Shown piece after piece: positions 1 through 60,000 of a stretch of 60,000 bases of DNA (the first letter of the stretch is position 1; every line of letters starts with the position of its first letter). The notes beneath the pieces are model-generated. The model worked only from the letters and a program-made list of their open reading frames with translations, was not told the DNA's origin and made no database searches. The translations under genes were made by a program, and so were the position numbers. The DNA is taken from NCBI RefSeq assembly GCF_026151205.1, contig NC_087072.1:14672169-14732168 (forward strand), given 5' to 3'. Source of the stretch: Bolinopsis microptera (lineage: Eukaryota > Ctenophora > Tentaculata > Lobata > Bolinopsidae).

Positions 1-19
1 CAGAAATGCAAAATAAAAG

Positions 20-139
20 ATGACAGACACAGTAGGATTTATACCATTACCCAAAAGTACAGCTAACGATGCAAGCTCTGAGAGTCCGGTGCTGGTCCTA
101 AATGCTTTTGCTCCACGCACTATCGTTGATTTCGGAGAT
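20..139 (+). CDS. ASPM: ASPM exon 1 (start of ASH domain)
   Basis: This exon encodes 40 residues from MTDTVGFIPL to APRTIVDFGD and ends in phase 0 before a GTAAGT donor at 140. The FGD joins the V that opens exon 2, recreating the FGDV motif of ASPM N termini. The sequence just before the ATG reads CAGAA, so an upstream splice acceptor at the window edge cannot be excluded. Confidence 0.75.
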
Positions 140-3100
140 GTAAGTTACATTTTAATGTATCATTATACTACAGATGATTGCACGCTTCGAGGTATAATTT
201 CATTCAGAACATCTACTGCTTCAGTGTCAGTCTTGAAATAAATTAAGGAATGTGAATTAACGAGAGTTAAATCATTAAATCCGACTCTGCTAGGACATGC
301 CCATAAATGAATTTCTTGGATCCCGAATGGAGACAAAAAAAGCTGATCTTATTTTCATTTGTTCATATAAGACGATGGTTCAATAGTCAAAATATTCAAT
401 CTCAACGAATTTGAACGATGAAAATGTTTAAATACCTCTGATAGCCGATTTAAGCGCATCTTTAGAATTGTTGTCCAATGCTAAATATCGTTGCACGGAT
501 TGAATATGGTACTCATCTTAAGGCCAGAGGGGGGGGGGGGGGGGGGGGGGGGGGGTAAGGGGTCAACAAATTCTACCAAAATATTATTTTCTAAATCGAT
601 TTAATTTTGACAAAAACATTGCCGCTATTCACATATTTGTAGCTGATTAACTTTATTTTATAATTGAGGTTAACCGATTTTCGCAAAATTGACTATACAA
701 CATTGAGGTTAATAAAATTGAGGTTAATATTTTATTCCACGCCATAATTTTTCGTTATTTCGGTCAGCAAATGTAAACTCTAAATTTTAGGTTCATAATT
801 ATCAGAAAAAGTAATATCCAAACGTGATTAAATGAGGTTAACCTCGTCTTTTAGATATAGCGAGAATAGATCAAATGATAGAGTTACTATTTTCATCGTA
901 AGTTTACGGTATACACATTTCTAAATAGATGACGTGTCGATTGACTTTCTTTTATCTTGGGAAAATGAAAAAAATGAGGTTAACCATCACATTTTGGTAC
1001 CGTAGGGAGTATACATACGATTCTTACTTATGTTATGTACCACAATATCGAAGTGAGGTATCTATTGGTATCACAATGCCTACAACTATAATCACGTGAC
1101 AAAGGTGATTTGAACTGACCATATTTTAGTAGAAGATTTTACCCGTAAATGGCTAAAAAATGAGGTTAACCTCTCATTTTTTGAATATCTGACCAGTCAA
1201 TTACATGTTAACCTCAAAAACTTAATCGTTATACTGTGCAAATGTTTTACTACATATATAATAACATATTGATAAACCAATCCCACTATTATATGGTCTA
1301 AAGCGAGGTTAACAACCAAATTTTAAGCAGTTAGTGTTTACAGGAAGTCTTGGTTAACCTCATTTTTTACAATACAAGGACATTAACTACTGAAAGTGGC
1401 TAAAATCATTTAGGGGACGGCCAGGTCTGATCAAGCAAACGTTATTAAGTGTATAAAAAGTCCTAACTAACGAACTGTGATACATTCCAGTGAATATTCA
1501 AAATTTTAAAAACACTAAATTGCATCTATCTCAAAACACATTTTGTGACTTTCAGTTCCTTAGTTGAGAAAACCAGCCACTCCCTGATATTGAGATTTGG
1601 TACAGTGGTTCCTTGGACAACTATCTAGATATTAGATGCAGCGATTTTTTTTATTTGACTCGTTTCTCGAATTATGAGGTTAACCAGCTAAATTTTCCGA
1701 ATTTTTGACATGGTTAACCTCATAATTCGAGAACTGAGTCAAATTAAAAAAATCGCTGCATCATAAATGAGGATAATTGTCCAAGGAACCACTGTACCAA
1801 ACCTCAAGATCAGGGATTGGCCGGTTTTCTCAACTAAGGAATCGAAATGTCAAAAAAGTTACAGCCGTTTAAAGTTCCAGTTTAACATGTAATTACAGGT
1901 AAACCTCAAAATTGAGCGCGCGATATCTCAGAAGCGCAAGGTCAGATTTTGATCCGGTTTTTTTCTTTTTGCTCGTCTCCAGTAGCTATTATCAAATATG
2001 CAAAAACTACAAAAGTGCCATTTACCCCCCCCCCCCTCTGGCCTTAACCCGAACCTAATCGATCGATTTGACGATTATATATTGGTATAAATTCTGATTA
2101 TGATCAGAAAGAAATATAAACTCACAAGAAATATAACCCCTTCTATCTGAAATTTATTATTATGACACCGACGTCCGACATCGCTCAATTTTAAAGATTT
2201 GTGTATCACGACTCACGAGATACTTAAACTCAAAAACGTCAAAAATCCTTAGGAAGCTTGTGTCGGTAGATCGATTTTTGTCTGTACTATCGAGGGTTAA
2301 AATAAATTTAACCCTCATATTATGGGGTTTACAATAATTGGTTTTCGTAAAGTACTTTAATTTCAGCCATCAAGCTATAAACTCTCATCATTCTAATTTG
2401 TTCAGGTGAAAGCGGGGAAAACGAAAATCGCATGTTTCACATTAGTAAATCCGCACGCAGAGGATGCAATGATAACAACAGTCAAATTCCCGACCACTAA
2501 GACATTAGTGCTACACGGTTACTCGACGGAGGAGAGCAAGAATCGAGCTTACAAAATACCGCCAAATTCGTGTATTGACGTCAGGGTTGCCTGGACACCA
2601 CGTATGTACATATTATACATATCATCAACGACGTTAATTACAACCATTAAATCTGGCAGACTGCTTTGGTTTCACAACCGCTTTTTGGTGATACAATGAT
2701 TTTGTGGCAAGATTTATCCTTGTTTTTCTCTTTTGTTAGTCATTACTTTCTTCTTATAACCAAGTATACAAGCATAAGTTGCTCACATTATATCGTTTCA
2801 GAATATGCCACCGCTGATACATGGGGAATGAGACAGACAATTGAGCTGGGATGGGATCGAAAAAGATTTGTCATTTTGCTCGTTGGATTCGTTATGGACG
2901 GCAAGAAAAAGGTAAAGTCAATTTTGTGATGTTATAGCTATAGTGTTGTTGATAAAAATAGAACACGGGTCTATGAAAACTGATTAACCAGTGGTTGGAC
3001 TGGCACACAGCGTTCCGCGCGCGCGAAAAATCAAAATCTCCTAACGTTAAACTTGTGTTAAAAGTTTTCATCAAGCGCGCAAATCCATTTTCGTGAAAAT

Positions 3101-6100
3101 TTCAAAAATTCGAATACCCGCTCACTCCATCAATGATCTAATCAACTTCAACGAAATTGTACCTAATCTAAATCGGTGTTCGGGAGGTGAGCGTTAACTT
3201 TGTTATATTGATTCTTAAATTTTTTTATTAAATACTTTTCAAATTTTACAGAGTACAGCAATAGATGAATATAAAATAGAATCGTTCAAAATATCGCCCC
3301 CATCTGTAAAATATGATGGGCACCCAAACACGGTAAACACATAGTGAACTATGTCCGCAGTAACTTGGACCCATTACATCGAATTAATCTAAATCCAAAA
3401 ATTTATGAAAAACTATTTAATAACAAACAAATCCATGGTGAATAACTGTGGATATAGAGTCAAAATTGGTAATTCAATACGTCAAATTCCAGATACATTA
3501 GATACAGGTCTGAAATGGTCATTAATGTGTGAGAAGGTGTGCGGGTGAAGTGTGATATGATGTTGAAAGTAAAGGAAGGTAGATAAAAAAAATTAATAAA
3601 ACAAAAATAATAATAATATGGGGAGCAAAGAGACTAGGCTAGACTGTTGTTTCACTATCCAATAAACATTTCCATAGATGCTTAGTGACCTCAGCTTTGA
3701 AAAGACTAGTAGACACAATCTGTCTTACCTGTAAAGGGAGTCCATTCCACAGTATATGGGTTCTGTAGAAAAATGATTTTGCCAGTGGGCTATTTGAGGT
3801 ACATGTGGTGTGTGAATTCTGACTTAACTTAGGTAAAATTGATGACACAATAGACAGACTGTCGAGGTGGCAACGTCTTAGTCGAGAAGTGCCCTGATAT
3901 AAAGAGAGATAGTGAGGCAGCGATACAGGAATTAAATTGTTAAGAACTTTGTGGAAAAAAATAAGATCATTCAAGTCAAACTTTTGAGACAAAGGGAGAA
4001 TGTCGACAAGCTTGCACTTTTTGACATATTGCTCAGGTGGATAACTGCGGCCCTCTTCAGACAGAATCCATTTAATAGCTCTCTTTTGGAGACTTTCTAA
4101 TTTATCACTAAGTGATTTATTACAAGGGCGCCAGATTATGGAACAATTTTCGAATTGGCTACGAACCAGGGAGAGGTAAAGCGCCCGGCGACGTTTCTGA
4201 TCAATGACAATATGGCCATCTCTTCTGACCATACCAAGTTGTTGGCAGGCCTTAGTATAAATTCTGTCGCACTGACTATTCCAACTTAGCTTAGGAGTAA
4301 CATCGACTCCAAGATCTTTTTCTAACTCTAAAATAAGCAACTAAGATTTCGAAATCTCTTAAATTTCAGAAAGCAGTTAAGAACTTAAACAGAGGAAAGA
4401 AACCTGAAAAACCACTCGATTTGTCGATGGGACGAGACGAAAACGACGTCAATCTGGTTAATATATTGAACAAGTTTCTTACTGATGCACTGCTGATTTT
4501 AATTACATGCATGTAATAATTGAAATTTCTAAATTTTAGTCGCAACCTCTACTGGTGACTGTAAACAAACCATCCTCAGCGTTTTAAAGGAGTTGTCAAT
4601 CACACAGCAAAGAATACAAAATCTAGTGTTCCAGATGTGAGACCGAGCAAAATCTTGGGTGAGAACCAGAAAAGTAATATTAAAGCTGGAACGAGGACTG
4701 AGACCGGTAAAAGGAAACTCCCGAAGAAAAACAAACCTCTAGCCCTAGATTTGAAGTCACCAATGGAAATGGACGATGTGAAGAGTGATGATCTTCTGCC
4801 CACTCCTCTTAGAACTGAGTTTGGGAAAGAGAGCCCTTTCGCTTGCATGGACACACCAAATTTCATCGACACACCGGTTTGTGAACTGAAAATAAACTGT
4901 TCCTAATTTGACTTTATTATGATATCTACTTAGTGTTTAATAAGGCATTACACGATAGAGAAAAATATCCTCATTATGTAGAAATCTTATTTTGATTAAT
5001 TTATTCATCAAACCAAACAGCGACCGAGTAGGCGTCGGTCAATGCGAATTGTGGAGAGAGAATGTAAGAAAAAGAAAGTGTCCTCTGTTTATATGTTCTC
5101 TGATGATGACACAATCATGAATGTGAAGACTGAAGTGTGTAAAAAGCAGTTTCAAATTATCATACTTGCATGACAAAGATTATACTTGTATTTGGAAGCA
5201 TCCTCTACAACTTCTTTGATCCGTTAATGAACAAATTTAATGCATTTAGAATAATCTTAGAGATTAAACAGCCCACATCCAGAAACACGCCATCTTGCCA
5301 AGCATTCTGGGAGGAAATTTTTTTGGGAGGAAAAAACGGGAGGAAAAAGAGGAAATTTTTGAGAAGTTACTCCTACGGGTAAACCGCCCCTAAAACGTCA
5401 CCTGTTTTTTGGGCCCAGATTGCCGAGTTAGGGCTAAATTTACAGGGTTCTGAAGTGTCTAGGAATAATATTTAAACCTTTTTCTAGCCTGCCAGGAAGA
5501 TTTGGAAATTTGAAAATAAAATCAGGTACAATTTTTTTGACGTTGAAATGGAGTCACTTTTAAAACACCACCCCTAAAATGTCAACTCTATATGTGTGAT
5601 AATTACAAAATATACAGGAGGCCTGATTTATCTTTTGTCACTAGTATTAATTGTTTTGTCTTATTAAAACATTAAGCTACTTGAAAACATTCACTCACTA
5701 AAGGAAGTACCTCAAAACCGTAATCACCCCTTAAAATGTCACGTGCACCACCCCTAAAACGTCAGCTAAAACAGGTTGTGTAGCACTCAGAATGTTGCTC
5801 AATTATTAATTTTAACCACTTCTGGGAAAAATATAACCTATTTCTGAGAGGTGTCGACCAGAATTTCTCTCTCTGTTGAAAAAAAATGGTGGAATTTAGT
5901 CAATTTACTTTTTGCGACATTTTGGGGACTTTTTTTTGAATACCCAGAACTTACGGCAAAACAGTAACTCAGTCAACAAAATTTACACCTGTAGTTAGAT
6001 TATCTAGTTATAAACTAACAATCGGCACAAAAGAAATGGATTCAATGTGATTTTAACCTTGTGCAAATTGCATGTTTTAATTGCATTTTTTGGGATTTTT

Positions 6101-9100
6101 TACATCATCCTGCATTTTGGCAATTTTAGTGACCTGTAGTTAACTAAGCCAACCCATTAATCGATCTGACCTTCTCTATAGACTAGATTTGACTGCTTTT
6201 AGCAAAATTGAATGTCAAAAACTACGGTTTTTGGTACTTACTAGTTTATGGTAAACCTATGATATGCCCCCTAAAATGTCATTTTTTTTCTCCCCTAAAA
6301 TGTCAAATTTGTATTTTGTTCGCATGGTGTGCGATAATAGCTCTTGTTTTGGCACTTGTTAATTATTAACATCAACTATTAACGAAATGTGAGTATGCAT
6401 TGCATCTTAGGAAAAGCCTGCGTAATTTGATCAGGTTAAAATGACATTTTAGGGGGGATAATTAGACATTTTAGGGGATGTTTATTGCAATTAATAAAAT
6501 AAAACTAATTCCTTGAGCTGCCAAAGCTTTCCAATATTACCATTAGATGCTAAATATGATGTTTAATAGGCTGGTACCTCCATTTTATGGTGCTTGTACT
6601 CTCAAAGCCAGAATCTGATAAAATGACATTTTAGGGGGCGGCCAGGTGACATTTTAGGGGAGGGTAGTAATATTGAGTAATGTATAACTTTCCATATCTC
6701 CAGTCATATGTACAAAGTTGCTAAAATATGTAAATATCACTATCCTAGACCAAAACCGAGTTAATATTAATGAATTCCAGAGTTATAAAATTGTGCGCTT
6801 TTTTTCAAAAGTAAAAAATTCGTACAAAGTGAAAAAATTGCCCTTATGGCATCATTTAGATTCAATTTCAGGATGTGGCAGGGTCTGAATGATATTTTTT
6901 TATGTTTAGGAGTTACAAATGATTAGGTAAGATACTTTTTAAGAAGATGGGATCCAATCAAATAAGAGTGGCGTTTTAGGGGTGGGTGACATTTTAGGGG
7001 CGGTTTACCCGTAAATTTCGAAATATTTTTTTGGAATAAAAAAATTTTTCGATTGTATAAAAATCAAAGAGGAACATCCTGTCAGTTTTGGAACACAGTG
7101 AAATATTTTGAAATTTATCTATTTACAAGACTTGGTTTTTGACATCTGCTCAATATCAACTTTGGGGCTGGCCTTCCCCGACTTGAAGGCCATTTCTTTA
7201 CATACATGATATATGTGTGATCACTGTAACGATTACATACGATACAAAATTGTTCGTTCAAAATAGACCTCTATAACCAAATTACTTCCATGGCTTTTAT
7301 GCCTTTACAACTTTACAAAATTCGCCTTGCCACAGAATTTAGAAAAAAACGCATCTGGGAGGAAATATAAAACTTTCTGGATGTGGGTTAAACAGTAAGA
7401 TTGGGAGAAGGAATTATTTTAACAAGCCCATTACACTAGTATTCTATTTTAACGTTTAAGGGTGGCATAATGGCGGTTTCGCCATTTACTTAACTGCAGT
7501 GTGACAGAAGTTAAAGGTAAAGTCGAAAGCCAGATTTCACAACATCTTGTTTTTCATACTATTCAATATTCTGTCTGTAGTCTGTCAATACTAGCCGAAT
7601 GTTAATTTAAAAAAGAATATAAGGAGCATGGTTGTTCTTAATCGATTTTAAAACTAAAAATTTGTTCAGGTTGAAGAGCAGCCTAATCGTCGAGTAACCG
7701 CCTTGAAGGTGGAGACGACACCAACCGCATCTTCACTCGGGGACTTCGACAGTCCCTTCCAGGACCTTCTCACCCCGTTCACTCCCACTCCTCTCCCTGG
7801 CATCCAGCAGACACCGGTACGTGAACCATTGTGTAGAATTCACCTGACCTCCCATGATCGCTTATAATACATATGTTAGAACTTTTGAAAGCTCCAAAAA
7901 TTGTGAGTTTTTGAGGACGAATCCAAACAGCGTAGTAGAAAGCGCTGGTCGACGCGAAGTGTGATGAGAGAATGCAAAAGGCACAAGAAAATGGAGTTGT
8001 TCTCTATGTTCACTGATGAGTGTGTGAGTGTGAAAACTGCATGATCAGCTACACTGTCTTTCAGAATGATTCTGGGAAAACACATCCTTGTTGAATAATA
8101 AATGCCTGTTTTCTCGCTCTTTTTTACAGTTCTGTGATATGTCGTCACTGAACTGAAAATTTATAAATCATGTATCAGCACTGCTGAAGCACTTAATAGT
8201 ATGTTCCTGTGATAATCCTATGTTAAAATCATGTATGTATTTCTCAATTTTACGAAATTTGTATGGCAAAATTGCTACCAATCAAAATCTACCAGCTAAA
8301 ATATACTCTCGACCTCTAACATAATAATTGAGGAATATTTCTCGCAATTCTTAGTTCGTTATATATTTTCAATTTACGTTTTATTTAAACCGAATCCGCC
8401 GTCAGGCTGATATAGTGCCCAATGTAGCACCAACCCCTGTCCAGTCCATGGTGAAACAGGAATGTGTTAGTAGCGGTAGTGGAGAGGGGAGCACTGGAAC
8501 CCCCGGGCGCAAGCGCAGAACTTGGGGTGCGCCTGACCAAAACCCGCTCTTCACAACACCCAACGTCATGACCAGGTTGGCTCTTGTCTCTTGTTAAAAC
8601 CCTTTCAATTTGACCCAGACCACATATCAACGTTGCCAACTATGTTTTCACTTATTTGTTAAACTTGCCGAAATAGCTAGTAACACAATGATATCAGGGC
8701 CATGATGAAGAAGATAGGAGAAGAGAGTAGTTGCCAGCAGACCTTTATGGAATGTCACACTGTAGCGCAGACCTTCATGGAATGTCACACGATAAACCCA
8801 GTAGACAGCATGTTAGAGAACGCCTCCCCACCCCGGGATAGGGAGTGCGATAATCCGCTCAGTCCTGGACCCACCCCTTTCACCCCTCCTAATATAACCC
8901 TGGCGGAGAAGAAGCCAGCTCAGGGCGCTGCCCGACCTGTCCCCAACTTAAACATTACTCCTGAGGATATCGGCAGGACTTCAGGTCCTCTCACTGCAAC
9001 TCCTCTTCACCCGGTAAGATTTAATGTGATATTGGCTTTGGGAGCTGAGGGCACTTTAATAAAATATAATATTAGATTATTAGGATTTAATTTACGGCCC

Positions 9101-12100
9101 AAATGTTCGTGGTTCTTATCATCCTTTTAGAATTAAATCAATTTCTTTCTTGCCTTGCCTTGTGTCATGACAATTAACACAATACAATATGCAGATTTAA
9201 TATTATAACATAATTTTTTGCGCAGTCGATGGTATTGATAATGGAGAGAAAGGACGATAATCTGCCCTGTTTTGACACCAGTATTATACCACACCCCTCA
9301 CCTGCAAAGACGGATCATTCTCAGGATAGGAAGGTAGTTAAAAGCATTGTAAATTTTGTATCGAAGTAAACGTGAAATGCAAAAACGGACGATATTTCAT
9401 CCAATTTGTGCTTTTGGTCCAAGAATTGCTGATCATTTGGTAGCAATGTTATTATGATAATGATGTATTATCATTATTTATCAAGATCATTTTCAGAAGT
9501 CCGAAGCGTTTGTTATTCCTGCAATAGAAACAACCAGCTCAACAGTAAATCTGAGCGATGAAGAAGTTGTTGTTTCAACACCATTAACTAGGTCTGGTGG
9601 GAAGGGATCAGCGGAGTTGAGGAAAAAACCAGCAATCCTTAAACCAGCCCTCAAAAGAGCAGCTAAAACAAAAGCTGGTCCGGTGATAATCAAGACACGT
9701 GAAACTCGCCCAAAAACAGCTCCAGGACTGGCTAGACGTGAAGGTCTGAGAAAGAACATGACCCAAGACAATGCTAGAGTATCAAGAGAGCCAACAAGAC
9801 ACCCAGCTAAGAGGAGGTCTGTAAGTGCGGGCAGGGTCGAGTCTACACCCAAGGCTGCTTACGATGTGAACGTTAGGCCTCCTAAACGAAAAGGTACGGC
9901 CTTGACATGTTCAGTTGAACACAGTTGAATGGGTAACAGGGTAATCAATAAGTCAAGAGGGTCAAAGTTAGAGTTTTTTATCATTCCGAGAAAGTTTCTT
10001 AACTTAAGTGTGGACCCTTCAAACTTTAGATTGCCTATTATTATATGTGTTCTTAACTGTTTTGAATAAAATACACAAGTAGCTCCTTCCCATTCCCTTC
10101 CTTGAGTCACTTCTCCCCTTCTAAATCAGTAACCCGCAGATCTAGTAACCCCGACCATGGGGCCGCCCCGATCTCCTGGAAAGCGACCACGCCCCCTCCA
10201 GCGTGTGGTATCTGTTGATGAGAGCTACAGGGAGAAACGGCACAGAAGCTGTGATGTTGCGCTGGCTCCTAAAACTCCAGGTAAACGCGAAATTAACACC
10301 TTTTTAAAGCTAAAATGTCGCTTCATTCATTCTACTGGACAGCTTATAAAATGTTCTAATATTTTCTAATTTATCTCACAGATAGTTGTATACTAACATC
10401 AAATTATTCACAATCATTGAAACCAAGGTATTTCAGGAAATAGAGTATCTGTAAGAAGGAGCATGGCTCCTGCAACTGGAAAACGGGTCAAGATGAGCAA
10501 TAGCAGACAGAGTGCTGGTAATTATCAAATTATCTATTTCAATTTTGAACACCTTGACATAAGAGAAGTATTATTCATGCAAAGATTGTATTTAATTATT
10601 TATCTTGATCTAGGTGCTGACTGCTGATATATAAAATATTTGCATTTCAGCGATGCCTCGTCATCCCTTGGCGTTATCCTCTGCTAAGAACATATACTTT
10701 GACGAGAAGTGGAAGATGAAGCAAGAGCGTGCATTTACAGTGTGGATGAATTTCTACTTAGCTCCCCCTCAAGGGAATATCCCACCAGAGTACCAAAACA
10801 CCAGAGAAATTACGAAGAATGCAGCTCGCAAGGCTAGGAAATCTAGTGAGTAGTGTCTTAATATAACGGACGGGTGTGGATTTTCTATTTGACAGAGTTG
10901 GGTACTCGGATGTGATCAGTGTCAGGGTACATTCCAATGATTATAACGAAAACAAAGTAAATTTTTTCCACACAATAAACTTTTGCCCAATAATAACAAA
11001 GCAAGAATAAAACAGCTACAAAACAACATCAAGACAGTTGATTAACTCTACTTCCAGTTCCGGTTCCTTGGCTGGATACAGCCTGTACACTTCGGCAAAA
11101 TATCCTAGAAAAAATAAACTGCCTGAACCGTCTGTTCGTCAAAACGTATATAACAGGATTTATAATAACATTGAGACTCAAGAAGTAAACCATCATGAGA
11201 TCAAACCAGGGTGCTTGTTGGGTCTCAAAGGTGTGCAGGAACCCTAGCACCAGATTCACAATAACACAAACATACGAGCCCAGGAAAACCCAAACTACGG
11301 CAGATAGAGTTAGGAACATTCTCTTCATTGCCGAACTACCATTCTTTATCGTGTTACACTTGACGTAGATAGCAATAGATATGTTGATAACTGTGGTCAG
11401 TAACATTGGAACAGCTATAAACACGATTGTATAGTACGAGACAAACACCTGCTTGTGATCTGGCACTATCCCAATGGAGGGCCAGCAGAGCATGTCTTTG
11501 GGGTTGAAGTAAGCGTAACAACCGGAGATTATGAGGTAGCCACTGCAGCCGCAGGAGATTAGGATCTGGAGTAGGGTTATGACCCGTACTCGGCAGGTCA
11601 GGGTTGAGGAGTTGCAGGAGTTTCCTGTCCGTCTGATTGCCCAGATCCTGTACACTGTAATATTATGTAGTTTGGTTATTAAAGTTTTGCAGTTATTAGC
11701 TTCTTGCCTATTAAGATATCAGAAAATAAAAGCAGTGGAAGAACTGCTCTTTCAAAAGCAGCAATTCTAAGCAATATCAGAGCTACTCTCGTGTTTCCGC
11801 TCAAATCAACTGCCACCAAACAACAATAATCACACAACTAAAGAAGTATAGTACAAGTATAGTAACCTGATATAGAGAGAATAGTAAGGACCTCGTTAAC
11901 AATAGGAGGAGACAAGAGGAAGGCCACCAGATAGCACACCCCAGGCCCCAACACCCACCTCCTCCAGACCAGGGTTACCAACATGGGCAGGAACATGAAG
12001 ATGGTCACCAAAATGTCGCTCACCGCCAGGGTGTGGACAAACATCAGTGATACTGGGTCCAACTTGATGGCGTTGAAGAGCAGGGAGCTGTAGAGGACGG

Positions 12101-15100
12101 TGATGTTTCCTAGGATCCCGACCAGGACCACCACCACGTTGTAAAGGATCAGGATAACTTGGGTGATGGGGGTCAGGGAGGTGAGCGGCAGGATGTCTGA
12201 TATCTCTGTGATGTTCCTTGAGTCTACTTCAAACATTGTCTAATTGTAGAGCTCTTGGTTAGATCAAATTATTTGAAATCAGTCATTTTGACTTCAGACT
12301 TTAAAATGTTATCGAATGAACTGAGATTAAAGCAATGATGATTTAAGAAATGAATTATTGTATAGAAGGGCTTAGCCGTTGAACTAATGCTCCTAAGAGG
12401 AAAACGGTGTAGTTTCAGTTGCTGTAAAGCTGAAAGGGGTGGTGGACCTAATGACTTAGTAACTCCTGAAAGTCAGAGCTGGCAATCAAATTAGCTTATT
12501 GTTTGTGGCATCCTCTTCAAACGTCCACATAACATGATGATTTGTGTTCCACCAATACGTAAATGAGGGTGAATGTTTAGCGGATGATACTTTGCACGTG
12601 TCAAATTGGATGAGCTACCGCAACGAGTATCCTTTATTCGAACAAACTGCCGAAATTTTCGAAGCAATGAAATTAAATGGAAATGTCTGGCGCTAATCGT
12701 ATTGAGGACTAAATAACGTGAATTAAAATATCCGATAAAACTTTAAATTGTTACGTCAATCATGAAGTTCATCGTATCAACCATGCTCATATAACCGAAG
12801 AACTGCTGTTTCATAGATTTGTTGCAGCAACACCAGTGCAGATATCGCCCGTTTTTATTTGAGAAACGTGCCGGAACTTTAAATACCAATAAATTAAAAG
12901 GTCAGTTGTCAGATTATTCTGAGAATCTGGGATGTTTGGAAGTAAATCATTTACGCGAATGCGAGAAATCATTATATTCCGCCAGTCTCAGTTAAACAAC
13001 AAGGGTGGGGATAAATTTGAGATCCTTCCACTGGGCACGGTTGGTTCGTTCATGGATACCGTTTAAGAATGAAATAAACCCGTTTTTATTTAATTTTAAA
13101 AACTAACAGTAACAGCAACCACGGTAAAAAAGCCGGTATTTCAGTCATGATTATTGAAAATGTGGAGACTTTTACATATAATATTATTTATTGGGGCGCT
13201 ATAAATCTAACAGATATTTTATAGGCTGTGATTAGTGCGTTTCCACAACTCTCCAGATATTTAAGAATCAGACACAGATTTCCTTGCAATTTCCGGCATG
13301 CTTTGCAGCGGTTTTCGAGATCTTAGTTATTATTATTAACAATTAAAGATGAACTGAACAAGATTAAAGATAAGAGATATATCTGCGTGCAATAAATGTT
13401 ATGACAATTATTTAGGTACAGATCACTATACACTACACTGTACATGAGTACAGTACTGTATTAATCATTTTGTCTACAAACCTGTTTAATAATGATAAAA
13501 ATACCTACTTCTGGCACAATATTATCTCCTCTACTTGATTTAATAAAGATAAGAATGCAAATTGCAAACCCTCGTCGTATGGTACCAGATTGGTCAAGTA
13601 TCGGTAGAAAGGTGATTTGTGGTAGGATAGTAATGCTGGGTGCAGATGGTCAATTATAAGGATTGTTATTGTACATATTATTATTGGAATAAATGAGCAA
13701 TAACATGTTCGGCAACCACTAAAATATCGATTTTACCTTCAGAAGCCCAAAGAAAATAATTGAGCTGGGTGTTAAAACGGTAACAAAAGCTAGCTTTACT
13801 GAAAATGAACTGCTAATGAACTGCTATGCCAGGAATTTAGAAATTGATCTGAAATAACCTGGTCTGAAATAATCCTTTTACCTGTGCGGAGTCGTTATAT
13901 ATGGTGCTAATTAAGGTATCGAATAACTATAAATTAGTCCCACCGGCCAGCTGAATGCATTTCGTGTATAACTTCTTTTTCTGAAACTAGCGCCCCGCAT
14001 TTTGACGAATTATCAGATAAAAACTTTTCCATTTAATTGGAGTTGAAAGACAAAGACTAACGCAATGGAAGCTGTCAAGTTGGGTTTATGTGTATCCAGC
14101 GTCGGGCAGGCTCATACTTAATTAACATGTTCTTGAAATATTCTACTAACCATGCATTTCAGTGGCTCCTCCTGACAACGCTACTATTCTGGCGAGGTTA
14201 CAAGCTGAGAGGAAACTGTTACACGCTGAACGTCGTGCTAGCGCCATGTTTCAGGTCGGGGTCGTTACAGTTTAACTTTTCCCTGTTTTTCCTGTAACAT
14301 GACATAAAATAACGATCACTATCTTTTGTAAAAATATTTCTCATCAGTCATCAACAACCCGGTTTTGATAGATATATCTTTCAGTCGCCAAAAATGGTGG
14401 AAGTGCTGCTGAAATTGGAGAAAGAGATAAACGAGGGTGGTCTTACAATCAGACACGATCGAAAACTGGACGCAGATCTGGGTTAGTGACTGATTATAGT
14501 CTCCGTTATGATCGATTATACTATAATTTGAATCTTACAAACCTGCTTTGCTCCTTTGATGTTTGAGGTCAGATCTTGATTTGTTTGCTAAATCTGGGCA
14601 GTGGTGTCTTTAGGGTAGGTATGATATTCTTAATGGAGTATCTGAAAATTGAAATGGCAATTCTTTGGAATTGTCGACAAAGCTTTTAGTTCTTAAATTA
14701 AGCCGGCTATTTTTAACAGACCACATACATTTTATCAGTAAAATAAATCAGTAAAAAGAGCTTGTTTTTCCATAGAGTCACACCGAATAAAACTTTTGTT
14801 AAAAGGCAATTCACGCGTAAAGTCCGAACTCCGTTTTTGAATTTTAAAATTCATATCCTATATTTTCGCAGGTTTGAAAGATCAGCTGATAGATTTGCTG
14901 CTGTGCTATAATCCAGTATGGTTGAGACTGGGTCTTGAAGTGCTGTACGAGGAAATACTGCCTCTCTCCGAACACCGGGTAGGTTTACTGAGTTCATGAC
15001 AGGGGGAGGGGGGGGGGGGTCTCAGTATTCTGGCACTTCCTCTAGCACTTCCTCTCCAATGATACTAATAGGGGGGGACACCAGTATTATGGCACTTCCT

Positions 15101-18100
15101 CTAGCACTTCCTCTCCAATCATACTAATAGTATGGTGGAAACTTTTACCTCTGGCAGTCCAATTACCTGGCGGAAATGTATTACCTTGTAATTTAGGGGT
15201 TTAAATTAGTTCGGAAGTTTGGTTTCAATATTGCGGAAGTAAAACTTTAATATGCGACGGTTATCAAGCTATGAATTTTATTCAACCGATCCTGTAGATG
15301 ATCCTGTTTAATTATATAATAACCACCCAGGATTTGCCAGGATTGGTATCGTTCCTGAACTCTAGGTTTGTGAACAACCCGGTAATAGCTCTCCAGTACG
15401 CTCATTCTACAGTCCCCGGCTCCTATGGTGCAGGTTACGAAGGGGAGCTCAGAAGATTTACTCTTAAAAAGGTAAATTCGGAATATTATGTGAAGTCGTT
15501 ACTTACGTATTTAAAGTCACTATTGTACGTCATTAGAACTATGTATGTTCATCGGCAAGTTAATAAAATAATTAATGATGAAGCATTGTAAAAATAAGAA
15601 GTGTAATCTCGATTTGCCTAACCTTAAATCGCACAAACGTCAAACGTACATAGTTAAGATAGCACGAATCTGATGTCACACGTTTTGAGTGCGCAGGAAA
15701 TTACATGAAAATAGTGACGCACCACTTTCATGTAATATGTTACGGACCCAAAACATTAGTCAACATAAGTTACAGGCTTCAGCAGAGCCATATCCAGTTG
15801 CAATGGATAAACAATAAGTTGTAGAATAAAGAATATAAAGTCGTTCGTATTGGTTAAACCTTTTGTGGTATGTGATAGACAATTATTATTTATCGTGGCC
15901 ACTTGGGACGCTTTTATGGAGAACATGATAACTAACAACTCGTTGGTAGAAATTTGGCTTTTGTAAAAACGAGGGATAATTTACTCCAGCTCTGAGCTCA
16001 AAGTCTGTTTTTTACAAACGACGAATGTGACTAAAAGTTTGATAATGGTGTAATAGTTCAGAATCACCATCTGTAAAGATTCTCCCAAAACCCTGACTCT
16101 TCATCTTATCTATCTTAACTCCAACCCACAATTTGTATTGGATTATGTTTAAGAAATCCCACTATTGTATCTCTCCCAATACTTCCTCAAACTATGACCC
16201 ACCATTTTCCCAGTTTCTAATGTTGGTACTCCTGCTGGACATGGCAAAGACAAACCGTGTCATAGACTGCGATCCTTGTCTCTTTTGTCTGAAATCTCCT
16301 TACAAGACCAGCCGATCTATTCTCATTTCCTTCTCAAATGCCTATCTTGGTGGAGAAGGAGACATCACCAAACATCTCGGTTACATCGGGTAAGTGCCCC
16401 TTCCCACCGCCCTTCATTTACATGCAATTTTGTATTAATTTTATGAGTTGCATAACCTAGTCCTCTCTGATGAAGAATTTATACTCATTGCTCAATTAAA
16501 TTGTTCGCCTCTAAGAATCATACATTTGTTCAGGTACACAGTAAAGCACGAACAGAAGCATATAGAAGAGTTCGACTACCTCGTAAAGCGAATAGAATCG
16601 GAGCTGCGGGACGGTATCCGCTTGACACGTCTTGTGGAGATTATAACAGAGACCAGTCTGACTGACAAGCTGAGAACTCCTGCCGTCAGTAGACTTCAGA
16701 AGATGCATAACGTGGGGCTGGTGCTGACTCAGCTTCAGGAGGAGGGCGTCAAGTTGGACAACGTTCCTGGGGGACCCATTGTTACTAAGAGTGTTGTGGA
16801 TGGTAACCAGAACCTCACCCTGGCCCTGATCTGGGGAATCATTTATCAATATTCCATCACCAAGATATTGGCGATTGATCAGCTGAAAGCAGAGGTTAAG
16901 ATCTTGAGAGAAATACTCTCAAGGAGGAAGCAACACAACCCGTCTGCTGAAGAGAAGGATGATGACTATGTTCTGGGTCTGCCTGGACGAAGACTATCCG
17001 TGGATGAGCGAAGTTTCTTTAACAGTGAAGTACTAGCCACACTTCTGGATTGGTGTAAGATAGTGTGCAGTTATTACGATGTTCCTGTAGACAACTTCAC
17101 AGTTTCCTTCTCAGACGGCAGGGTCCTGTGTCTCCTGGTTCATCACTACCACCCTGAGCTCCTCCCTCTCTCCCGGATCCGCATGCAGACCTCCCTCTCA
17201 CACCAGCTAATGGAGCTAAACGCATCACGGGACTTTCTGTCCGACTCTCGCCTGGATCCCGACCTTTACAGGGATAATGAGAAGGAGAACTTTAGGGCTC
17301 TAGCTGATGCAATGAAGGGTCTGAACGAAGTTCCGTACATGATAACCCCAGGAGATATGCTGGGTACAATTCCTGATGAGAAAGTGGTAGTCACGTTCGT
17401 ATCTTATCTATGTGCCGCTCTGGTGGACATCTCGCAAGATTTCCGTGCTGCTCAGAAGATACAGCGAGCCTGGAGACGCCACAATTTCTTCGAAGTCTAC
17501 GAGGAGATGAAAGAGAGGCGTCGAGCGATCATTAAGGTGCAGGCCTTGGCAAGAGCTCTAATGGCAAGACGGCAGCTTGAGGAACTGAAGCTAAACAGAG
17601 AAGCTATCATCGCTAAAAGGAAAGAATATGCTGCTTCGAGGATCCAGTTGAAATGGAGGACCTATACCGCTACAAAGGATATAAGAGCGGACTTTATAAA
17701 GAAGCGTGGAGCTGCCAAAACTATACAGAAATTCTACAAGGCAATACTAGAAGAACGTTGGAGAGATAGAATAGGAGCAGCTAAGCTCATTCAGAAGACA
17801 TGGAGATGTCATCGAGACAGGAGCAAGTATTTGCGTGTACAACAGTCGACCGTAAAGATACAGTCTGCTGTCAGAATGTATATATGCCGAAGTGACTTCA
17901 TCCGTCGTAAATCAGCAGTCGAATGTATCTCAAATGTGTGGAGATCGTACACTGCGATGAACAAGAATAGACATGATTTCCTAAACAAACGATCAGCAGC
18001 TGTTTGTGTACAGAAATATCTGAGAGGTTATCTCGCCAGAAAGAACGCTGGAAAGATAAGATCTGCTATCAAGATACAAGGACTTTATCGTGGATTCAAA

Positions 18101-20868
18101 GCTCGAAAAGATGTTCAACTGATGAAGAGCCAGCGAGAGTTGATTCAAACGCAGATCAAATCATCCATAATGATACAGTCAGCCATCAGAGGATTCCTTG
18201 CCAGACGAGATTCGAGGAAAATATCAGAAGCTGTTGTAAAGATCCAGCAGCACTACAGATCATATCTGATAACTAGATACCATCGACAGAACTTCCTACT
18301 CATGAGACAGTATACTGTGTTTATACAGAGCCGATTCCGAGGTTACTTGGCAAGAAAAGAGTTGTCTCTTCAACAAGAAGCAGCAACCAAAATTCAAGCT
18401 GCTTTTAGAGGCTGCTTAGCGAGATCCCACATTCAGCTTCAGCATCGCTCTGCTGCTTTAATTCAACGAGCTTTCAAAGGTTTCCTCCAAATGAAATCAG
18501 ATCGAGCTTTGTTCGAAGAAATAAGGACAGCCGCAGTTAAAATACAGGCTACATGGAGGATGTGCAGTCAAAAACGCAAGTACAGGGATATAAAAAAGAC
18601 AACAGTGCAGATACAAGCTTGGTATAGAATGCACAGACAAGCACAAGCGTACAAGCATCAAAGACAAAGTTGCATCAAAATTCAGTGCGGATGGAGAGGT
18701 TACCTCCAAATGAAATCAGATCGAGCATTCTTCGAAGGAAAAAGGGCAGCCGCTGTCAAAATTCAGTCGTATTGGAGGATGGTTCAAGTCATGAGAATAG
18801 TTTCCGAACAGTGCCAAGCAGCGACACAAATCCAGTCTAGTTGGAGGATGTACAGTAATCGTTCAGCATACCTGCAGCAGAAATACGCTGCCGTCAGGAT
18901 CCAGCGAGCGTGGAGAAGTGTTGTGGTGAGGGACCAGATACGGGACCAGAAAGTAAGAGTGTTGAGAACATTGCTCATGATACAGTCTCATTACAGGGGC
19001 CTAGCTCTGAGATCAGGTGTGGCCAAGCAGCAGAGATGTGCCGTGAAACTACAGTCATTTTACCGAGGATATCGGGCAAGGCAGGAGATAGCACGCCAGC
19101 ATGAGAGTGCTGGTTTGATACAGGCTTGTTATCGAGGTTATAAAGACATGAAGTTCCTCAGAGCCCGGTTCATTACCATTAAACTGAGTGCTATTGTGAT
19201 CCAATCTCACGTCAGATCATATCTCGTTAGACGGGATATTTCACGAGCTACTGAAGCTGCTGTTGCTGTTCAGGCTCACTACCGAGGATATTGTGTCAGG
19301 AAATCGTATCTTAAACAAAGAAACGCGGCATGTCTCATCCAGGAGCATACTAGAGCGTGGATAGAGGGTCGGAGACGGTTGGAAAACTATCAACAAATCC
19401 GCCGAGCGACTATCTTGATGCAGGCATGTTACCGGGGGGCGTGCACACGCAGACATCTCTACAAACAGATCGTGATCGCTACCAAAATTCAGGCAACTTG
19501 GCGTATGTACGTCACGAGAACAAGTTATCTCACACAAAAACACGCAGCCGTTAAAATACAGTCCACATGGAGAATGTACAGCCAGAAACACAAGTTTAGC
19601 TATTTAATAGAGAAAACAGTGCAGATACAAGCTTGGTATAGAATGCACAGACAAGCACAAGCGTACAAGCACCAAAGACAAAGTTGCATTAAAATCCAAT
19701 GTAGTTGGAAAGGTTATCTGGCCAGAAAACGGTATCAGAGTACAAGGAATGCGGTTATAAGGATTCAAGCTGCGGTGAGGGGACTCAGTGCTCGGAGAAT
19801 CTTGTCGGGTCTTCAAAGTCTTGAAGTTTTGAGACGTCGCCTTCTTGACCATAATCTCTCCATAGCACAGGTTAGTTTTTATTGGTTTTATTTGTTATAG
19901 GAATTAAATGAAATGGGTAAAAGAAATGGGAAAAATGAAACAAATGTTGTCAACGTTAGAGAGATATCAAGAACAGCGTCTACAATACTGTAAAAATAAG
20001 AACTTCCGATAATCTCTTATACTGCGTATAATTATAAAAAGGATTGATCACATGACTCATAACTTTATCACGTGATGCGAGCGTTGAAATAATAAATGCC
20101 TTGCGAGTACAACCTGTACGACAATATTAGGTTACAGCTTTAACACGGTCAATCGTTAAGTAAATTTAAGGAAAGATAAATAACAATTAGCAAATGTGAG
20201 AAATGAGGTAAGAATAATATGTAAACCAAACTGTCAAAAGACGTCATAATAATGTAAGCTGTGACAATAAAGATATGTATAATATATGTATTGCGGTACA
20301 AAAGAACATCATATTTAATATTAAAGTTAAAACCCAGTTATATAAAGGTGAAGTGATTTTGTAAAACACTAATGACAGATTGAAGATATCTGAAGCCTCA
20401 ACATTAATAAAGCGAACGCTTTTGAATTCCAACAAGTTATCAGTGCAGCTATTTTAATTAAAATACCGAATTTAGTTAAGTATTTCGGCATATATGTGTA
20501 ACACAGGTTTTGATTAAAACTCCCGAGTCCAGACGGCTGGAAATTAATAAAATCTTTTAAATCTGACCCACCTGGCATTTTAAATCTTATCCCCCATCTG
20601 GCTTTAGCATCGTACTGTTTTTAGCTGGTTTTTTACCTGGCAATGGAATTTTAATACAGTGGATTTACAACTTGTAGTAGGATTAGAATTAGGGATTTTA
20701 ATTTAAATGTACTTCGCGATATGTAGGCAGTTATTTTTTACTTTAACAGTCACAGAGTCTTCAGAGTTGTACCCCACTCAAATATATTACTGATCTACCA
20801 TCTGATCATGCCTATTCTCACAGGTTAGAGATTTAGACAGAAAGCTATCTGAAATACTAGGGAGTTGA
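20..20868 (+). CDS. ASPM: ASPM / abnormal spindle orthologue, 23 exons
   Basis: Microtubule minus-end and spindle-pole protein. My GT-AG model with continuous phase is: 20-139, 2406-2601, 2802-2911, 3252-3332, 4370-4456, 4580-4876, 5021-5134, 7670-7816, 7931-8023, 8406-8575, 8698-9013, 9226-9333, 9497-9893, 10140-10280, 10437-10517, 10651-10845, 14163-14254, 14385-14481, 14872-14978, 15331-15471, 16214-16389, 16534-19870, 20824-20868; 6,648 nt, 2,215 aa. What shows the family: N-terminal FGDV...NP...WTP (ASH domain), KQERAFTVWMNF and LLCYNPVWLRLGLE before the CH region, DCDPCLFC and SRLQKMHNV in CH1, VSFSDGRVLC in CH2, then about 32 IQ motifs (residues about 1395-2180). Many S/T-P sites in residues 150-800 suggest mitotic kinase control (inference). 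Exons 5-7 have weak splice sites and are the least certain. The start ATG lies at the window edge, so an earlier exon is possible. Confidence 0.9.
518..2047. mobile_element. TTAA-flanked inverted-repeat element filled with GAGGTTAACC motifs (element 1)
   Basis: This insert in ASPM intron 1 is flanked by TTAA at 518-521 and 2044-2047. The inverted ends read GGCCAGAGGGGG, with a 27-G run on the left and a 12-C run on the right. There is no coding capacity. At least ten copies of GAGGTTAAC or its complement lie inside (near 664, 705, 720, 832, 975, 1161, 1207, 1303, 1352, 1677, 1711). TTAA duplication is typical of piggyBac-type elements, but no transposase is present, so this would be a non-autonomous element. 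Confidence 0.75.
1544..1853. repeat. 310-bp palindrome inside element 1
   Basis: Arms 1544-1686 and 1712-1853 are inverted copies with scattered mismatches around a loop of about 25 nt. Both contain GGTACAGTGGTTCCTTGGAC and end in GAGGTTAACC. The structure would fold into a long hairpin. Confidence 0.8.
2406..3332 (+). CDS. ASPM: ASPM exons 2-4 (ASH domain and following)
   Basis: There are three exons. 2406-2601 encodes VKAGKTKIACFTLVNP to VAWTP, the core beta-sandwich of the ASPM-SPD2-Hydin domain that targets proteins to centrosomes and cilia. 2802-2911 continues with the conserved GWDRKRFVILLVG strand. 3252-3332 encodes a short linker. Acceptors end in CAG and donors are GTATGT, GTAAAG and GTAAAC. 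Phases are 0, 1, 0, 0 and join without stops. Confidence 0.85.
3639..4345 (-). mobile_element. 5'-truncated LINE fragment (reverse transcriptase C-terminal part)
   Basis: An antisense 233-residue frame in ASPM intron 4. It holds EKDLGVDVTPKLSWNSQC, then KACQQLGMVRR and, near the end, LWNGLPLQVRQ...SLFKAEVTKHL, which is the usual C-terminal part of CR1/L2/Jockey-like non-LTR reverse transcriptases. The catalytic palm is absent, as expected for a copy truncated at its 5' end. The + strand before 3639 has an ATAATAATA run, a possible 3' microsatellite tail. It cannot be active. Confidence 0.8.
4370..8023 (+). CDS. ASPM: ASPM exons 5-9, including a duplicated exon pair
   Basis: The exons are 4370-4456, 4580-4876, 5021-5134, 7670-7816 and 7931-8023, encoding low-complexity basic and S/T-P-rich protein. 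Exons 6 and 8 both end ...SPF...TP followed by a similar donor (CCGGT..GTGAAC). Exons 7 and 9 both start after CCAAACAG and encode arginine-rich segments sharing MRECK / ERECKKKK, then S.MF.D and VKT. This is an internal duplication of a two-exon block. The donors of exons 5 (GTTAAT) and 7 (GTGTGT) are weak, so these ends are tentative. Confidence 0.6.
5264..7395. mobile_element. Outer hAT-like non-autonomous element with 8-bp target duplication
   Basis: TTAAACAG occurs at 5264-5271 and 7388-7395, directly flanking the inverted ends CCCACATCCAGAAA (from 5272) and TTTCTGGATGTGGG (to 7387). Next to the ends both sides share GGGAGGAAAT. An exact 8-bp duplication is characteristic of hAT-type transposition. 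The element has no coding frame and is split by the insert at 5374-7013. Confidence 0.82.
5374..7013. mobile_element. Nested TA-flanked element filled with CCCCTAAAATGTCA motifs (element 2)
   Basis: The ends are inverted: TACGGGTAAACCGCCCCTAA at 5374 and its complement up to 7013. The motif CCCCTAAAA(T/C)GTCA occurs in direct orientation at 5387, 5571, 5727, 5751, about 6267 and 6292, and inverted at 6442, 6464, 6624, 6647, 6970 and 6987, so six copies face each way with the switch in the middle. No protein-coding frame is seen. A TA duplication fits the ends and the related element at 58415. Confidence 0.82.
8406..10845 (+). CDS. ASPM: ASPM exons 10-16 (linker up to CH region)
   Basis: The exons are 8406-8575, 8698-9013, 9226-9333, 9497-9893, 10140-10280, 10437-10517 and 10651-10845, with phases 2, 0, 0, 1, 1, 1, 1. 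They encode a disordered basic linker with many TP sites and a nine-residue tandem repeat (QTFMECHTV / QTFMECHTI at 8738-8792). The last exon carries YFDEKWKMKQERAFTVWMNF, the strongest family signature upstream of the CH domains. Confidence 0.8.
8738..8792 (+). repeat. Tandem repeat encoding QTFMECHT twice
   Basis: A 27-30 nt unit in ASPM exon 11 is repeated once with one silent difference (ACCTTT / ACCTTC), giving two copies of QTFMECHT. It is a young in-frame duplication in the disordered linker. Confidence 0.75.
11029..12236 (-). CDS. Rhodopsin-family GPCR, two exons, nested antisense in an ASPM intron
   Basis: Exon 1 is 12236-11867 and exon 2 is 11654-11029 (donor GTTACT, acceptor ATATTACAG), giving 331 aa. 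Seven hydrophobic segments are visible: TM1 with GN (VGILGNITVLYSS), TM2 with LAVSD, TM3 after a cysteine, TM4 and TM5 separated by a loop with CW, TM6, and TM7 with NPVIY. An N-glycosylation site (NIT) lies in the short N terminus. The TM3 DRY motif is changed to YRI (SVYRIWAIRR) and TM6 has no CWxP, so signalling may be atypical. The ligand is unknown; peptide or orphan receptor is the best guess. It lies inside the intron between ASPM exons 16 and 17. Confidence 0.88.
12237..14162. other. ASPM intron / upstream flank of the GPCR
   Basis: This AT-rich non-coding stretch would hold the GPCR promoter on the minus strand. I see no supported gene, repeat or structured RNA in it. Confidence 0.5.
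14163..16389 (+). CDS. ASPM: ASPM exons 17-21 (start of calponin-homology 1)
   Basis: The exons are 14163-14254, 14385-14481, 14872-14978, 15331-15471 and 16214-16389. They encode a helical stretch (MVEVLLKLEKEI), then LLCYNPVWLRLGLEVLYEE, FTLKK, and LDMAKTNRVIDCDPCLFC and GEGDITKHLGYIG. The order matches the segment leading into and opening the first CH domain in ASPM of other animals. All splice phases are consistent. Confidence 0.87.
15005..15131. repeat. G-run and two-copy tandem repeat
   Basis: A G-rich run at about 15002-15019 is followed by two copies of a 48-50 bp unit containing GGCACTTCCTCTAGCACTTC (15022-15070 and 15081-15131), separated by GGGGGGACAC. It is intronic in ASPM. Confidence 0.75.
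15472..16213. other. ASPM intron 20 with one short dyad
   Basis: Non-coding. The only structure seen is an imperfect hairpin near 15703-15739 with arms ATTACATGAAA / TTTCATGTAAT. Confidence 0.45.
16534..19870 (+). CDS. ASPM: ASPM exon 22: CH domains and about 32 IQ motifs
   Basis: This 3,337-nt exon follows a TTGTTCAG acceptor. It completes CH1 (IRLTRLVEIITE, RLQKMHNV), encodes CH2 (about residues 1245-1395, FTVSFSDGRVLCLLVHHYHP) and then an uninterrupted array of about 32 IQ-type motifs such as VKIQSTWRM and IKIQGLYRG, expected to bind calmodulin or light chains. Several IQs are degenerate, with V, L or S replacing I or Q. Two parts of the array (18602-18680 and 19616-19694) are almost identical in DNA, showing recent internal exchange. 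It ends in phase 0 at the donor GTTAGT. Confidence 0.93.
19871..20823. other. ASPM last intron
   Basis: AT-rich intron between exons 22 and 23. Reading through the donor would add VSFYWFYLL and stop at 19900. I see no other feature. Confidence 0.5.
20824..20868 (+). CDS. ASPM: ASPM exon 23 (last exon)
   Basis: After a CTATTCTCACAG acceptor, the frame adds VRDLDRKLSEILGS and a TGA stop. The amphipathic run continues the helix ending exon 22 (SLEVLRRRLLDHNLSIAQ), which supports the junction. No further exon with ASPM C-terminal character was seen before the poly(A) signal. Confidence 0.65.
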   Translation, partial: VRDLDRKLSEILGS

Positions 20869-22470
20869 GGGAACACGTGTTAACAGTGCTGGGGACACAA
20901 GATAAAGATTCAGATCACGTCAGCTCGACTTGAAGCAACAGAATACAGATGTTCACTGTTCAGTAACGCACCAGTCGACCGGTCTACATTCTACAATCAG
21001 GAGGCTGCATCTTTAAAATACTGAAATATGTTTTTGTATTGGACTTTAAGACTCTTATAATATAATAAATTTGTTTAACATTTGTTCGCTTGGATCTCGT
21101 AGAAATAGAAAATATTTAGTCTTAGCGAATTCTTCTTGCTTTGACAGTGATAAAAATCTCTAATATAATAATATGGTTAATATTGCCCACGACTAATAAT
21201 TACGTTTTCTTTATTTGTAACCATACTTTATCGTTATGGTTTGTACTACGTAACATTCTGGAATTCACATTTTTTCGATTGAATATTAATAGGGTGACTG
21301 ATCATTCTGAATAAGAAAACATTTTGATGTTAAGATATTACAAGTTTTAGAATCACTTGTAATTTAACATTTTTTATTTTATTCAAAGATAGGTTAACAC
21401 ATAGCTCTTCTTAAATGACTATTTCGCTGTTAATTCATTATTCATAATCATTGTGTAATCAATAATGAATACATTTAACATTGTTTATTGTACAAAATAT
21501 TAGCTCGATAATTAATATCAATAGTTTTTAATTTGCCTAATAAATCAATCAATCAATAATTTATTACCTTTTCAATTTAGTAATGAATGAATTTAGACTG
21601 AAAGGCGTGTAATTATATATTGACATAGGAACTACAAGAAATTAAAACTTTCTAGGGTCAAAGTAACGACAGTAATTATTCTGATAATATCATGGTAGCC
21701 ATTCCGTTACAGTAGACCCTCAACTCCCAAATCGTGCAATAATACTTTGTAATAAACCAAGCTTTTAGCAAATCTATTCTAAAAGTAATAATGATATCTG
21801 CACTGATAATTTCGCTTTAATTCACCCACTATTCGAGGTTTACTGTTAAAGAAATACCTGGAAAGTAGATACGCTATTTATTCCCCACCCAATTATCGGG
21901 TAAGAAAAACTTGGCACACTTATTTTTAATAATCTATTGACTTCGTAACTCCTCACAGGATCTTTCGTTATTCATGGAGGTCCTTGATCTTCATTCTTCA
22001 TATTGGATTTGCATCTTGTTATTTATTTTTCTTATAACAGTCATACAAATTTAAAAACACCATCCGCCCGAGTAAATTGGCACTTTTATAATTCGCTCTT
22101 TTCTCTAATAGTAATACCGATTGCTGGTTTTATCGAATAATATGTGCATAATTGGAACTGCCATGCCACAAAGTTATAACAGTAAACGCTACAGTCTATA
22201 CATATTACATACACGTCAACTCTATTTCGTAATAATTACACCATCATTCAGAATGACATAATGTGGACATGAAATCGTGGGGGAGTTCATCAAACAAGAT
22301 TTATCAGACACCTTTCAATCAAGCACAATCCTAATTACAAATTATGCGTCCAAGTTTGAGGATGGTTCAAAATATCACCTTGACCTCGAGACAAAGTCCG
22401 AAGATTCAACTGCCGAACATTTTCAACTAGGGAATGGAGATTGGAGCTGCAGAATTATTTTTTAAACAGT
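20869..22470. other. ASPM 3' UTR and gene-poor spacer
   Basis: After the poly(A) signal at 21064 the sequence is AT-rich with no convincing coding frame. It separates ASPM from the zinc-finger cluster. Confidence 0.5.
21064..21069 (+). terminator. Poly(A) signal, ASPM 3' UTR
   Basis: An AATAAA hexamer lies 195 nt after the proposed ASPM stop codon, followed by a T-rich stretch. It fits the end of the transcript. Confidence 0.5.
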
Positions 22471-23642
22471 GAAGGTACTAAAATTGAAGTATTGACTGCA
22501 GAAGATACAGCGGAATTTTGTGATACGACAGCGAAAAATGAACCTCTTGGGCCTTGGCGGTCAAACTCAAGCATGGCAATGTAATGGAAATCCAACCAGT
22601 CAACCCAGCTCATCTCTTTCTGATGGACAATCTGTCCCTGATCCCCTGCGAAGACCAACCTTCATTAGAGTAAATACTCAGTTGGACAAATAGCACTGGT
22701 ACATGAGTACATCTTACCACTCATAAACGAACTTACACAGTAAAAAAATCTTAGCCCTGCATGTGCAGTGTTTGTGACCATAGGGCTATCAAACCAAGCG
22801 ATTTTGATACTCACACTAGAGAGAAACCTCACAAGTGTGATCTGGGGTGGTTCACATATTGCGTAATCATTTTTTGGAACATTTTTACCCCTCCTCCGTT
22901 ATCAGTTTTACACATAACTACTGTGTCAAAATTACACTAGCGTAATCATTCGGAAACCCCCCCCCCCTCAGCTGATTACGTAATAACGACCCCATATTTG
23001 TAGCTTTTCTGTTGCAACTAAAAGTAATTTGGTGACTCACAAACGAAGTCACATCGGAGAAAAGCCTTACCCCGTAGTTTGTGTAACTAGTACTACAGGG
23101 CAAGCCAATCAAGCTCATTGAAGAGACATATGTTTACTCACACTGGTAAGAAACCTTACCCCTGTAGTAGTGTGACTTTGAAACTAACAGATCAGGCGAT
23201 TTGAAAAGATATATGTTGAATCATACTTGAGAAAAACCTTACCCTTCAGTAGCTTGTGTAACTATAGAGCTAGCCAATCGGACTATTTAAAGAAATATAT
23301 GTTGACTCATACTGGAGAGAATCCTGACAAGTGTGATATTTGTAACCACTCTGCTGCATTTAAAAGCAATCTGGTGATTCACAAACGAACTCACACTGGA
23401 TAGAAAGCGAACTCCTTCAGAATTAGAAACGAAACGTGTTTACTTATACTGGAGAAAATTACTACGACAACAATTCGAATGAAATCTCAGCTTTACCGAC
23501 AAGGTAGCCCGATCAGATTTGTGACCACATTGATGCGAAATGTAGTTTGCCCATATTAGAGAAAACCAAGGATGATTTAATTGAATATGTTAAAAATAGC
23601 CAGCAAATCCAGAACATCCCCGAAAATGATGAAAATCTCGTG
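22470..23642 (+). pseudogene. ZF0: decayed C2H2 zinc-finger gene
   Basis: Broken similarity to the downstream finger genes is clear in pieces. 22601-22670 matches the type II stretch encoding SSLS..QSVPDPL. Finger pieces follow at 22801, 23010-23060, 23100-23160, 23230-23320 and 23330-23400 (GENPDKCDICNHSA.. is readable). The C-terminal piece at about 23550-23642 still reads EKTKDDLIEYVKNSQ in one frame. Stops and frameshifts separate the pieces, and a 150-bp element interrupts a finger at 22844. This is the oldest visible member and preserves a tail ancestral to both subtypes. Confidence 0.75.
22844..22993. mobile_element. 150-bp MITE with GGGGTsGTT ends
   Basis: It interrupts a finger codon run of ZF0: the paralogues continue directly from GTGTGAT to ATTTGTAGC, whereas here 150 bp intervene. 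The ends are GGGGTGGTT and AACGACCCC, with matching subterminal CGTAATCA / TGATTACG and internal poly-C. Related sequence lies upstream of type II genes at about 25902-26060, 30335-30400, 35913-36077, 41646-41710 and 55306-55372. Confidence 0.7.
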
Positions 23643-24013
23643 TAAAATTTCAGTTAGTACACTGTAAGTTATTGATAATCGAAAGAATACTAACGAGCTT
23701 AATTTCTAATGGATTTTATTTTAACTGTTTAGCAGGCATTTCATCTACAAAATATTATTCCTGTACCTTATATTTTTCTTGTTTAAAAAATCAAATTTTG
23801 AAAGTCGTACAAATCTGTTGATATAATAACTTTATCAATTTTACCACCATTTGTTTCATCTGACTGTCTCTTGGGAAGATTAACATTTTTAAGCATAACA
23901 AATGCAGTTGTTTCATTCACTTACAGTTTAGACCAATTCAAATTGGTTTTGTGCAAGTTATGCCCCTTAACACCCAAGAGTATTTTAATCAATGTTATGT
24001 TTTATTTTTAGAA

Positions 24014-25076
24014 ATGGCAGAAGAAGAACCTAAAGAGTTGCGCAAGGATAATCTTAAAATAGAGATGATAGAGATCGAACAACCTGCTGCTAGCTCATCA
24101 TCTTGTGCATGTAAATTGGAGGATAGCTGCCCTGAATTTAGTAATGAGCCCTTCAAGACTGAACCTTCTACAAATGAAGATATGAAGGAAGTGCGTAATA
24201 TGAATTCCTGTAGCTTAGTCATGAAAACTGAACCTATGGACTGCAAACAATTTCAATGTGATCTTTGTCAAGAGTCAGTCGATCATTCCAGTTCACTCCG
24301 TTCTGACGGGGAATGTGTTCCTGATCCTCTGAAGACCAACCCTCATTTATGTAAACATTTAGCTGGACAAAGTTTACATCTTACCACTCATAAACCAACT
24401 TATAACAGAGAAAAACCTTATCCTTGTAGCTTGTGTGACTATAGAGCTAAAAAGTCAGACCATTTGAAGAAACATATGTTATCTCACACTGGTGAGAAAC
24501 CTTATCCCTGTAGTTTGTGTGACTTTAAAACTAGCAGATCAGACCATTTGAAGGTACATATGTTTGCTCACACTGGAGAGAAACCTCACAAGTGTGATAT
24601 TTGTAACTATTCTGCTGCAACTAAAAGTAAACTGGTGATTCACAAACGAACTCACACTGGAGAGAAACCTTTTCCCTGTAGTTTGTGTGACTTTAAAACT
24701 AGCAGATCAGACCATTTGAAGAGACATATGTTGACGCATGGAGAGAAACCTCACAAGTGTGTTATTTGTAAATATTCTGCTGCAAGTTAATCTGGTTATT
24801 CACAAACGAAAACACACTGGAGAGAAACTTTACCAATGCAGTAAATCCATCAGTTTAAAGACAAATATGTCGACTCATAGTCAAACTGAAATACATTTTA
24901 AATGTGATTTATGCGAATATTCAGCTGTAACGAAGAGTCTTCTTGTTGCTCACAAAAAGAACCACCCAGATTTGCGACCGTTTGGCTGTGAAATTTACTG
25001 TGGCTATAAAGGCATAACCAAAAGTGATTTAATTGAACATATTCGGGAGGTGCATGGTCTAGTAGACCTCAAATGA
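24014..25076 (+). pseudogene. ZF1: type I C2H2 zinc-finger gene with 5-nt frameshift
   Basis: The ATG at 24014 follows an acceptor-like TTTTTAG. The N-terminal region reads MAEEEPKELRKDN, then psi-K-x-E motifs (FKTEP, MKTEP). Four full fingers follow (CSLCDYRAKKSDHLKKHMLSH type alternating with CDICNYSA..). In the fifth finger five nucleotides present in the paralogues are missing near 24786, bringing a stop at 24788-24790. The second frame (to 25076) keeps the type I tail with FKCDLCEYSAVTKSLLVAH and CEIYCGYKGITKSDLIEH. A shortened four-finger protein could still be made, but the gene is probably degenerate. Confidence 0.8.
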
Positions 25077-25319
25077 ATTTTTAGATCCAAAAAATTATAT
25101 TTTACGTACAACTTTATGACTTTAAATAATTTAAATTATTAAAAGTACTGTCCATCATCTATAACATTAACTTCAAATGACATGGTATAAATGTACAGAT
25201 GAAAACTGATTTATAGTCAGTAGTCAGTATAGTTACCAAATAATTTAAATTATTAAAAGTACTGCCCGATCATCTGTAACCTGAAGTGAAAATCTCACAA
25301 GTCAGAAATTATATATCGG

Positions 25320-25505
25320 GGTTACCCTGTTTTAGCTGTGCTCTAGCTGTGCTCTAACCGTGCGTTAACCTTGCCTTAAGCGAGCATAATGGTTGCTTAT
25401 GGGCAGTTTGTGCGTTAGCCGTGCCTTAACATTGCCTCAACCGTGCCTTATGTAACCCTTGTGCCCTAACTGTGCCTTAACCGTGCGTAGCTACATTACC
25501 GAATT
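25320..25505. repeat. Degenerate GTGCCTTAACC minisatellite-like insert
   Basis: About ten imperfect copies of (C)CGTGCCTTAA lie between two copies of a flank containing GTACAGA.GAAAACTGATTTA (25194 and 25517). The flank duplication suggests local duplication or insertion between ZF1 and ZF2. Confidence 0.65.
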
Positions 25506-25901
25506 GCCGTAAAAATGTACAGACGAAAACTGATTTATACTTATAGTCAATAGTCAGTAGTCAGTATAGTTACTTCGGATGTCATGATCGTACTTGAAGT
25601 ACATTTTAGCTTTATAATTAAATTCAAAGTTTTTTTGTTTTGTCAATGTCTCACAAATTGTCTTTTCCCAGCGCCTGTATTTATTTATTGATCGTTTTCC
25701 AGTTTCCATATTTAACTTACTAATTTACTGCGTGTTTTATATATAGATAGACCTATAATCATTTCAAAATTCGAAATTCTGAATGTGATTAAGTAATATT
25801 TGAATGTCCCCTAATATAAAGTGCCTGGCTCATTACATAATTAGTTTCAGTCCAACACTGTTATTCATATTGAGCTTCGAGCATGTTGCTCAGGCAATGA
25901 G

Positions 25902-26060
25902 GGGTCTTTAATACATATTGCGTGATCACTTCAATGGCAAACTTTTAACCCCCCCCCCCCTTCTCTTATCAGTTTTACTCATAAGTAATATGTTAAAATT
26001 ACACGAGCATAATAATTTAGAAACCCCCTCCCTCCCCTCCCCTCAGTAATATGTGAACGA
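25902..26060. mobile_element. MITE relic upstream of ZF2
   Basis: It resembles the 150-bp element at 22844: GGGGTC followed by CATATTGCGTGATCACTT, poly-C, AGTTTTACTCATAAGT and a second C-rich block. The right end is decayed. Confidence 0.55.
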
Positions 26061-26347
26061 CTTTATTAATATTATCATTTTATTAAAAGTGATTTAATTG
26101 AACAAACTTCCTGATATAATAAATCTTGGAATTTTACCGTGATATTTCTCATTTTACTGTCCTTGGGAAATTTAAGATTTATAAGTCTTATATACAGTCT
26201 TATATATAAGTCTTAAATAAGTCTTATACACAGATGTTAAATTTTGCTTTCGCGTGCCGTTGACACAAATTCAAATTGGCTTTGTGTAATTTATGTCCCT
26301 TAAACTCGAAAATATTTTTAAATCAATTTTATATTTAATTTTCAGAA

Positions 26348-27568
26348 ATGGCGAAACAAGAACCTACAGAGTTGACCAGGGATAATCTAAAAACAGAGAT
26401 GATAAAGATCGAGCAACCTGCTGTTAGCTCATCATCTTGTGCATGTAAATTGGAGAATGGCTGCACTGAATTTAGTAATGCTCCCTTTAAGACTGAACCT
26501 ACCGAAAATGAAGATATAAAGGAATTGGGTAATATGAATTACTGTACGTCAGTCATAAAAACTGAACCTATGGACTGTAAAGAATTTCAGAAGAAGCATA
26601 TGTCAACTCACACCGGAGAGAAATCTGACACTGGCAGTTTGCGTGAATTTAGGGCTAGCCAATCAAGCCAATTAAAGAAAGATATGTTGACTCATACTTT
26701 AGAGAACCCTTATCCCTGCAGTTTGTGTGACTATAAAGCCAGCCAATCAAGCGATTTGAAGATACATATGTTGACTCACACTAGATATAGAGAGAAACCT
26801 TATCCCTGCAGTTTGTGTGACTATAAAGCCAGCCAATCAAGCGATTTGAAGATACATATGTTGACACACACTGGAGAGAAACCTTATCCATGTAGTTTGT
26901 GTGACTATAGGGCTTCTCAGTCAAGCTTATTGAATAGACATATGTTGACGCACACTGGAGAGAAACCTTACCCCTGCAGTTTGTGTGACTATAGGGCCAA
27001 CAGATCAGGTCTTTTGAAGTCACATATGTTTACTCACACTGGTGAGAAACCGCACAAGTGTGATATTTGTAACTACTCTGCTGCAAGAAAAAGTTATCTG
27101 GTGATTCACAAACGAACTCACACTGGCGAGGAACCTTACCCATGTAACTTGTGTGACTATAGAGCTAGCCAATCAAGCCAATTTAAGAAACATATGTTGA
27201 CTCATACTGGAGAAAAACCTTATAAATGTGATTTTTGTTCTTACTCTGCTGCAAGTAAAAGTAAACTGGTGATTCACAAACGAACTCACACTGGAGAGAA
27301 ACCTTACCCCTGTAGTTTGTGTGACTATTGGGCTAGACAACAAAGCCAATTAAAGAAACATATGATGACTCATACTGGAGAGAAACCTTATAAATGTGAT
27401 ATTTGTTCCTACTCTGCAAGACAAAATTCCCACCTCACTGAACACAAACGAACTCACACTGGTGAGAAACCTTATCCCTGCAGTTTGTGTGACTATAGGG
27501 CCAAAAAATCAAGCGATTTGAACAGACATATGCTGATTCATACTAGATATAAACCCTTTAGAATTTGA
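26348..27568 (+). CDS. ZF2: type II C2H2 zinc-finger protein, 10 fingers
   Basis: A predicted nuclear DNA-binding protein of 406 aa. The ATG follows a TTTTCAG acceptor, so a 5' non-coding exon is likely. The N-terminal region has LKTEMIKIEQP, FKTEP and IKTEP motifs (psi-K-x-E, SUMO type). Ten CX2CX12HX3H fingers with TGEKP linkers follow, mixing CSLCDYRA and CDICNYSA types; between fingers 1 and 2 the linker is lengthened to TRYREKP. It ends HTRYKPFRI. Helix positions -1, 3 and 6 vary between fingers (Q/R/T, D/L/H/N, I/S/K). No KRAB, SCAN or BTB domain is seen. The target is unknown. Confidence 0.92.
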   Translation: MAKQEPTELTRDNLKTEMIKIEQPAVSSSSCACKLENGCTEFSNAPFKTEPTENEDIKELGNMNYCTSVIKTEPMDCKEFQKKHMSTHTGEKSDTGSLREFRASQSSQLKKDMLTHTLENPYPCSLCDYKASQSSDLKIHMLTHTRYREKPYPCSLCDYKASQSSDLKIHMLTHTGEKPYPCSLCDYRASQSSLLNRHMLTHTGEKPYPCSLCDYRANRSGLLKSHMFTHTGEKPHKCDICNYSAARKSYLVIHKRTHTGEEPYPCNLCDYRASQSSQFKKHMLTHTGEKPYKCDFCSYSAASKSKLVIHKRTHTGEKPYPCSLCDYWARQQSQLKKHMMTHTGEKPYKCDICSYSARQNSHLTEHKRTHTGEKPYPCSLCDYRAKKSSDLNRHMLIHTRYKPFRI

Positions 27569-27615
27569 ATGAGAACGGTCAATTAAATTTTGTTCCCACG
27601 TCTTGTCTTACCCTG

Positions 27616-27930
27616 CAGTTCCACGGCTCAGTTTTGCAACCAGATTTGCTCACATTTTTTCTTACATTTTTCTGACCGGAAATGAAATTCAAAAATATTT
27701 CTCCGCATTTCATTATAATGCGCCCACGTGCGCGCGCAAATCTGCGTTCAAAACCAACCGTGGGAACGTACATTGTAAACAAAACTGCCTTCGCGGAGTT
27801 TTGCCTTTCAAAACTCTTTTCTCGGAGTTTTGTGTCAAATCTGGTCGCAAAACTGAGCAGTGGAAATGGGCTGTAACAGCCCAGTTCCACGGCTCAGTTT
27901 TGCGACCAGATTTGACACAAAACTGCAGAA
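27616..27930. mobile_element. MITE with CAGTTCCACGGCTCAG ends, 3' of ZF2
   Basis: The ends CAGTTCCACGGCTCAGTTTTG (read inverted near 27840-27873) and internal AAACTCC/GGAGTTTTG motifs define a 258-bp copy, followed by a partial end copy at 27882-27930. Paralogous 3' regions (for example at 58150) run through the site without it. Related copies form an inverted pair at 31616-32278. Confidence 0.7.
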
Positions 27931-28036
27931 CAATATCACGATTACGATTCCAATGAACTCCAAGCTTTACCGAAAAGTGGTCATCTTGCTCACCACAGCC
28001 TCACACGGTAGCCCGATCAAATTTGTGACCTTATTG

Positions 28037-28098
28037 TTGTGAACTTTATTGTGACTATATAAGAGAAAACCAAGAGTGGTTTGATTTTATTGAATATG
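28037..28098 (+). pseudogene. Fossil terminal finger in the 3' region of ZF2
   Basis: The sequence from TGTGAACTTTATTGTGACTA to GATTTTATTGAATATG aligns with the final finger of type I genes (CEIYCGY..TKSDLIEH codons) but lies past the type II stop and is out of frame. Equivalent fossils follow ZF4, ZF7, ZF9, ZF10 and ZF12. Confidence 0.7.
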
Positions 28099-28099
28099 A

Positions 28100-28439
28100 A
28101 CTATGTAGGGAAAGTTGAGAGCAAAATGTGAAATATCTGCTAGTTAGCAATATTGATAGCAGCAATTTGGTCTAAAATATTTTATTCTCGTATGTTATCT
28201 TTTTCTTAAGTTTATTTTTAATCGAATTCTGAAAGTCATACAAATATCTTGATATAATAAATTTATCAATTTTGCCATTTGTTTCATCTAGCTGTTTCTT
28301 GTGAAATTAAAGATTAGTAAGCATATTACAAATGTAGTTGTTGCTTTCACTTGCAGTTTAGAAAATTTAAATTGGCTTTGTGCAAGTTATGACACTTAAA
28401 ACCCAAGATTATTTTTTATCGACATTATTTTTCTCAGAA
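28100..28439 (+). repeat. Conserved 5' flanking block of type I genes
   Basis: About 330 bp ending TTTTTCTCAG|AAATGGC are shared almost unchanged upstream of ZF3, ZF5 (32500-32831), ZF8 (39230-39563), ZF10 (47260-47583) and ZF11 (53090-53397), and begin again at 59879. A TTTCACTTGCAG and a TTCTCAG acceptor lie inside, so the block probably holds the 3' end of an intron. The initiator exon is not recognised. Confidence 0.6.
28256..28261 (+). terminator. Possible poly(A) signal of type II genes
   Basis: An AATAAA in GATATAATAAATTT, about 690 nt after the ZF2 stop, is kept at the same place after several type II genes. It also lies in the upstream block of the next type I gene, so its use is uncertain. 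Confidence 0.3.
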
Positions 28440-29846
28440 ATGGCGGAACAAGAACCTGAACAGTTGAACAGGGACAATCCTAAAACATAAATGAAAGAGA
28501 TCGAACAACCTGATGCTAGCTCATCATCTTGTGCATGTAAATTGGAGGATGGCTGCCCTGAATTTAGTAATGAGCCCTTCAAGACTGAACCTTCTACAGA
28601 TAAAGATATAAAGGAAGTGGGTAATATGAATCCCTATAGCTTAGTCATAAAAACTGAACCTATGGACTGCAAACAATTTCAATGTGATCTTTGTCAAGAG
28701 TCAGTCGATCATTCCAGTTCACTCCGTTCTGACGGGGAATGTGTCCCTGATCCTCTGAAGACCAACCCTCATATATGTAAACATTTAGCTGGACAAAGTT
28801 TACATCTTACCACTCATAAACCAACTCATAATAGAGAAAAATCTTATCCTTGTAGCTTGTGTGACTTTAAAACTAGCAGATCAGACGTTTTGAATAGACA
28901 TATGTTGACGCACACTCGAGAGAAACCTCAAAAGTGTGATATTTGTTACTACTCTGCTGCAACTAAAAGTTATCTGGTGATTCACAAACGAACTCACACT
29001 GGAGAGAAACCTTACCCCTGTAGTTTGTGTGACTATAGAGCTATACAGTCGAACCATTTGAAGAAACATATGTTAACTCACACTGGAGAGAAACCTCACA
29101 AGTGTGATATTTGTTACTACTCTGCTGCAACTAAAAGTAATCTGATGAGTCACAAACGAACACACATTGGAGAGAAGCCATATAAATGCAATATTTGTGA
29201 CTATAGAGCTAAAAGATCAAGCGATTTGAAGGTACATATGTTTGCTCATACTGGAGAAAATCCTCACAAGTGTGACATCTGTAGCTATTCTGCTGAAAGT
29301 AAAAGTAAACTATTGATTCACAAACGAACACACACTGGAGAAAAACCTTACCCCTGTAGTTTGTGTGACTATAGGGCTACTCAATCAAGCTTATTGAAGA
29401 GACATATGTTGATTCACACTGGAGAAAAACCTTACCCCTGTAGTTTGTGTGACTATAGGGCTACTCAATCAAGCTTATTGAAGAAACATATGTTTACTCA
29501 CACTGGAAAAAAACCTCACAAGTGTGATATCTGTAGCTACCCAGCTGCAACTAAAAGTATCCTGGTGACTCACAAACGAAAACACGATGGAGAGAAACTT
29601 TACCAATGCAGTAAATCCACCAGTTTAAAGACAAATATGTCGACTCATAGTCAAACTGAAATACATTTCAAATGTGAATTATGCGAATTTTCAGCGGAAA
29701 CGGAAAGTCTTCTTGTTGCTCACAAAAAGAACCACCCAGATTTGCGACCGTTTGGCTGTGAAATTTACTGTGGCTATAGAGGCAAAACAAAAAGTGATTT
29801 AATTGACCATATTTGGGAGGTGCATGGTCGACTAGACCTCAAATGA
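28440..29846 (+). CDS. ZF3: type I C2H2 zinc-finger protein with early stop near the start
   Basis: The ATG used by the paralogues (28440) is followed by 16 codons and then TAA at 28488-28490, where others have GAG. An ATG follows at once at 28491 and opens 451 codons without a stop, so the protein may start there. The frame has FKTEP and IKTEP motifs, a degenerate HICK...H finger, nine canonical fingers, a cysteine-poor remnant (YQCSKSTSLK), and the type I tail: CELCEFSAETESLLVAH and an unusual CX3C finger CEIYCGYRGKTKSDLIDH, ending VHGRLDLK. Alternatively a pseudogene only recently lost. Confidence 0.8.
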
Positions 29847-30237
29847 ATTGTTATCTAAAAAATTATATTTTACGTACAACTTTATGATTTTACATAATTT
29901 AAATTGTTGAAAGTGCTGCGCGATCATCTATAACATTAGTTTGGAATGACAAGGTATAACTATAAAGATGAAAATTGATCTATACTCAGTATATCATTAA
30001 ATCGGATGTCATGATCGTACTTGAAGCACATTTTAGCTTTACAATTAAATCGAATGTTTCTTGTTTTATCAATATCTTCACAAATTGTCTTGTTCTTTTC
30101 CCAGTTGCTGTATTTGTTGATCGTTTCCAAGCTCCTATTATATTTTACTCACAAATGCACTGTGTGTTTACTATTATATAGCCTATAATAATTTTAAAAC
30201 TCCTTATTTTTAAGGTGACTAAGTAATATTTGAACTA

Positions 30238-30243
30238 AATAAA
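30238..30243 (+). terminator. Poly(A) signal after ZF3
   Basis: AATAAA lies about 390 nt after the stop. The same hexamer is kept at the matching position after ZF8 (41535-41540) and ZF11 (55202-55207). Confidence 0.45.
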
Positions 30244-30446
30244 GTGCCGGGCTAATAACATGATCAGTCCAACACTGTTATTGAGCTTCGACCATGTTGC
30301 TCGAGCAATTATATGTTGCTCAGGCAATTATTAGGGGTGGTTGGCATATTGTTTAATCACTTTTCAACTTTCAACCCCCCCCCCTCCTTCCGTCATTAGT
30401 TTTACTACTTTGCTATTATAGTTAAAATTACACTTTTATTTCAGAT

Positions 30447-31568
30447 ATGGCGGAACAAAAACCTAAAGAGTTGCGCAAGGATAATCATAAAACAGAGATT
30501 ATTAAGATCGAGCAACCTGCTACTAGTTTATCATCTAGTGCATGTAAATTGGAGGATGGCTGCCCTGAATTTAGTAATGTTCTTTTCAAGACTGAACCAA
30601 CTACAAATGAAGATATGAAGGAAATGGGTTATATGAATTACTGCAGGTCAGTCATAAAAACTGAACCTGTAGACTGTAAAGAATTTCAATGTGATCTCTG
30701 TCAAGATTCAGTCGATCAACCTAACTCATCTCTTTCTAATGTACAATCTGTCCCTGATCCTCTGAAGACCAACCCTCATAGCAATGTGGTTATCTCTCAA
30801 TCTATCGGAAATACTAATCTTTCTGGGTCTGGACTCAACTTAAAGAAGCGTATGTCAAATCACACCGGAGAGAAATCTGAAACTGACAGTTTGCGTGAAT
30901 ATAGGGCTAACAAATCAAGCCAATTAAAGAAAGATATATTGACTCATACGGGAGAAAAACTTTATAAATGCGATATTTGTACCTACTCTGCAAGACAAAA
31001 TGCCCATCTTACTGCTCATAAACGGACTCATACTGGAGAGAAACCTTATCCCTGCAGTTTGTGTGACTACAGGGCTAAAACATCAGGTGTTGTGAAGAGA
31101 CATATGTTTACACACACTGGAGAGAAACCTCACATGCACAAGTGTGATATTTGTAACTACTCGGCTGTATGTAAAAGTTCTCTGTTGATTCACAAACGAA
31201 CACATACTGGAGAGAAACCTCACAAGTGTGATATTTGTAACTACTCTGCTGCAACTAAAAGTACTCTGGTGCTTCACAAACGAACTCACACTGGAGAAAA
31301 ACCTTACCCCTGTAGTTTGTGTGACTATAGGGCTAGACAAAAAAGATATTTGAAGGTACATATGTTTACTCACACTGGAGAGAAACCTTATAAATGTGAT
31401 ATTTGTTCCTACTCTGCAAGACAAAATTCCCACCTCACTGAACACAAACGAACTCACACTGGTGAGAAACCTTATCCCTGCAGTTTGTGTGACTATAGGG
31501 CCAAAAAATCAAGAGATTTGAACAGACATATGCTGACTCATACTAGATATAAACCCTTTAGAATTTGA
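30447..31568 (+). CDS. ZF4: type II C2H2 zinc-finger protein, 7 fingers
   Basis: 373 aa from an ATG just after TTTATTTCAG. The N-terminal region has FKTEP and IKTEP psi-K-x-E motifs and a broken first finger (SDTGSLREYRA type, here SETDSLREYRA) that has lost its cysteines. Seven good fingers follow, alternating CDICTYSARQNAHLTAH and CSLCDYRA types. One linker is changed by three residues (GEKPHMHKC). It ends HTRYKPFRI. It pairs with ZF3 in the recurrent type I-type II unit. Expected role: sequence-specific DNA binding in the nucleus. Confidence 0.92.
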   Translation: MAEQKPKELRKDNHKTEIIKIEQPATSLSSSACKLEDGCPEFSNVLFKTEPTTNEDMKEMGYMNYCRSVIKTEPVDCKEFQCDLCQDSVDQPNSSLSNVQSVPDPLKTNPHSNVVISQSIGNTNLSGSGLNLKKRMSNHTGEKSETDSLREYRANKSSQLKKDILTHTGEKLYKCDICTYSARQNAHLTAHKRTHTGEKPYPCSLCDYRAKTSGVVKRHMFTHTGEKPHMHKCDICNYSAVCKSSLLIHKRTHTGEKPHKCDICNYSAATKSTLVLHKRTHTGEKPYPCSLCDYRARQKRYLKVHMFTHTGEKPYKCDICSYSARQNSHLTEHKRTHTGEKPYPCSLCDYRAKKSRDLNRHMLTHTRYKPFRI

Positions 31569-31615
31569 ATTAGAACGGTCAATTAAATTTTGTTCCCACG
31601 TCTTGTATTACCCTG

Positions 31616-32278
31616 CAGTTCCACGGCTCAGTTTTGCAACCAGATTTGCTCACATTTTTTCTCACATTTTTGCGACCGGAAACTAAATTCAAAAATATTT
31701 CTCTGCATGGAGAAATATTTTTGATATGACCCAAAACTCTGTGAAAGCAGTTTAACCTGGGCGCTCGCGTGGGAAATTTCATTATAATGCACCCACGTGC
31801 GCGCGCAAATCTGCGTGCAAATACCAACTGTGGGAACGTACATTGTAAACAAAACTGCCTTCGCGGAGTCTTGCCTTTCAAAACTCTTTTCTCGGAGTTT
31901 TGTGTCAAATCTGGTCACAAAACTGAGCAGTGTAAATGGGCTGTTACAGTCCAGTTCCACGACTCAGTTTTGCGACCAGATTTGACACAAGACTCCGCGA
32001 AAAGAGTTTTGAAAGGCAAAACTCCGCGAAGGCAGTTTTGTTTACAATGTAGGTTCCCATGCAGGTTGGTATTTGCACGCAGATTTGCGCGCGCACGTGG
32101 GTGCATTATAATGAAATTTCCCACGCGAGCGCCCAGGTTAAAACTGCTTTCACGGAGTTTTGGGTCATTTCAAAAATATTTCTCCGTGCGGAGAAATATT
32201 TTTGAATTTCATTTCCGGTCGCAAAAATGTGAGAAAAAATGTGAGCAAATCTGGTTGCAAAACTGAGCCGTGGAACTG
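31616..32278. mobile_element. Inverted pair of CAGTTCCACGGCTCAG elements
   Basis: Two copies of about 330 bp (31616-31945 and 31952-32278) face each other, giving a 660-bp palindrome in the 3' region of ZF4. Each holds repeated AAACTCCGCG / GGAGTTTTG and AAAATATTTCTCC motifs and a CGCGCGCACGTGGGTGCA block. A third partial end starts at 32292. Several apparent reading frames here are simply products of the palindrome. Confidence 0.75.
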
Positions 32279-32831
32279 CAGAGTAACAGCCCAGTTCCAC
32301 GGCTCAGTTTTGCGACCAGATTTGACACAAAACTGCAGAACAATATCACGATTACGATTCCAATGAACTCAAAGCTTTACCGAAAAGTGGTCATCTTGCT
32401 CACCACAGCCTCACACGGTAGCCCGATCAGATTTGTGACCATTTTGTTGTGAACTTTATTGTGACTATATAAGAGAAAACCAAGAGTGGTTTGATTTGAT
32501 TGAATATGAACTATGTAGGGAAAGTTGAGAGCAAAATGTGAAATATCTGCTAGTTAGCAATATTGATAGCAGCAATTTGGTCTGAAATATTTTATTCTCG
32601 TAAGTTATCTTTTTCTTAAGTTTATTTTTAATCGAATTCTGAAAGTCATACAAATATCTTGATATAATAAATTTATCAATTTTGCCATTTGTTTCATCTA
32701 GCTGTTTCTCTAGCATATTACAAATGTAGTTGTTGCTTTCACTTGCAGTTTAGAAAATTTAAATTGGCTTTGTGCAAGTTATGTCACTTAAAACCCAAGA
32801 TTATTTTTTATTGACATTATTTTTCTCAGAA

Positions 32832-33060
32832 ATGGCGGAACAAGAACCTGAAGAGTTGAAAAGGGACAATCCTAAAACAGAAATGAAAGAGATCGAACAA
32901 CCTGATGCTAGCTCATCATCTTGTGCATGTAAATTGGAGGATGGCTGCCCTGAATTTAGTAATGAGCCCTTCAAGACTGAACCTTCTACAAATGAAGATA
33001 TGAAGGAAATGGGTAATATGAATTCCTGTAGGTTAATCATAAAAACTGAACCTGTAGACT
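32832..33060 (+). pseudogene. ZF5: type I zinc-finger gene, N-terminal remnant only
   Basis: It starts MAEQEPEELKRDNPKTEM and keeps FKTEP and IKTEP, then leaves the family sequence directly after VDC at about 33060 and stops at 33087-33089. No fingers remain. Family sequence resumes only at about 33893, in the 3' flank (TTCCCAGTTGCTGTATTTAT). Confidence 0.85.
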
Positions 33061-33892
33061 GTTGTCCTATGACTTTGAGCAGGTTCTAACCAATCAGACC
33101 ATTGATTGAGTGAAGAAATCACAGATTAAGTGCGACTGCGAGATCATGTATCCGCCAGATTTTAAAATGGTCATAACTCGGTTTAGTTGTAAACAACAAA
33201 CTTGAAATATTGGGAAAGCACTTCAATTATCAAACCACAGGTGTCTGGAAATTTTGAAGTTCCTAACTCAAAAATGTCTCACTTTATGGTGACAAAAGAG
33301 AAAAATAGGGAGTGGTGTGCCACACCCTCTGTAATCGATGAAAGTTCACGAGAATTTCTGGAAATTTAAGTTTGACCCATATCTATATTCTCTGAAATTT
33401 TTAAGAAATTCTGATACCAATTACGTGAGTTATTAAAGGGTTGCGTGTGAGTAGTTACTTTTGGGCCACCCTGTATATTAGTATTACTCCACTGTAGGCT
33501 TATTTGACGGCTACACTCTATTTATATTTTTCATAATCGCACCGGATTTTTTTCGGGTTTTCCTTCTCCGAGCTAGATGAAATTTGTGACAGGGCAGGGA
33601 GTGCGATTATAAACTAATCGCACTGTTTTGAGGACCATCGACACCATAGTGGATAGTTCAAGTTGGTGCGATTACGAAACTAATCGCACTGATGTTCTGA
33701 AAGTCTGAATATCGTGTTCTGTAATTAGCTGTTCATACCTTAACATAAGTTTACATTAGTTGTACAATCGTAATAATATTGCTCAATAATGTATCATCAA
33801 TAAGCGGCCACGTGTCAATTGTGTGAGTCACAAGAACGAATAATCTTGACAGATATGGCCGAAGTTTACTGTTTGTTGCCGTGTTGTGCTGC
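33061..33892. other. Unrelated 830-bp segment replacing the ZF5 finger array
   Basis: It is non-coding. Two close hairpins with identical GTGCGATTA / TAATCGCAC arms lie at 33601-33623 and 33666-33689, and ATAATCGCACC occurs at about 33532. No terminal repeat was found, so deletion plus filler or an unrecognised insert are both possible. Confidence 0.55.
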
Positions 33893-34273
33893 ACATTTCC
33901 CAGTTGCTGTATTTATTGATCCTTTCCCAGCTCCTATGTTTTACTCACTAATTTACAGCTTGTGTTTAATGTAGCAGTTAATACCTTATCGGACTTTTTT
34001 TGAGCGGATATTAATTGGACGCTGGAAACCCTAGCGTTCATTTTAATGTCCGTGAAGTGGACTACAAACTTTTGATATAATAAATTTTACTATTTTACTA
34101 TCATAATATTTCCCATCTGACTGTGTCTTGGAAAATTTAAGATCTATAATTCTTACTTACAGATGTTAAAATTAAATGTTGCTTTCACTTGCCGTCCAGA
34201 CAAATTCAAATAACTTAATAAGTTTTGTGCAAGTTATGTCACTTATTTTTAAATCAATATTATTTTATCAGAA

Positions 34274-35434
34274 ATGGTGGAACAAGAAGAGTTGACCTGG
34301 GATGATCTTAAAATAGAGTTGATAGAGATCGAACAACCGGCTGCGAGCTCGTCATCTTGTGCATGCAAATTGGAGAATGGCTGCCCTACATTTAGTAATG
34401 TTCCCTTCAAGACCGAACCTACTACAGATGAAGATATAAAGGAAGTGGGTTATATGAATTTATGTCGTTCCATCATGAAAACTGAACCTATGGAATGTAA
34501 ACAATTTCAATGCAATCTTTGTCAAGAGTCAGTAGATCATTCTAGTTCACTCCGTTCTGACGGAGAATGTGTCCCTGATCCTCTGGAGACCAACCTTCAT
34601 AGTCATATATGTAAACACTCAGATGGACAAAGTGTACATCTTACCACACATAAACCATCTCATAATAGAGAAAAACCTAATCCTTGTAGCTTGTGTGACT
34701 ATAGAGCTAAAAAGTCAGACCATTTAAAGAAACATGTGTTAACTCAAACTGGTGAGAAACCTTATCCCTGTAGTTTGTGTGACTTTAAAACTAGCAGATC
34801 AGACGTTTTGAAGAGACATATGTGGACGCACAGAGAGAAACCTCACAAGTGTGATATTTGTAACTACTCTGCTGCAAGTAAAAATAAACTGGTGATTCAC
34901 AAACGAACCCACACTGGAGAGAAACCTCACAAGTGTGATATATGTAACTATTCTGCTGCAAGTAAAAATAATCTGGTTATTCACAAACGGACACACACTG
35001 GAGAGAAACCTTACCCCTGTAGCCTGTGTGACTTTAAAACTAAAACATCAGGCCATTTGAAGAGACATATGTTTATTCACACTGGAGAGAAAACTCACAA
35101 CTGTGATATTTGTACCTACTCAGCTAAATGGAAAAGTTCTCTGGTGAGTCACAAACGAACTCACACTGGAGAGAAACCTTTTCCCTGTAGTTTGTGTGAC
35201 TATAGGACCAGCAGATCAAGCGATTTGAAGAGTCATATGTTTACTCATAGTCATTTTGAATGTGATTTATGCTCATATTCAGCTGTAACGAAGAGTCTTC
35301 TTGTTGCCCACAAAAAGAACCACCCAGATTTGCGACCGTTTGGCTGTGAAATTTACTGTGGCTATACAGGCAATACCAAAAGTGATTTAATTGAACATTT
35401 TCGGCAGGTGCATGGTCTAGTAGACCTCAAATGA
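34274..35434 (+). CDS. ZF6: type I C2H2 zinc-finger protein
   Basis: 386 aa from the ATG after TATTTTATCAG. N-terminal FKTEP and MKTEP motifs; nine finger units. The first has Q instead of the last histidine (KKHVLTQTGEKP) and may not fold. Two adjacent CDICNYSAASKN fingers are almost identical. The tail is FECDLCSYSAVTKSLLVAH and CEIYCGYTGNTKSDLIEH, ending VHGLVDLK as in ZF1. No stop or frameshift is present. It is probably functional and the closest relative of ZF1. Confidence 0.9.
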   Translation: MVEQEELTWDDLKIELIEIEQPAASSSSCACKLENGCPTFSNVPFKTEPTTDEDIKEVGYMNLCRSIMKTEPMECKQFQCNLCQESVDHSSSLRSDGECVPDPLETNLHSHICKHSDGQSVHLTTHKPSHNREKPNPCSLCDYRAKKSDHLKKHVLTQTGEKPYPCSLCDFKTSRSDVLKRHMWTHREKPHKCDICNYSAASKNKLVIHKRTHTGEKPHKCDICNYSAASKNNLVIHKRTHTGEKPYPCSLCDFKTKTSGHLKRHMFIHTGEKTHNCDICTYSAKWKSSLVSHKRTHTGEKPFPCSLCDYRTSRSSDLKSHMFTHSHFECDLCSYSAVTKSLLVAHKKNHPDLRPFGCEIYCGYTGNTKSDLIEHFRQVHGLVDLK

Positions 35435-35912
35435 ATTGTTAGATCCAAAGAATTATATTTTACGTACAACTTTATGACTTTACATAATTTAAATTATTAA
35501 AAGTAATGTCCATCATCTATAACATTAACTTTAAATGACATGGTATAAATGTACAGATGAAAACTGATTTATAGTCAATAGTCAGTAGTCAGTATAGTTA
35601 CTTCAGATGTCATGATCGTACTTGAAGTACATTTGAGCTTTATAATTAAATTCAACGTTTTTGTTTTATCAATGTCTCACAGATTCTTTTCCAAGCGGCT
35701 GTATTTATTTATGGATCTTTTTCCAGTTTCCATATTTAACTTTCCAATTTACTGCATGTTTAATATAAATAAACCTATATAATCATTTAAAAATTCAAAA
35801 TTCTGAAATTGATTAAGTAATATATCAATGTCCCCTAGTATAAAGTGCCTGGCTCATTACATAATTAGTTTCAGTCCAATTCTGTTATTTGAGAATGTTG
35901 CTCAGGCAATGA

Positions 35913-36077
35913 GGGGTCGTTAATATATAATTATATTGCGTAATCACTTCAATGGCAAACTTTTAACCCCTTCTTCTTCTGCTTTCAGTTTTGTCTCATA
36001 AGTAGTATGTTTAAATTACATTAGCTTAATAATTTAGGAACCCCCTCTCTTCCCTTAGTGATTAGGTAATATGTGAA
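35913..36077. mobile_element. MITE relic between ZF6 and ZF7
   Basis: GGGGTCGTTAATATA..TTGCGTAATCA, the AGTTTTGTCTCATAAGT stretch, C-rich block and ATTAGGTAATATGTGAACGA match the family of the 150-bp element at 22844. Confidence 0.6.
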
Positions 36078-36241
36078 CGAACGACCTTTTATTAAAAGTG
36101 ATTTAATTGAACATTCTTCTTGATATAATAAATCTTAGAATTTTGCCTTGATGTTTTTTCTCATCTGACTGTCCCTGGAAAATTTAAGATTTGTAAACAG
36201 TTTCTTTCTCTTGCCGTTCAAACAAATTCAATTTGGCTTTG

Positions 36242-38185
36242 TGTACAGCAATAGCAGCAAATCTGGGGAAACTTGGTGGACATTGACTTTTTTCACACAA
36301 TTTGAGTATGTTGACTTCAACATTATGTTGCAGCTCATTGTGGTTAATCTCAATGTTGGAGTGATGTTTTTCTGGTGCACAAAACACTGCAGTACGGTTA
36401 TGTTGAATAATTGAGGTTAATGAATCCTCTATGTGGCCACTATGGTGGTTAAAATACCAGTTTTAGGGTTAACCACCATTTTGAGATATGATATTATGAA
36501 CTGAGTAGTCATTATATTGAGATCATATCATGGTGCAACTATCACAAAAGTTTTCAAACCTCATGGGGGGCATTTTGTGGTCCTAATGGTGGTTAAATGG
36601 AAGATGAACGGTGAGCTATAAATATTGCTCTGGTTATAGATGTATAGTGGTGGTTGTTCATTTGTGCATGGATGATAATTTTTTATCACAAATGTGCAAT
36701 TTAATAGTATGATTGATTTGAGGTGGTTAATATTCGTAAAAAGTGCTAAAAAGATGGTTAAAATGTCAAAATTTGTTGTTAACCACCAATCAAAACATTA
36801 TTAATGATTTTAGTCAACATTTTATGGTCAACAAAGGACATTTGAAGGGTCTTGATAAAAGTTATCAAGAAATGTTGTCATAAAAGTGGTTAAAAGGGCT
36901 ATATTACTTGCTAGGCTGTTGAACAAGGCATCTATTAAAGTGAAAATTAACCACAATATGAACTTCAGATAATGGTTTGCTATCCAAATGAGTGTATATT
37001 TGTTTGCAAATGCATAATTGACCCCAAGTTCATGCATTCCGATCAATGTGCAGCTATGGTGGTTAAAATGTCTCGAAAATACCCTATATTTGCACTAATT
37101 AACCATTTTTAGAGCACATATTAGCTTTGTAAAGCTATAGCTGGCCATGCTACATTATCTAGATATAACTACCTGCTCATTTATATGACCAGAAACATTG
37201 CTGAGTCCTATGTTGCGTCCATCATGGTTAATAAAGGTCTAAAATTGACCAAAATCAGTGTTTTTGGTCGTTTTAACCACCATACGGCCACACATTTTGT
37301 TACATTATCTTTAAAATCACTTATTATCCTCCAGCTATCTCTCATAATCAAATTTCAAAACAAAATAAGGCACAAAAAGTTCGGAGGTTGCTGAATAATG
37401 GTTAATTTGTGATGGCTTCTGTTGACCGAAAGTCCAAAATAAACATGTTTTAACCACATTGAGGCCACATCTAAGGTTTTATGGTATTGGGACCATAGCC
37501 AAAAGTTTTGGGCACCTGAATGGTGACCTCTGCTTTTGAAATTATGGTGATATTTCAATGCTGTGCCATACCAGGTGGTTAAGTACGCGCACGCGCGCGC
37601 GCACGCGTACAAACATGGTTTTTTTGATATACCACAGTTGGTGGTTAACTGTTCTACATCAAACCTTCACTAAAAGTATTGGGCACCATAGTGGTGACAT
37701 AATATATAAAGAATTTAAGCCTAGACTAAATATGTTGGCCTACAGATGGTTAAGTACGCGCACGCGCGCACGCGCGCGCGCACGCGTACACTATAACATA
37801 AACAAATAAACCACTCCACAGACCACATTTATTAATTTTTTTAATTTCCTTCTTCAACTATGTGTCAATGAACCATTTTTGTTCAATAATGACCATCAAT
37901 ATTAACTGTAGTACTTATATCTTCACTGTAGTAAGGGTTTGGGTGTTAGAGGTATAAAAAATGTCCACTAACAAATCAGTCATTTTTCGACTACTTAACC
38001 ACCTAACTCAGCACCAAAATGTTCTGAGATTTTTTTCGTTGCAGTATCATGAAGCTATGACATTTTTGGACCTATGTAAATATTCAGATTACTAAAATTC
38101 ATAATCTGTGATTTTTAAGGGGGGGTTAAATGCTTCAAATTGGTGTATTTCAAAGTTTCCCCAGATTTGCTGCTATTGCTGTGTA
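36242..38185. mobile_element. Inverted-repeat element filled with GGTGGTTAA motifs (element 4)
   Basis: The inverted ends match over 29 bp, starting CAGCAATAGCAGCAAATCTG at 36246 and finishing at 38181, flanked by TGTA (36242-36245, 38182-38185). The intact site is visible upstream of ZF2 at 26278-26295 (GGCTTTGTGTAATTTATG). More than a dozen GGTGGTTAA or TTAACCACC motifs are spread inside. Two long CG-alternating palindromes lie at 37584-37610 and 37754-37789. No transposase is encoded. Confidence 0.85.
37584..37789. repeat. Two GTACGCGCACGCGCG...CGCGTAC palindromes
   Basis: Alternating purine-pyrimidine blocks of about 27 and 36 bp, each preceded by GGTTAA and about 170 bp apart inside element 4. 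The sequence type favours Z-DNA or cruciform structure. Confidence 0.8.
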
Positions 38186-38244
38186 ATTTATGTCCCTTAA
38201 ACTTGAGAATATTTTTCAATCAATTTTATATTTTACTTTCAGAA

Positions 38245-39009
38245 ATGGTGAAACAAGAATCTAAAGAGTTGGACAAGGACAATCTTAAATTAGAGATGAA
38301 AGAGATCTAGCAACCTGTTACTAGTTTATCATCTTGTGCATGTGAATGGGAGGATGGCTGCCCTGAATCTAGTAATCTTCCCTTCAATACTGAACCAACT
38401 ACAAAATATGAAGATATGAAGGAAATGGGTTATATCAATTCCTGTAGGTTAATGATAAAAACCGAAACTGTAGACTGTAAACAATTTCAATGTGATCTTT
38501 GTCAAGAGTCAGTAGATCATTCCAGTTCACTCCGTTCTGACGGAGAATGTGTCCCTGATCCTCTGAAGACCAACCCTCATATATGTAAACACTCAGCTGG
38601 ACAAAGTGAACATCTTACCACTCATAAACCAACTCATAATAGAGAAAAACCTTATCCTTGTAGCTTGTGTGACTATAGAGCTATACAGTCGGACCATTTA
38701 AAGAAACGTGTGTTAATTCACACTGGTGAGAAACCATACCCGTGTAGCCTGTGTAACTTTGAAACTAACAGATCAGGCGGTTTGAAGAAATATATGTTGA
38801 TGCACACTGGAGAGAGACCTCACACGTTTGATATCTGTAGCTATTCTGCTGCAACTAAAAGTAATCTGGTGACTTACAGACGAACTCACACTGGAGAGAA
38901 ACCTTACCCCTGCAGTATGTGTGACTATAGGGCCAACATATCAAGTGATTTGAACAGACATATATATCTATACTGACTCATGCTAGATATAAACCCTTTA
39001 GAATTTTAA
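38245..39009 (+). pseudogene. ZF7: chimeric, decaying zinc-finger gene
   Basis: The ATG at 38245 is followed by 21 codons and a TAG (38308-38310) in place of GAG. The later frame (38416-38976) keeps only four fingers, and three have lost ligands: KKRVLIH (H to R), KKYMLMH (H to Y), and HTFDIC...TYRRTH (C to F and H to Y). An 8-nt insertion near 38960 shifts the last finger into a stop. The N-terminal half is type I (GECVPDPLKTNPHICKHSAG) but the 3' end is type II, so it arose by recombination between subtypes. Confidence 0.85.
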
Positions 39010-39563
39010 TTAGAACGGTCAATTAAATTTTGTTCCCACGTCTTGTCTTATACTGCAAAACAATATCACGATTACGTTTCCAATGAACTCCAAGCTTTAC
39101 CGAAGAGTGGTCATCTTGCTCACACGGTAGCCCGATCAGATTTGTGACCACATTGTTGTGAATTGTATTGTGACTATATAAGAGAAAACCAAGAGTGATT
39201 TGATTTGATTGAATATGTACTATCATGTAGGGAAAGTTGAGGGCAAAATGTGAAATATCTGCTAGTTAACAATATTGATAGCAGCAATTTGATCTAAAAT
39301 ATTTTATTCTCGTAAGTTATATTTTTCTTGTTTATTTTTAATCGAATTCTGAACGTCATACAAATATCTTGATATGATGAATTTATGAATTTTGCCACCA
39401 TTTGTTTCATCTAGCTGTTTCTTGGGAAATTAAAGATTTGCAAGCATATTACAAATGTAGTTGTTGCTTTCACTTGCAGTTTAGACAAATTTAAATTGGA
39501 TTTGTGCAAGTTATGTCACTTAAAACCCAAGATTATTTTTTATCGACATTATTTTTCTCAGAA

Positions 39564-41144
39564 ATGGCGGAACACGAACCTGAATAGTTGAACTGGGACA
39601 ATCCTAAAACAGAGATGAAAGAGATCGAACAACCTGCTGCGAGCTCATCATTTTGTGCATGTAAATTGGAGGATGGCTGCCCTGAATTTAGTAATGAGCC
39701 CTTCAAGACTGAACCTTCTACAGATGAAGATATAAAGGAAGTGGGTAATATGAATTCCTGTAGCTTAGTCATAAAAACTGAACCTATGGACTGCAAACAA
39801 TTTCAATGTGATCTTTGTCAAGAGTCAGTCGATCATTCCAGTTCACTCCGTTCTGACGGGGAATGTGTCCCTGATCCTCTGAAGACAAACCCTCATATAT
39901 GTAAACATTTAGCTGGACAAAGTTTACATCTTACCACTCATAAACGAACTCATAATAGAGAAAAACCTTATCCTTGTAGCGTGTGTGACTTTAAAACTGG
40001 CAGATCAGACGTTTTGAAGATACATATGTTAACTCACACTGGAGAGAAACCTCACAAGTGTGATATTTGTTACTACTCTGCTGCAACTAAAAGTAATCTG
40101 ATGAGTCACAAACGCACACACAATGTAGAGAAGCTTTATAAATGCAATATTTGTGACTATAGAGCTAAAAGATCAAACGATTTGAAGACACATATGTTGA
40201 CGCACACTCGAGAGAAACCTCACAAGTGTGATATTTGTAACTACTCTGCTGCAAATAAAAGTTATCTGGTGATTCACAAACGAACTCACACTGGAGAGAA
40301 ACCTTACCCCTGTAGTTTGTGTGACTATAGAGCTATACAGTCGAACCATTTGAAGAAACATATGTTAACTCACACTGGAGAGAAACCTCACAAGTGTGAT
40401 ATTTGTTACTACTCTGCTGCAACTAAAAGTAATCTGATGAGTCACAAACGAACACACATTGGAGAGAAGCCATATAAATGCAATATTTGTGACTATAGAG
40501 CTAAAAGATCAAGCGATTTGAAGGTACATATGTTTGCTCATACTGGAGAAAATCCTCACAAGTGTGATATCTGTAGCTATTCTGCTGAAAGTAAAAGTAA
40601 ACTGGTGATTCACAAACGAACACACACTGGAGAAAAACCTTACCCCTGTAGTTTGTGTGACTATAGGGCTACTCAATCAAGCTTATTGAAGAGACATATG
40701 TTGACTCACATTGGAGCGAAACCTTATCCATGTAGTTTGTGTGACTATATGGCTAATCAATCAAGTATATTGAAGGTACATATGTTGACTCACACTGGAG
40801 AAAAACCTCAAGCTCACAAGTGTGATATCTGTAGCTACCCAGCTGCAACTAAAAGTATCCTGGTGACTCACAAACGAAAACACGATGGAGAGAATCTTTA
40901 CCAATGCAGTAAATCCACCAGTTTAAAGACAAATATGTCGACTCATAGTCAAACTGAAATACATTTCAAATGTGAATTATGCGAATTTACAGCGGAAACG
41001 GAAAGTCTTCTTGTTGCTCACAAAAAGAATCACCCAGATTTGCGACCGTTTGGCTGTGAAATTTACTGTGGCTATAGAGGCAAAACAAAAAGTGATTTAA
41101 TTGACCATATTTGGGAGGTGCATGGTCGACTAGACCTCAAATGA
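39564..41144 (+). CDS. ZF8: type I C2H2 zinc-finger protein with early stop near the start
   Basis: The usual ATG (39564) gives MAEHEPE and then TAG at 39585-39587. The first downstream ATG is 39615, opening about 509 codons without a stop. FKTEP and IKTEP motifs are kept. Eleven canonical fingers follow, among the longest arrays here, then the cysteine-poor remnant and the type I tail ending VHGRLDLK. Two finger pairs (CDICYYSAATKSNLMSH plus CNICDYRAKRS) are repeated, showing internal duplication. One linker is extended (GEKPQAHKC). It is either translated from 39615 or newly dead. Confidence 0.8.
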
Positions 41145-41534
41145 ATTGTTATCTAAAATATTATATTTTACGTACAACTTTATGACTTTACATAATTTAA
41201 ATTATTGAAAGTGCTGCTCGATCATATCTATAACATTAGCTTGGAATGACAAGGTATAACTATAAAGATGAAAATTGATCTATTTTCAGTATATCATTAA
41301 ATCGGATGTCATGATCGTACTTGAAGCACATTTTAGCTTTACAATTAAATCGAATGTTTCTTGTTTTATCAATATCTTCACAAATTGTTTTGTTCTTTTC
41401 CCAGTTGCTGTATTTATTGATCGTTTCCCAGCTCCTATATTTTACTCACCAATGCACTGTAGGTTTACTATTATAAAGCCTATAATAATTTCAAAACTCC
41501 CCATTCTTAAGGTGACTAAGTAATATTTGGACTT

Positions 41535-41540
41535 AATAAA
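41535..41540 (+). terminator. Poly(A) signal after ZF8
   Basis: AATAAA about 390 nt past the stop, at the position kept after ZF3 and ZF11. Confidence 0.45.
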
Positions 41541-42934
41541 GTGCCGGGCTAATTACATGATCAGTTTCTGTCCAACACTGTTATTGAGCTTCGACCATGT
41601 TGATCGAGCAATTATATGTTGCTCAGGCAATTATTACTTTATTAGGGGTGGTTGGCATATTGTGTAGTCACTTTTTGCCAACTTTCAACCCCCCTCCTTC
41701 CGTCATTAGTTTTACTACTTTGCTATTATAGTTAAAATCGCACTTTTATTTCAGAAATGGCGGAACAAAAACCTAAAGAGGTGTGTAAGGATAATCATAA
41801 AACAGAGATGATAAAGATCGAGCAACCTGCTACTAGTTTATCATCTTGTGCATGTAAATTGGAGGATGGCTGCCCTGAATTTAGTAATGTACCTTTCAAG
41901 ACTGAACCAACTACAAATGAAGATATGAAGGAAACGGGTAATATGAATTACTGTAGGTCAGTCATAAAAACTGAACCTGTAGACTGTAAAGAATTTCAAT
42001 GTGATCTTTGTCAAGAGTCAGTCGATCAACTCAACTCATATCTTTCTAATATACAATCTGTCCCTGATCCTCTGAAGACCAACGCTCATAGCAATGTGGT
42101 TATCTTTTATTCTATTGGAAATACTAATCTTTCTGGGTCTGGACTCAACTTAAAGAAGCGTATGTCAACTCACACCGGAGAGAAATATGACACTGGCAGT
42201 TTGTGTGAATTTAGGGCTATCCAATCAAGCCAATTAAAGAAAGATATGTTAACTCATACTTTAGAGAACCCTTATCCCTGCAGTTTGTGTGACTATAAAG
42301 CCAGCCAATCAAGCGATTTGAAGATACATATGTTGACTCACACTAGATATAGAGAGAAACCTTATCCCTGCAGTTTGTGTGACTATAAAGCCAGCCAATC
42401 AAGCGATTTGAAGATACATATGTTGACTCACACTGGAGAGAAACCTTACCCCTGTATTATGTGTGACTATAGGGCTACTCAATCAAGCGATTTGAAGATA
42501 CATATGTTGACTCACACTGGAGAGAAACCTTATCCCTGCAGTTTGTGTGACTATAGGGCTAACAGATCAGGTCTTTTAAAGTCACATATGTTTACTCACA
42601 CTGGTGAGAAACCGCACAAGTGTGATATTTGTAACTACTCTGCTGCAAGAAAAAGTTCTCTGGTGATTCACAAACGAACTCACACTGGCGAGGAACCTTA
42701 CCCCTGTAGTTTGTGTGACTATAGAGCTAGCCAATCAGGCCACTTAAAGAAACATATGTTGACTCATACTGGTGAGAAACCTTATAAATGTGATTTTTGT
42801 TCCTACTCTGCTGCAAGTAAAAGTTATCTGGTGATTCACAAACGAACTCACACTGGAGAGAAACCTTACCCTTGTAGTTTGTGTGACTATAGGGCTAGAC
42901 AACAAAGCCAGTTAAAGATACATGACTTACTGAC

Positions 42935-45900
42935 TTAAGTCGGCTTCTTGGTCCGAGCAACTACAATTCCTCGCCACACGTCGCGGTCCAGCATAACAGA
43001 TCTTATCTCTTCAACACAGGAAAGGCTGGTGTCCTTCTTTAGCATGTCCAGAAACGTAAGGTGGGGCCTCCCCGGTCTCCTGTATCCATGCTGAGGGTCC
43101 CAGAACAGAAGTTGGTTTGCCAGAAGGTCGTCATGCCTGGCTACATGTCCAGCCAGTCTCATTCTTCTGGAGGCTATCATCGCTGATGGCTTGGGGATGT
43201 TGCCGTATAAATCACTGTTGTTGATGATTTGTGGCCAACGTATGTTCAAGGCCATCCGGAGCATTCTAGTGTAGCATCCATTGATCCGCTTAGTCATGGA
43301 TTGGCTTATCGTCCAAGCTTCAGAGCCGTACAGGAGTACGGGCTCAACCGTTGCTCGAAAGACACGGATCTTTAAGTCCCTGCGCATTCCAGACTTCCAG
43401 GTTGTCTTCAACTGATGACAGGCCCCCCATGCCTTTGCTTTCCTAACATCAAAGTCCTTCTCCGCACTCATTATTCTGCTTCCAAGGTAGACAAAGTCAT
43501 CTACTTGCTCTATCTCCTGCCCACTTGCTGCTTTAATGACGGTAGAGTCAGACTCAGAGAGATTGACTCTGATGTACTTCGTCTTACTCTCGTTGAGGTG
43601 AAGTCCAACGGAGTTAGCAGCCAGCTCCACACTGAGGAGAAGATCTTGCGCTTGCTCTGCGGTGTCTGTTGTCAGTGCAAGATCGTCAGCAAAGTCGACA
43701 TCTGTCATCTTAACTGCTGGGTATCTCCTGCTTCTTCTGGGGTTGACAGTGAAGCCCAGATCTTTGCCTCTAAGTGCTGTTGTCATCACATAGTCAATGA
43801 CAATCACGAAGAGGTAGGGCGCCAGTGTATCTCCCTGCATAACTCCATCAAGTATAAGGAAAGCTTCAGTCAGACCATCCTCCGTGATGACTCGTGCCAT
43901 GGTGTCCTTGTACATAGCATCTATCAGCCTAACAATGGGCTCTGGTATCCCATATGCCAGGAGTATCTTCATCAATATACCCCTATGAATGCTATCAAAG
44001 GCCTTCTTAAAATCGATGAACAAGAGAAGGGCGGTCAGGTTTTTGTCTCTAGCCCCCTCCAAGATCCTCCTTAGACACAGAATGTGGCTGGTGGTACTGC
44101 GTCCCTCCCGAAATCCGTTTTGGTTGATCCTCAGGATTTTCTCCATCGCTGGTTTGATTCTGTTAAGGATCATACGATTCAGGGTCTTACTAACAATGGA
44201 CGTAAGAGCGATTCCTCTGTAGTTATCCACTTTAGTTAGATTTCCTTTCTTTGGCACAGGCACGATGTTGAGTTGCCGCCATTGATCAGGGATTTTTCCA
44301 TCAACCAGAGCGCTGTTACAGAACTCTAGAATCAGGTCGTCCATGTCCACTCTTTTGAGAATCTCTGGAGCTATGCCATCATCACCATAGGCCTTACCCT
44401 CCTTGATCTGCTTCCTCGCCTCCGCTAACTCCTCCCTGCAAAACAGACCAGTCTCTATATAATCCTGCTGGGGGTGGATGGTTTGGATAACTATTTCCTG
44501 GTCAGGTACAGATGGTGGTTGACCCAGGAGCTTAGTGAAGTGGTCTTTCCAGCTCTTCAATCTCCCCTCTGCACTACCTCCATCAACCAGGCTGCATGGC
44601 TTGCTTTTCCTGCCATTTATGTCATTAATAAGGTCCCAACTTTCCTTATTCTTGCACCTGTCAGCAGCATCCTCAGCCCGCCTGATCCGAGAAACAAGAG
44701 TCTCCTCCTCAACCTCTTTGTAGCTCACTGCAAGTGCATCCTTACACTCCTTAACTACCTCTCTACTCTCCTCTGAAGGATTCTCATGATATGCGTCTTT
44801 GGCCTGAAACAGAGTTCTCCTCCTCTCCGATACCCTAGGATCTTGGGAGGGGTTGTTACGTTGTCTTCTTGGGATGGGCTTAAGCAACTTATGATTGGTT
44901 GCTTTCACGGCATCCATAAGCTTTCCGTACTGAATCGTGGGATCGTTCTGCTCACTAGATTCTTCCTCCAGTAGCATAGAGAATCTGTTTTTCACCTCCA
45001 CAGAATACAAGGCTTGCAACTCCTTATTCTCTTTGAGCAGTCTGTAGTCATATCTTACTACTCTAGGTGCATTCTGGCACTTTCGCAGGCTGAGTTTGAC
45101 TGAACTAACTACTAGACGGTGGTCCGACCCAAGAGAGTTAAAAGAATTGGAGACAACAGTGTCCTTGACTGAGTTACGCCACTTCTTCCTTATCAGGATG
45201 TAATCAATCTGACTCTTGCTCAGTGTTCCGTCAGAGAGATACGTCCATAGTTTACCGGGACGTTTCTGGAATCGGTGGTTAGTTGCCTCAAGGTTTCCCT
45301 CCAACAAAGTATCCCTGAGAAGCGATCCGTTTCTGTTGGATACTCGATGCCAGTACCAACCTGAATCCTCCTCATTCAATCTGCTAAGATGGGCGTTAAG
45401 ATCACCAACAACCATTAGCAGATGATGGGCTGGTACCTCTCCTAATGCAGATCTTAGTCCCTCGTGAAAGTCCTCTGCCTCTTCATTTGATGCTGCTTCA
45501 GTGGGACTGTACACCGTTATTACTGTAAGCCGTGGGTTTCCATCAAAGGATATGAGAAAAATTCGCTTCCCAAACGATTTCATGAGACTCACTGCTTTGT
45601 AGGCCTGCTTGGTCAGCATAAACCCAACTCCACCAGTAGCAGCTTGTCGGGTGTTTCTCCAAGCAGGTGTGGTCACCAGGTGCACACCCTTCTCAAAACT
45701 CTGGATCTTGATCTCCTCCTCATGCACAATCCGGTGCTCTTGTACCCCTAAAACTGCAACTCTACTCCCAAGGAAGAGCGATGCTAACTCTATCCTCTTA
45801 TACTGTTCCCTAACAGTACGAACGTTCAGTGTCCCGATGAACGTTTTCCTACTACACGACACAACGCTGCCACTATTACTGCTCTTCTTTTCCGGTTCTG

Positions 45901-46051
45901 TACTTATCCTGTTGTGTTGTGTTGGGTACGACAGTACATCATCGCCTGGCCCTCCCAGATTGGGTTTTAAGCCAACCAAGTCATAAAACTGCCGACCCTC
46001 CACAAGATTCGTGTTAGGGGCTTTAACCCTAGTGCTGTTTAAATTCATCAT
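42935..46051 (-). CDS. LINE ORF: endonuclease-reverse transcriptase, 1,038 aa, intact
   Basis: The N-terminal APE-type nuclease shows QEHR (about 104-107), GDLNAHL (216-222), SQIDYIL and GSDHR (308-312). The reverse transcriptase shows GDDGIAPEIL, FIDFKKAFDS (678-687), GVMQGDTLAPYLF and the catalytic FADD (787-790). The C-terminal part has YGSEAWT and HGYRRPGRP. All nuclease and polymerase residues expected for activity are present and there is no stop or frameshift over 3.1 kb, so this copy inserted recently. It resembles proteins often mislabelled craniofacial development protein 2 in invertebrate genomes. Many antisense frames in this interval are shadows of it. Confidence 0.92.
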   Translation of the reverse strand: MMNLNSTRVKAPNTNLVEGRQFYDLVGLKPNLGGPGDDVLSYPTQHNRISTEPEKKSSNSGSVVSCSRKTFIGTLNVRTVREQYKRIELASLFLGSRVAVLGVQEHRIVHEEEIKIQSFEKGVHLVTTPAWRNTRQAATGGVGFMLTKQAYKAVSLMKSFGKRIFLISFDGNPRLTVITVYSPTEAASNEEAEDFHEGLRSALGEVPAHHLLMVVGDLNAHLSRLNEEDSGWYWHRVSNRNGSLLRDTLLEGNLEATNHRFQKRPGKLWTYLSDGTLSKSQIDYILIRKKWRNSVKDTVVSNSFNSLGSDHRLVVSSVKLSLRKCQNAPRVVRYDYRLLKENKELQALYSVEVKNRFSMLLEEESSEQNDPTIQYGKLMDAVKATNHKLLKPIPRRQRNNPSQDPRVSERRRTLFQAKDAYHENPSEESREVVKECKDALAVSYKEVEEETLVSRIRRAEDAADRCKNKESWDLINDINGRKSKPCSLVDGGSAEGRLKSWKDHFTKLLGQPPSVPDQEIVIQTIHPQQDYIETGLFCREELAEARKQIKEGKAYGDDGIAPEILKRVDMDDLILEFCNSALVDGKIPDQWRQLNIVPVPKKGNLTKVDNYRGIALTSIVSKTLNRMILNRIKPAMEKILRINQNGFREGRSTTSHILCLRRILEGARDKNLTALLLFIDFKKAFDSIHRGILMKILLAYGIPEPIVRLIDAMYKDTMARVITEDGLTEAFLILDGVMQGDTLAPYLFVIVIDYVMTTALRGKDLGFTVNPRRSRRYPAVKMTDVDFADDLALTTDTAEQAQDLLLSVELAANSVGLHLNESKTKYIRVNLSESDSTVIKAASGQEIEQVDDFVYLGSRIMSAEKDFDVRKAKAWGACHQLKTTWKSGMRRDLKIRVFRATVEPVLLYGSEAWTISQSMTKRINGCYTRMLRMALNIRWPQIINNSDLYGNIPKPSAMIASRRMRLAGHVARHDDLLANQLLFWDPQHGYRRPGRPHLTFLDMLKKDTSLSCVEEIRSVMLDRDVWRGIVVARTKKPT

Positions 46052-46235
46052 AGTTGTTTTTCAAATAGCTAAATGACCCCATGGAGTCCCCTCCATGGTG
46101 GCAAATGGTCATTTCCCAAAGCCACGCTACCGGAACATTTGGGTTTGAACCGCAGGAACATCAACTTGAGTTGAACTTTTTATCAGACTTTAACCAATCG
46201 AACTGTCTGCTCAGGGTAAATGATGTGGTGAATTC

Positions 46236-46258
46236 TTCTTCTTCTTCTTCTTCTTCTC
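46236..46258. repeat. TTC microsatellite in the LINE 5' UTR
   Basis: About seven TTC triplets on the + strand (GAA on the LINE sense strand) within its 5' UTR. Confidence 0.7.
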
Positions 46259-47583
46259 CGACACTACCCGAAGGTAGCCACTCCTGTCCCTGAGCTAGGG
46301 GGGCTAGGGTGTCAGCATAAGCTAAACTTTTGCAGGAGCTAGCCCTCTCCCTGACTGCCCGTTACCCCGGGTATGGGGGGTCATCCTTTCCACCAGAGCG
46401 TGGTCCAATCATTTGGGTCGTAGTGGAAAGTCAGAGGATATAATGACCAACACCTCCAGCTGATGCTCCGCACCTCTCTTCTTCAGAGGCTAGGAGTTCG
46501 AGAGACAACTGACGTTCCTATCTTGTCTCTCCGGGGGTCAGCTATCTACCCGTCGCCCATCCTGATTCTTGCCTGGAGTTCACCACCATCCATCGTCCAG
46601 TATCCAGTCTTCACCACGTGGAGGCATCAGGAGGACTTGTTGCAGAGAGGCTAAGGTCGACTTATTCGACTAGGTACTGACAGGGGGGCACTAGCGGGGT
46701 ACCTCCGATTCACAGCCCTGGCTTTTATAGTGAGAGCACAGAACTGCTAGTCAGCGGTGATCTTTTTGATCACCTACGCATCTACAACCATTGGAAGACC
46801 AAAAAAGATACATATGTTGATACATATGTTGACTCATACTGGAGAGAAACACTATAAATGTGATATTTGTTCCTACTCTGCAAGACAAAATGGCCATCTC
46901 ACTGCTCACAAACGAACTCACACTGGTGAGAAACCTTACCCCTGTAGTTTGTGTGACTATAGCGCCAAAAAATCAAGTGATTTGAACAGACATATGCTGA
47001 CTCATACTAGATATAAACCCTTTAGAATTTGAATTAGAACGGTCAATTACATTTTGTTCCCACGTTTTGTCTTATACTGCAGAACAATATCATGATTACG
47101 ATTCCAATGAACTCCAAGCTTGACCGAAAAGTGGTCATCTTGCTCACACGATAGCCCGATCAGATTTGTGACCTTATTGTTGTGAATTGTATTGTGACTA
47201 TATAAGAGAAAACCAAGAGTGGTTTGATTTGATTGAATAATATGTACTATGTAGGGAAAGTTGAGGGGAAAATGTGAAATATCTTCTAGTTAGCAATATT
47301 AATAGCAGTAATTTGATCTAAAATATTTTATTGTCGTACGTTATATTTTTCTTGTTTATTTTTAATCGAATTCTGAAAGTCATACAAATATCTTGATATA
47401 ATAAATTTATCAATTTTGCCATTTGTTTCATCTAGCTGTTTCTTGGGAAATTAAAGATTTGTAAGCATGTTACAAATGTAGTTGTTGCTTTCACTTGCAG
47501 TTTAGAAAATTTAAATTGGCTTTGTGCAAGTTATGTCACTTACAACCCAAGATTATTTTTTATCGACATTATTTTTCTCAGAA

Positions 47584-49359
47584 ATGGCAAAACAAGAACC
47601 TGAAGAGTTGAATAGGGACAATCCTAAAACAGATATGAACGAGATCGAACAACCTGTTGCTAGCTCATCCTCTTGTGCATGTAAATTGGAGGATGGCTGC
47701 CCTGAATTTAGTAATGTTCCTTTCAAGACTGAACCAACTACAAATGAAGATATAAAGGAAGTGGGTAATATGAATTCCTGTAGGTTAGTCATAAATACTG
47801 AACCTGTAGACTGTAAAGAATTTCAATGTGATCTCTGTCAAGAGGCAGTCGATCAACCTAACTCATCTCTTTCTAATGTACAATCTGTCCCTGATCCTCT
47901 GAAGACCAACCCTCATAGCAATGTGGTTATCTCTCATTCTATTGGAAATACTAATCTTTCTGGGTCTGGCCTCAACTTAAAGAAGCGTATGTCAACTCAC
48001 CCTGGAGAGAAATCTGACACTGGCAGTTTGTGTGAATATAGGGCTAGCCAATCAAGCCAATTAAAGAAAGATATGTTAACTCATACTTTAGAGAACCCTT
48101 ATCCCTGCAGTTTGTGTGACTATAAAGCCAGCCAATCAAGCGATTTGAAGATACATATGTTGACTCACACTAGATATAGAGAGAAACCTTATCCCTGCAG
48201 TTTGTGTGACTATAAAGCCAGCCAATCAAGCGATTTGAAGATACATATGTTGACTCACACTGGAGAGAACCCTTATCCCTGTAGTATGTGTGACTATAAA
48301 GCCAGCCAATCAAGCGATTTGAAGATACATATGTTGACTCACACTAGATATAGAGAGAAACCTTATCCCTGCAGTTTGTGTGACTATAAAGCCAGCCAAT
48401 CAAGCGATTTGAAGATACATATGTTGACTCACACTGGAGAGAACCCTTATCCCTGTAGTATGTGTGACTATAAAGCCAGCCAATCAAGCGATTTGAAGAT
48501 ACATATGTTGACTCACACTAGATATAGAGAGAAACCTTATCCCTGCAGTTTGTGTGACTATAAAGCCAGCCAATCAAGCGATTTGAAGATACATATGTTG
48601 ACTCACACTGGAGAGAAACCTTATCCATGTAGTATGTGTGACTATAGGGCTAACCAATCAAGCGATTTAAAGAGACATATGTTTACTCATACTGGAGAAA
48701 AACCTTATAAATGCGATATTTGTAGCTACTCTGCAAGACTAAATTCTCATCTTACTGCTCACAAACGAACTCACACTGGAGAAAAACCTTACCCCTGCAG
48801 TTTGTGTGGCTATAGGGCCAACAGATCAAGCGATTTGAAGTCACATATGTTTACTCACACTGGTGAGAGACCGCACAAGTGTGATATTTGTAACTACTCT
48901 GCTGCAAGTAAAAGTTCTCTGGTGATTCACAAACGAACTCACACTGGAGAGAAACCTTACCCTTGTAGTTTGTGTGACTATAGGGCTGGACAACAAAGCC
49001 AATTAAAGAAACATATGGTGACTCATACTGGAGAGAAACCTTATAAATGTGATATTTGTTCATACTCTGCAAGACAAAATGGCCATCTCACTGCTCACAA
49101 ACGAACTCACACTGGTGAGAAACCTTACCCCTGTAGTTTGTGTAACTACAGGGCCAAAAAATCAAGCGATTTGAACAGACATATGCTGACTCATACTAGA
49201 TATAAACCTTTAGAATTTGAATTAGAACGGTCAATTAAATTTTGTTCCCACGTCTTGTCTTATACTGCAAAACAATATCACGATTACGTTTCCAATGAAC
49301 TCCAAGCTTTACCGAAAAGTGGTCATCTTGCTCACACGGTAGCCCGATCAGATTTGTGA
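47584..49359 (+). CDS. ZF10: chimeric C2H2 zinc-finger protein, 13 fingers
   Basis: 591 aa from the ATG after TTTTTCTCAG. The start is type I (MAKQEPEELNRDNPKTDMNE) and the body type II, so it is a subtype hybrid. FKTEP is kept, but the second SUMO-type lysine is lost (INTEP). Thirteen fingers; six come from three tandem copies of a 174-bp two-finger unit (48091-48612) with alternating TGENP and TRYREKP linkers. One base is missing in the KPFRI codons near 49208, so the frame runs on for about 48 residues into the fossil type I tail, ending HLAHTVARSDL at 49359. Confidence 0.88.
   Translation: MAKQEPEELNRDNPKTDMNEIEQPVASSSSCACKLEDGCPEFSNVPFKTEPTTNEDIKEVGNMNSCRLVINTEPVDCKEFQCDLCQEAVDQPNSSLSNVQSVPDPLKTNPHSNVVISHSIGNTNLSGSGLNLKKRMSTHPGEKSDTGSLCEYRASQSSQLKKDMLTHTLENPYPCSLCDYKASQSSDLKIHMLTHTRYREKPYPCSLCDYKASQSSDLKIHMLTHTGENPYPCSMCDYKASQSSDLKIHMLTHTRYREKPYPCSLCDYKASQSSDLKIHMLTHTGENPYPCSMCDYKASQSSDLKIHMLTHTRYREKPYPCSLCDYKASQSSDLKIHMLTHTGEKPYPCSMCDYRANQSSDLKRHMFTHTGEKPYKCDICSYSARLNSHLTAHKRTHTGEKPYPCSLCGYRANRSSDLKSHMFTHTGERPHKCDICNYSAASKSSLVIHKRTHTGEKPYPCSLCDYRAGQQSQLKKHMVTHTGEKPYKCDICSYSARQNGHLTAHKRTHTGEKPYPCSLCNYRAKKSSDLNRHMLTHTRYKPLEFELERSIKFCSHVLSYTAKQYHDYVSNELQALPKSGHLAHTVARSDL
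48091..48612 (+). repeat. Three tandem 174-bp two-finger units
   Basis: Units start at 48091, 48265 and 48439 and are almost identical. Each encodes two fingers with the same helix (SQSSDLKIH), the second after a TRYREKP linker. ZF2 and ZF9 have the unit once. Confidence 0.92.
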
Positions 49360-50258
49360 CCATATTGTTGTGAATTGTATTGTGACTATATGGACACGTT
49401 CATTGAAGTTTGAGGATATTGGTAAATATTAGTGACCCTACTGAATGGCACGATGATGTAAAATGTGTCACACTATGAAACTATATAAACCCTCTAACCC
49501 TAAGATAATCGTTTCATCCTCTAGATAAACTTTGTCGCATAACGATATCTTTATCAGACGATAAGATATCGCTTAAATGCGGCCGGCAGTGAGTTGTAAA
49601 CTTTGTCACACTATAAAAACGTGACGGAGTTTATATGGACCCCTTGTTGCCGTATTTGACCAAATTTTCGAATTTCCAATTCATAGAATAGCTGTATATG
49701 ACTATTATCTACATATTTAGCGACTTTTTTCCTTAAATGGTAGCACCATGTAAACTCCGTCACACATTTAAGAAATTTATATGAGGGATGTTTATGACAT
49801 CCTGACAAGAAATGCCGAATAGTCTAGCATTATTTTGTGAGCTGAATGTGTTTGGAATTGTTCACATATTTCATTGTTATAGGCAGATACAAATACAGAA
49901 GGCAGAAATAGGTAAATTTAGTCACATAAATTTGTATGATATCTCAACATGTGTGAAATTGAGTAAATATTAGTATACCAACTTAAAAACCCTATATTAC
50001 GTACTATGGATCAATTAACAATATTTCAACCATACGCCGGTCATATAAATTATTATATGGCAGTGATATGTTAACATTGGATAAATTTCAACACCTGAAC
50101 AGGGTAAAAATTTGTAAATTTCGTCACAAAAAAAATATTATAACTTTATTTGCTCCGTGTTGGCAAAATAACTAATTTATCGACTGTATAGTGATGGTGA
50201 TAAAGTAACATTATATACTAATTGAGGTATGATTCTTCAAAATAGGGGCAAGAAATGT

Positions 50259-51055
50259 AAATTTCGGGGGGGAATGCAACGTCAATTAATGTCAGTATTC
50301 CATAAAAACCCCAAACTGACATTGACATTAATTGACATTAATTGACATTAATTGACATTAATTGACATTAATTGACATTAATTGACATTAATTGACATTA
50401 TTCGATAAATATTCAAGATATTCACGTCTATGTAAGTTAGATCGGTTCAAAAAAACAAAATGTCCTTAAATAATTATGAATATGTTCTTATCTGTTGATC
50501 CTTAGGTTCAAAGACCACCAAAAAAATTTCAGCTTCCAACTCTTCCATCTTCGGTCCCCACCGGCCACGCCCATATTTTATTGGTTTCTTATACAGGTAA
50601 AATATCTAGAATCGGCTTTTTTAGTATGAAGGAGTAATGTTAGCTGTTCAAGATTCGTTATTCAAAAATAAATGTCATGAAGGCATTTCGTTTAATGTGG
50701 GTTTTAAGTTCTGATGATGTTGAGAACCACGCCCTTGGATGGCCACGCCCATTTAAGAAAATTAAATTTCGGGAAACCGTATTATTTTAGTTTTATTGTT
50801 TAATGATCTGAATTTTTTCACATTTCACATTTCCATATGTGATAGTAGTGAATAAATTGATGATATAAACGTTCTAAAGTGCTAAAAATATGGTAGAACT
50901 ACATAATCTCTGGTCGAAAAATATCGTGTCAATTAATGTCAGTATTCCAAAATTTTGCAAAACTGACATTGACATTAATTGACATTAATTGACATTAATT
51001 GACATTAATTGACATTAATTGACATTAATTGACGTTGCATTCCCCCCAAATTTCG
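50259..51055. mobile_element. Nested 781-bp element with ATTGACATTA arrays (element 6)
   Basis: Inserted in a GTAAATTTCGTCACA motif of element 5. The 8-bp duplication AAATTTCG (50259-50266, 51048-51055) is exact. The inverted ends are GGGGGGAATGCAACGTCAAT and complement. Two arrays of ATTGACATTA (about eight copies at 50322-50400 and six at 50965-51033) share the same strand orientation next to CAGTATTCC. An 8-bp duplication suggests hAT-type mobilisation. Confidence 0.85.
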
Positions 51056-51059
51056 TCAC

Positions 51060-51680
51060 ATCAGCCATTGCATGAGTTAGGTAGATTTTCTTTCATATCA
51101 CTGGCCTTATTATAGTTGGAATGGATTTATACAGGAAATATAGAAACCCATGCCCATTTTTCATCACATTGAAATTATACTGTTGGGGCAGGAAAAGTAA
51201 ATTTCGTCACATTTCGGTAGATTAGTGATATCAAACTCAGCATTGTTAAACTTGAGTTCTGATTTGCTGAAAAATAACCTACCAATAATTCCTGGAAGAA
51301 TATTGAATTCTAATTGGGGTATGGTTCTTCAAAATAGGGTCAAGAAATGTAAATTTCGTCACATACGTCATTGTAAAATGTAGATACATTTTCTTTCACA
51401 TCAACAGTCCTAATTATAGTTTGAAATGATTATATCAGAGATAAAGGAAATATAGAAACCCATGCCCATTTTTCATCACATTGAAATTATACTTTTGGGG
51501 CAGGAAAAGTGAATTTCGTCACATTTCGGTAACTTAGTAAAATTAAACTCAGAATTGTTAAACTTGAGTTCTGATTTGCTCAATAATAACCTACTAATAA
51601 TTCCTGGAAGAATATTGAATTCTAATCGAGGCATGTTTCTTCAAAATAGGGTCAAGAAATGTAAATTTCGTCACATCAGC
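51060..51680. repeat. Two tandem copies of a 310-320 bp unit in element 5
   Basis: Both copies contain CCCATGCCCATTTTTCATCA, GGGGCAGGAAAAGT, GTTAAACTTGAGTTCTGATT and TTCCTGGAAGAATATTGAAT in order (51060-51360 and 51361-51680). A partial copy precedes element 6 at 50220-50258. Confidence 0.8.
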
Positions 51681-51727
51681 CATTGCATTAGTTAGATAGA
51701 TTTTCTTTCATTACATCAACTGCCCTT

Positions 51728-53018
51728 ATTATTATTGTGACAATTTTTACATCAACTGCTCTTAACTTGAATCAGCTCTATCCGTGCATCGTCCTTATAT
51801 ACAGTTTTCCCGCCTTCCAAACCAAAATCAGATATAAATGATTTCGGCAATTCACCCAGAATTTTAAATTCCATATAATGTGACAGAATTTACATCGTTT
51901 CCCAATAAGTGCATGTATTTGCTAACTTTTCAAAACAACATATTTTAGGGCTATGATTGGTAGAAGAACCATCAAATAATGATTTGAAAGGGTTTTGAGG
52001 ACACCTCACAGTAGAAAAGAGGTATCGTATTCTGAGTGTGACAAAGTTTACGAAATATTACCTTAAAACCGTTCGATCCCTGCCATTTAGCCAAATGTTG
52101 TATCATAATTGTTAGAATGACCTAATCTACTATATTTTAAACCAAAAAATGCTAATTGGGCAGCTATGGTTAACACAGTCACAAAAATGTGACATTTTTT
52201 ACATTATAGTGCCTAAAAACAATAAATTGTATTTCTGAGCCGTGTATATGGAAGTATGGGCCACGTGGCTAATGTCCAGAACTTCTGAACACGCTATTTT
52301 TTTTTGGTTTACCAATATCCTTAAACTTCAACATGAACGTGTCCATTTACGATTTCATATCATTTTGTGACAATGTTTACATCAACTGCCCTATACTTCA
52401 ATCAACTGTATCCGTGTATTGTCCTCATATAGAGTTTTCCCGCCTTCCAAACCAAAATCAGATATAAATGATTTCGGAAATTCACCCAGAATTTCAAATT
52501 CCATATAATGTGACAGAATTTACATAATTTCCCAATAGCCAAGTGCATGTATTTGTTAACTTTTCAAAACAACATATTTTAGGGCTATGATTGGCAGAAG
52601 AACTATCAAATAATGAGTTGAAAGGGTTTTGAGGACAACTCACAGTAGAAAAGAGGTCTCGTATTCTGAGTGTGACAAAGTTTACGAAATGTTGCCTTAA
52701 AGCCGTTCGATCACTGCCCTTTAGGCCTACATTGTATCATAATTGTTAGATTGACCTAATCTACTATATTTTAGACCAAAAAATGCTAATTGGGCAGCTA
52801 TGGTAAACAATGTCCCAAAAATGTGACATTTTTTACATAATAGTGCCTAAGAGCAATACATTTTATTTTTGAGCAGTGCATATGGGAGTATGGGTCACGT
52901 GGCTAATGTTCAGAACTTATGAACACGCTAGATTAATATATGTTAAAATTAAACCACTATCGTCAAAAACGCTGTTTTAGAAATTTACCAATTTCCTCAA
53001 ACTTCAATGAACGTGTCC
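51728..53018. repeat. Tandem duplication of the right end of element 5
   Basis: 51728-52346 and 52362-53018 are similar throughout (GTGACAAT.TTTACATCAACTG, CCCGCCTTCCAAACCAAAAT, AAGTTTACGAAAT.TT.CCTT). The first copy ends with its own inverted-repeat end. Confidence 0.8.
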
Positions 53019-53397
53019 ATATACGAGAAAACCAAGAGTGATTTGATTTGATTGAATATGTACTATGTAGGGAGAGTTGAGGCAAAATGTGAAATATCTG
53101 CTAGTTAGCGATATTGATAGCAGCAATTTGATCTAAAATATTTTATTCTCGTACTTTATATTTTTCTTGTTTATTTTTAATCAAATTCTGAACGTCATAC
53201 AAATATCTTGATATAATAAATTTATCAATTTTGCCATTTGTTTCATCTAGCTGTTTCTTGGGAAATTCAAGATTTGCAAGCATATTATAAATGTAGTTGT
53301 TGCTTTCACTTGCAGTTTAGAAAATTTAAATTGGATTTGTCCAAGTTATGTCACTTAAACCCAAGATTATTTTTTATCGACATTATTTTTCTCAGAA

Positions 53398-54813
53398 ATG
53401 GCGGAACAAGAACCTGAAGAGTTGAATTGGGACAATCCTAAAACAGAGATGAAAGAGATCGAACAACCTGCTGCGAGCTCATCATTTTGTGCATGTAAAT
53501 TGGAGGATGGCTGCCCTGAATTTAGTAATGAGCCCTTCAAGACTGAACCTTCTACAGATGAAGATATAAAGGAAGTGGGTAATATGAATTCCTGTAGCTT
53601 AGTCATAAAAACTGAACCTATGGACTGCAAACAATTTCAATGTGATCTTTGTCAAGAGTCAGTAGATCATTCCAGTTCACTCTGTTCTGACGGGGAATGT
53701 GTCCCTGATCCTCTGAAGACCAACCCTCATATTATATGTAAACGCTCATCTGGACAAAGTGAACATCTTACCACTCATAAACGAACTCATAATAGAGAAA
53801 AACCTTATCCTTGTAGCTTGTGTGACTATAGAGCTAAAAGATCAAACGATTTGAAGATACATATGTTGACTCACACTGGAGAGAAACCTTATCCCTGTAG
53901 TTTGTGTGACTATAGAGCTAAAAGATCAAGCAATTTGAGGGTACATATGTTTGCTCATACTGGAAAAAATCCTCACAAGTGTGATATCTGTAGCTATTCC
54001 GCTGAAATTAAAAGTAAACTGGTGATTCACAAACGAACACACACTGGAGAAAAACCTTACCCCTGTAGTTTGTGTGATTATAGGGCTAATCAATCAAGCT
54101 TATTGAAGGTACATATGTTAACTCACACTGGAGAGAAACCTTATCCATGTAGTTTGTGTGACTATAGGGCTACTCAATCAAGCTTATTGAAGAGACATAT
54201 GTTGACTCACACTGGAGAGAAACCTTACCCCTGTAGTTTGTGTGACTATAGGGCTACTCAATCAAGCTTATTGAAGAGACATATGTTGACGCACACTGGA
54301 GAGAAACCTTATCCATGTAGTTTGTGTGACTATAGGGCTAATCAATCAAGTATATTGAAGGTACATATGTTGACTCACACTGGAGAAAAACCTCACAAGT
54401 GTGATATTTGTTACTACTCTGCTGCAACTAAAAGTAATCTGATGAGTCACAAACGAACGCACTCTAGCTCTGGAAAAAAACCTTACAAGTGTGATATCTG
54501 TAGCTACCCAGCTGCAACTAAAAGTATCCTGGTGACTCACAAACGAAAACACGATGGAGAGAATCTTTACCAATGCAGTAAATCCACCAGTTTAAAGACA
54601 AATATGTCGACTCATAGTCAAACTGAAATACATTTCAAATGTGAATTATGCGAATTTACAGCGGAAACGGAAAGTCTTCTTGTTGCTCACAAAAAGAACC
54701 ACCCAGATTTGCGACCGTTTGGCTGTGAAATTTACTGTGGCTATACAGGCAAAACGAAAAGTGATTTAATCGAACATATTTGGAAGGTGCATGGTCGACT
54801 AGACATCAAATGA
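53398..54813 (+). CDS. ZF11: type I C2H2 zinc-finger protein
   Basis: 471 aa, no defects, from the ATG after TTTTTCTCAG. The N-terminal region has PKTEMKEIEQP, FKTEP and IKTEP motifs, then a degenerate IICKR..H unit. Nine canonical fingers follow, including two identical CSLCDYRATQSSLLKRH fingers in a row. A linker is lengthened to HSSSGKKP. Next come the cysteine-poor remnant, CELCEFTAETESLLVAH, and CEIYCGYTGKTKSDLIEH, ending VHGRLDIK. It is the only intact member of the ZF3/ZF8/ZF11 group, so it is the best reference for their ancestral start. Confidence 0.92.
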   Translation: MAEQEPEELNWDNPKTEMKEIEQPAASSSFCACKLEDGCPEFSNEPFKTEPSTDEDIKEVGNMNSCSLVIKTEPMDCKQFQCDLCQESVDHSSSLCSDGECVPDPLKTNPHIICKRSSGQSEHLTTHKRTHNREKPYPCSLCDYRAKRSNDLKIHMLTHTGEKPYPCSLCDYRAKRSSNLRVHMFAHTGKNPHKCDICSYSAEIKSKLVIHKRTHTGEKPYPCSLCDYRANQSSLLKVHMLTHTGEKPYPCSLCDYRATQSSLLKRHMLTHTGEKPYPCSLCDYRATQSSLLKRHMLTHTGEKPYPCSLCDYRANQSSILKVHMLTHTGEKPHKCDICYYSAATKSNLMSHKRTHSSSGKKPYKCDICSYPAATKSILVTHKRKHDGENLYQCSKSTSLKTNMSTHSQTEIHFKCELCEFTAETESLLVAHKKNHPDLRPFGCEIYCGYTGKTKSDLIEHIWKVHGRLDIK

Positions 54814-55201
54814 ATTGTTATCTACAAAATTATATCTTACGTACAACTTTATGACTTTACATAATTTAAATTATTAAAAGTGCTGCCCGATCATCTATAA
54901 CATTAGCTTGAAATGACGAGGTATAACTATAAAGATGAAAATTAACCTATACTCAGTACATCATTAAATTGGTTGTCATGATTGTACTTAAAGCACAGAT
55001 TAGCTTTACAATTGAATGGAATGTTTCTTGTTTTATCAATATCTTCACAAATTGTCTTGTTCTTTTCCCAGTTGCTGTATTTATTGATCGTTTCCCAGCT
55101 CCCATATTTTACTCACCAATGCACTGTATGTTTACTATTATAAAGCCTATAATAATTTCAATACTCCCCATTCTTAAGGTAAATAAGTAATATATGAACT
55201 A

Positions 55202-55207
55202 AATAAA
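55202..55207 (+). terminator. Poly(A) signal after ZF11
   Basis: AATAAA about 390 nt after the stop, as after ZF3 and ZF8. Confidence 0.45.
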
Positions 55208-56355
55208 GTGCTGGGCTAATAACATGATCAGTTTCTGTCCAACACTGTTATTGAGCTTCGACCATGTTGATCGAGCAATTATATGTTGCTCAGGCAATTA
55301 TTAGTGGTGGTTGGCATATTGTGTGGTCACTTTTCAACTTTCAACCCCCCCCCCCCCTCCTTCCGTCATAAGTTTTACTACTTTGCTATTATAGTTAAAA
55401 TCACACTTTTATTTCAGAAATGGCGGAACAAAAACCTAAAGAGTTGCGCAAGGATAATCATAAAATAGAGATGATAAAGATCGAGCAACCTGCTACTAGT
55501 TTATCATCTTGTGCATGTAAATTGGAGGATGGCTGCCCTGAATTTAGTAATGTTCTTTTCAAGACTGAACCAACTATAAATGAAGATATGAAGGAAATGG
55601 GTTATATGAATTCCTGTAGGTCAGTCATAAAAACTGAACCTGTAGACTGTAAAGAATTTCAATGTGATCTTTGTCAAGAGTCAGTCGATCAACCTAACTC
55701 ATCTCTTTCTAATGTACAATCTGTCCCTGATCCTCTGAAGACCAACCCTCATAGCAATGTGGTTATCTCTCATCCTATTGAAAATACTAATCTTTCTGGG
55801 TCTGGACTCAACTTAAAGAAGCGTATGTCAACTCACACCGGAGAGAAATCTGACACTGACAGTTTGCGTGAATATAGGGCTAACAAATCAAGCCAATTAA
55901 ACAAAGATATGTTGACTCATACGGGAGAGAAACTTTATAAATGCGATATTTGTACCTACTCTGCAAGACAAAATGCCCATCTTACTGCTCACAAACGAAC
56001 TCACACTGGAGAGAAACCTTATCCCTGCAGTTTGTGTGACTACAGGGCTAAAACATCAGGTGTTTTGAAGAGACATATGTTTACACACACTGGAGAGAAA
56101 CCTCACAAGTGTGATATTTGTAACTACTCGGCTGTATGTAAAAGTTCTCTGTTGATTCACAAACGAACACATACTGGAGAGAAACCTCAAAAGTGTGATA
56201 TTTGTAACTACTCTGCTGCAACTAAAAGTACTCTGATGAGTCACAAACGAACTCACACTGGTGAGGAACCTTACCCTTGTAGTTTGTGTGACTATAGGGC
56301 TAGCCAATCAAGCAATTTAAAGGTACATATGTTTACTCACACTGGAGAGAAACCG

Positions 56356-57892
56356 GCAACTTGTACGAACACCGATGGGACATTAAGACAACATTAAGAC
56401 AACATTAAGACAACAATAAGACAACATTAAGACAACATTAAGACAACAATAAGACAACGTTAACGCAACAAACACCAATAAGACAACAAACGATAAAACA
56501 ACATTAAGGCAACATTAAGGCAACATTAAAGCAAACATTAAGACAACATTAAGACAACATTAAGGCAACAATAAGACAACAATAAGACAACAATAAGACA
56601 ACAATAAGACAAGATTAAGACAACAAACACCGATAAGACAACGAAATAGGATAAAATATTAAGACAACATTAAGACAACATTAAGACAACATTAAGACAA
56701 CAAACTCAATTAAGACAACATTAAGACAACATTAAGACAACAAAATCATTTAAGACAACATTAAAACAACAAATTCTTTAAAACAACATTAAGACAACAA
56801 ACTCGTTTAAGACTACATTAATGCAACAAAATGTTTAGAATATGTAATATACGGCCGGGATTTCATTGCCGCAGTTAAAAAGGGTAGGATTAGGTTCTTT
56901 TGCGATAGTCAAAACGCGACAACTAGCGCTGGATGGCGACAACTAGCGCTATCCAGCGCTAGTTGTCGCCATCCAGCGCTAGTTGTCGCTATCCAGCGCT
57001 GGATAACGCTGGCCAGCGCAAAATATATATGTTCGATAATTGTCGCTATCTAGCGCTAGTTGTCGCCATCCAGCGCTAGTTGTCGCCATCCAGCGCTAGT
57101 TGTCGCTATCCAGCGCTAGTTGTCGCTGGCTATGCGACACTGTCGCACGCGATAGTTTGCGATGGCCAGCGCAACTGGCCATCGCAGAAAACAGTTCGAT
57201 AACTAGCGCTGGATAGCGACAACTAGCGCTGGATAGCGACAACTAGCGCTGGCCAGCGCTAAGCGATAGCCAGCGCTGGCCAGAGCTGGCCATCGATATC
57301 CAGCGCTAACCAGCGCTGGCCAGCGCTAGCCAGCGCAATGTATCAAAATCATATACTTGCGATATTACTCGGATGATGATTAATCACTTTACACTCGACT
57401 GTCACGTGACTTTTTAAACCCATTTTCTGACTCTAGCTGGTTCTGAACGACTTTTCGAAACCCTATCCCTCTAATCTGATCCCAACCCTAACCCTAACCC
57501 AATCCTTAACAAAAACATATGCTGAAACCCTAACCCTAACAAGAAATTAGACTAACTTCCTTATACGGTCATATCACGTGATCGATACAGTTTTTCGCCA
57601 ATATCTCGTCAGGAGAGCATTTTAACCCTATGTCATGGGGGTTGATTCGGAATTAGCGTCCGAAAATACATTGCATCGATTGAAGTTGGTTACAACCATC
57701 GGGGGCCCTTTTAGAACAATCTCGAACTCGAAGATCGACTGTGATTTAGCACGCTCGATATTAGTATTACTCGTCAGCCAGCGCTGGCCAGCGCAATATA
57801 GTTGCGATATTACTCGTCAGCTAGCGCTGGCTAGCGCTGGTTAGCGCTGGCTAGCGCTGGTTAGCGCTGGTTAGCGCTGGCTAGCGCTGGTT
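56356..57892. repeat. 1.5-kb insert of AGACAACATTA and AGCGCT motif arrays (element 7)
   Basis: 56378-56828 is a tandem and spaced array of AAGACAACATT-like units. 56925-57345 and 57776-57892 hold tens of AGCGCT palindromes in units such as CCAGCGCTAGTTGTCGC, with orientation reversing around a perfect hairpin (arms GCGATGGCCAG / CTGGCCATCGC, 57159-57185). CCCTAA repeats lie at 57484-57500 and 57529-57541. No terminal inverted repeat or target duplication was found. Confidence 0.8.
57484..57541. repeat. Short telomere-type CCCTAA tracts
   Basis: Two tracts of two to three CCCTAA units (TTAGGG on the other strand) lie inside the ZF12 insert. Confidence 0.7.
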
Positions 57893-58259
57893 TTGAAGGT
57901 ACATATGTTGACTCATACGGGAGAGAAACCTTATAAATGTGATATTTGTACCTACTCTGCAAGACAAAATTCCCACCTCACTGAACACAAACGAACTCAC
58001 ACTGGTGAGAAACCTTACCCCTGCAGTTTGTGTGACTATAGGGCCAACAAATCAAGCGATTTGAACAGACATATGCTGACTCATACTAGATATAAACCCT
58101 TTAAAATTTGAATTAGAACGGTCAATTAAATTTTGTTCCCACGTCTTGTCTTATACTGCAGAACAATATCACGATTACGATTCCAATGAACTCCAAGCTT
58201 TACCGAAGAGTGGTCATCTTGCTCACACGGTAGCCTGATCAGATTTGTGACCATATTGT

Positions 58260-58318
58260 TGTGAATTGTATTGTGACTATATAAGAGAAAACCAAGAGTG
58301 ATTTGATTTAATTGAATA
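58260..58318 (+). pseudogene. Fossil terminal finger in the 3' region of ZF12
   Basis: TGTGAATTGTATTGTGACTA through AAAACCAAGAGTGATTTGAT aligns with the type I CEIYCGY..TKSDLIEH codons. The upstream codon CGA of type I is TGA here (58246-58248), a CpG-type change. Confidence 0.7.
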
Positions 58319-58412
58319 TCTACTATGTAGGGAAAGTTGAGGGCAAAATGTGAAATATCTGCTAGTTAGCAATATTGATAGCAGCAATTTTATCTAAAAT
58401 ATTTTATTCTCG

Positions 58413-59880
58413 TACGGGTATCGGCCTTACAAAATGACAGGCCTCACAAAATGACAGCCCGCATAGACCATGCTGTAGCTTAGGTTCCCTATACATTGAA
58501 CCCTATTCCTTTTACTGTATGAAAGAAAAAGCATTAATTAACACTTCCCAAGGAATGATAATGACATAGAATCTATATTTCTTACATAAATATGGAAGTT
58601 TTTGCTGTTCAGTCATTGCCCCGCCTAACTGTTACCCAGAATGGAGACCAAAGTTTTGAATTTAACCCCAGAAAACCAGGTACTACCATGACTTATGTCA
58701 ATCAAAGACTACTCTGGTCAAATAAAAAAACTGATTTAGTGACCTTGGTAGAAGAAATGACAAAAAAATGACCTAGCCTCACAAAATGACAGTGTTATGC
58801 CTCACAAAATGACAGTTTTATTTTATGATACAAAGATGTCATATTTATATTGGATGCCCCTTGCCTAATTATTGGTATTCTTAAACCCAGTAAGCTCATG
58901 ATGAGCCTAAATGTGTTTGTTTGATCATCAATTTTGATCAAAATGCCTCACAAAATGACACCGAAAAGCCTTACAAAATGACAATGTTTCAGATTGAATT
59001 ATTTTCATCATCTAAAATGGATCAGAGACAGTCAATACAAGAAGGAGTTAAAAATAATCATATTCTGACAGTTAACAATCAAGTAGCATTAAAATAGTGC
59101 AGTTCTGATATCAAAACTTTGATTTCAAACTCTTTGATTTCAAACTCTGATTTCAAAACTCAACGAAATAAAGAGCTTCTATTTTGTGAAAGCAGAGAGT
59201 AATAACAACTCCTAAAACATGTCAAACGTTAACTAAACACTGAAAAGTGATCTATCCAGTCATAGAAAGTATCAAATATAACCAAATACTGTGTTCAAGT
59301 ATGAAAACAAAAAATGATTTTTACGCCTCACAAAATGACATTTTTTAAATTTTTTCAAAGTATAAAAAATGTTCCTTTTTAAATATATTTTGGTAAAAAC
59401 AGAACTGGTATAATATAAACAACATATATATCTAACAGTAAGACACGTGAAAGAATAATGAAACTTTTTCCCAAATCGGATTTGAAGTGATGCCGTTTTG
59501 GGTTGTCATTTTGTAAGGCACTATCTCACGCGAAATTGCCCAACTTTTTTTAATCATCCTTTTTCCTGTAAAAGCTATTCTAATCTTTAATCTATTATAT
59601 TTATCTAACTGTCCTAGGTGAAATCAAATTTCTATAGGCTGCTGTTAAAAAATGACAGCCGTGACGAAATTGTCATTTTGTAAGGCATGTTTTTTTGGAA
59701 GATTTCAAAGATGACAATTTTTATCGCAAAATTTACGGTTTTTCAATCAAATCAACCCCCGGGAAGAAAAATATACCTGTTGAACTACCTATCTGGATAA
59801 TAAAACATGAACAAAACTCATTTTTGTGCATTTCAGAGCCATCTCCTTTTTCGTGTCATTTTGTAAGGCCGATACCCGTA
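58413..59880. mobile_element. TA-flanked element filled with CCTCACAAAATGACA motifs (element 3)
   Basis: Inverted ends CGGGTATCGGCCTTACAAAA (58415) and complement (to 59878), flanked by TA within GTAC. The uninterrupted site CTCGTACGTTATATTTTTCT exists at 47331-47350 (as GTCGTACGTTAT). The motif is direct at 58425, 58442, 58777, 58800, 58946, 58969 and 59326 and inverted at 59504, 59671 and 59854. The CGGGTA end is shared with element 2. Non-coding. Confidence 0.85.
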
Positions 59881-60000
59881 CGTTATATTTTTCTTGTTTA
59901 TTTTTAATCGAATTCTGAACGTCATACAAATATCTTGATATAATAAATTTATCAATTTTGCCATTTGTTTCATTTAGCTGTTTCTTGGGAAATTCAAGAT
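59881..60000 (+). repeat. Start of another type I 5' flanking block
   Basis: The sequence after the element matches the block upstream of ZF3/ZF8/ZF10/ZF11 (GATATAATAAATTTATCAAT, TTAGCTGTTTCTTGGGAAAT). A further type I finger gene is expected just beyond the window. Confidence 0.7.

Follow-up and report, generated by a model that had tools for sequence, protein, structure and literature searches.

Non-coding inserts in the window and their genome-wide copies

The 60,000-bp window of the Bolinopsis microptera genome (the whole stretch of DNA analysed) lies within a C2H2 gene cluster, as judged from 84-bp repeat units, and contains five large inserts, which we have designated elements 1–5 (Table 1). 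The coordinates given for these inserts in an earlier note on this DNA lay no more than a few bases from the element boundaries. Elements 1–5 had sharp inverted ends, were 1,468–2,846 bp in length when element 6 was left out, and mostly showed 94–99% identity between copies of the same family. The target duplications differed by family, being TA for elements 2 and 5, TTAA for element 1, a variable 4 bp for element 3 and ATAT or ATAA for element 4; an 8-bp duplication was absent from all five and was found only at the nested element 6. The earlier observation largely holds: elements 1–5 belong to several families of cut-and-paste DNA transposons that are non-autonomous, carry no genes and were recently active.

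Table 1. Positions of the elements and associated features in the window
Feature	Position (bp)	Strand	Description
Element 1	518..2047	.	Non-autonomous DNA transposon; TTAA duplication; ends TTAAGGCCAGAGGGG; motif TGAGGTTAACC x14; internal palindrome 1550-1847
Element 2	5374..7013	.	Non-autonomous DNA transposon; TA duplication; 29-bp ends that start TACGGGTAAACCGCCCCTAAAAYGTCAC and hold the motif; CCCCTAAAATGTCA x13 in the whole element, direct left, inverted right
Element 3	36246..38181	.	Non-autonomous DNA transposon; 4-bp duplication (TGTA here); ends CAGCAATAGCAGCAAATCTGGGGAAACTT; motif ATGGTGGTTAA x18, mixed orientation
Element 4	49388..53022	.	Split by element 6; the ATAT duplication is counted in the span; ends GGACACGTTCATTGAAGTTTGAGGAWATTGG; motif GTAAATTTCGTCACA x17
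Element 6	50267..51047	.	781-bp nested element; inverted ends GGGGGGAATGCAACGTCAATTAATGTC; two ATTGACATTA minisatellite arrays
Element 6 target duplication	50259-50266 and 51048-51055		8 bp, AAATTTCG
Element 5	58413..59880	.	Probably derived by internal deletion from a pogo-type transposon; TA duplication; 27-bp ends TACGGGTATCGGCCTTACAAAATGACA
Element 5 left motif cluster	58424..58983	+	Starts 58424, 58441, 58776, 58799, 58945, 58968; order and near-identical spacing as in L067
Element 5 right motifs	59325..59869	.	59325 direct; 59504, 59671, 59854 inverted; order as in L067

Alignment with genome copies revealed that 38 of the 40 scored copies of element 1 aligned over nearly the full length (95–100%), with TTAA on both sides in all 13 copies read; the palindrome of this element had 137-bp arms. 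For element 2, whose ends were similar to those of element 5, 30 of 40 scored copies aligned near end to end (96–100%), and the TA duplication was seen directly at L036, where one copy is inserted inside another. Element 3 aligned with 39 of 40 scored copies at 94–100% and had an identical 4-bp duplication on both sides in 10/13 copies read. At least 396 ends of element 4 were present genome-wide, and an identical 4-bp duplication was found in 8/10 copies read. Element 5 aligned end to end with 35 of 40 scored copies (95–100%), and TA was present on both sides in 14/14 copies read.

The insert given whole as element 4 in the earlier note contained a second transposon, element 6, which was missing from 19 element 4 copies (e.g. 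C5:20147196-20150040), the two halves of element 4 overlapping by 8 bp there. The top 8-mer of element 6 occurred 16 times, mostly in two tandem minisatellites. Elements 6 and 7 had been ascribed to the same design as elements 1–5; element 6 is nested as described, but it is a separate insertion with minisatellites, and membership was not confirmed for element 7, a set of tandem arrays in whose sequence neither inverted ends nor a target duplication was seen.

Number, orientation and spacing of the motifs

Each of the five elements contained 10–18 copies of its own 11–16 bp motif, compared to means of 0.03–1.5 in 100 dinucleotide shuffles per element. The counts were 14 for TGAGGTTAACC in element 1 (shuffle mean 0.37), 13 for CCCCTAAAATGTCA in element 2 (0.14), 18 for ATGGTGGTTAA in element 3 (1.46, maximum 6), 17 for GTAAATTTCGTCACA in element 4 (0.15) and 10 for GCCTTACAAAATGACA in element 5 (0.03). 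The motifs leaned to A+T, and only that of element 4 had a CpG. In a motif-free test, the top 8-mer of elements 1–5 occurred 11, 11, 14, 8 and 12 times respectively, with a maximum of 5–6 in 200 shuffles each. Control windows of 1,600 bp from the same 60 kb (n=101) gave a median of 4, the highest count being 10 in a window inside a zinc-finger repeat array; element 4, with a count of 8, was not outside the range of its neighbourhood's windows in this test, which is cruder than the motif test. Genome-wide, the element 5 motif GCCTYACAAAATGACA was found 686 times and its reversed control 0 times; 99/100 of the places listed fell in clusters. The motifs differed between elements, and the target duplications of elements 1–5 represent three or four classes, which upholds the proposal of one design without homology.

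A layout with direct motifs on the left and inverted motifs on the right, described previously for elements 2, 3 and 5, was confirmed for element 2 (12/13 sites, p 0.02) and element 5 (10/10, p 0.011) but not for element 3 (13/18, p 0.33). Element 4, not named in that description, also had this layout (16/17 sites, p 0.002), and there was no clean left/right split in element 1 (11/14 sites, p 0.22). The motif had also been placed in or beside the terminal repeat of each element; it lay inside the repeat only in elements 2 and 5, the first copy in elements 1, 3 and 4 starting 148, 96 and 71 bp in, respectively. Adjacent sites 15–26 bp apart exceeded expectation in both TA families (element 2: 5 vs 1.0, p 0.002; element 5: 3 vs 0.65, p 0.019), and no enrichment of such close pairs was found in elements 1, 3 or 4. 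Site spacing was irregular in elements 1, 2, 3 and 5, and many sites of element 4 were 138–162 bp apart.

Element 5 and a transposase-encoding relative

The earlier note had suggested a search for autonomous relatives carrying a transposase and the same motif, and one was found for element 5. This copy, L067 (G000:C9:9078365-9084095), is 5,671 bp in length and has the exact 27-bp ends of element 5. Positions 1–672 and 673–1468 of element 5 showed about 94% identity to the two ends of L067, which lie 4.2 kb apart. A 574-aa frame of L067 matched DDE_1 (PF03184) at residues 295–408 (E 6.3e-6, 26.3 bits vs a cut-off of 22), and candidate D, D, D/E catalytic residues were seen by eye only. Pfam searches up to E 5 revealed no recognised DNA-binding domain in this transposase, including an N-terminal helix-turn-helix of the psq or CENP-B type. 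The helper frames (327 and 118 aa) matched no Pfam family at default, the 118-aa frame having a sub-threshold RanBP zinc ribbon. A PDB search with the transposase gave three matches to ribonuclease P protein (E 0.32–0.46), which were taken as chance. The motifs of L067 were found only at 42–595 and 5145–5690, about 0.6 kb per end, with none in the 4.5 kb between. Relative to the element 5 majority, L067 differed at 1/160 motif positions and 46/1279 spacer positions (p 0.055). Element 5 shared both ends with this coding element without its middle and, from the alignment, is most likely an L067-type element minus the coding middle of ~4.2 kb. The description of element 5 as "saturated" with its motif would then most likely reflect a by-product of internal deletion: it looks saturated because the coding middle was lost, leaving two motif-bearing subterminal regions joined.

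A second locus, L070, had the same middle and junctions as L067 (98–99% identical), and in each locus the middle was bordered on either side by an 8-bp direct repeat, TCAGGTTT. The repeat is compatible with a deletion between short repeats and also with the target duplication (8 bp) left by an insertion into element 5.

An alternative, unlikely in our view, is that the middle of L067, with its transposase, came in as another mobile element inserted into a copy of element 5, in which case element 5 would not be a deletion derivative of L067. The flanking repeat and the identity of the composite in 2/2 loci are in line with such an insertion; however, no inverted ends were recognised at the margins of the middle itself (best match 11/14; shuffles mean 10.2, maximum 12), the TA expected for a pogo-type DDE_1 transposase was present at the outer element 5 ends and absent at the inner edges of the middle, and the element 5 junction (672/673) kept no full copy of TCAGGTTT.

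Other candidate parents of element 5 were rejected: reverse-transcriptase frames (judged by eye) were seen in L064 and L066, low-complexity sequence in L065 and other inserts in L068 and L069. Relatives of its transposase at C11 and C12 (52–54% over short stretches) were without TACGGGTA ends in the DNA read. L076, a distant pogo-type gene (DDE_1 1.9e-28, HTH_psq 5.9e-10), had seven exact copies of its own motif, GGTCCGTTTTACCCC, which differs from that of element 5; four of these lay within 80 bp on the left side.

No parent was found among the long copies read for elements 2, 3 and 4, which carry other inserts. The candidates for element 2 (L077-L079), element 3 (L073, L074 and the first 6,880 bases of the 11.8-kb pair L075) and element 4 (L082, L083 (interior parts), L086 and L087) looked like ordinary copies interrupted by other DNA. 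A single LINE recurring at one element 4 site was also rejected, as of two further long copies L088 breaks elsewhere and L089 had no break within the 794 bases read. For element 1, whose TTAA duplication is one mark of piggyBac elements, two piggyBac-type loci (L090 and L091; PF13843) were read out of 26 PF13843 matches and neither matched it; they had no dispersed array beyond small clusters, and outside their 39-bp coding repeats the top 8-mers occurred four and seven times, the seven all within one 122-bp cluster. By analogy, the explanation given for element 5 may extend to elements 1–4.

Conservation of motifs and their flanks

The flanks of the motif copies in elements 1, 2, 3 and 5 had a mean identity of 0.27–0.32, compared to 0.27–0.28 for random placement, and in the alignments these copies appear as islands amid essentially unrelated flanks. 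On one side of the element 1 sites the identity was somewhat above random (0.315 vs 0.277, sd 0.009), which could mean that the element 1 motif extends further or has been duplicated in part. The flanks of duplicated units in element 4 reached an identity of 0.92. Diversity between copies was expressed as a motif/spacer ratio, with the outer 60 bp excluded, and showed the motif sites to be less variable than the spacers in 4/5 families: element 1 (0.40, P 0.036), element 3 (0.24, 0 of 2000 shifts), element 4 (0.71, P 0.026) and element 5 (0.34, P 0.026). Those of element 2 were as variable as its spacers (ratio 0.87, P 0.38).

These data bear on whether tandem or segmental duplication of element ends produced the motifs passively, with no binding role, which we regard as quite improbable. 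Element 4 has ~150-bp repeat units, and a second copy of its right end is about 91% identical; element 6 contains minisatellite arrays, both of which suit such an origin; against this, identity in elements 1, 2, 3 and 5 ended at or near the motif edge, and motif columns were more conserved than spacers in all families except that of element 2. Motif capture by repeated end duplication, one of the two explanations offered previously, fits element 4 only, and the flanks of the other four, at or slightly above random, speak against it.

Less probable still is that the motifs are binding sites of host proteins, such as C2H2 zinc-finger or chromatin-loop proteins, which would regulate the elements or be exploited by them, rather than sites of a transposase. 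The surrounding C2H2 cluster would suit this, as would another ctenophore, Mnemiopsis, in which PMC12221973 describes loop-anchor C2H2 proteins and DNA-transposon insertions in >90% of loop promoters. However, the Mnemiopsis loop motif is GC-rich with two CpGs (PMC12221973), whereas the motifs here are A+T-leaning and family-specific; moreover, the terminal repeats of elements 2 and 5 include the motif, and element 5 shares it with L067. A structural role (nucleosome phasing, hairpins or replication origins), in which DNA shape and not sequence recognition helps the element, fits the 138–162 bp spacing of many element 4 sites and the palindrome of element 1, but is highly implausible given the irregular spacing elsewhere and the sequence conservation in four families.

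Comparison with known systems

Ac/Ds elements belong to the hAT superfamily, which has 8-bp target duplications. PMC3260210 describes many copies of a short transposase-binding motif (AAACGG) in both subterminal regions of maize Ac/Ds, and Ds-del elements as internal deletions of Ac. Element 5 and L067 share with them the multi-copy motif in both subterminal regions and the internal-deletion derivatives (PMC3260210). They differ in that Ac has 11-bp ends and subterminal regions of ~200 bp, whereas L067 has motif zones of ~0.6 kb and a DDE_1-type transposase; the target duplications also differ, those here being TA, TTAA or 4 bp. CACTA elements (En/Spm, Tgm), according to PMC2613891, have reiterated subterminal motifs that are family-specific within one species and bound by an element protein, and their deletion derivatives move in trans; the elements here resemble them in having subterminal motifs that differ by family (PMC2613891). 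The statement in the earlier note that no named class has this layout does not stand, as subterminal repeats bound by a transposase or helper protein mark Ac/Ds and CACTA ends (PMC3260210, PMC2613891). Unlike CACTA elements, elements 1–5 did not have CACTA ends or a 3-bp duplication, and the motif of elements 2 and 5 is inside the terminal repeat.

MITEs are usually a few hundred bp in length, whereas the elements here are 1.5–2.9 kb; both are non-coding, homogeneous and multi-copy, with inverted ends and target duplications. Pogo-type DDE_1 transposases accompany TA duplications, and each end of Drosophila pogo carries just a few sites of 12 bp. Element 5 and L067 resemble pogo/Tigger-like elements (Tc1/mariner superfamily) in their TA duplication, short inverted ends and DDE_1 transposase. 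A survey of this superfamily (PMC7325037) does not use the word 'subterminal' in its main text and, in the part available, has no mention of arrays of ≥10 sites. In the open-licence PMC literature there was no paper on subterminal repeats in ctenophores and none combining a subterminal motif, pogo and a TA duplication; for subterminal repeats in animal genomes only a Helentron paper was found, and for pogo binding sites nothing of use. The novelty is in the animal host, the long arrays within pogo-type elements and the several target-site classes.

Proposed mechanism and significance

By analogy with these systems, the motifs most likely represent subterminal repeats to which the transposase binds. 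Dispersed transposase-binding sites, the other explanation in the earlier note, is the best-supported reading, as L067 is an element 5 relative that has a transposase and the element 5 motif at matching places. Taken as a whole, we consider it likely that the window contains several non-autonomous families, that element 5 is a deleted pogo-type transposon and that the motifs are putative binding sites of each family's own transposase or an element-encoded helper protein. Element 5 most likely arose when a 5.67-kb pogo-type transposon lost its coding middle (~4.2 kb) and its two subterminal regions were joined. Several sites per end may load transposase and help the ends pair, and non-autonomous copies would compete for transposase made elsewhere, so that copies with intact sites spread. 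The motif would differ by family because each transposase has its own specificity, and in element 4 the number of sites may also have increased through duplication.

A more speculative suggestion, which we hold to be rather doubtful, is that in this comb-jelly lineage transposons of three or four target-site classes independently evolved long arrays of family-specific sites reaching inward well past the usual ends, through competition between copies for scarce transposase in which those loaded best prevail. If true, the arrays would record an arms race over transposase, and the pairs of motif and transposase would be a set of new DNA-binding specificities. For the element 5 family, the ends, the non-autonomous copies, a likely parent with a transposase and a candidate binding site are in hand, which makes binding and mobility assayable. 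A motif search within repeats could link orphan non-autonomous elements to their transposases. The data show in an animal an Ac/Ds-like subterminal architecture of the kind that the papers cited above describe from plants, in a pogo-type element and together with two or three further target-site classes within 60 kb.

Copies and target sites

The genome searched comprised 264,652,675 bases in 232 contigs, of which C1-C13 (15.2-26.2 Mb apiece; C1 26,206,493 bases, C11 20,825,282 bases) made up about 258 Mb, or 97.5%; the window is G000:C1:14672169-14732168. It contains what was judged from 84-bp repeat units to be a C2H2 zinc-finger cluster. For each insert 40 candidates from the same genome were scored, the window copy being counted as one of them. 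Nearly full-length copies made up 38/40 for E1 (95-100% identity), 30/40 for E2 (96-100%), 39/40 for E3 (94-100%) and 35/40 for E5 (95-100%). Copies of E4 aligned in two halves, which overlapped by 8 bp at the window position of the nested element 6 in 19 copies and were separated by about 300 bp of extra E4-like repeat in others.

Besides the copy in the window, flanking sequence was examined in 13 (E5), 12 (E2), 12 (E3), 12 (E1) and 9 (E4) copies. TA lay on both sides of E5 in all 14 copies read and of E2 in 12 of 13, the right end of the remaining copy lying beyond the stretch read; where one E2 was nested in another, the uninterrupted sequence had a single TA. E1 was flanked by TTAA in 13/13 copies. 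Matching 4-bp duplications flanked E3 (10/13 copies, variable in sequence) and E4 (8/10 copies, AT-rich). E1-E5 are transposons. Their target duplications are of three or four integration types, and the common layout therefore does not reflect single-family descent. E2 and E5, which have TACGGGTA ends in common, are probably related.

Additional features observed in the window, in E4 and at the genome loci opened
Location	Positions	Feature
Window	529-555 and 2025-2036	poly-G/C tracts immediately internal to the two E1 ends, length varying among copies; similar tracts at the ends of some E2 copies
Window	31608-32334	near-perfect foldback element containing repeated CTCAGTTTTGCGACCAGATTTG; arms of 146 and 78 bp (95-100%), related to arms at 27608-27924; in tail of a zinc-finger gene copy, a similar tail near 49250 having no insert
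Window	56380-57892	11-bp ACATTAAGACA array, then G+C-rich CCAGCGCTAGTTGTCGC arrays, interrupting zinc-finger repeat region
E4	1551-2120 and 2182-2754	about 91% match to each other
L067 (likely parent of E5)	2748-3113	tRNA-like SINE (judged by eye) adjoining transposase frame; SINE absent from L070
L083 (E4-type copy)	691-4152	1,154-aa frame resembling R2-type LINE (judged by eye) within E4, about 50 bp duplicated
L087 (E4-type copy)	602-4434	TA-flanked DNA element, inverted repeats of several hundred bp, ACCACTTTTTACCAC-like motif repeated in ends; Cys-rich coding remnants with no Pfam match
L091 (piggyBac-type locus)	3936-4065 and 5127-5175	short-word clusters (AAAAGTAC x7, AACGTGGAA x3) 3' of the piggyBac-type frame

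Motif counts and arrangement

The motifs in E1-E5 are real. The earlier note had described each insert as saturated with a short motif of its own, and motif counts in every element were more than ten-fold above the dinucleotide-shuffle mean. A motif-free 8-mer test bore this out for E1, E2, E3 and E5 and in part for E4, which ranked above its own shuffles but not above every control window. The E5 motif had 686 exact copies genome-wide, against 0 for the reversed control, and 99 of the 100 places listed were clustered, many showing the ten-site arrangement seen in E5. The proposed arrangement of direct copies on the left and inverted copies on the right was found in E2 and E5 as claimed and also in E4, and was not seen in E1 or E3. 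Spacings of 17-24 bp between sites recurred in E2 and E5, the TA families, and were not a feature of E1, E3 or E4. Two E2 variants of 1,943 and 2,017 bp (L080 and L081) had additional sequence in the centre and twelve sites, half of them direct and half inverted.

A likely parent of E5

The E5-end pattern, with up to one mismatch, occurred at 127 places, of which 100 were listed, and six of at least eight long pairs were opened. Five of the six were rejected as the parent, as each resembles an E5 copy interrupted by foreign DNA. The autonomous relative that the earlier note had envisaged, with a transposase and the motif of E5, was found at L067. This locus of 5,671 bp corresponds to E5 1-672 on the left and E5 673-1468 on the right, with 4.2 kb intervening that encodes a 574-aa frame bearing DDE_1, the pogo-type transposase domain, and two more frames; motif copies are present only in the outer ~0.6 kb of either end. 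A protein search with this transposase gave 12 matches, of which only L070 was near-identical beyond L067 itself, the others being short or distant. In L070 the match was in separate pieces and the middle was 98-99% identical to that of L067.

On the simplest reading, E5 would be an internal-deletion derivative in which the subterminal regions alone were retained. The 8-bp direct repeat TCAGGTTT, which borders the middle on either side in L067 and L070, is compatible with deletion between short repeats, and also with insertion of the middle into E5 with duplication of 8 bp, which would leave the same repeat. Own inverted ends were looked for in the middle of L067 and none were present; as the transposase class also fits the outer TA ends, deletion is favoured over insertion.

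No parents of E1-E4 were found among the long copies opened. The end listings took in 100 places each for E3, E2 and E4, out of totals of 133, 107 and 396 respectively. At two piggyBac-type loci the dispersed motif layout was not seen in the stretches read, small clusters aside; those at L091 could be subterminal repeats of that element itself.

Motifs as putative binding sites

Motif copies in E1, E2, E3 and E5 were bounded islands, with flank identities of 0.27-0.32 compared to 0.27-0.28 at random; E1 sites showed a slight excess on the left flank (0.315, control sd 0.009). Variability was compared in 11-15 rows per family, chiefly the more diverged copies, with P from 2,000 circular shifts. 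Motif columns were less variable than spacers in E1, E4 and E5 (P 0.026-0.036) and E3 (0 of 2,000), also with the outer 60 bp excluded, and not in E2 (P 0.38); the five tests were uncorrected. The distant pogo-type gene L076 had an unrelated motif of its own seven times, all in the same orientation and four clustered on the left side; its right end was not found in the DNA read. These islands, the constraint, the close spacing and L076 point to the motifs as candidate transposase binding sites.

Many E4 sites were spaced 138-162 bp apart, some in homologous units with flank identity up to 0.92. An E4 variant, L084, had the same ends and a different unit arrangement. Given these units, the internal match within E4 and L084, duplication is a second route by which site number can rise. 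Recurrence of the LINE-like insert at one E4 site was rejected: in the parts read of two further long E4 copies, it did not occupy the L083 position.

Comparison with known systems

Loop promoters in Mnemiopsis are described as often holding DNA-transposon insertions (PMC12221973). Coral MITEs have an unusually conserved internal region (PMC2872659), a feature different from the motif arrays here. Ac/Ds elements carry several transposase-bound AAACGG repeats within about 200 bp of each end, Ds-del elements being internally deleted forms (PMC3260210). CACTA elements have a subterminal motif to which an element protein binds and which varies from family to family within a species (PMC2613891). 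The ctenophore inserts would follow a like principle; they differ in transposase class, in the greater length of the zones and in their host, an animal.
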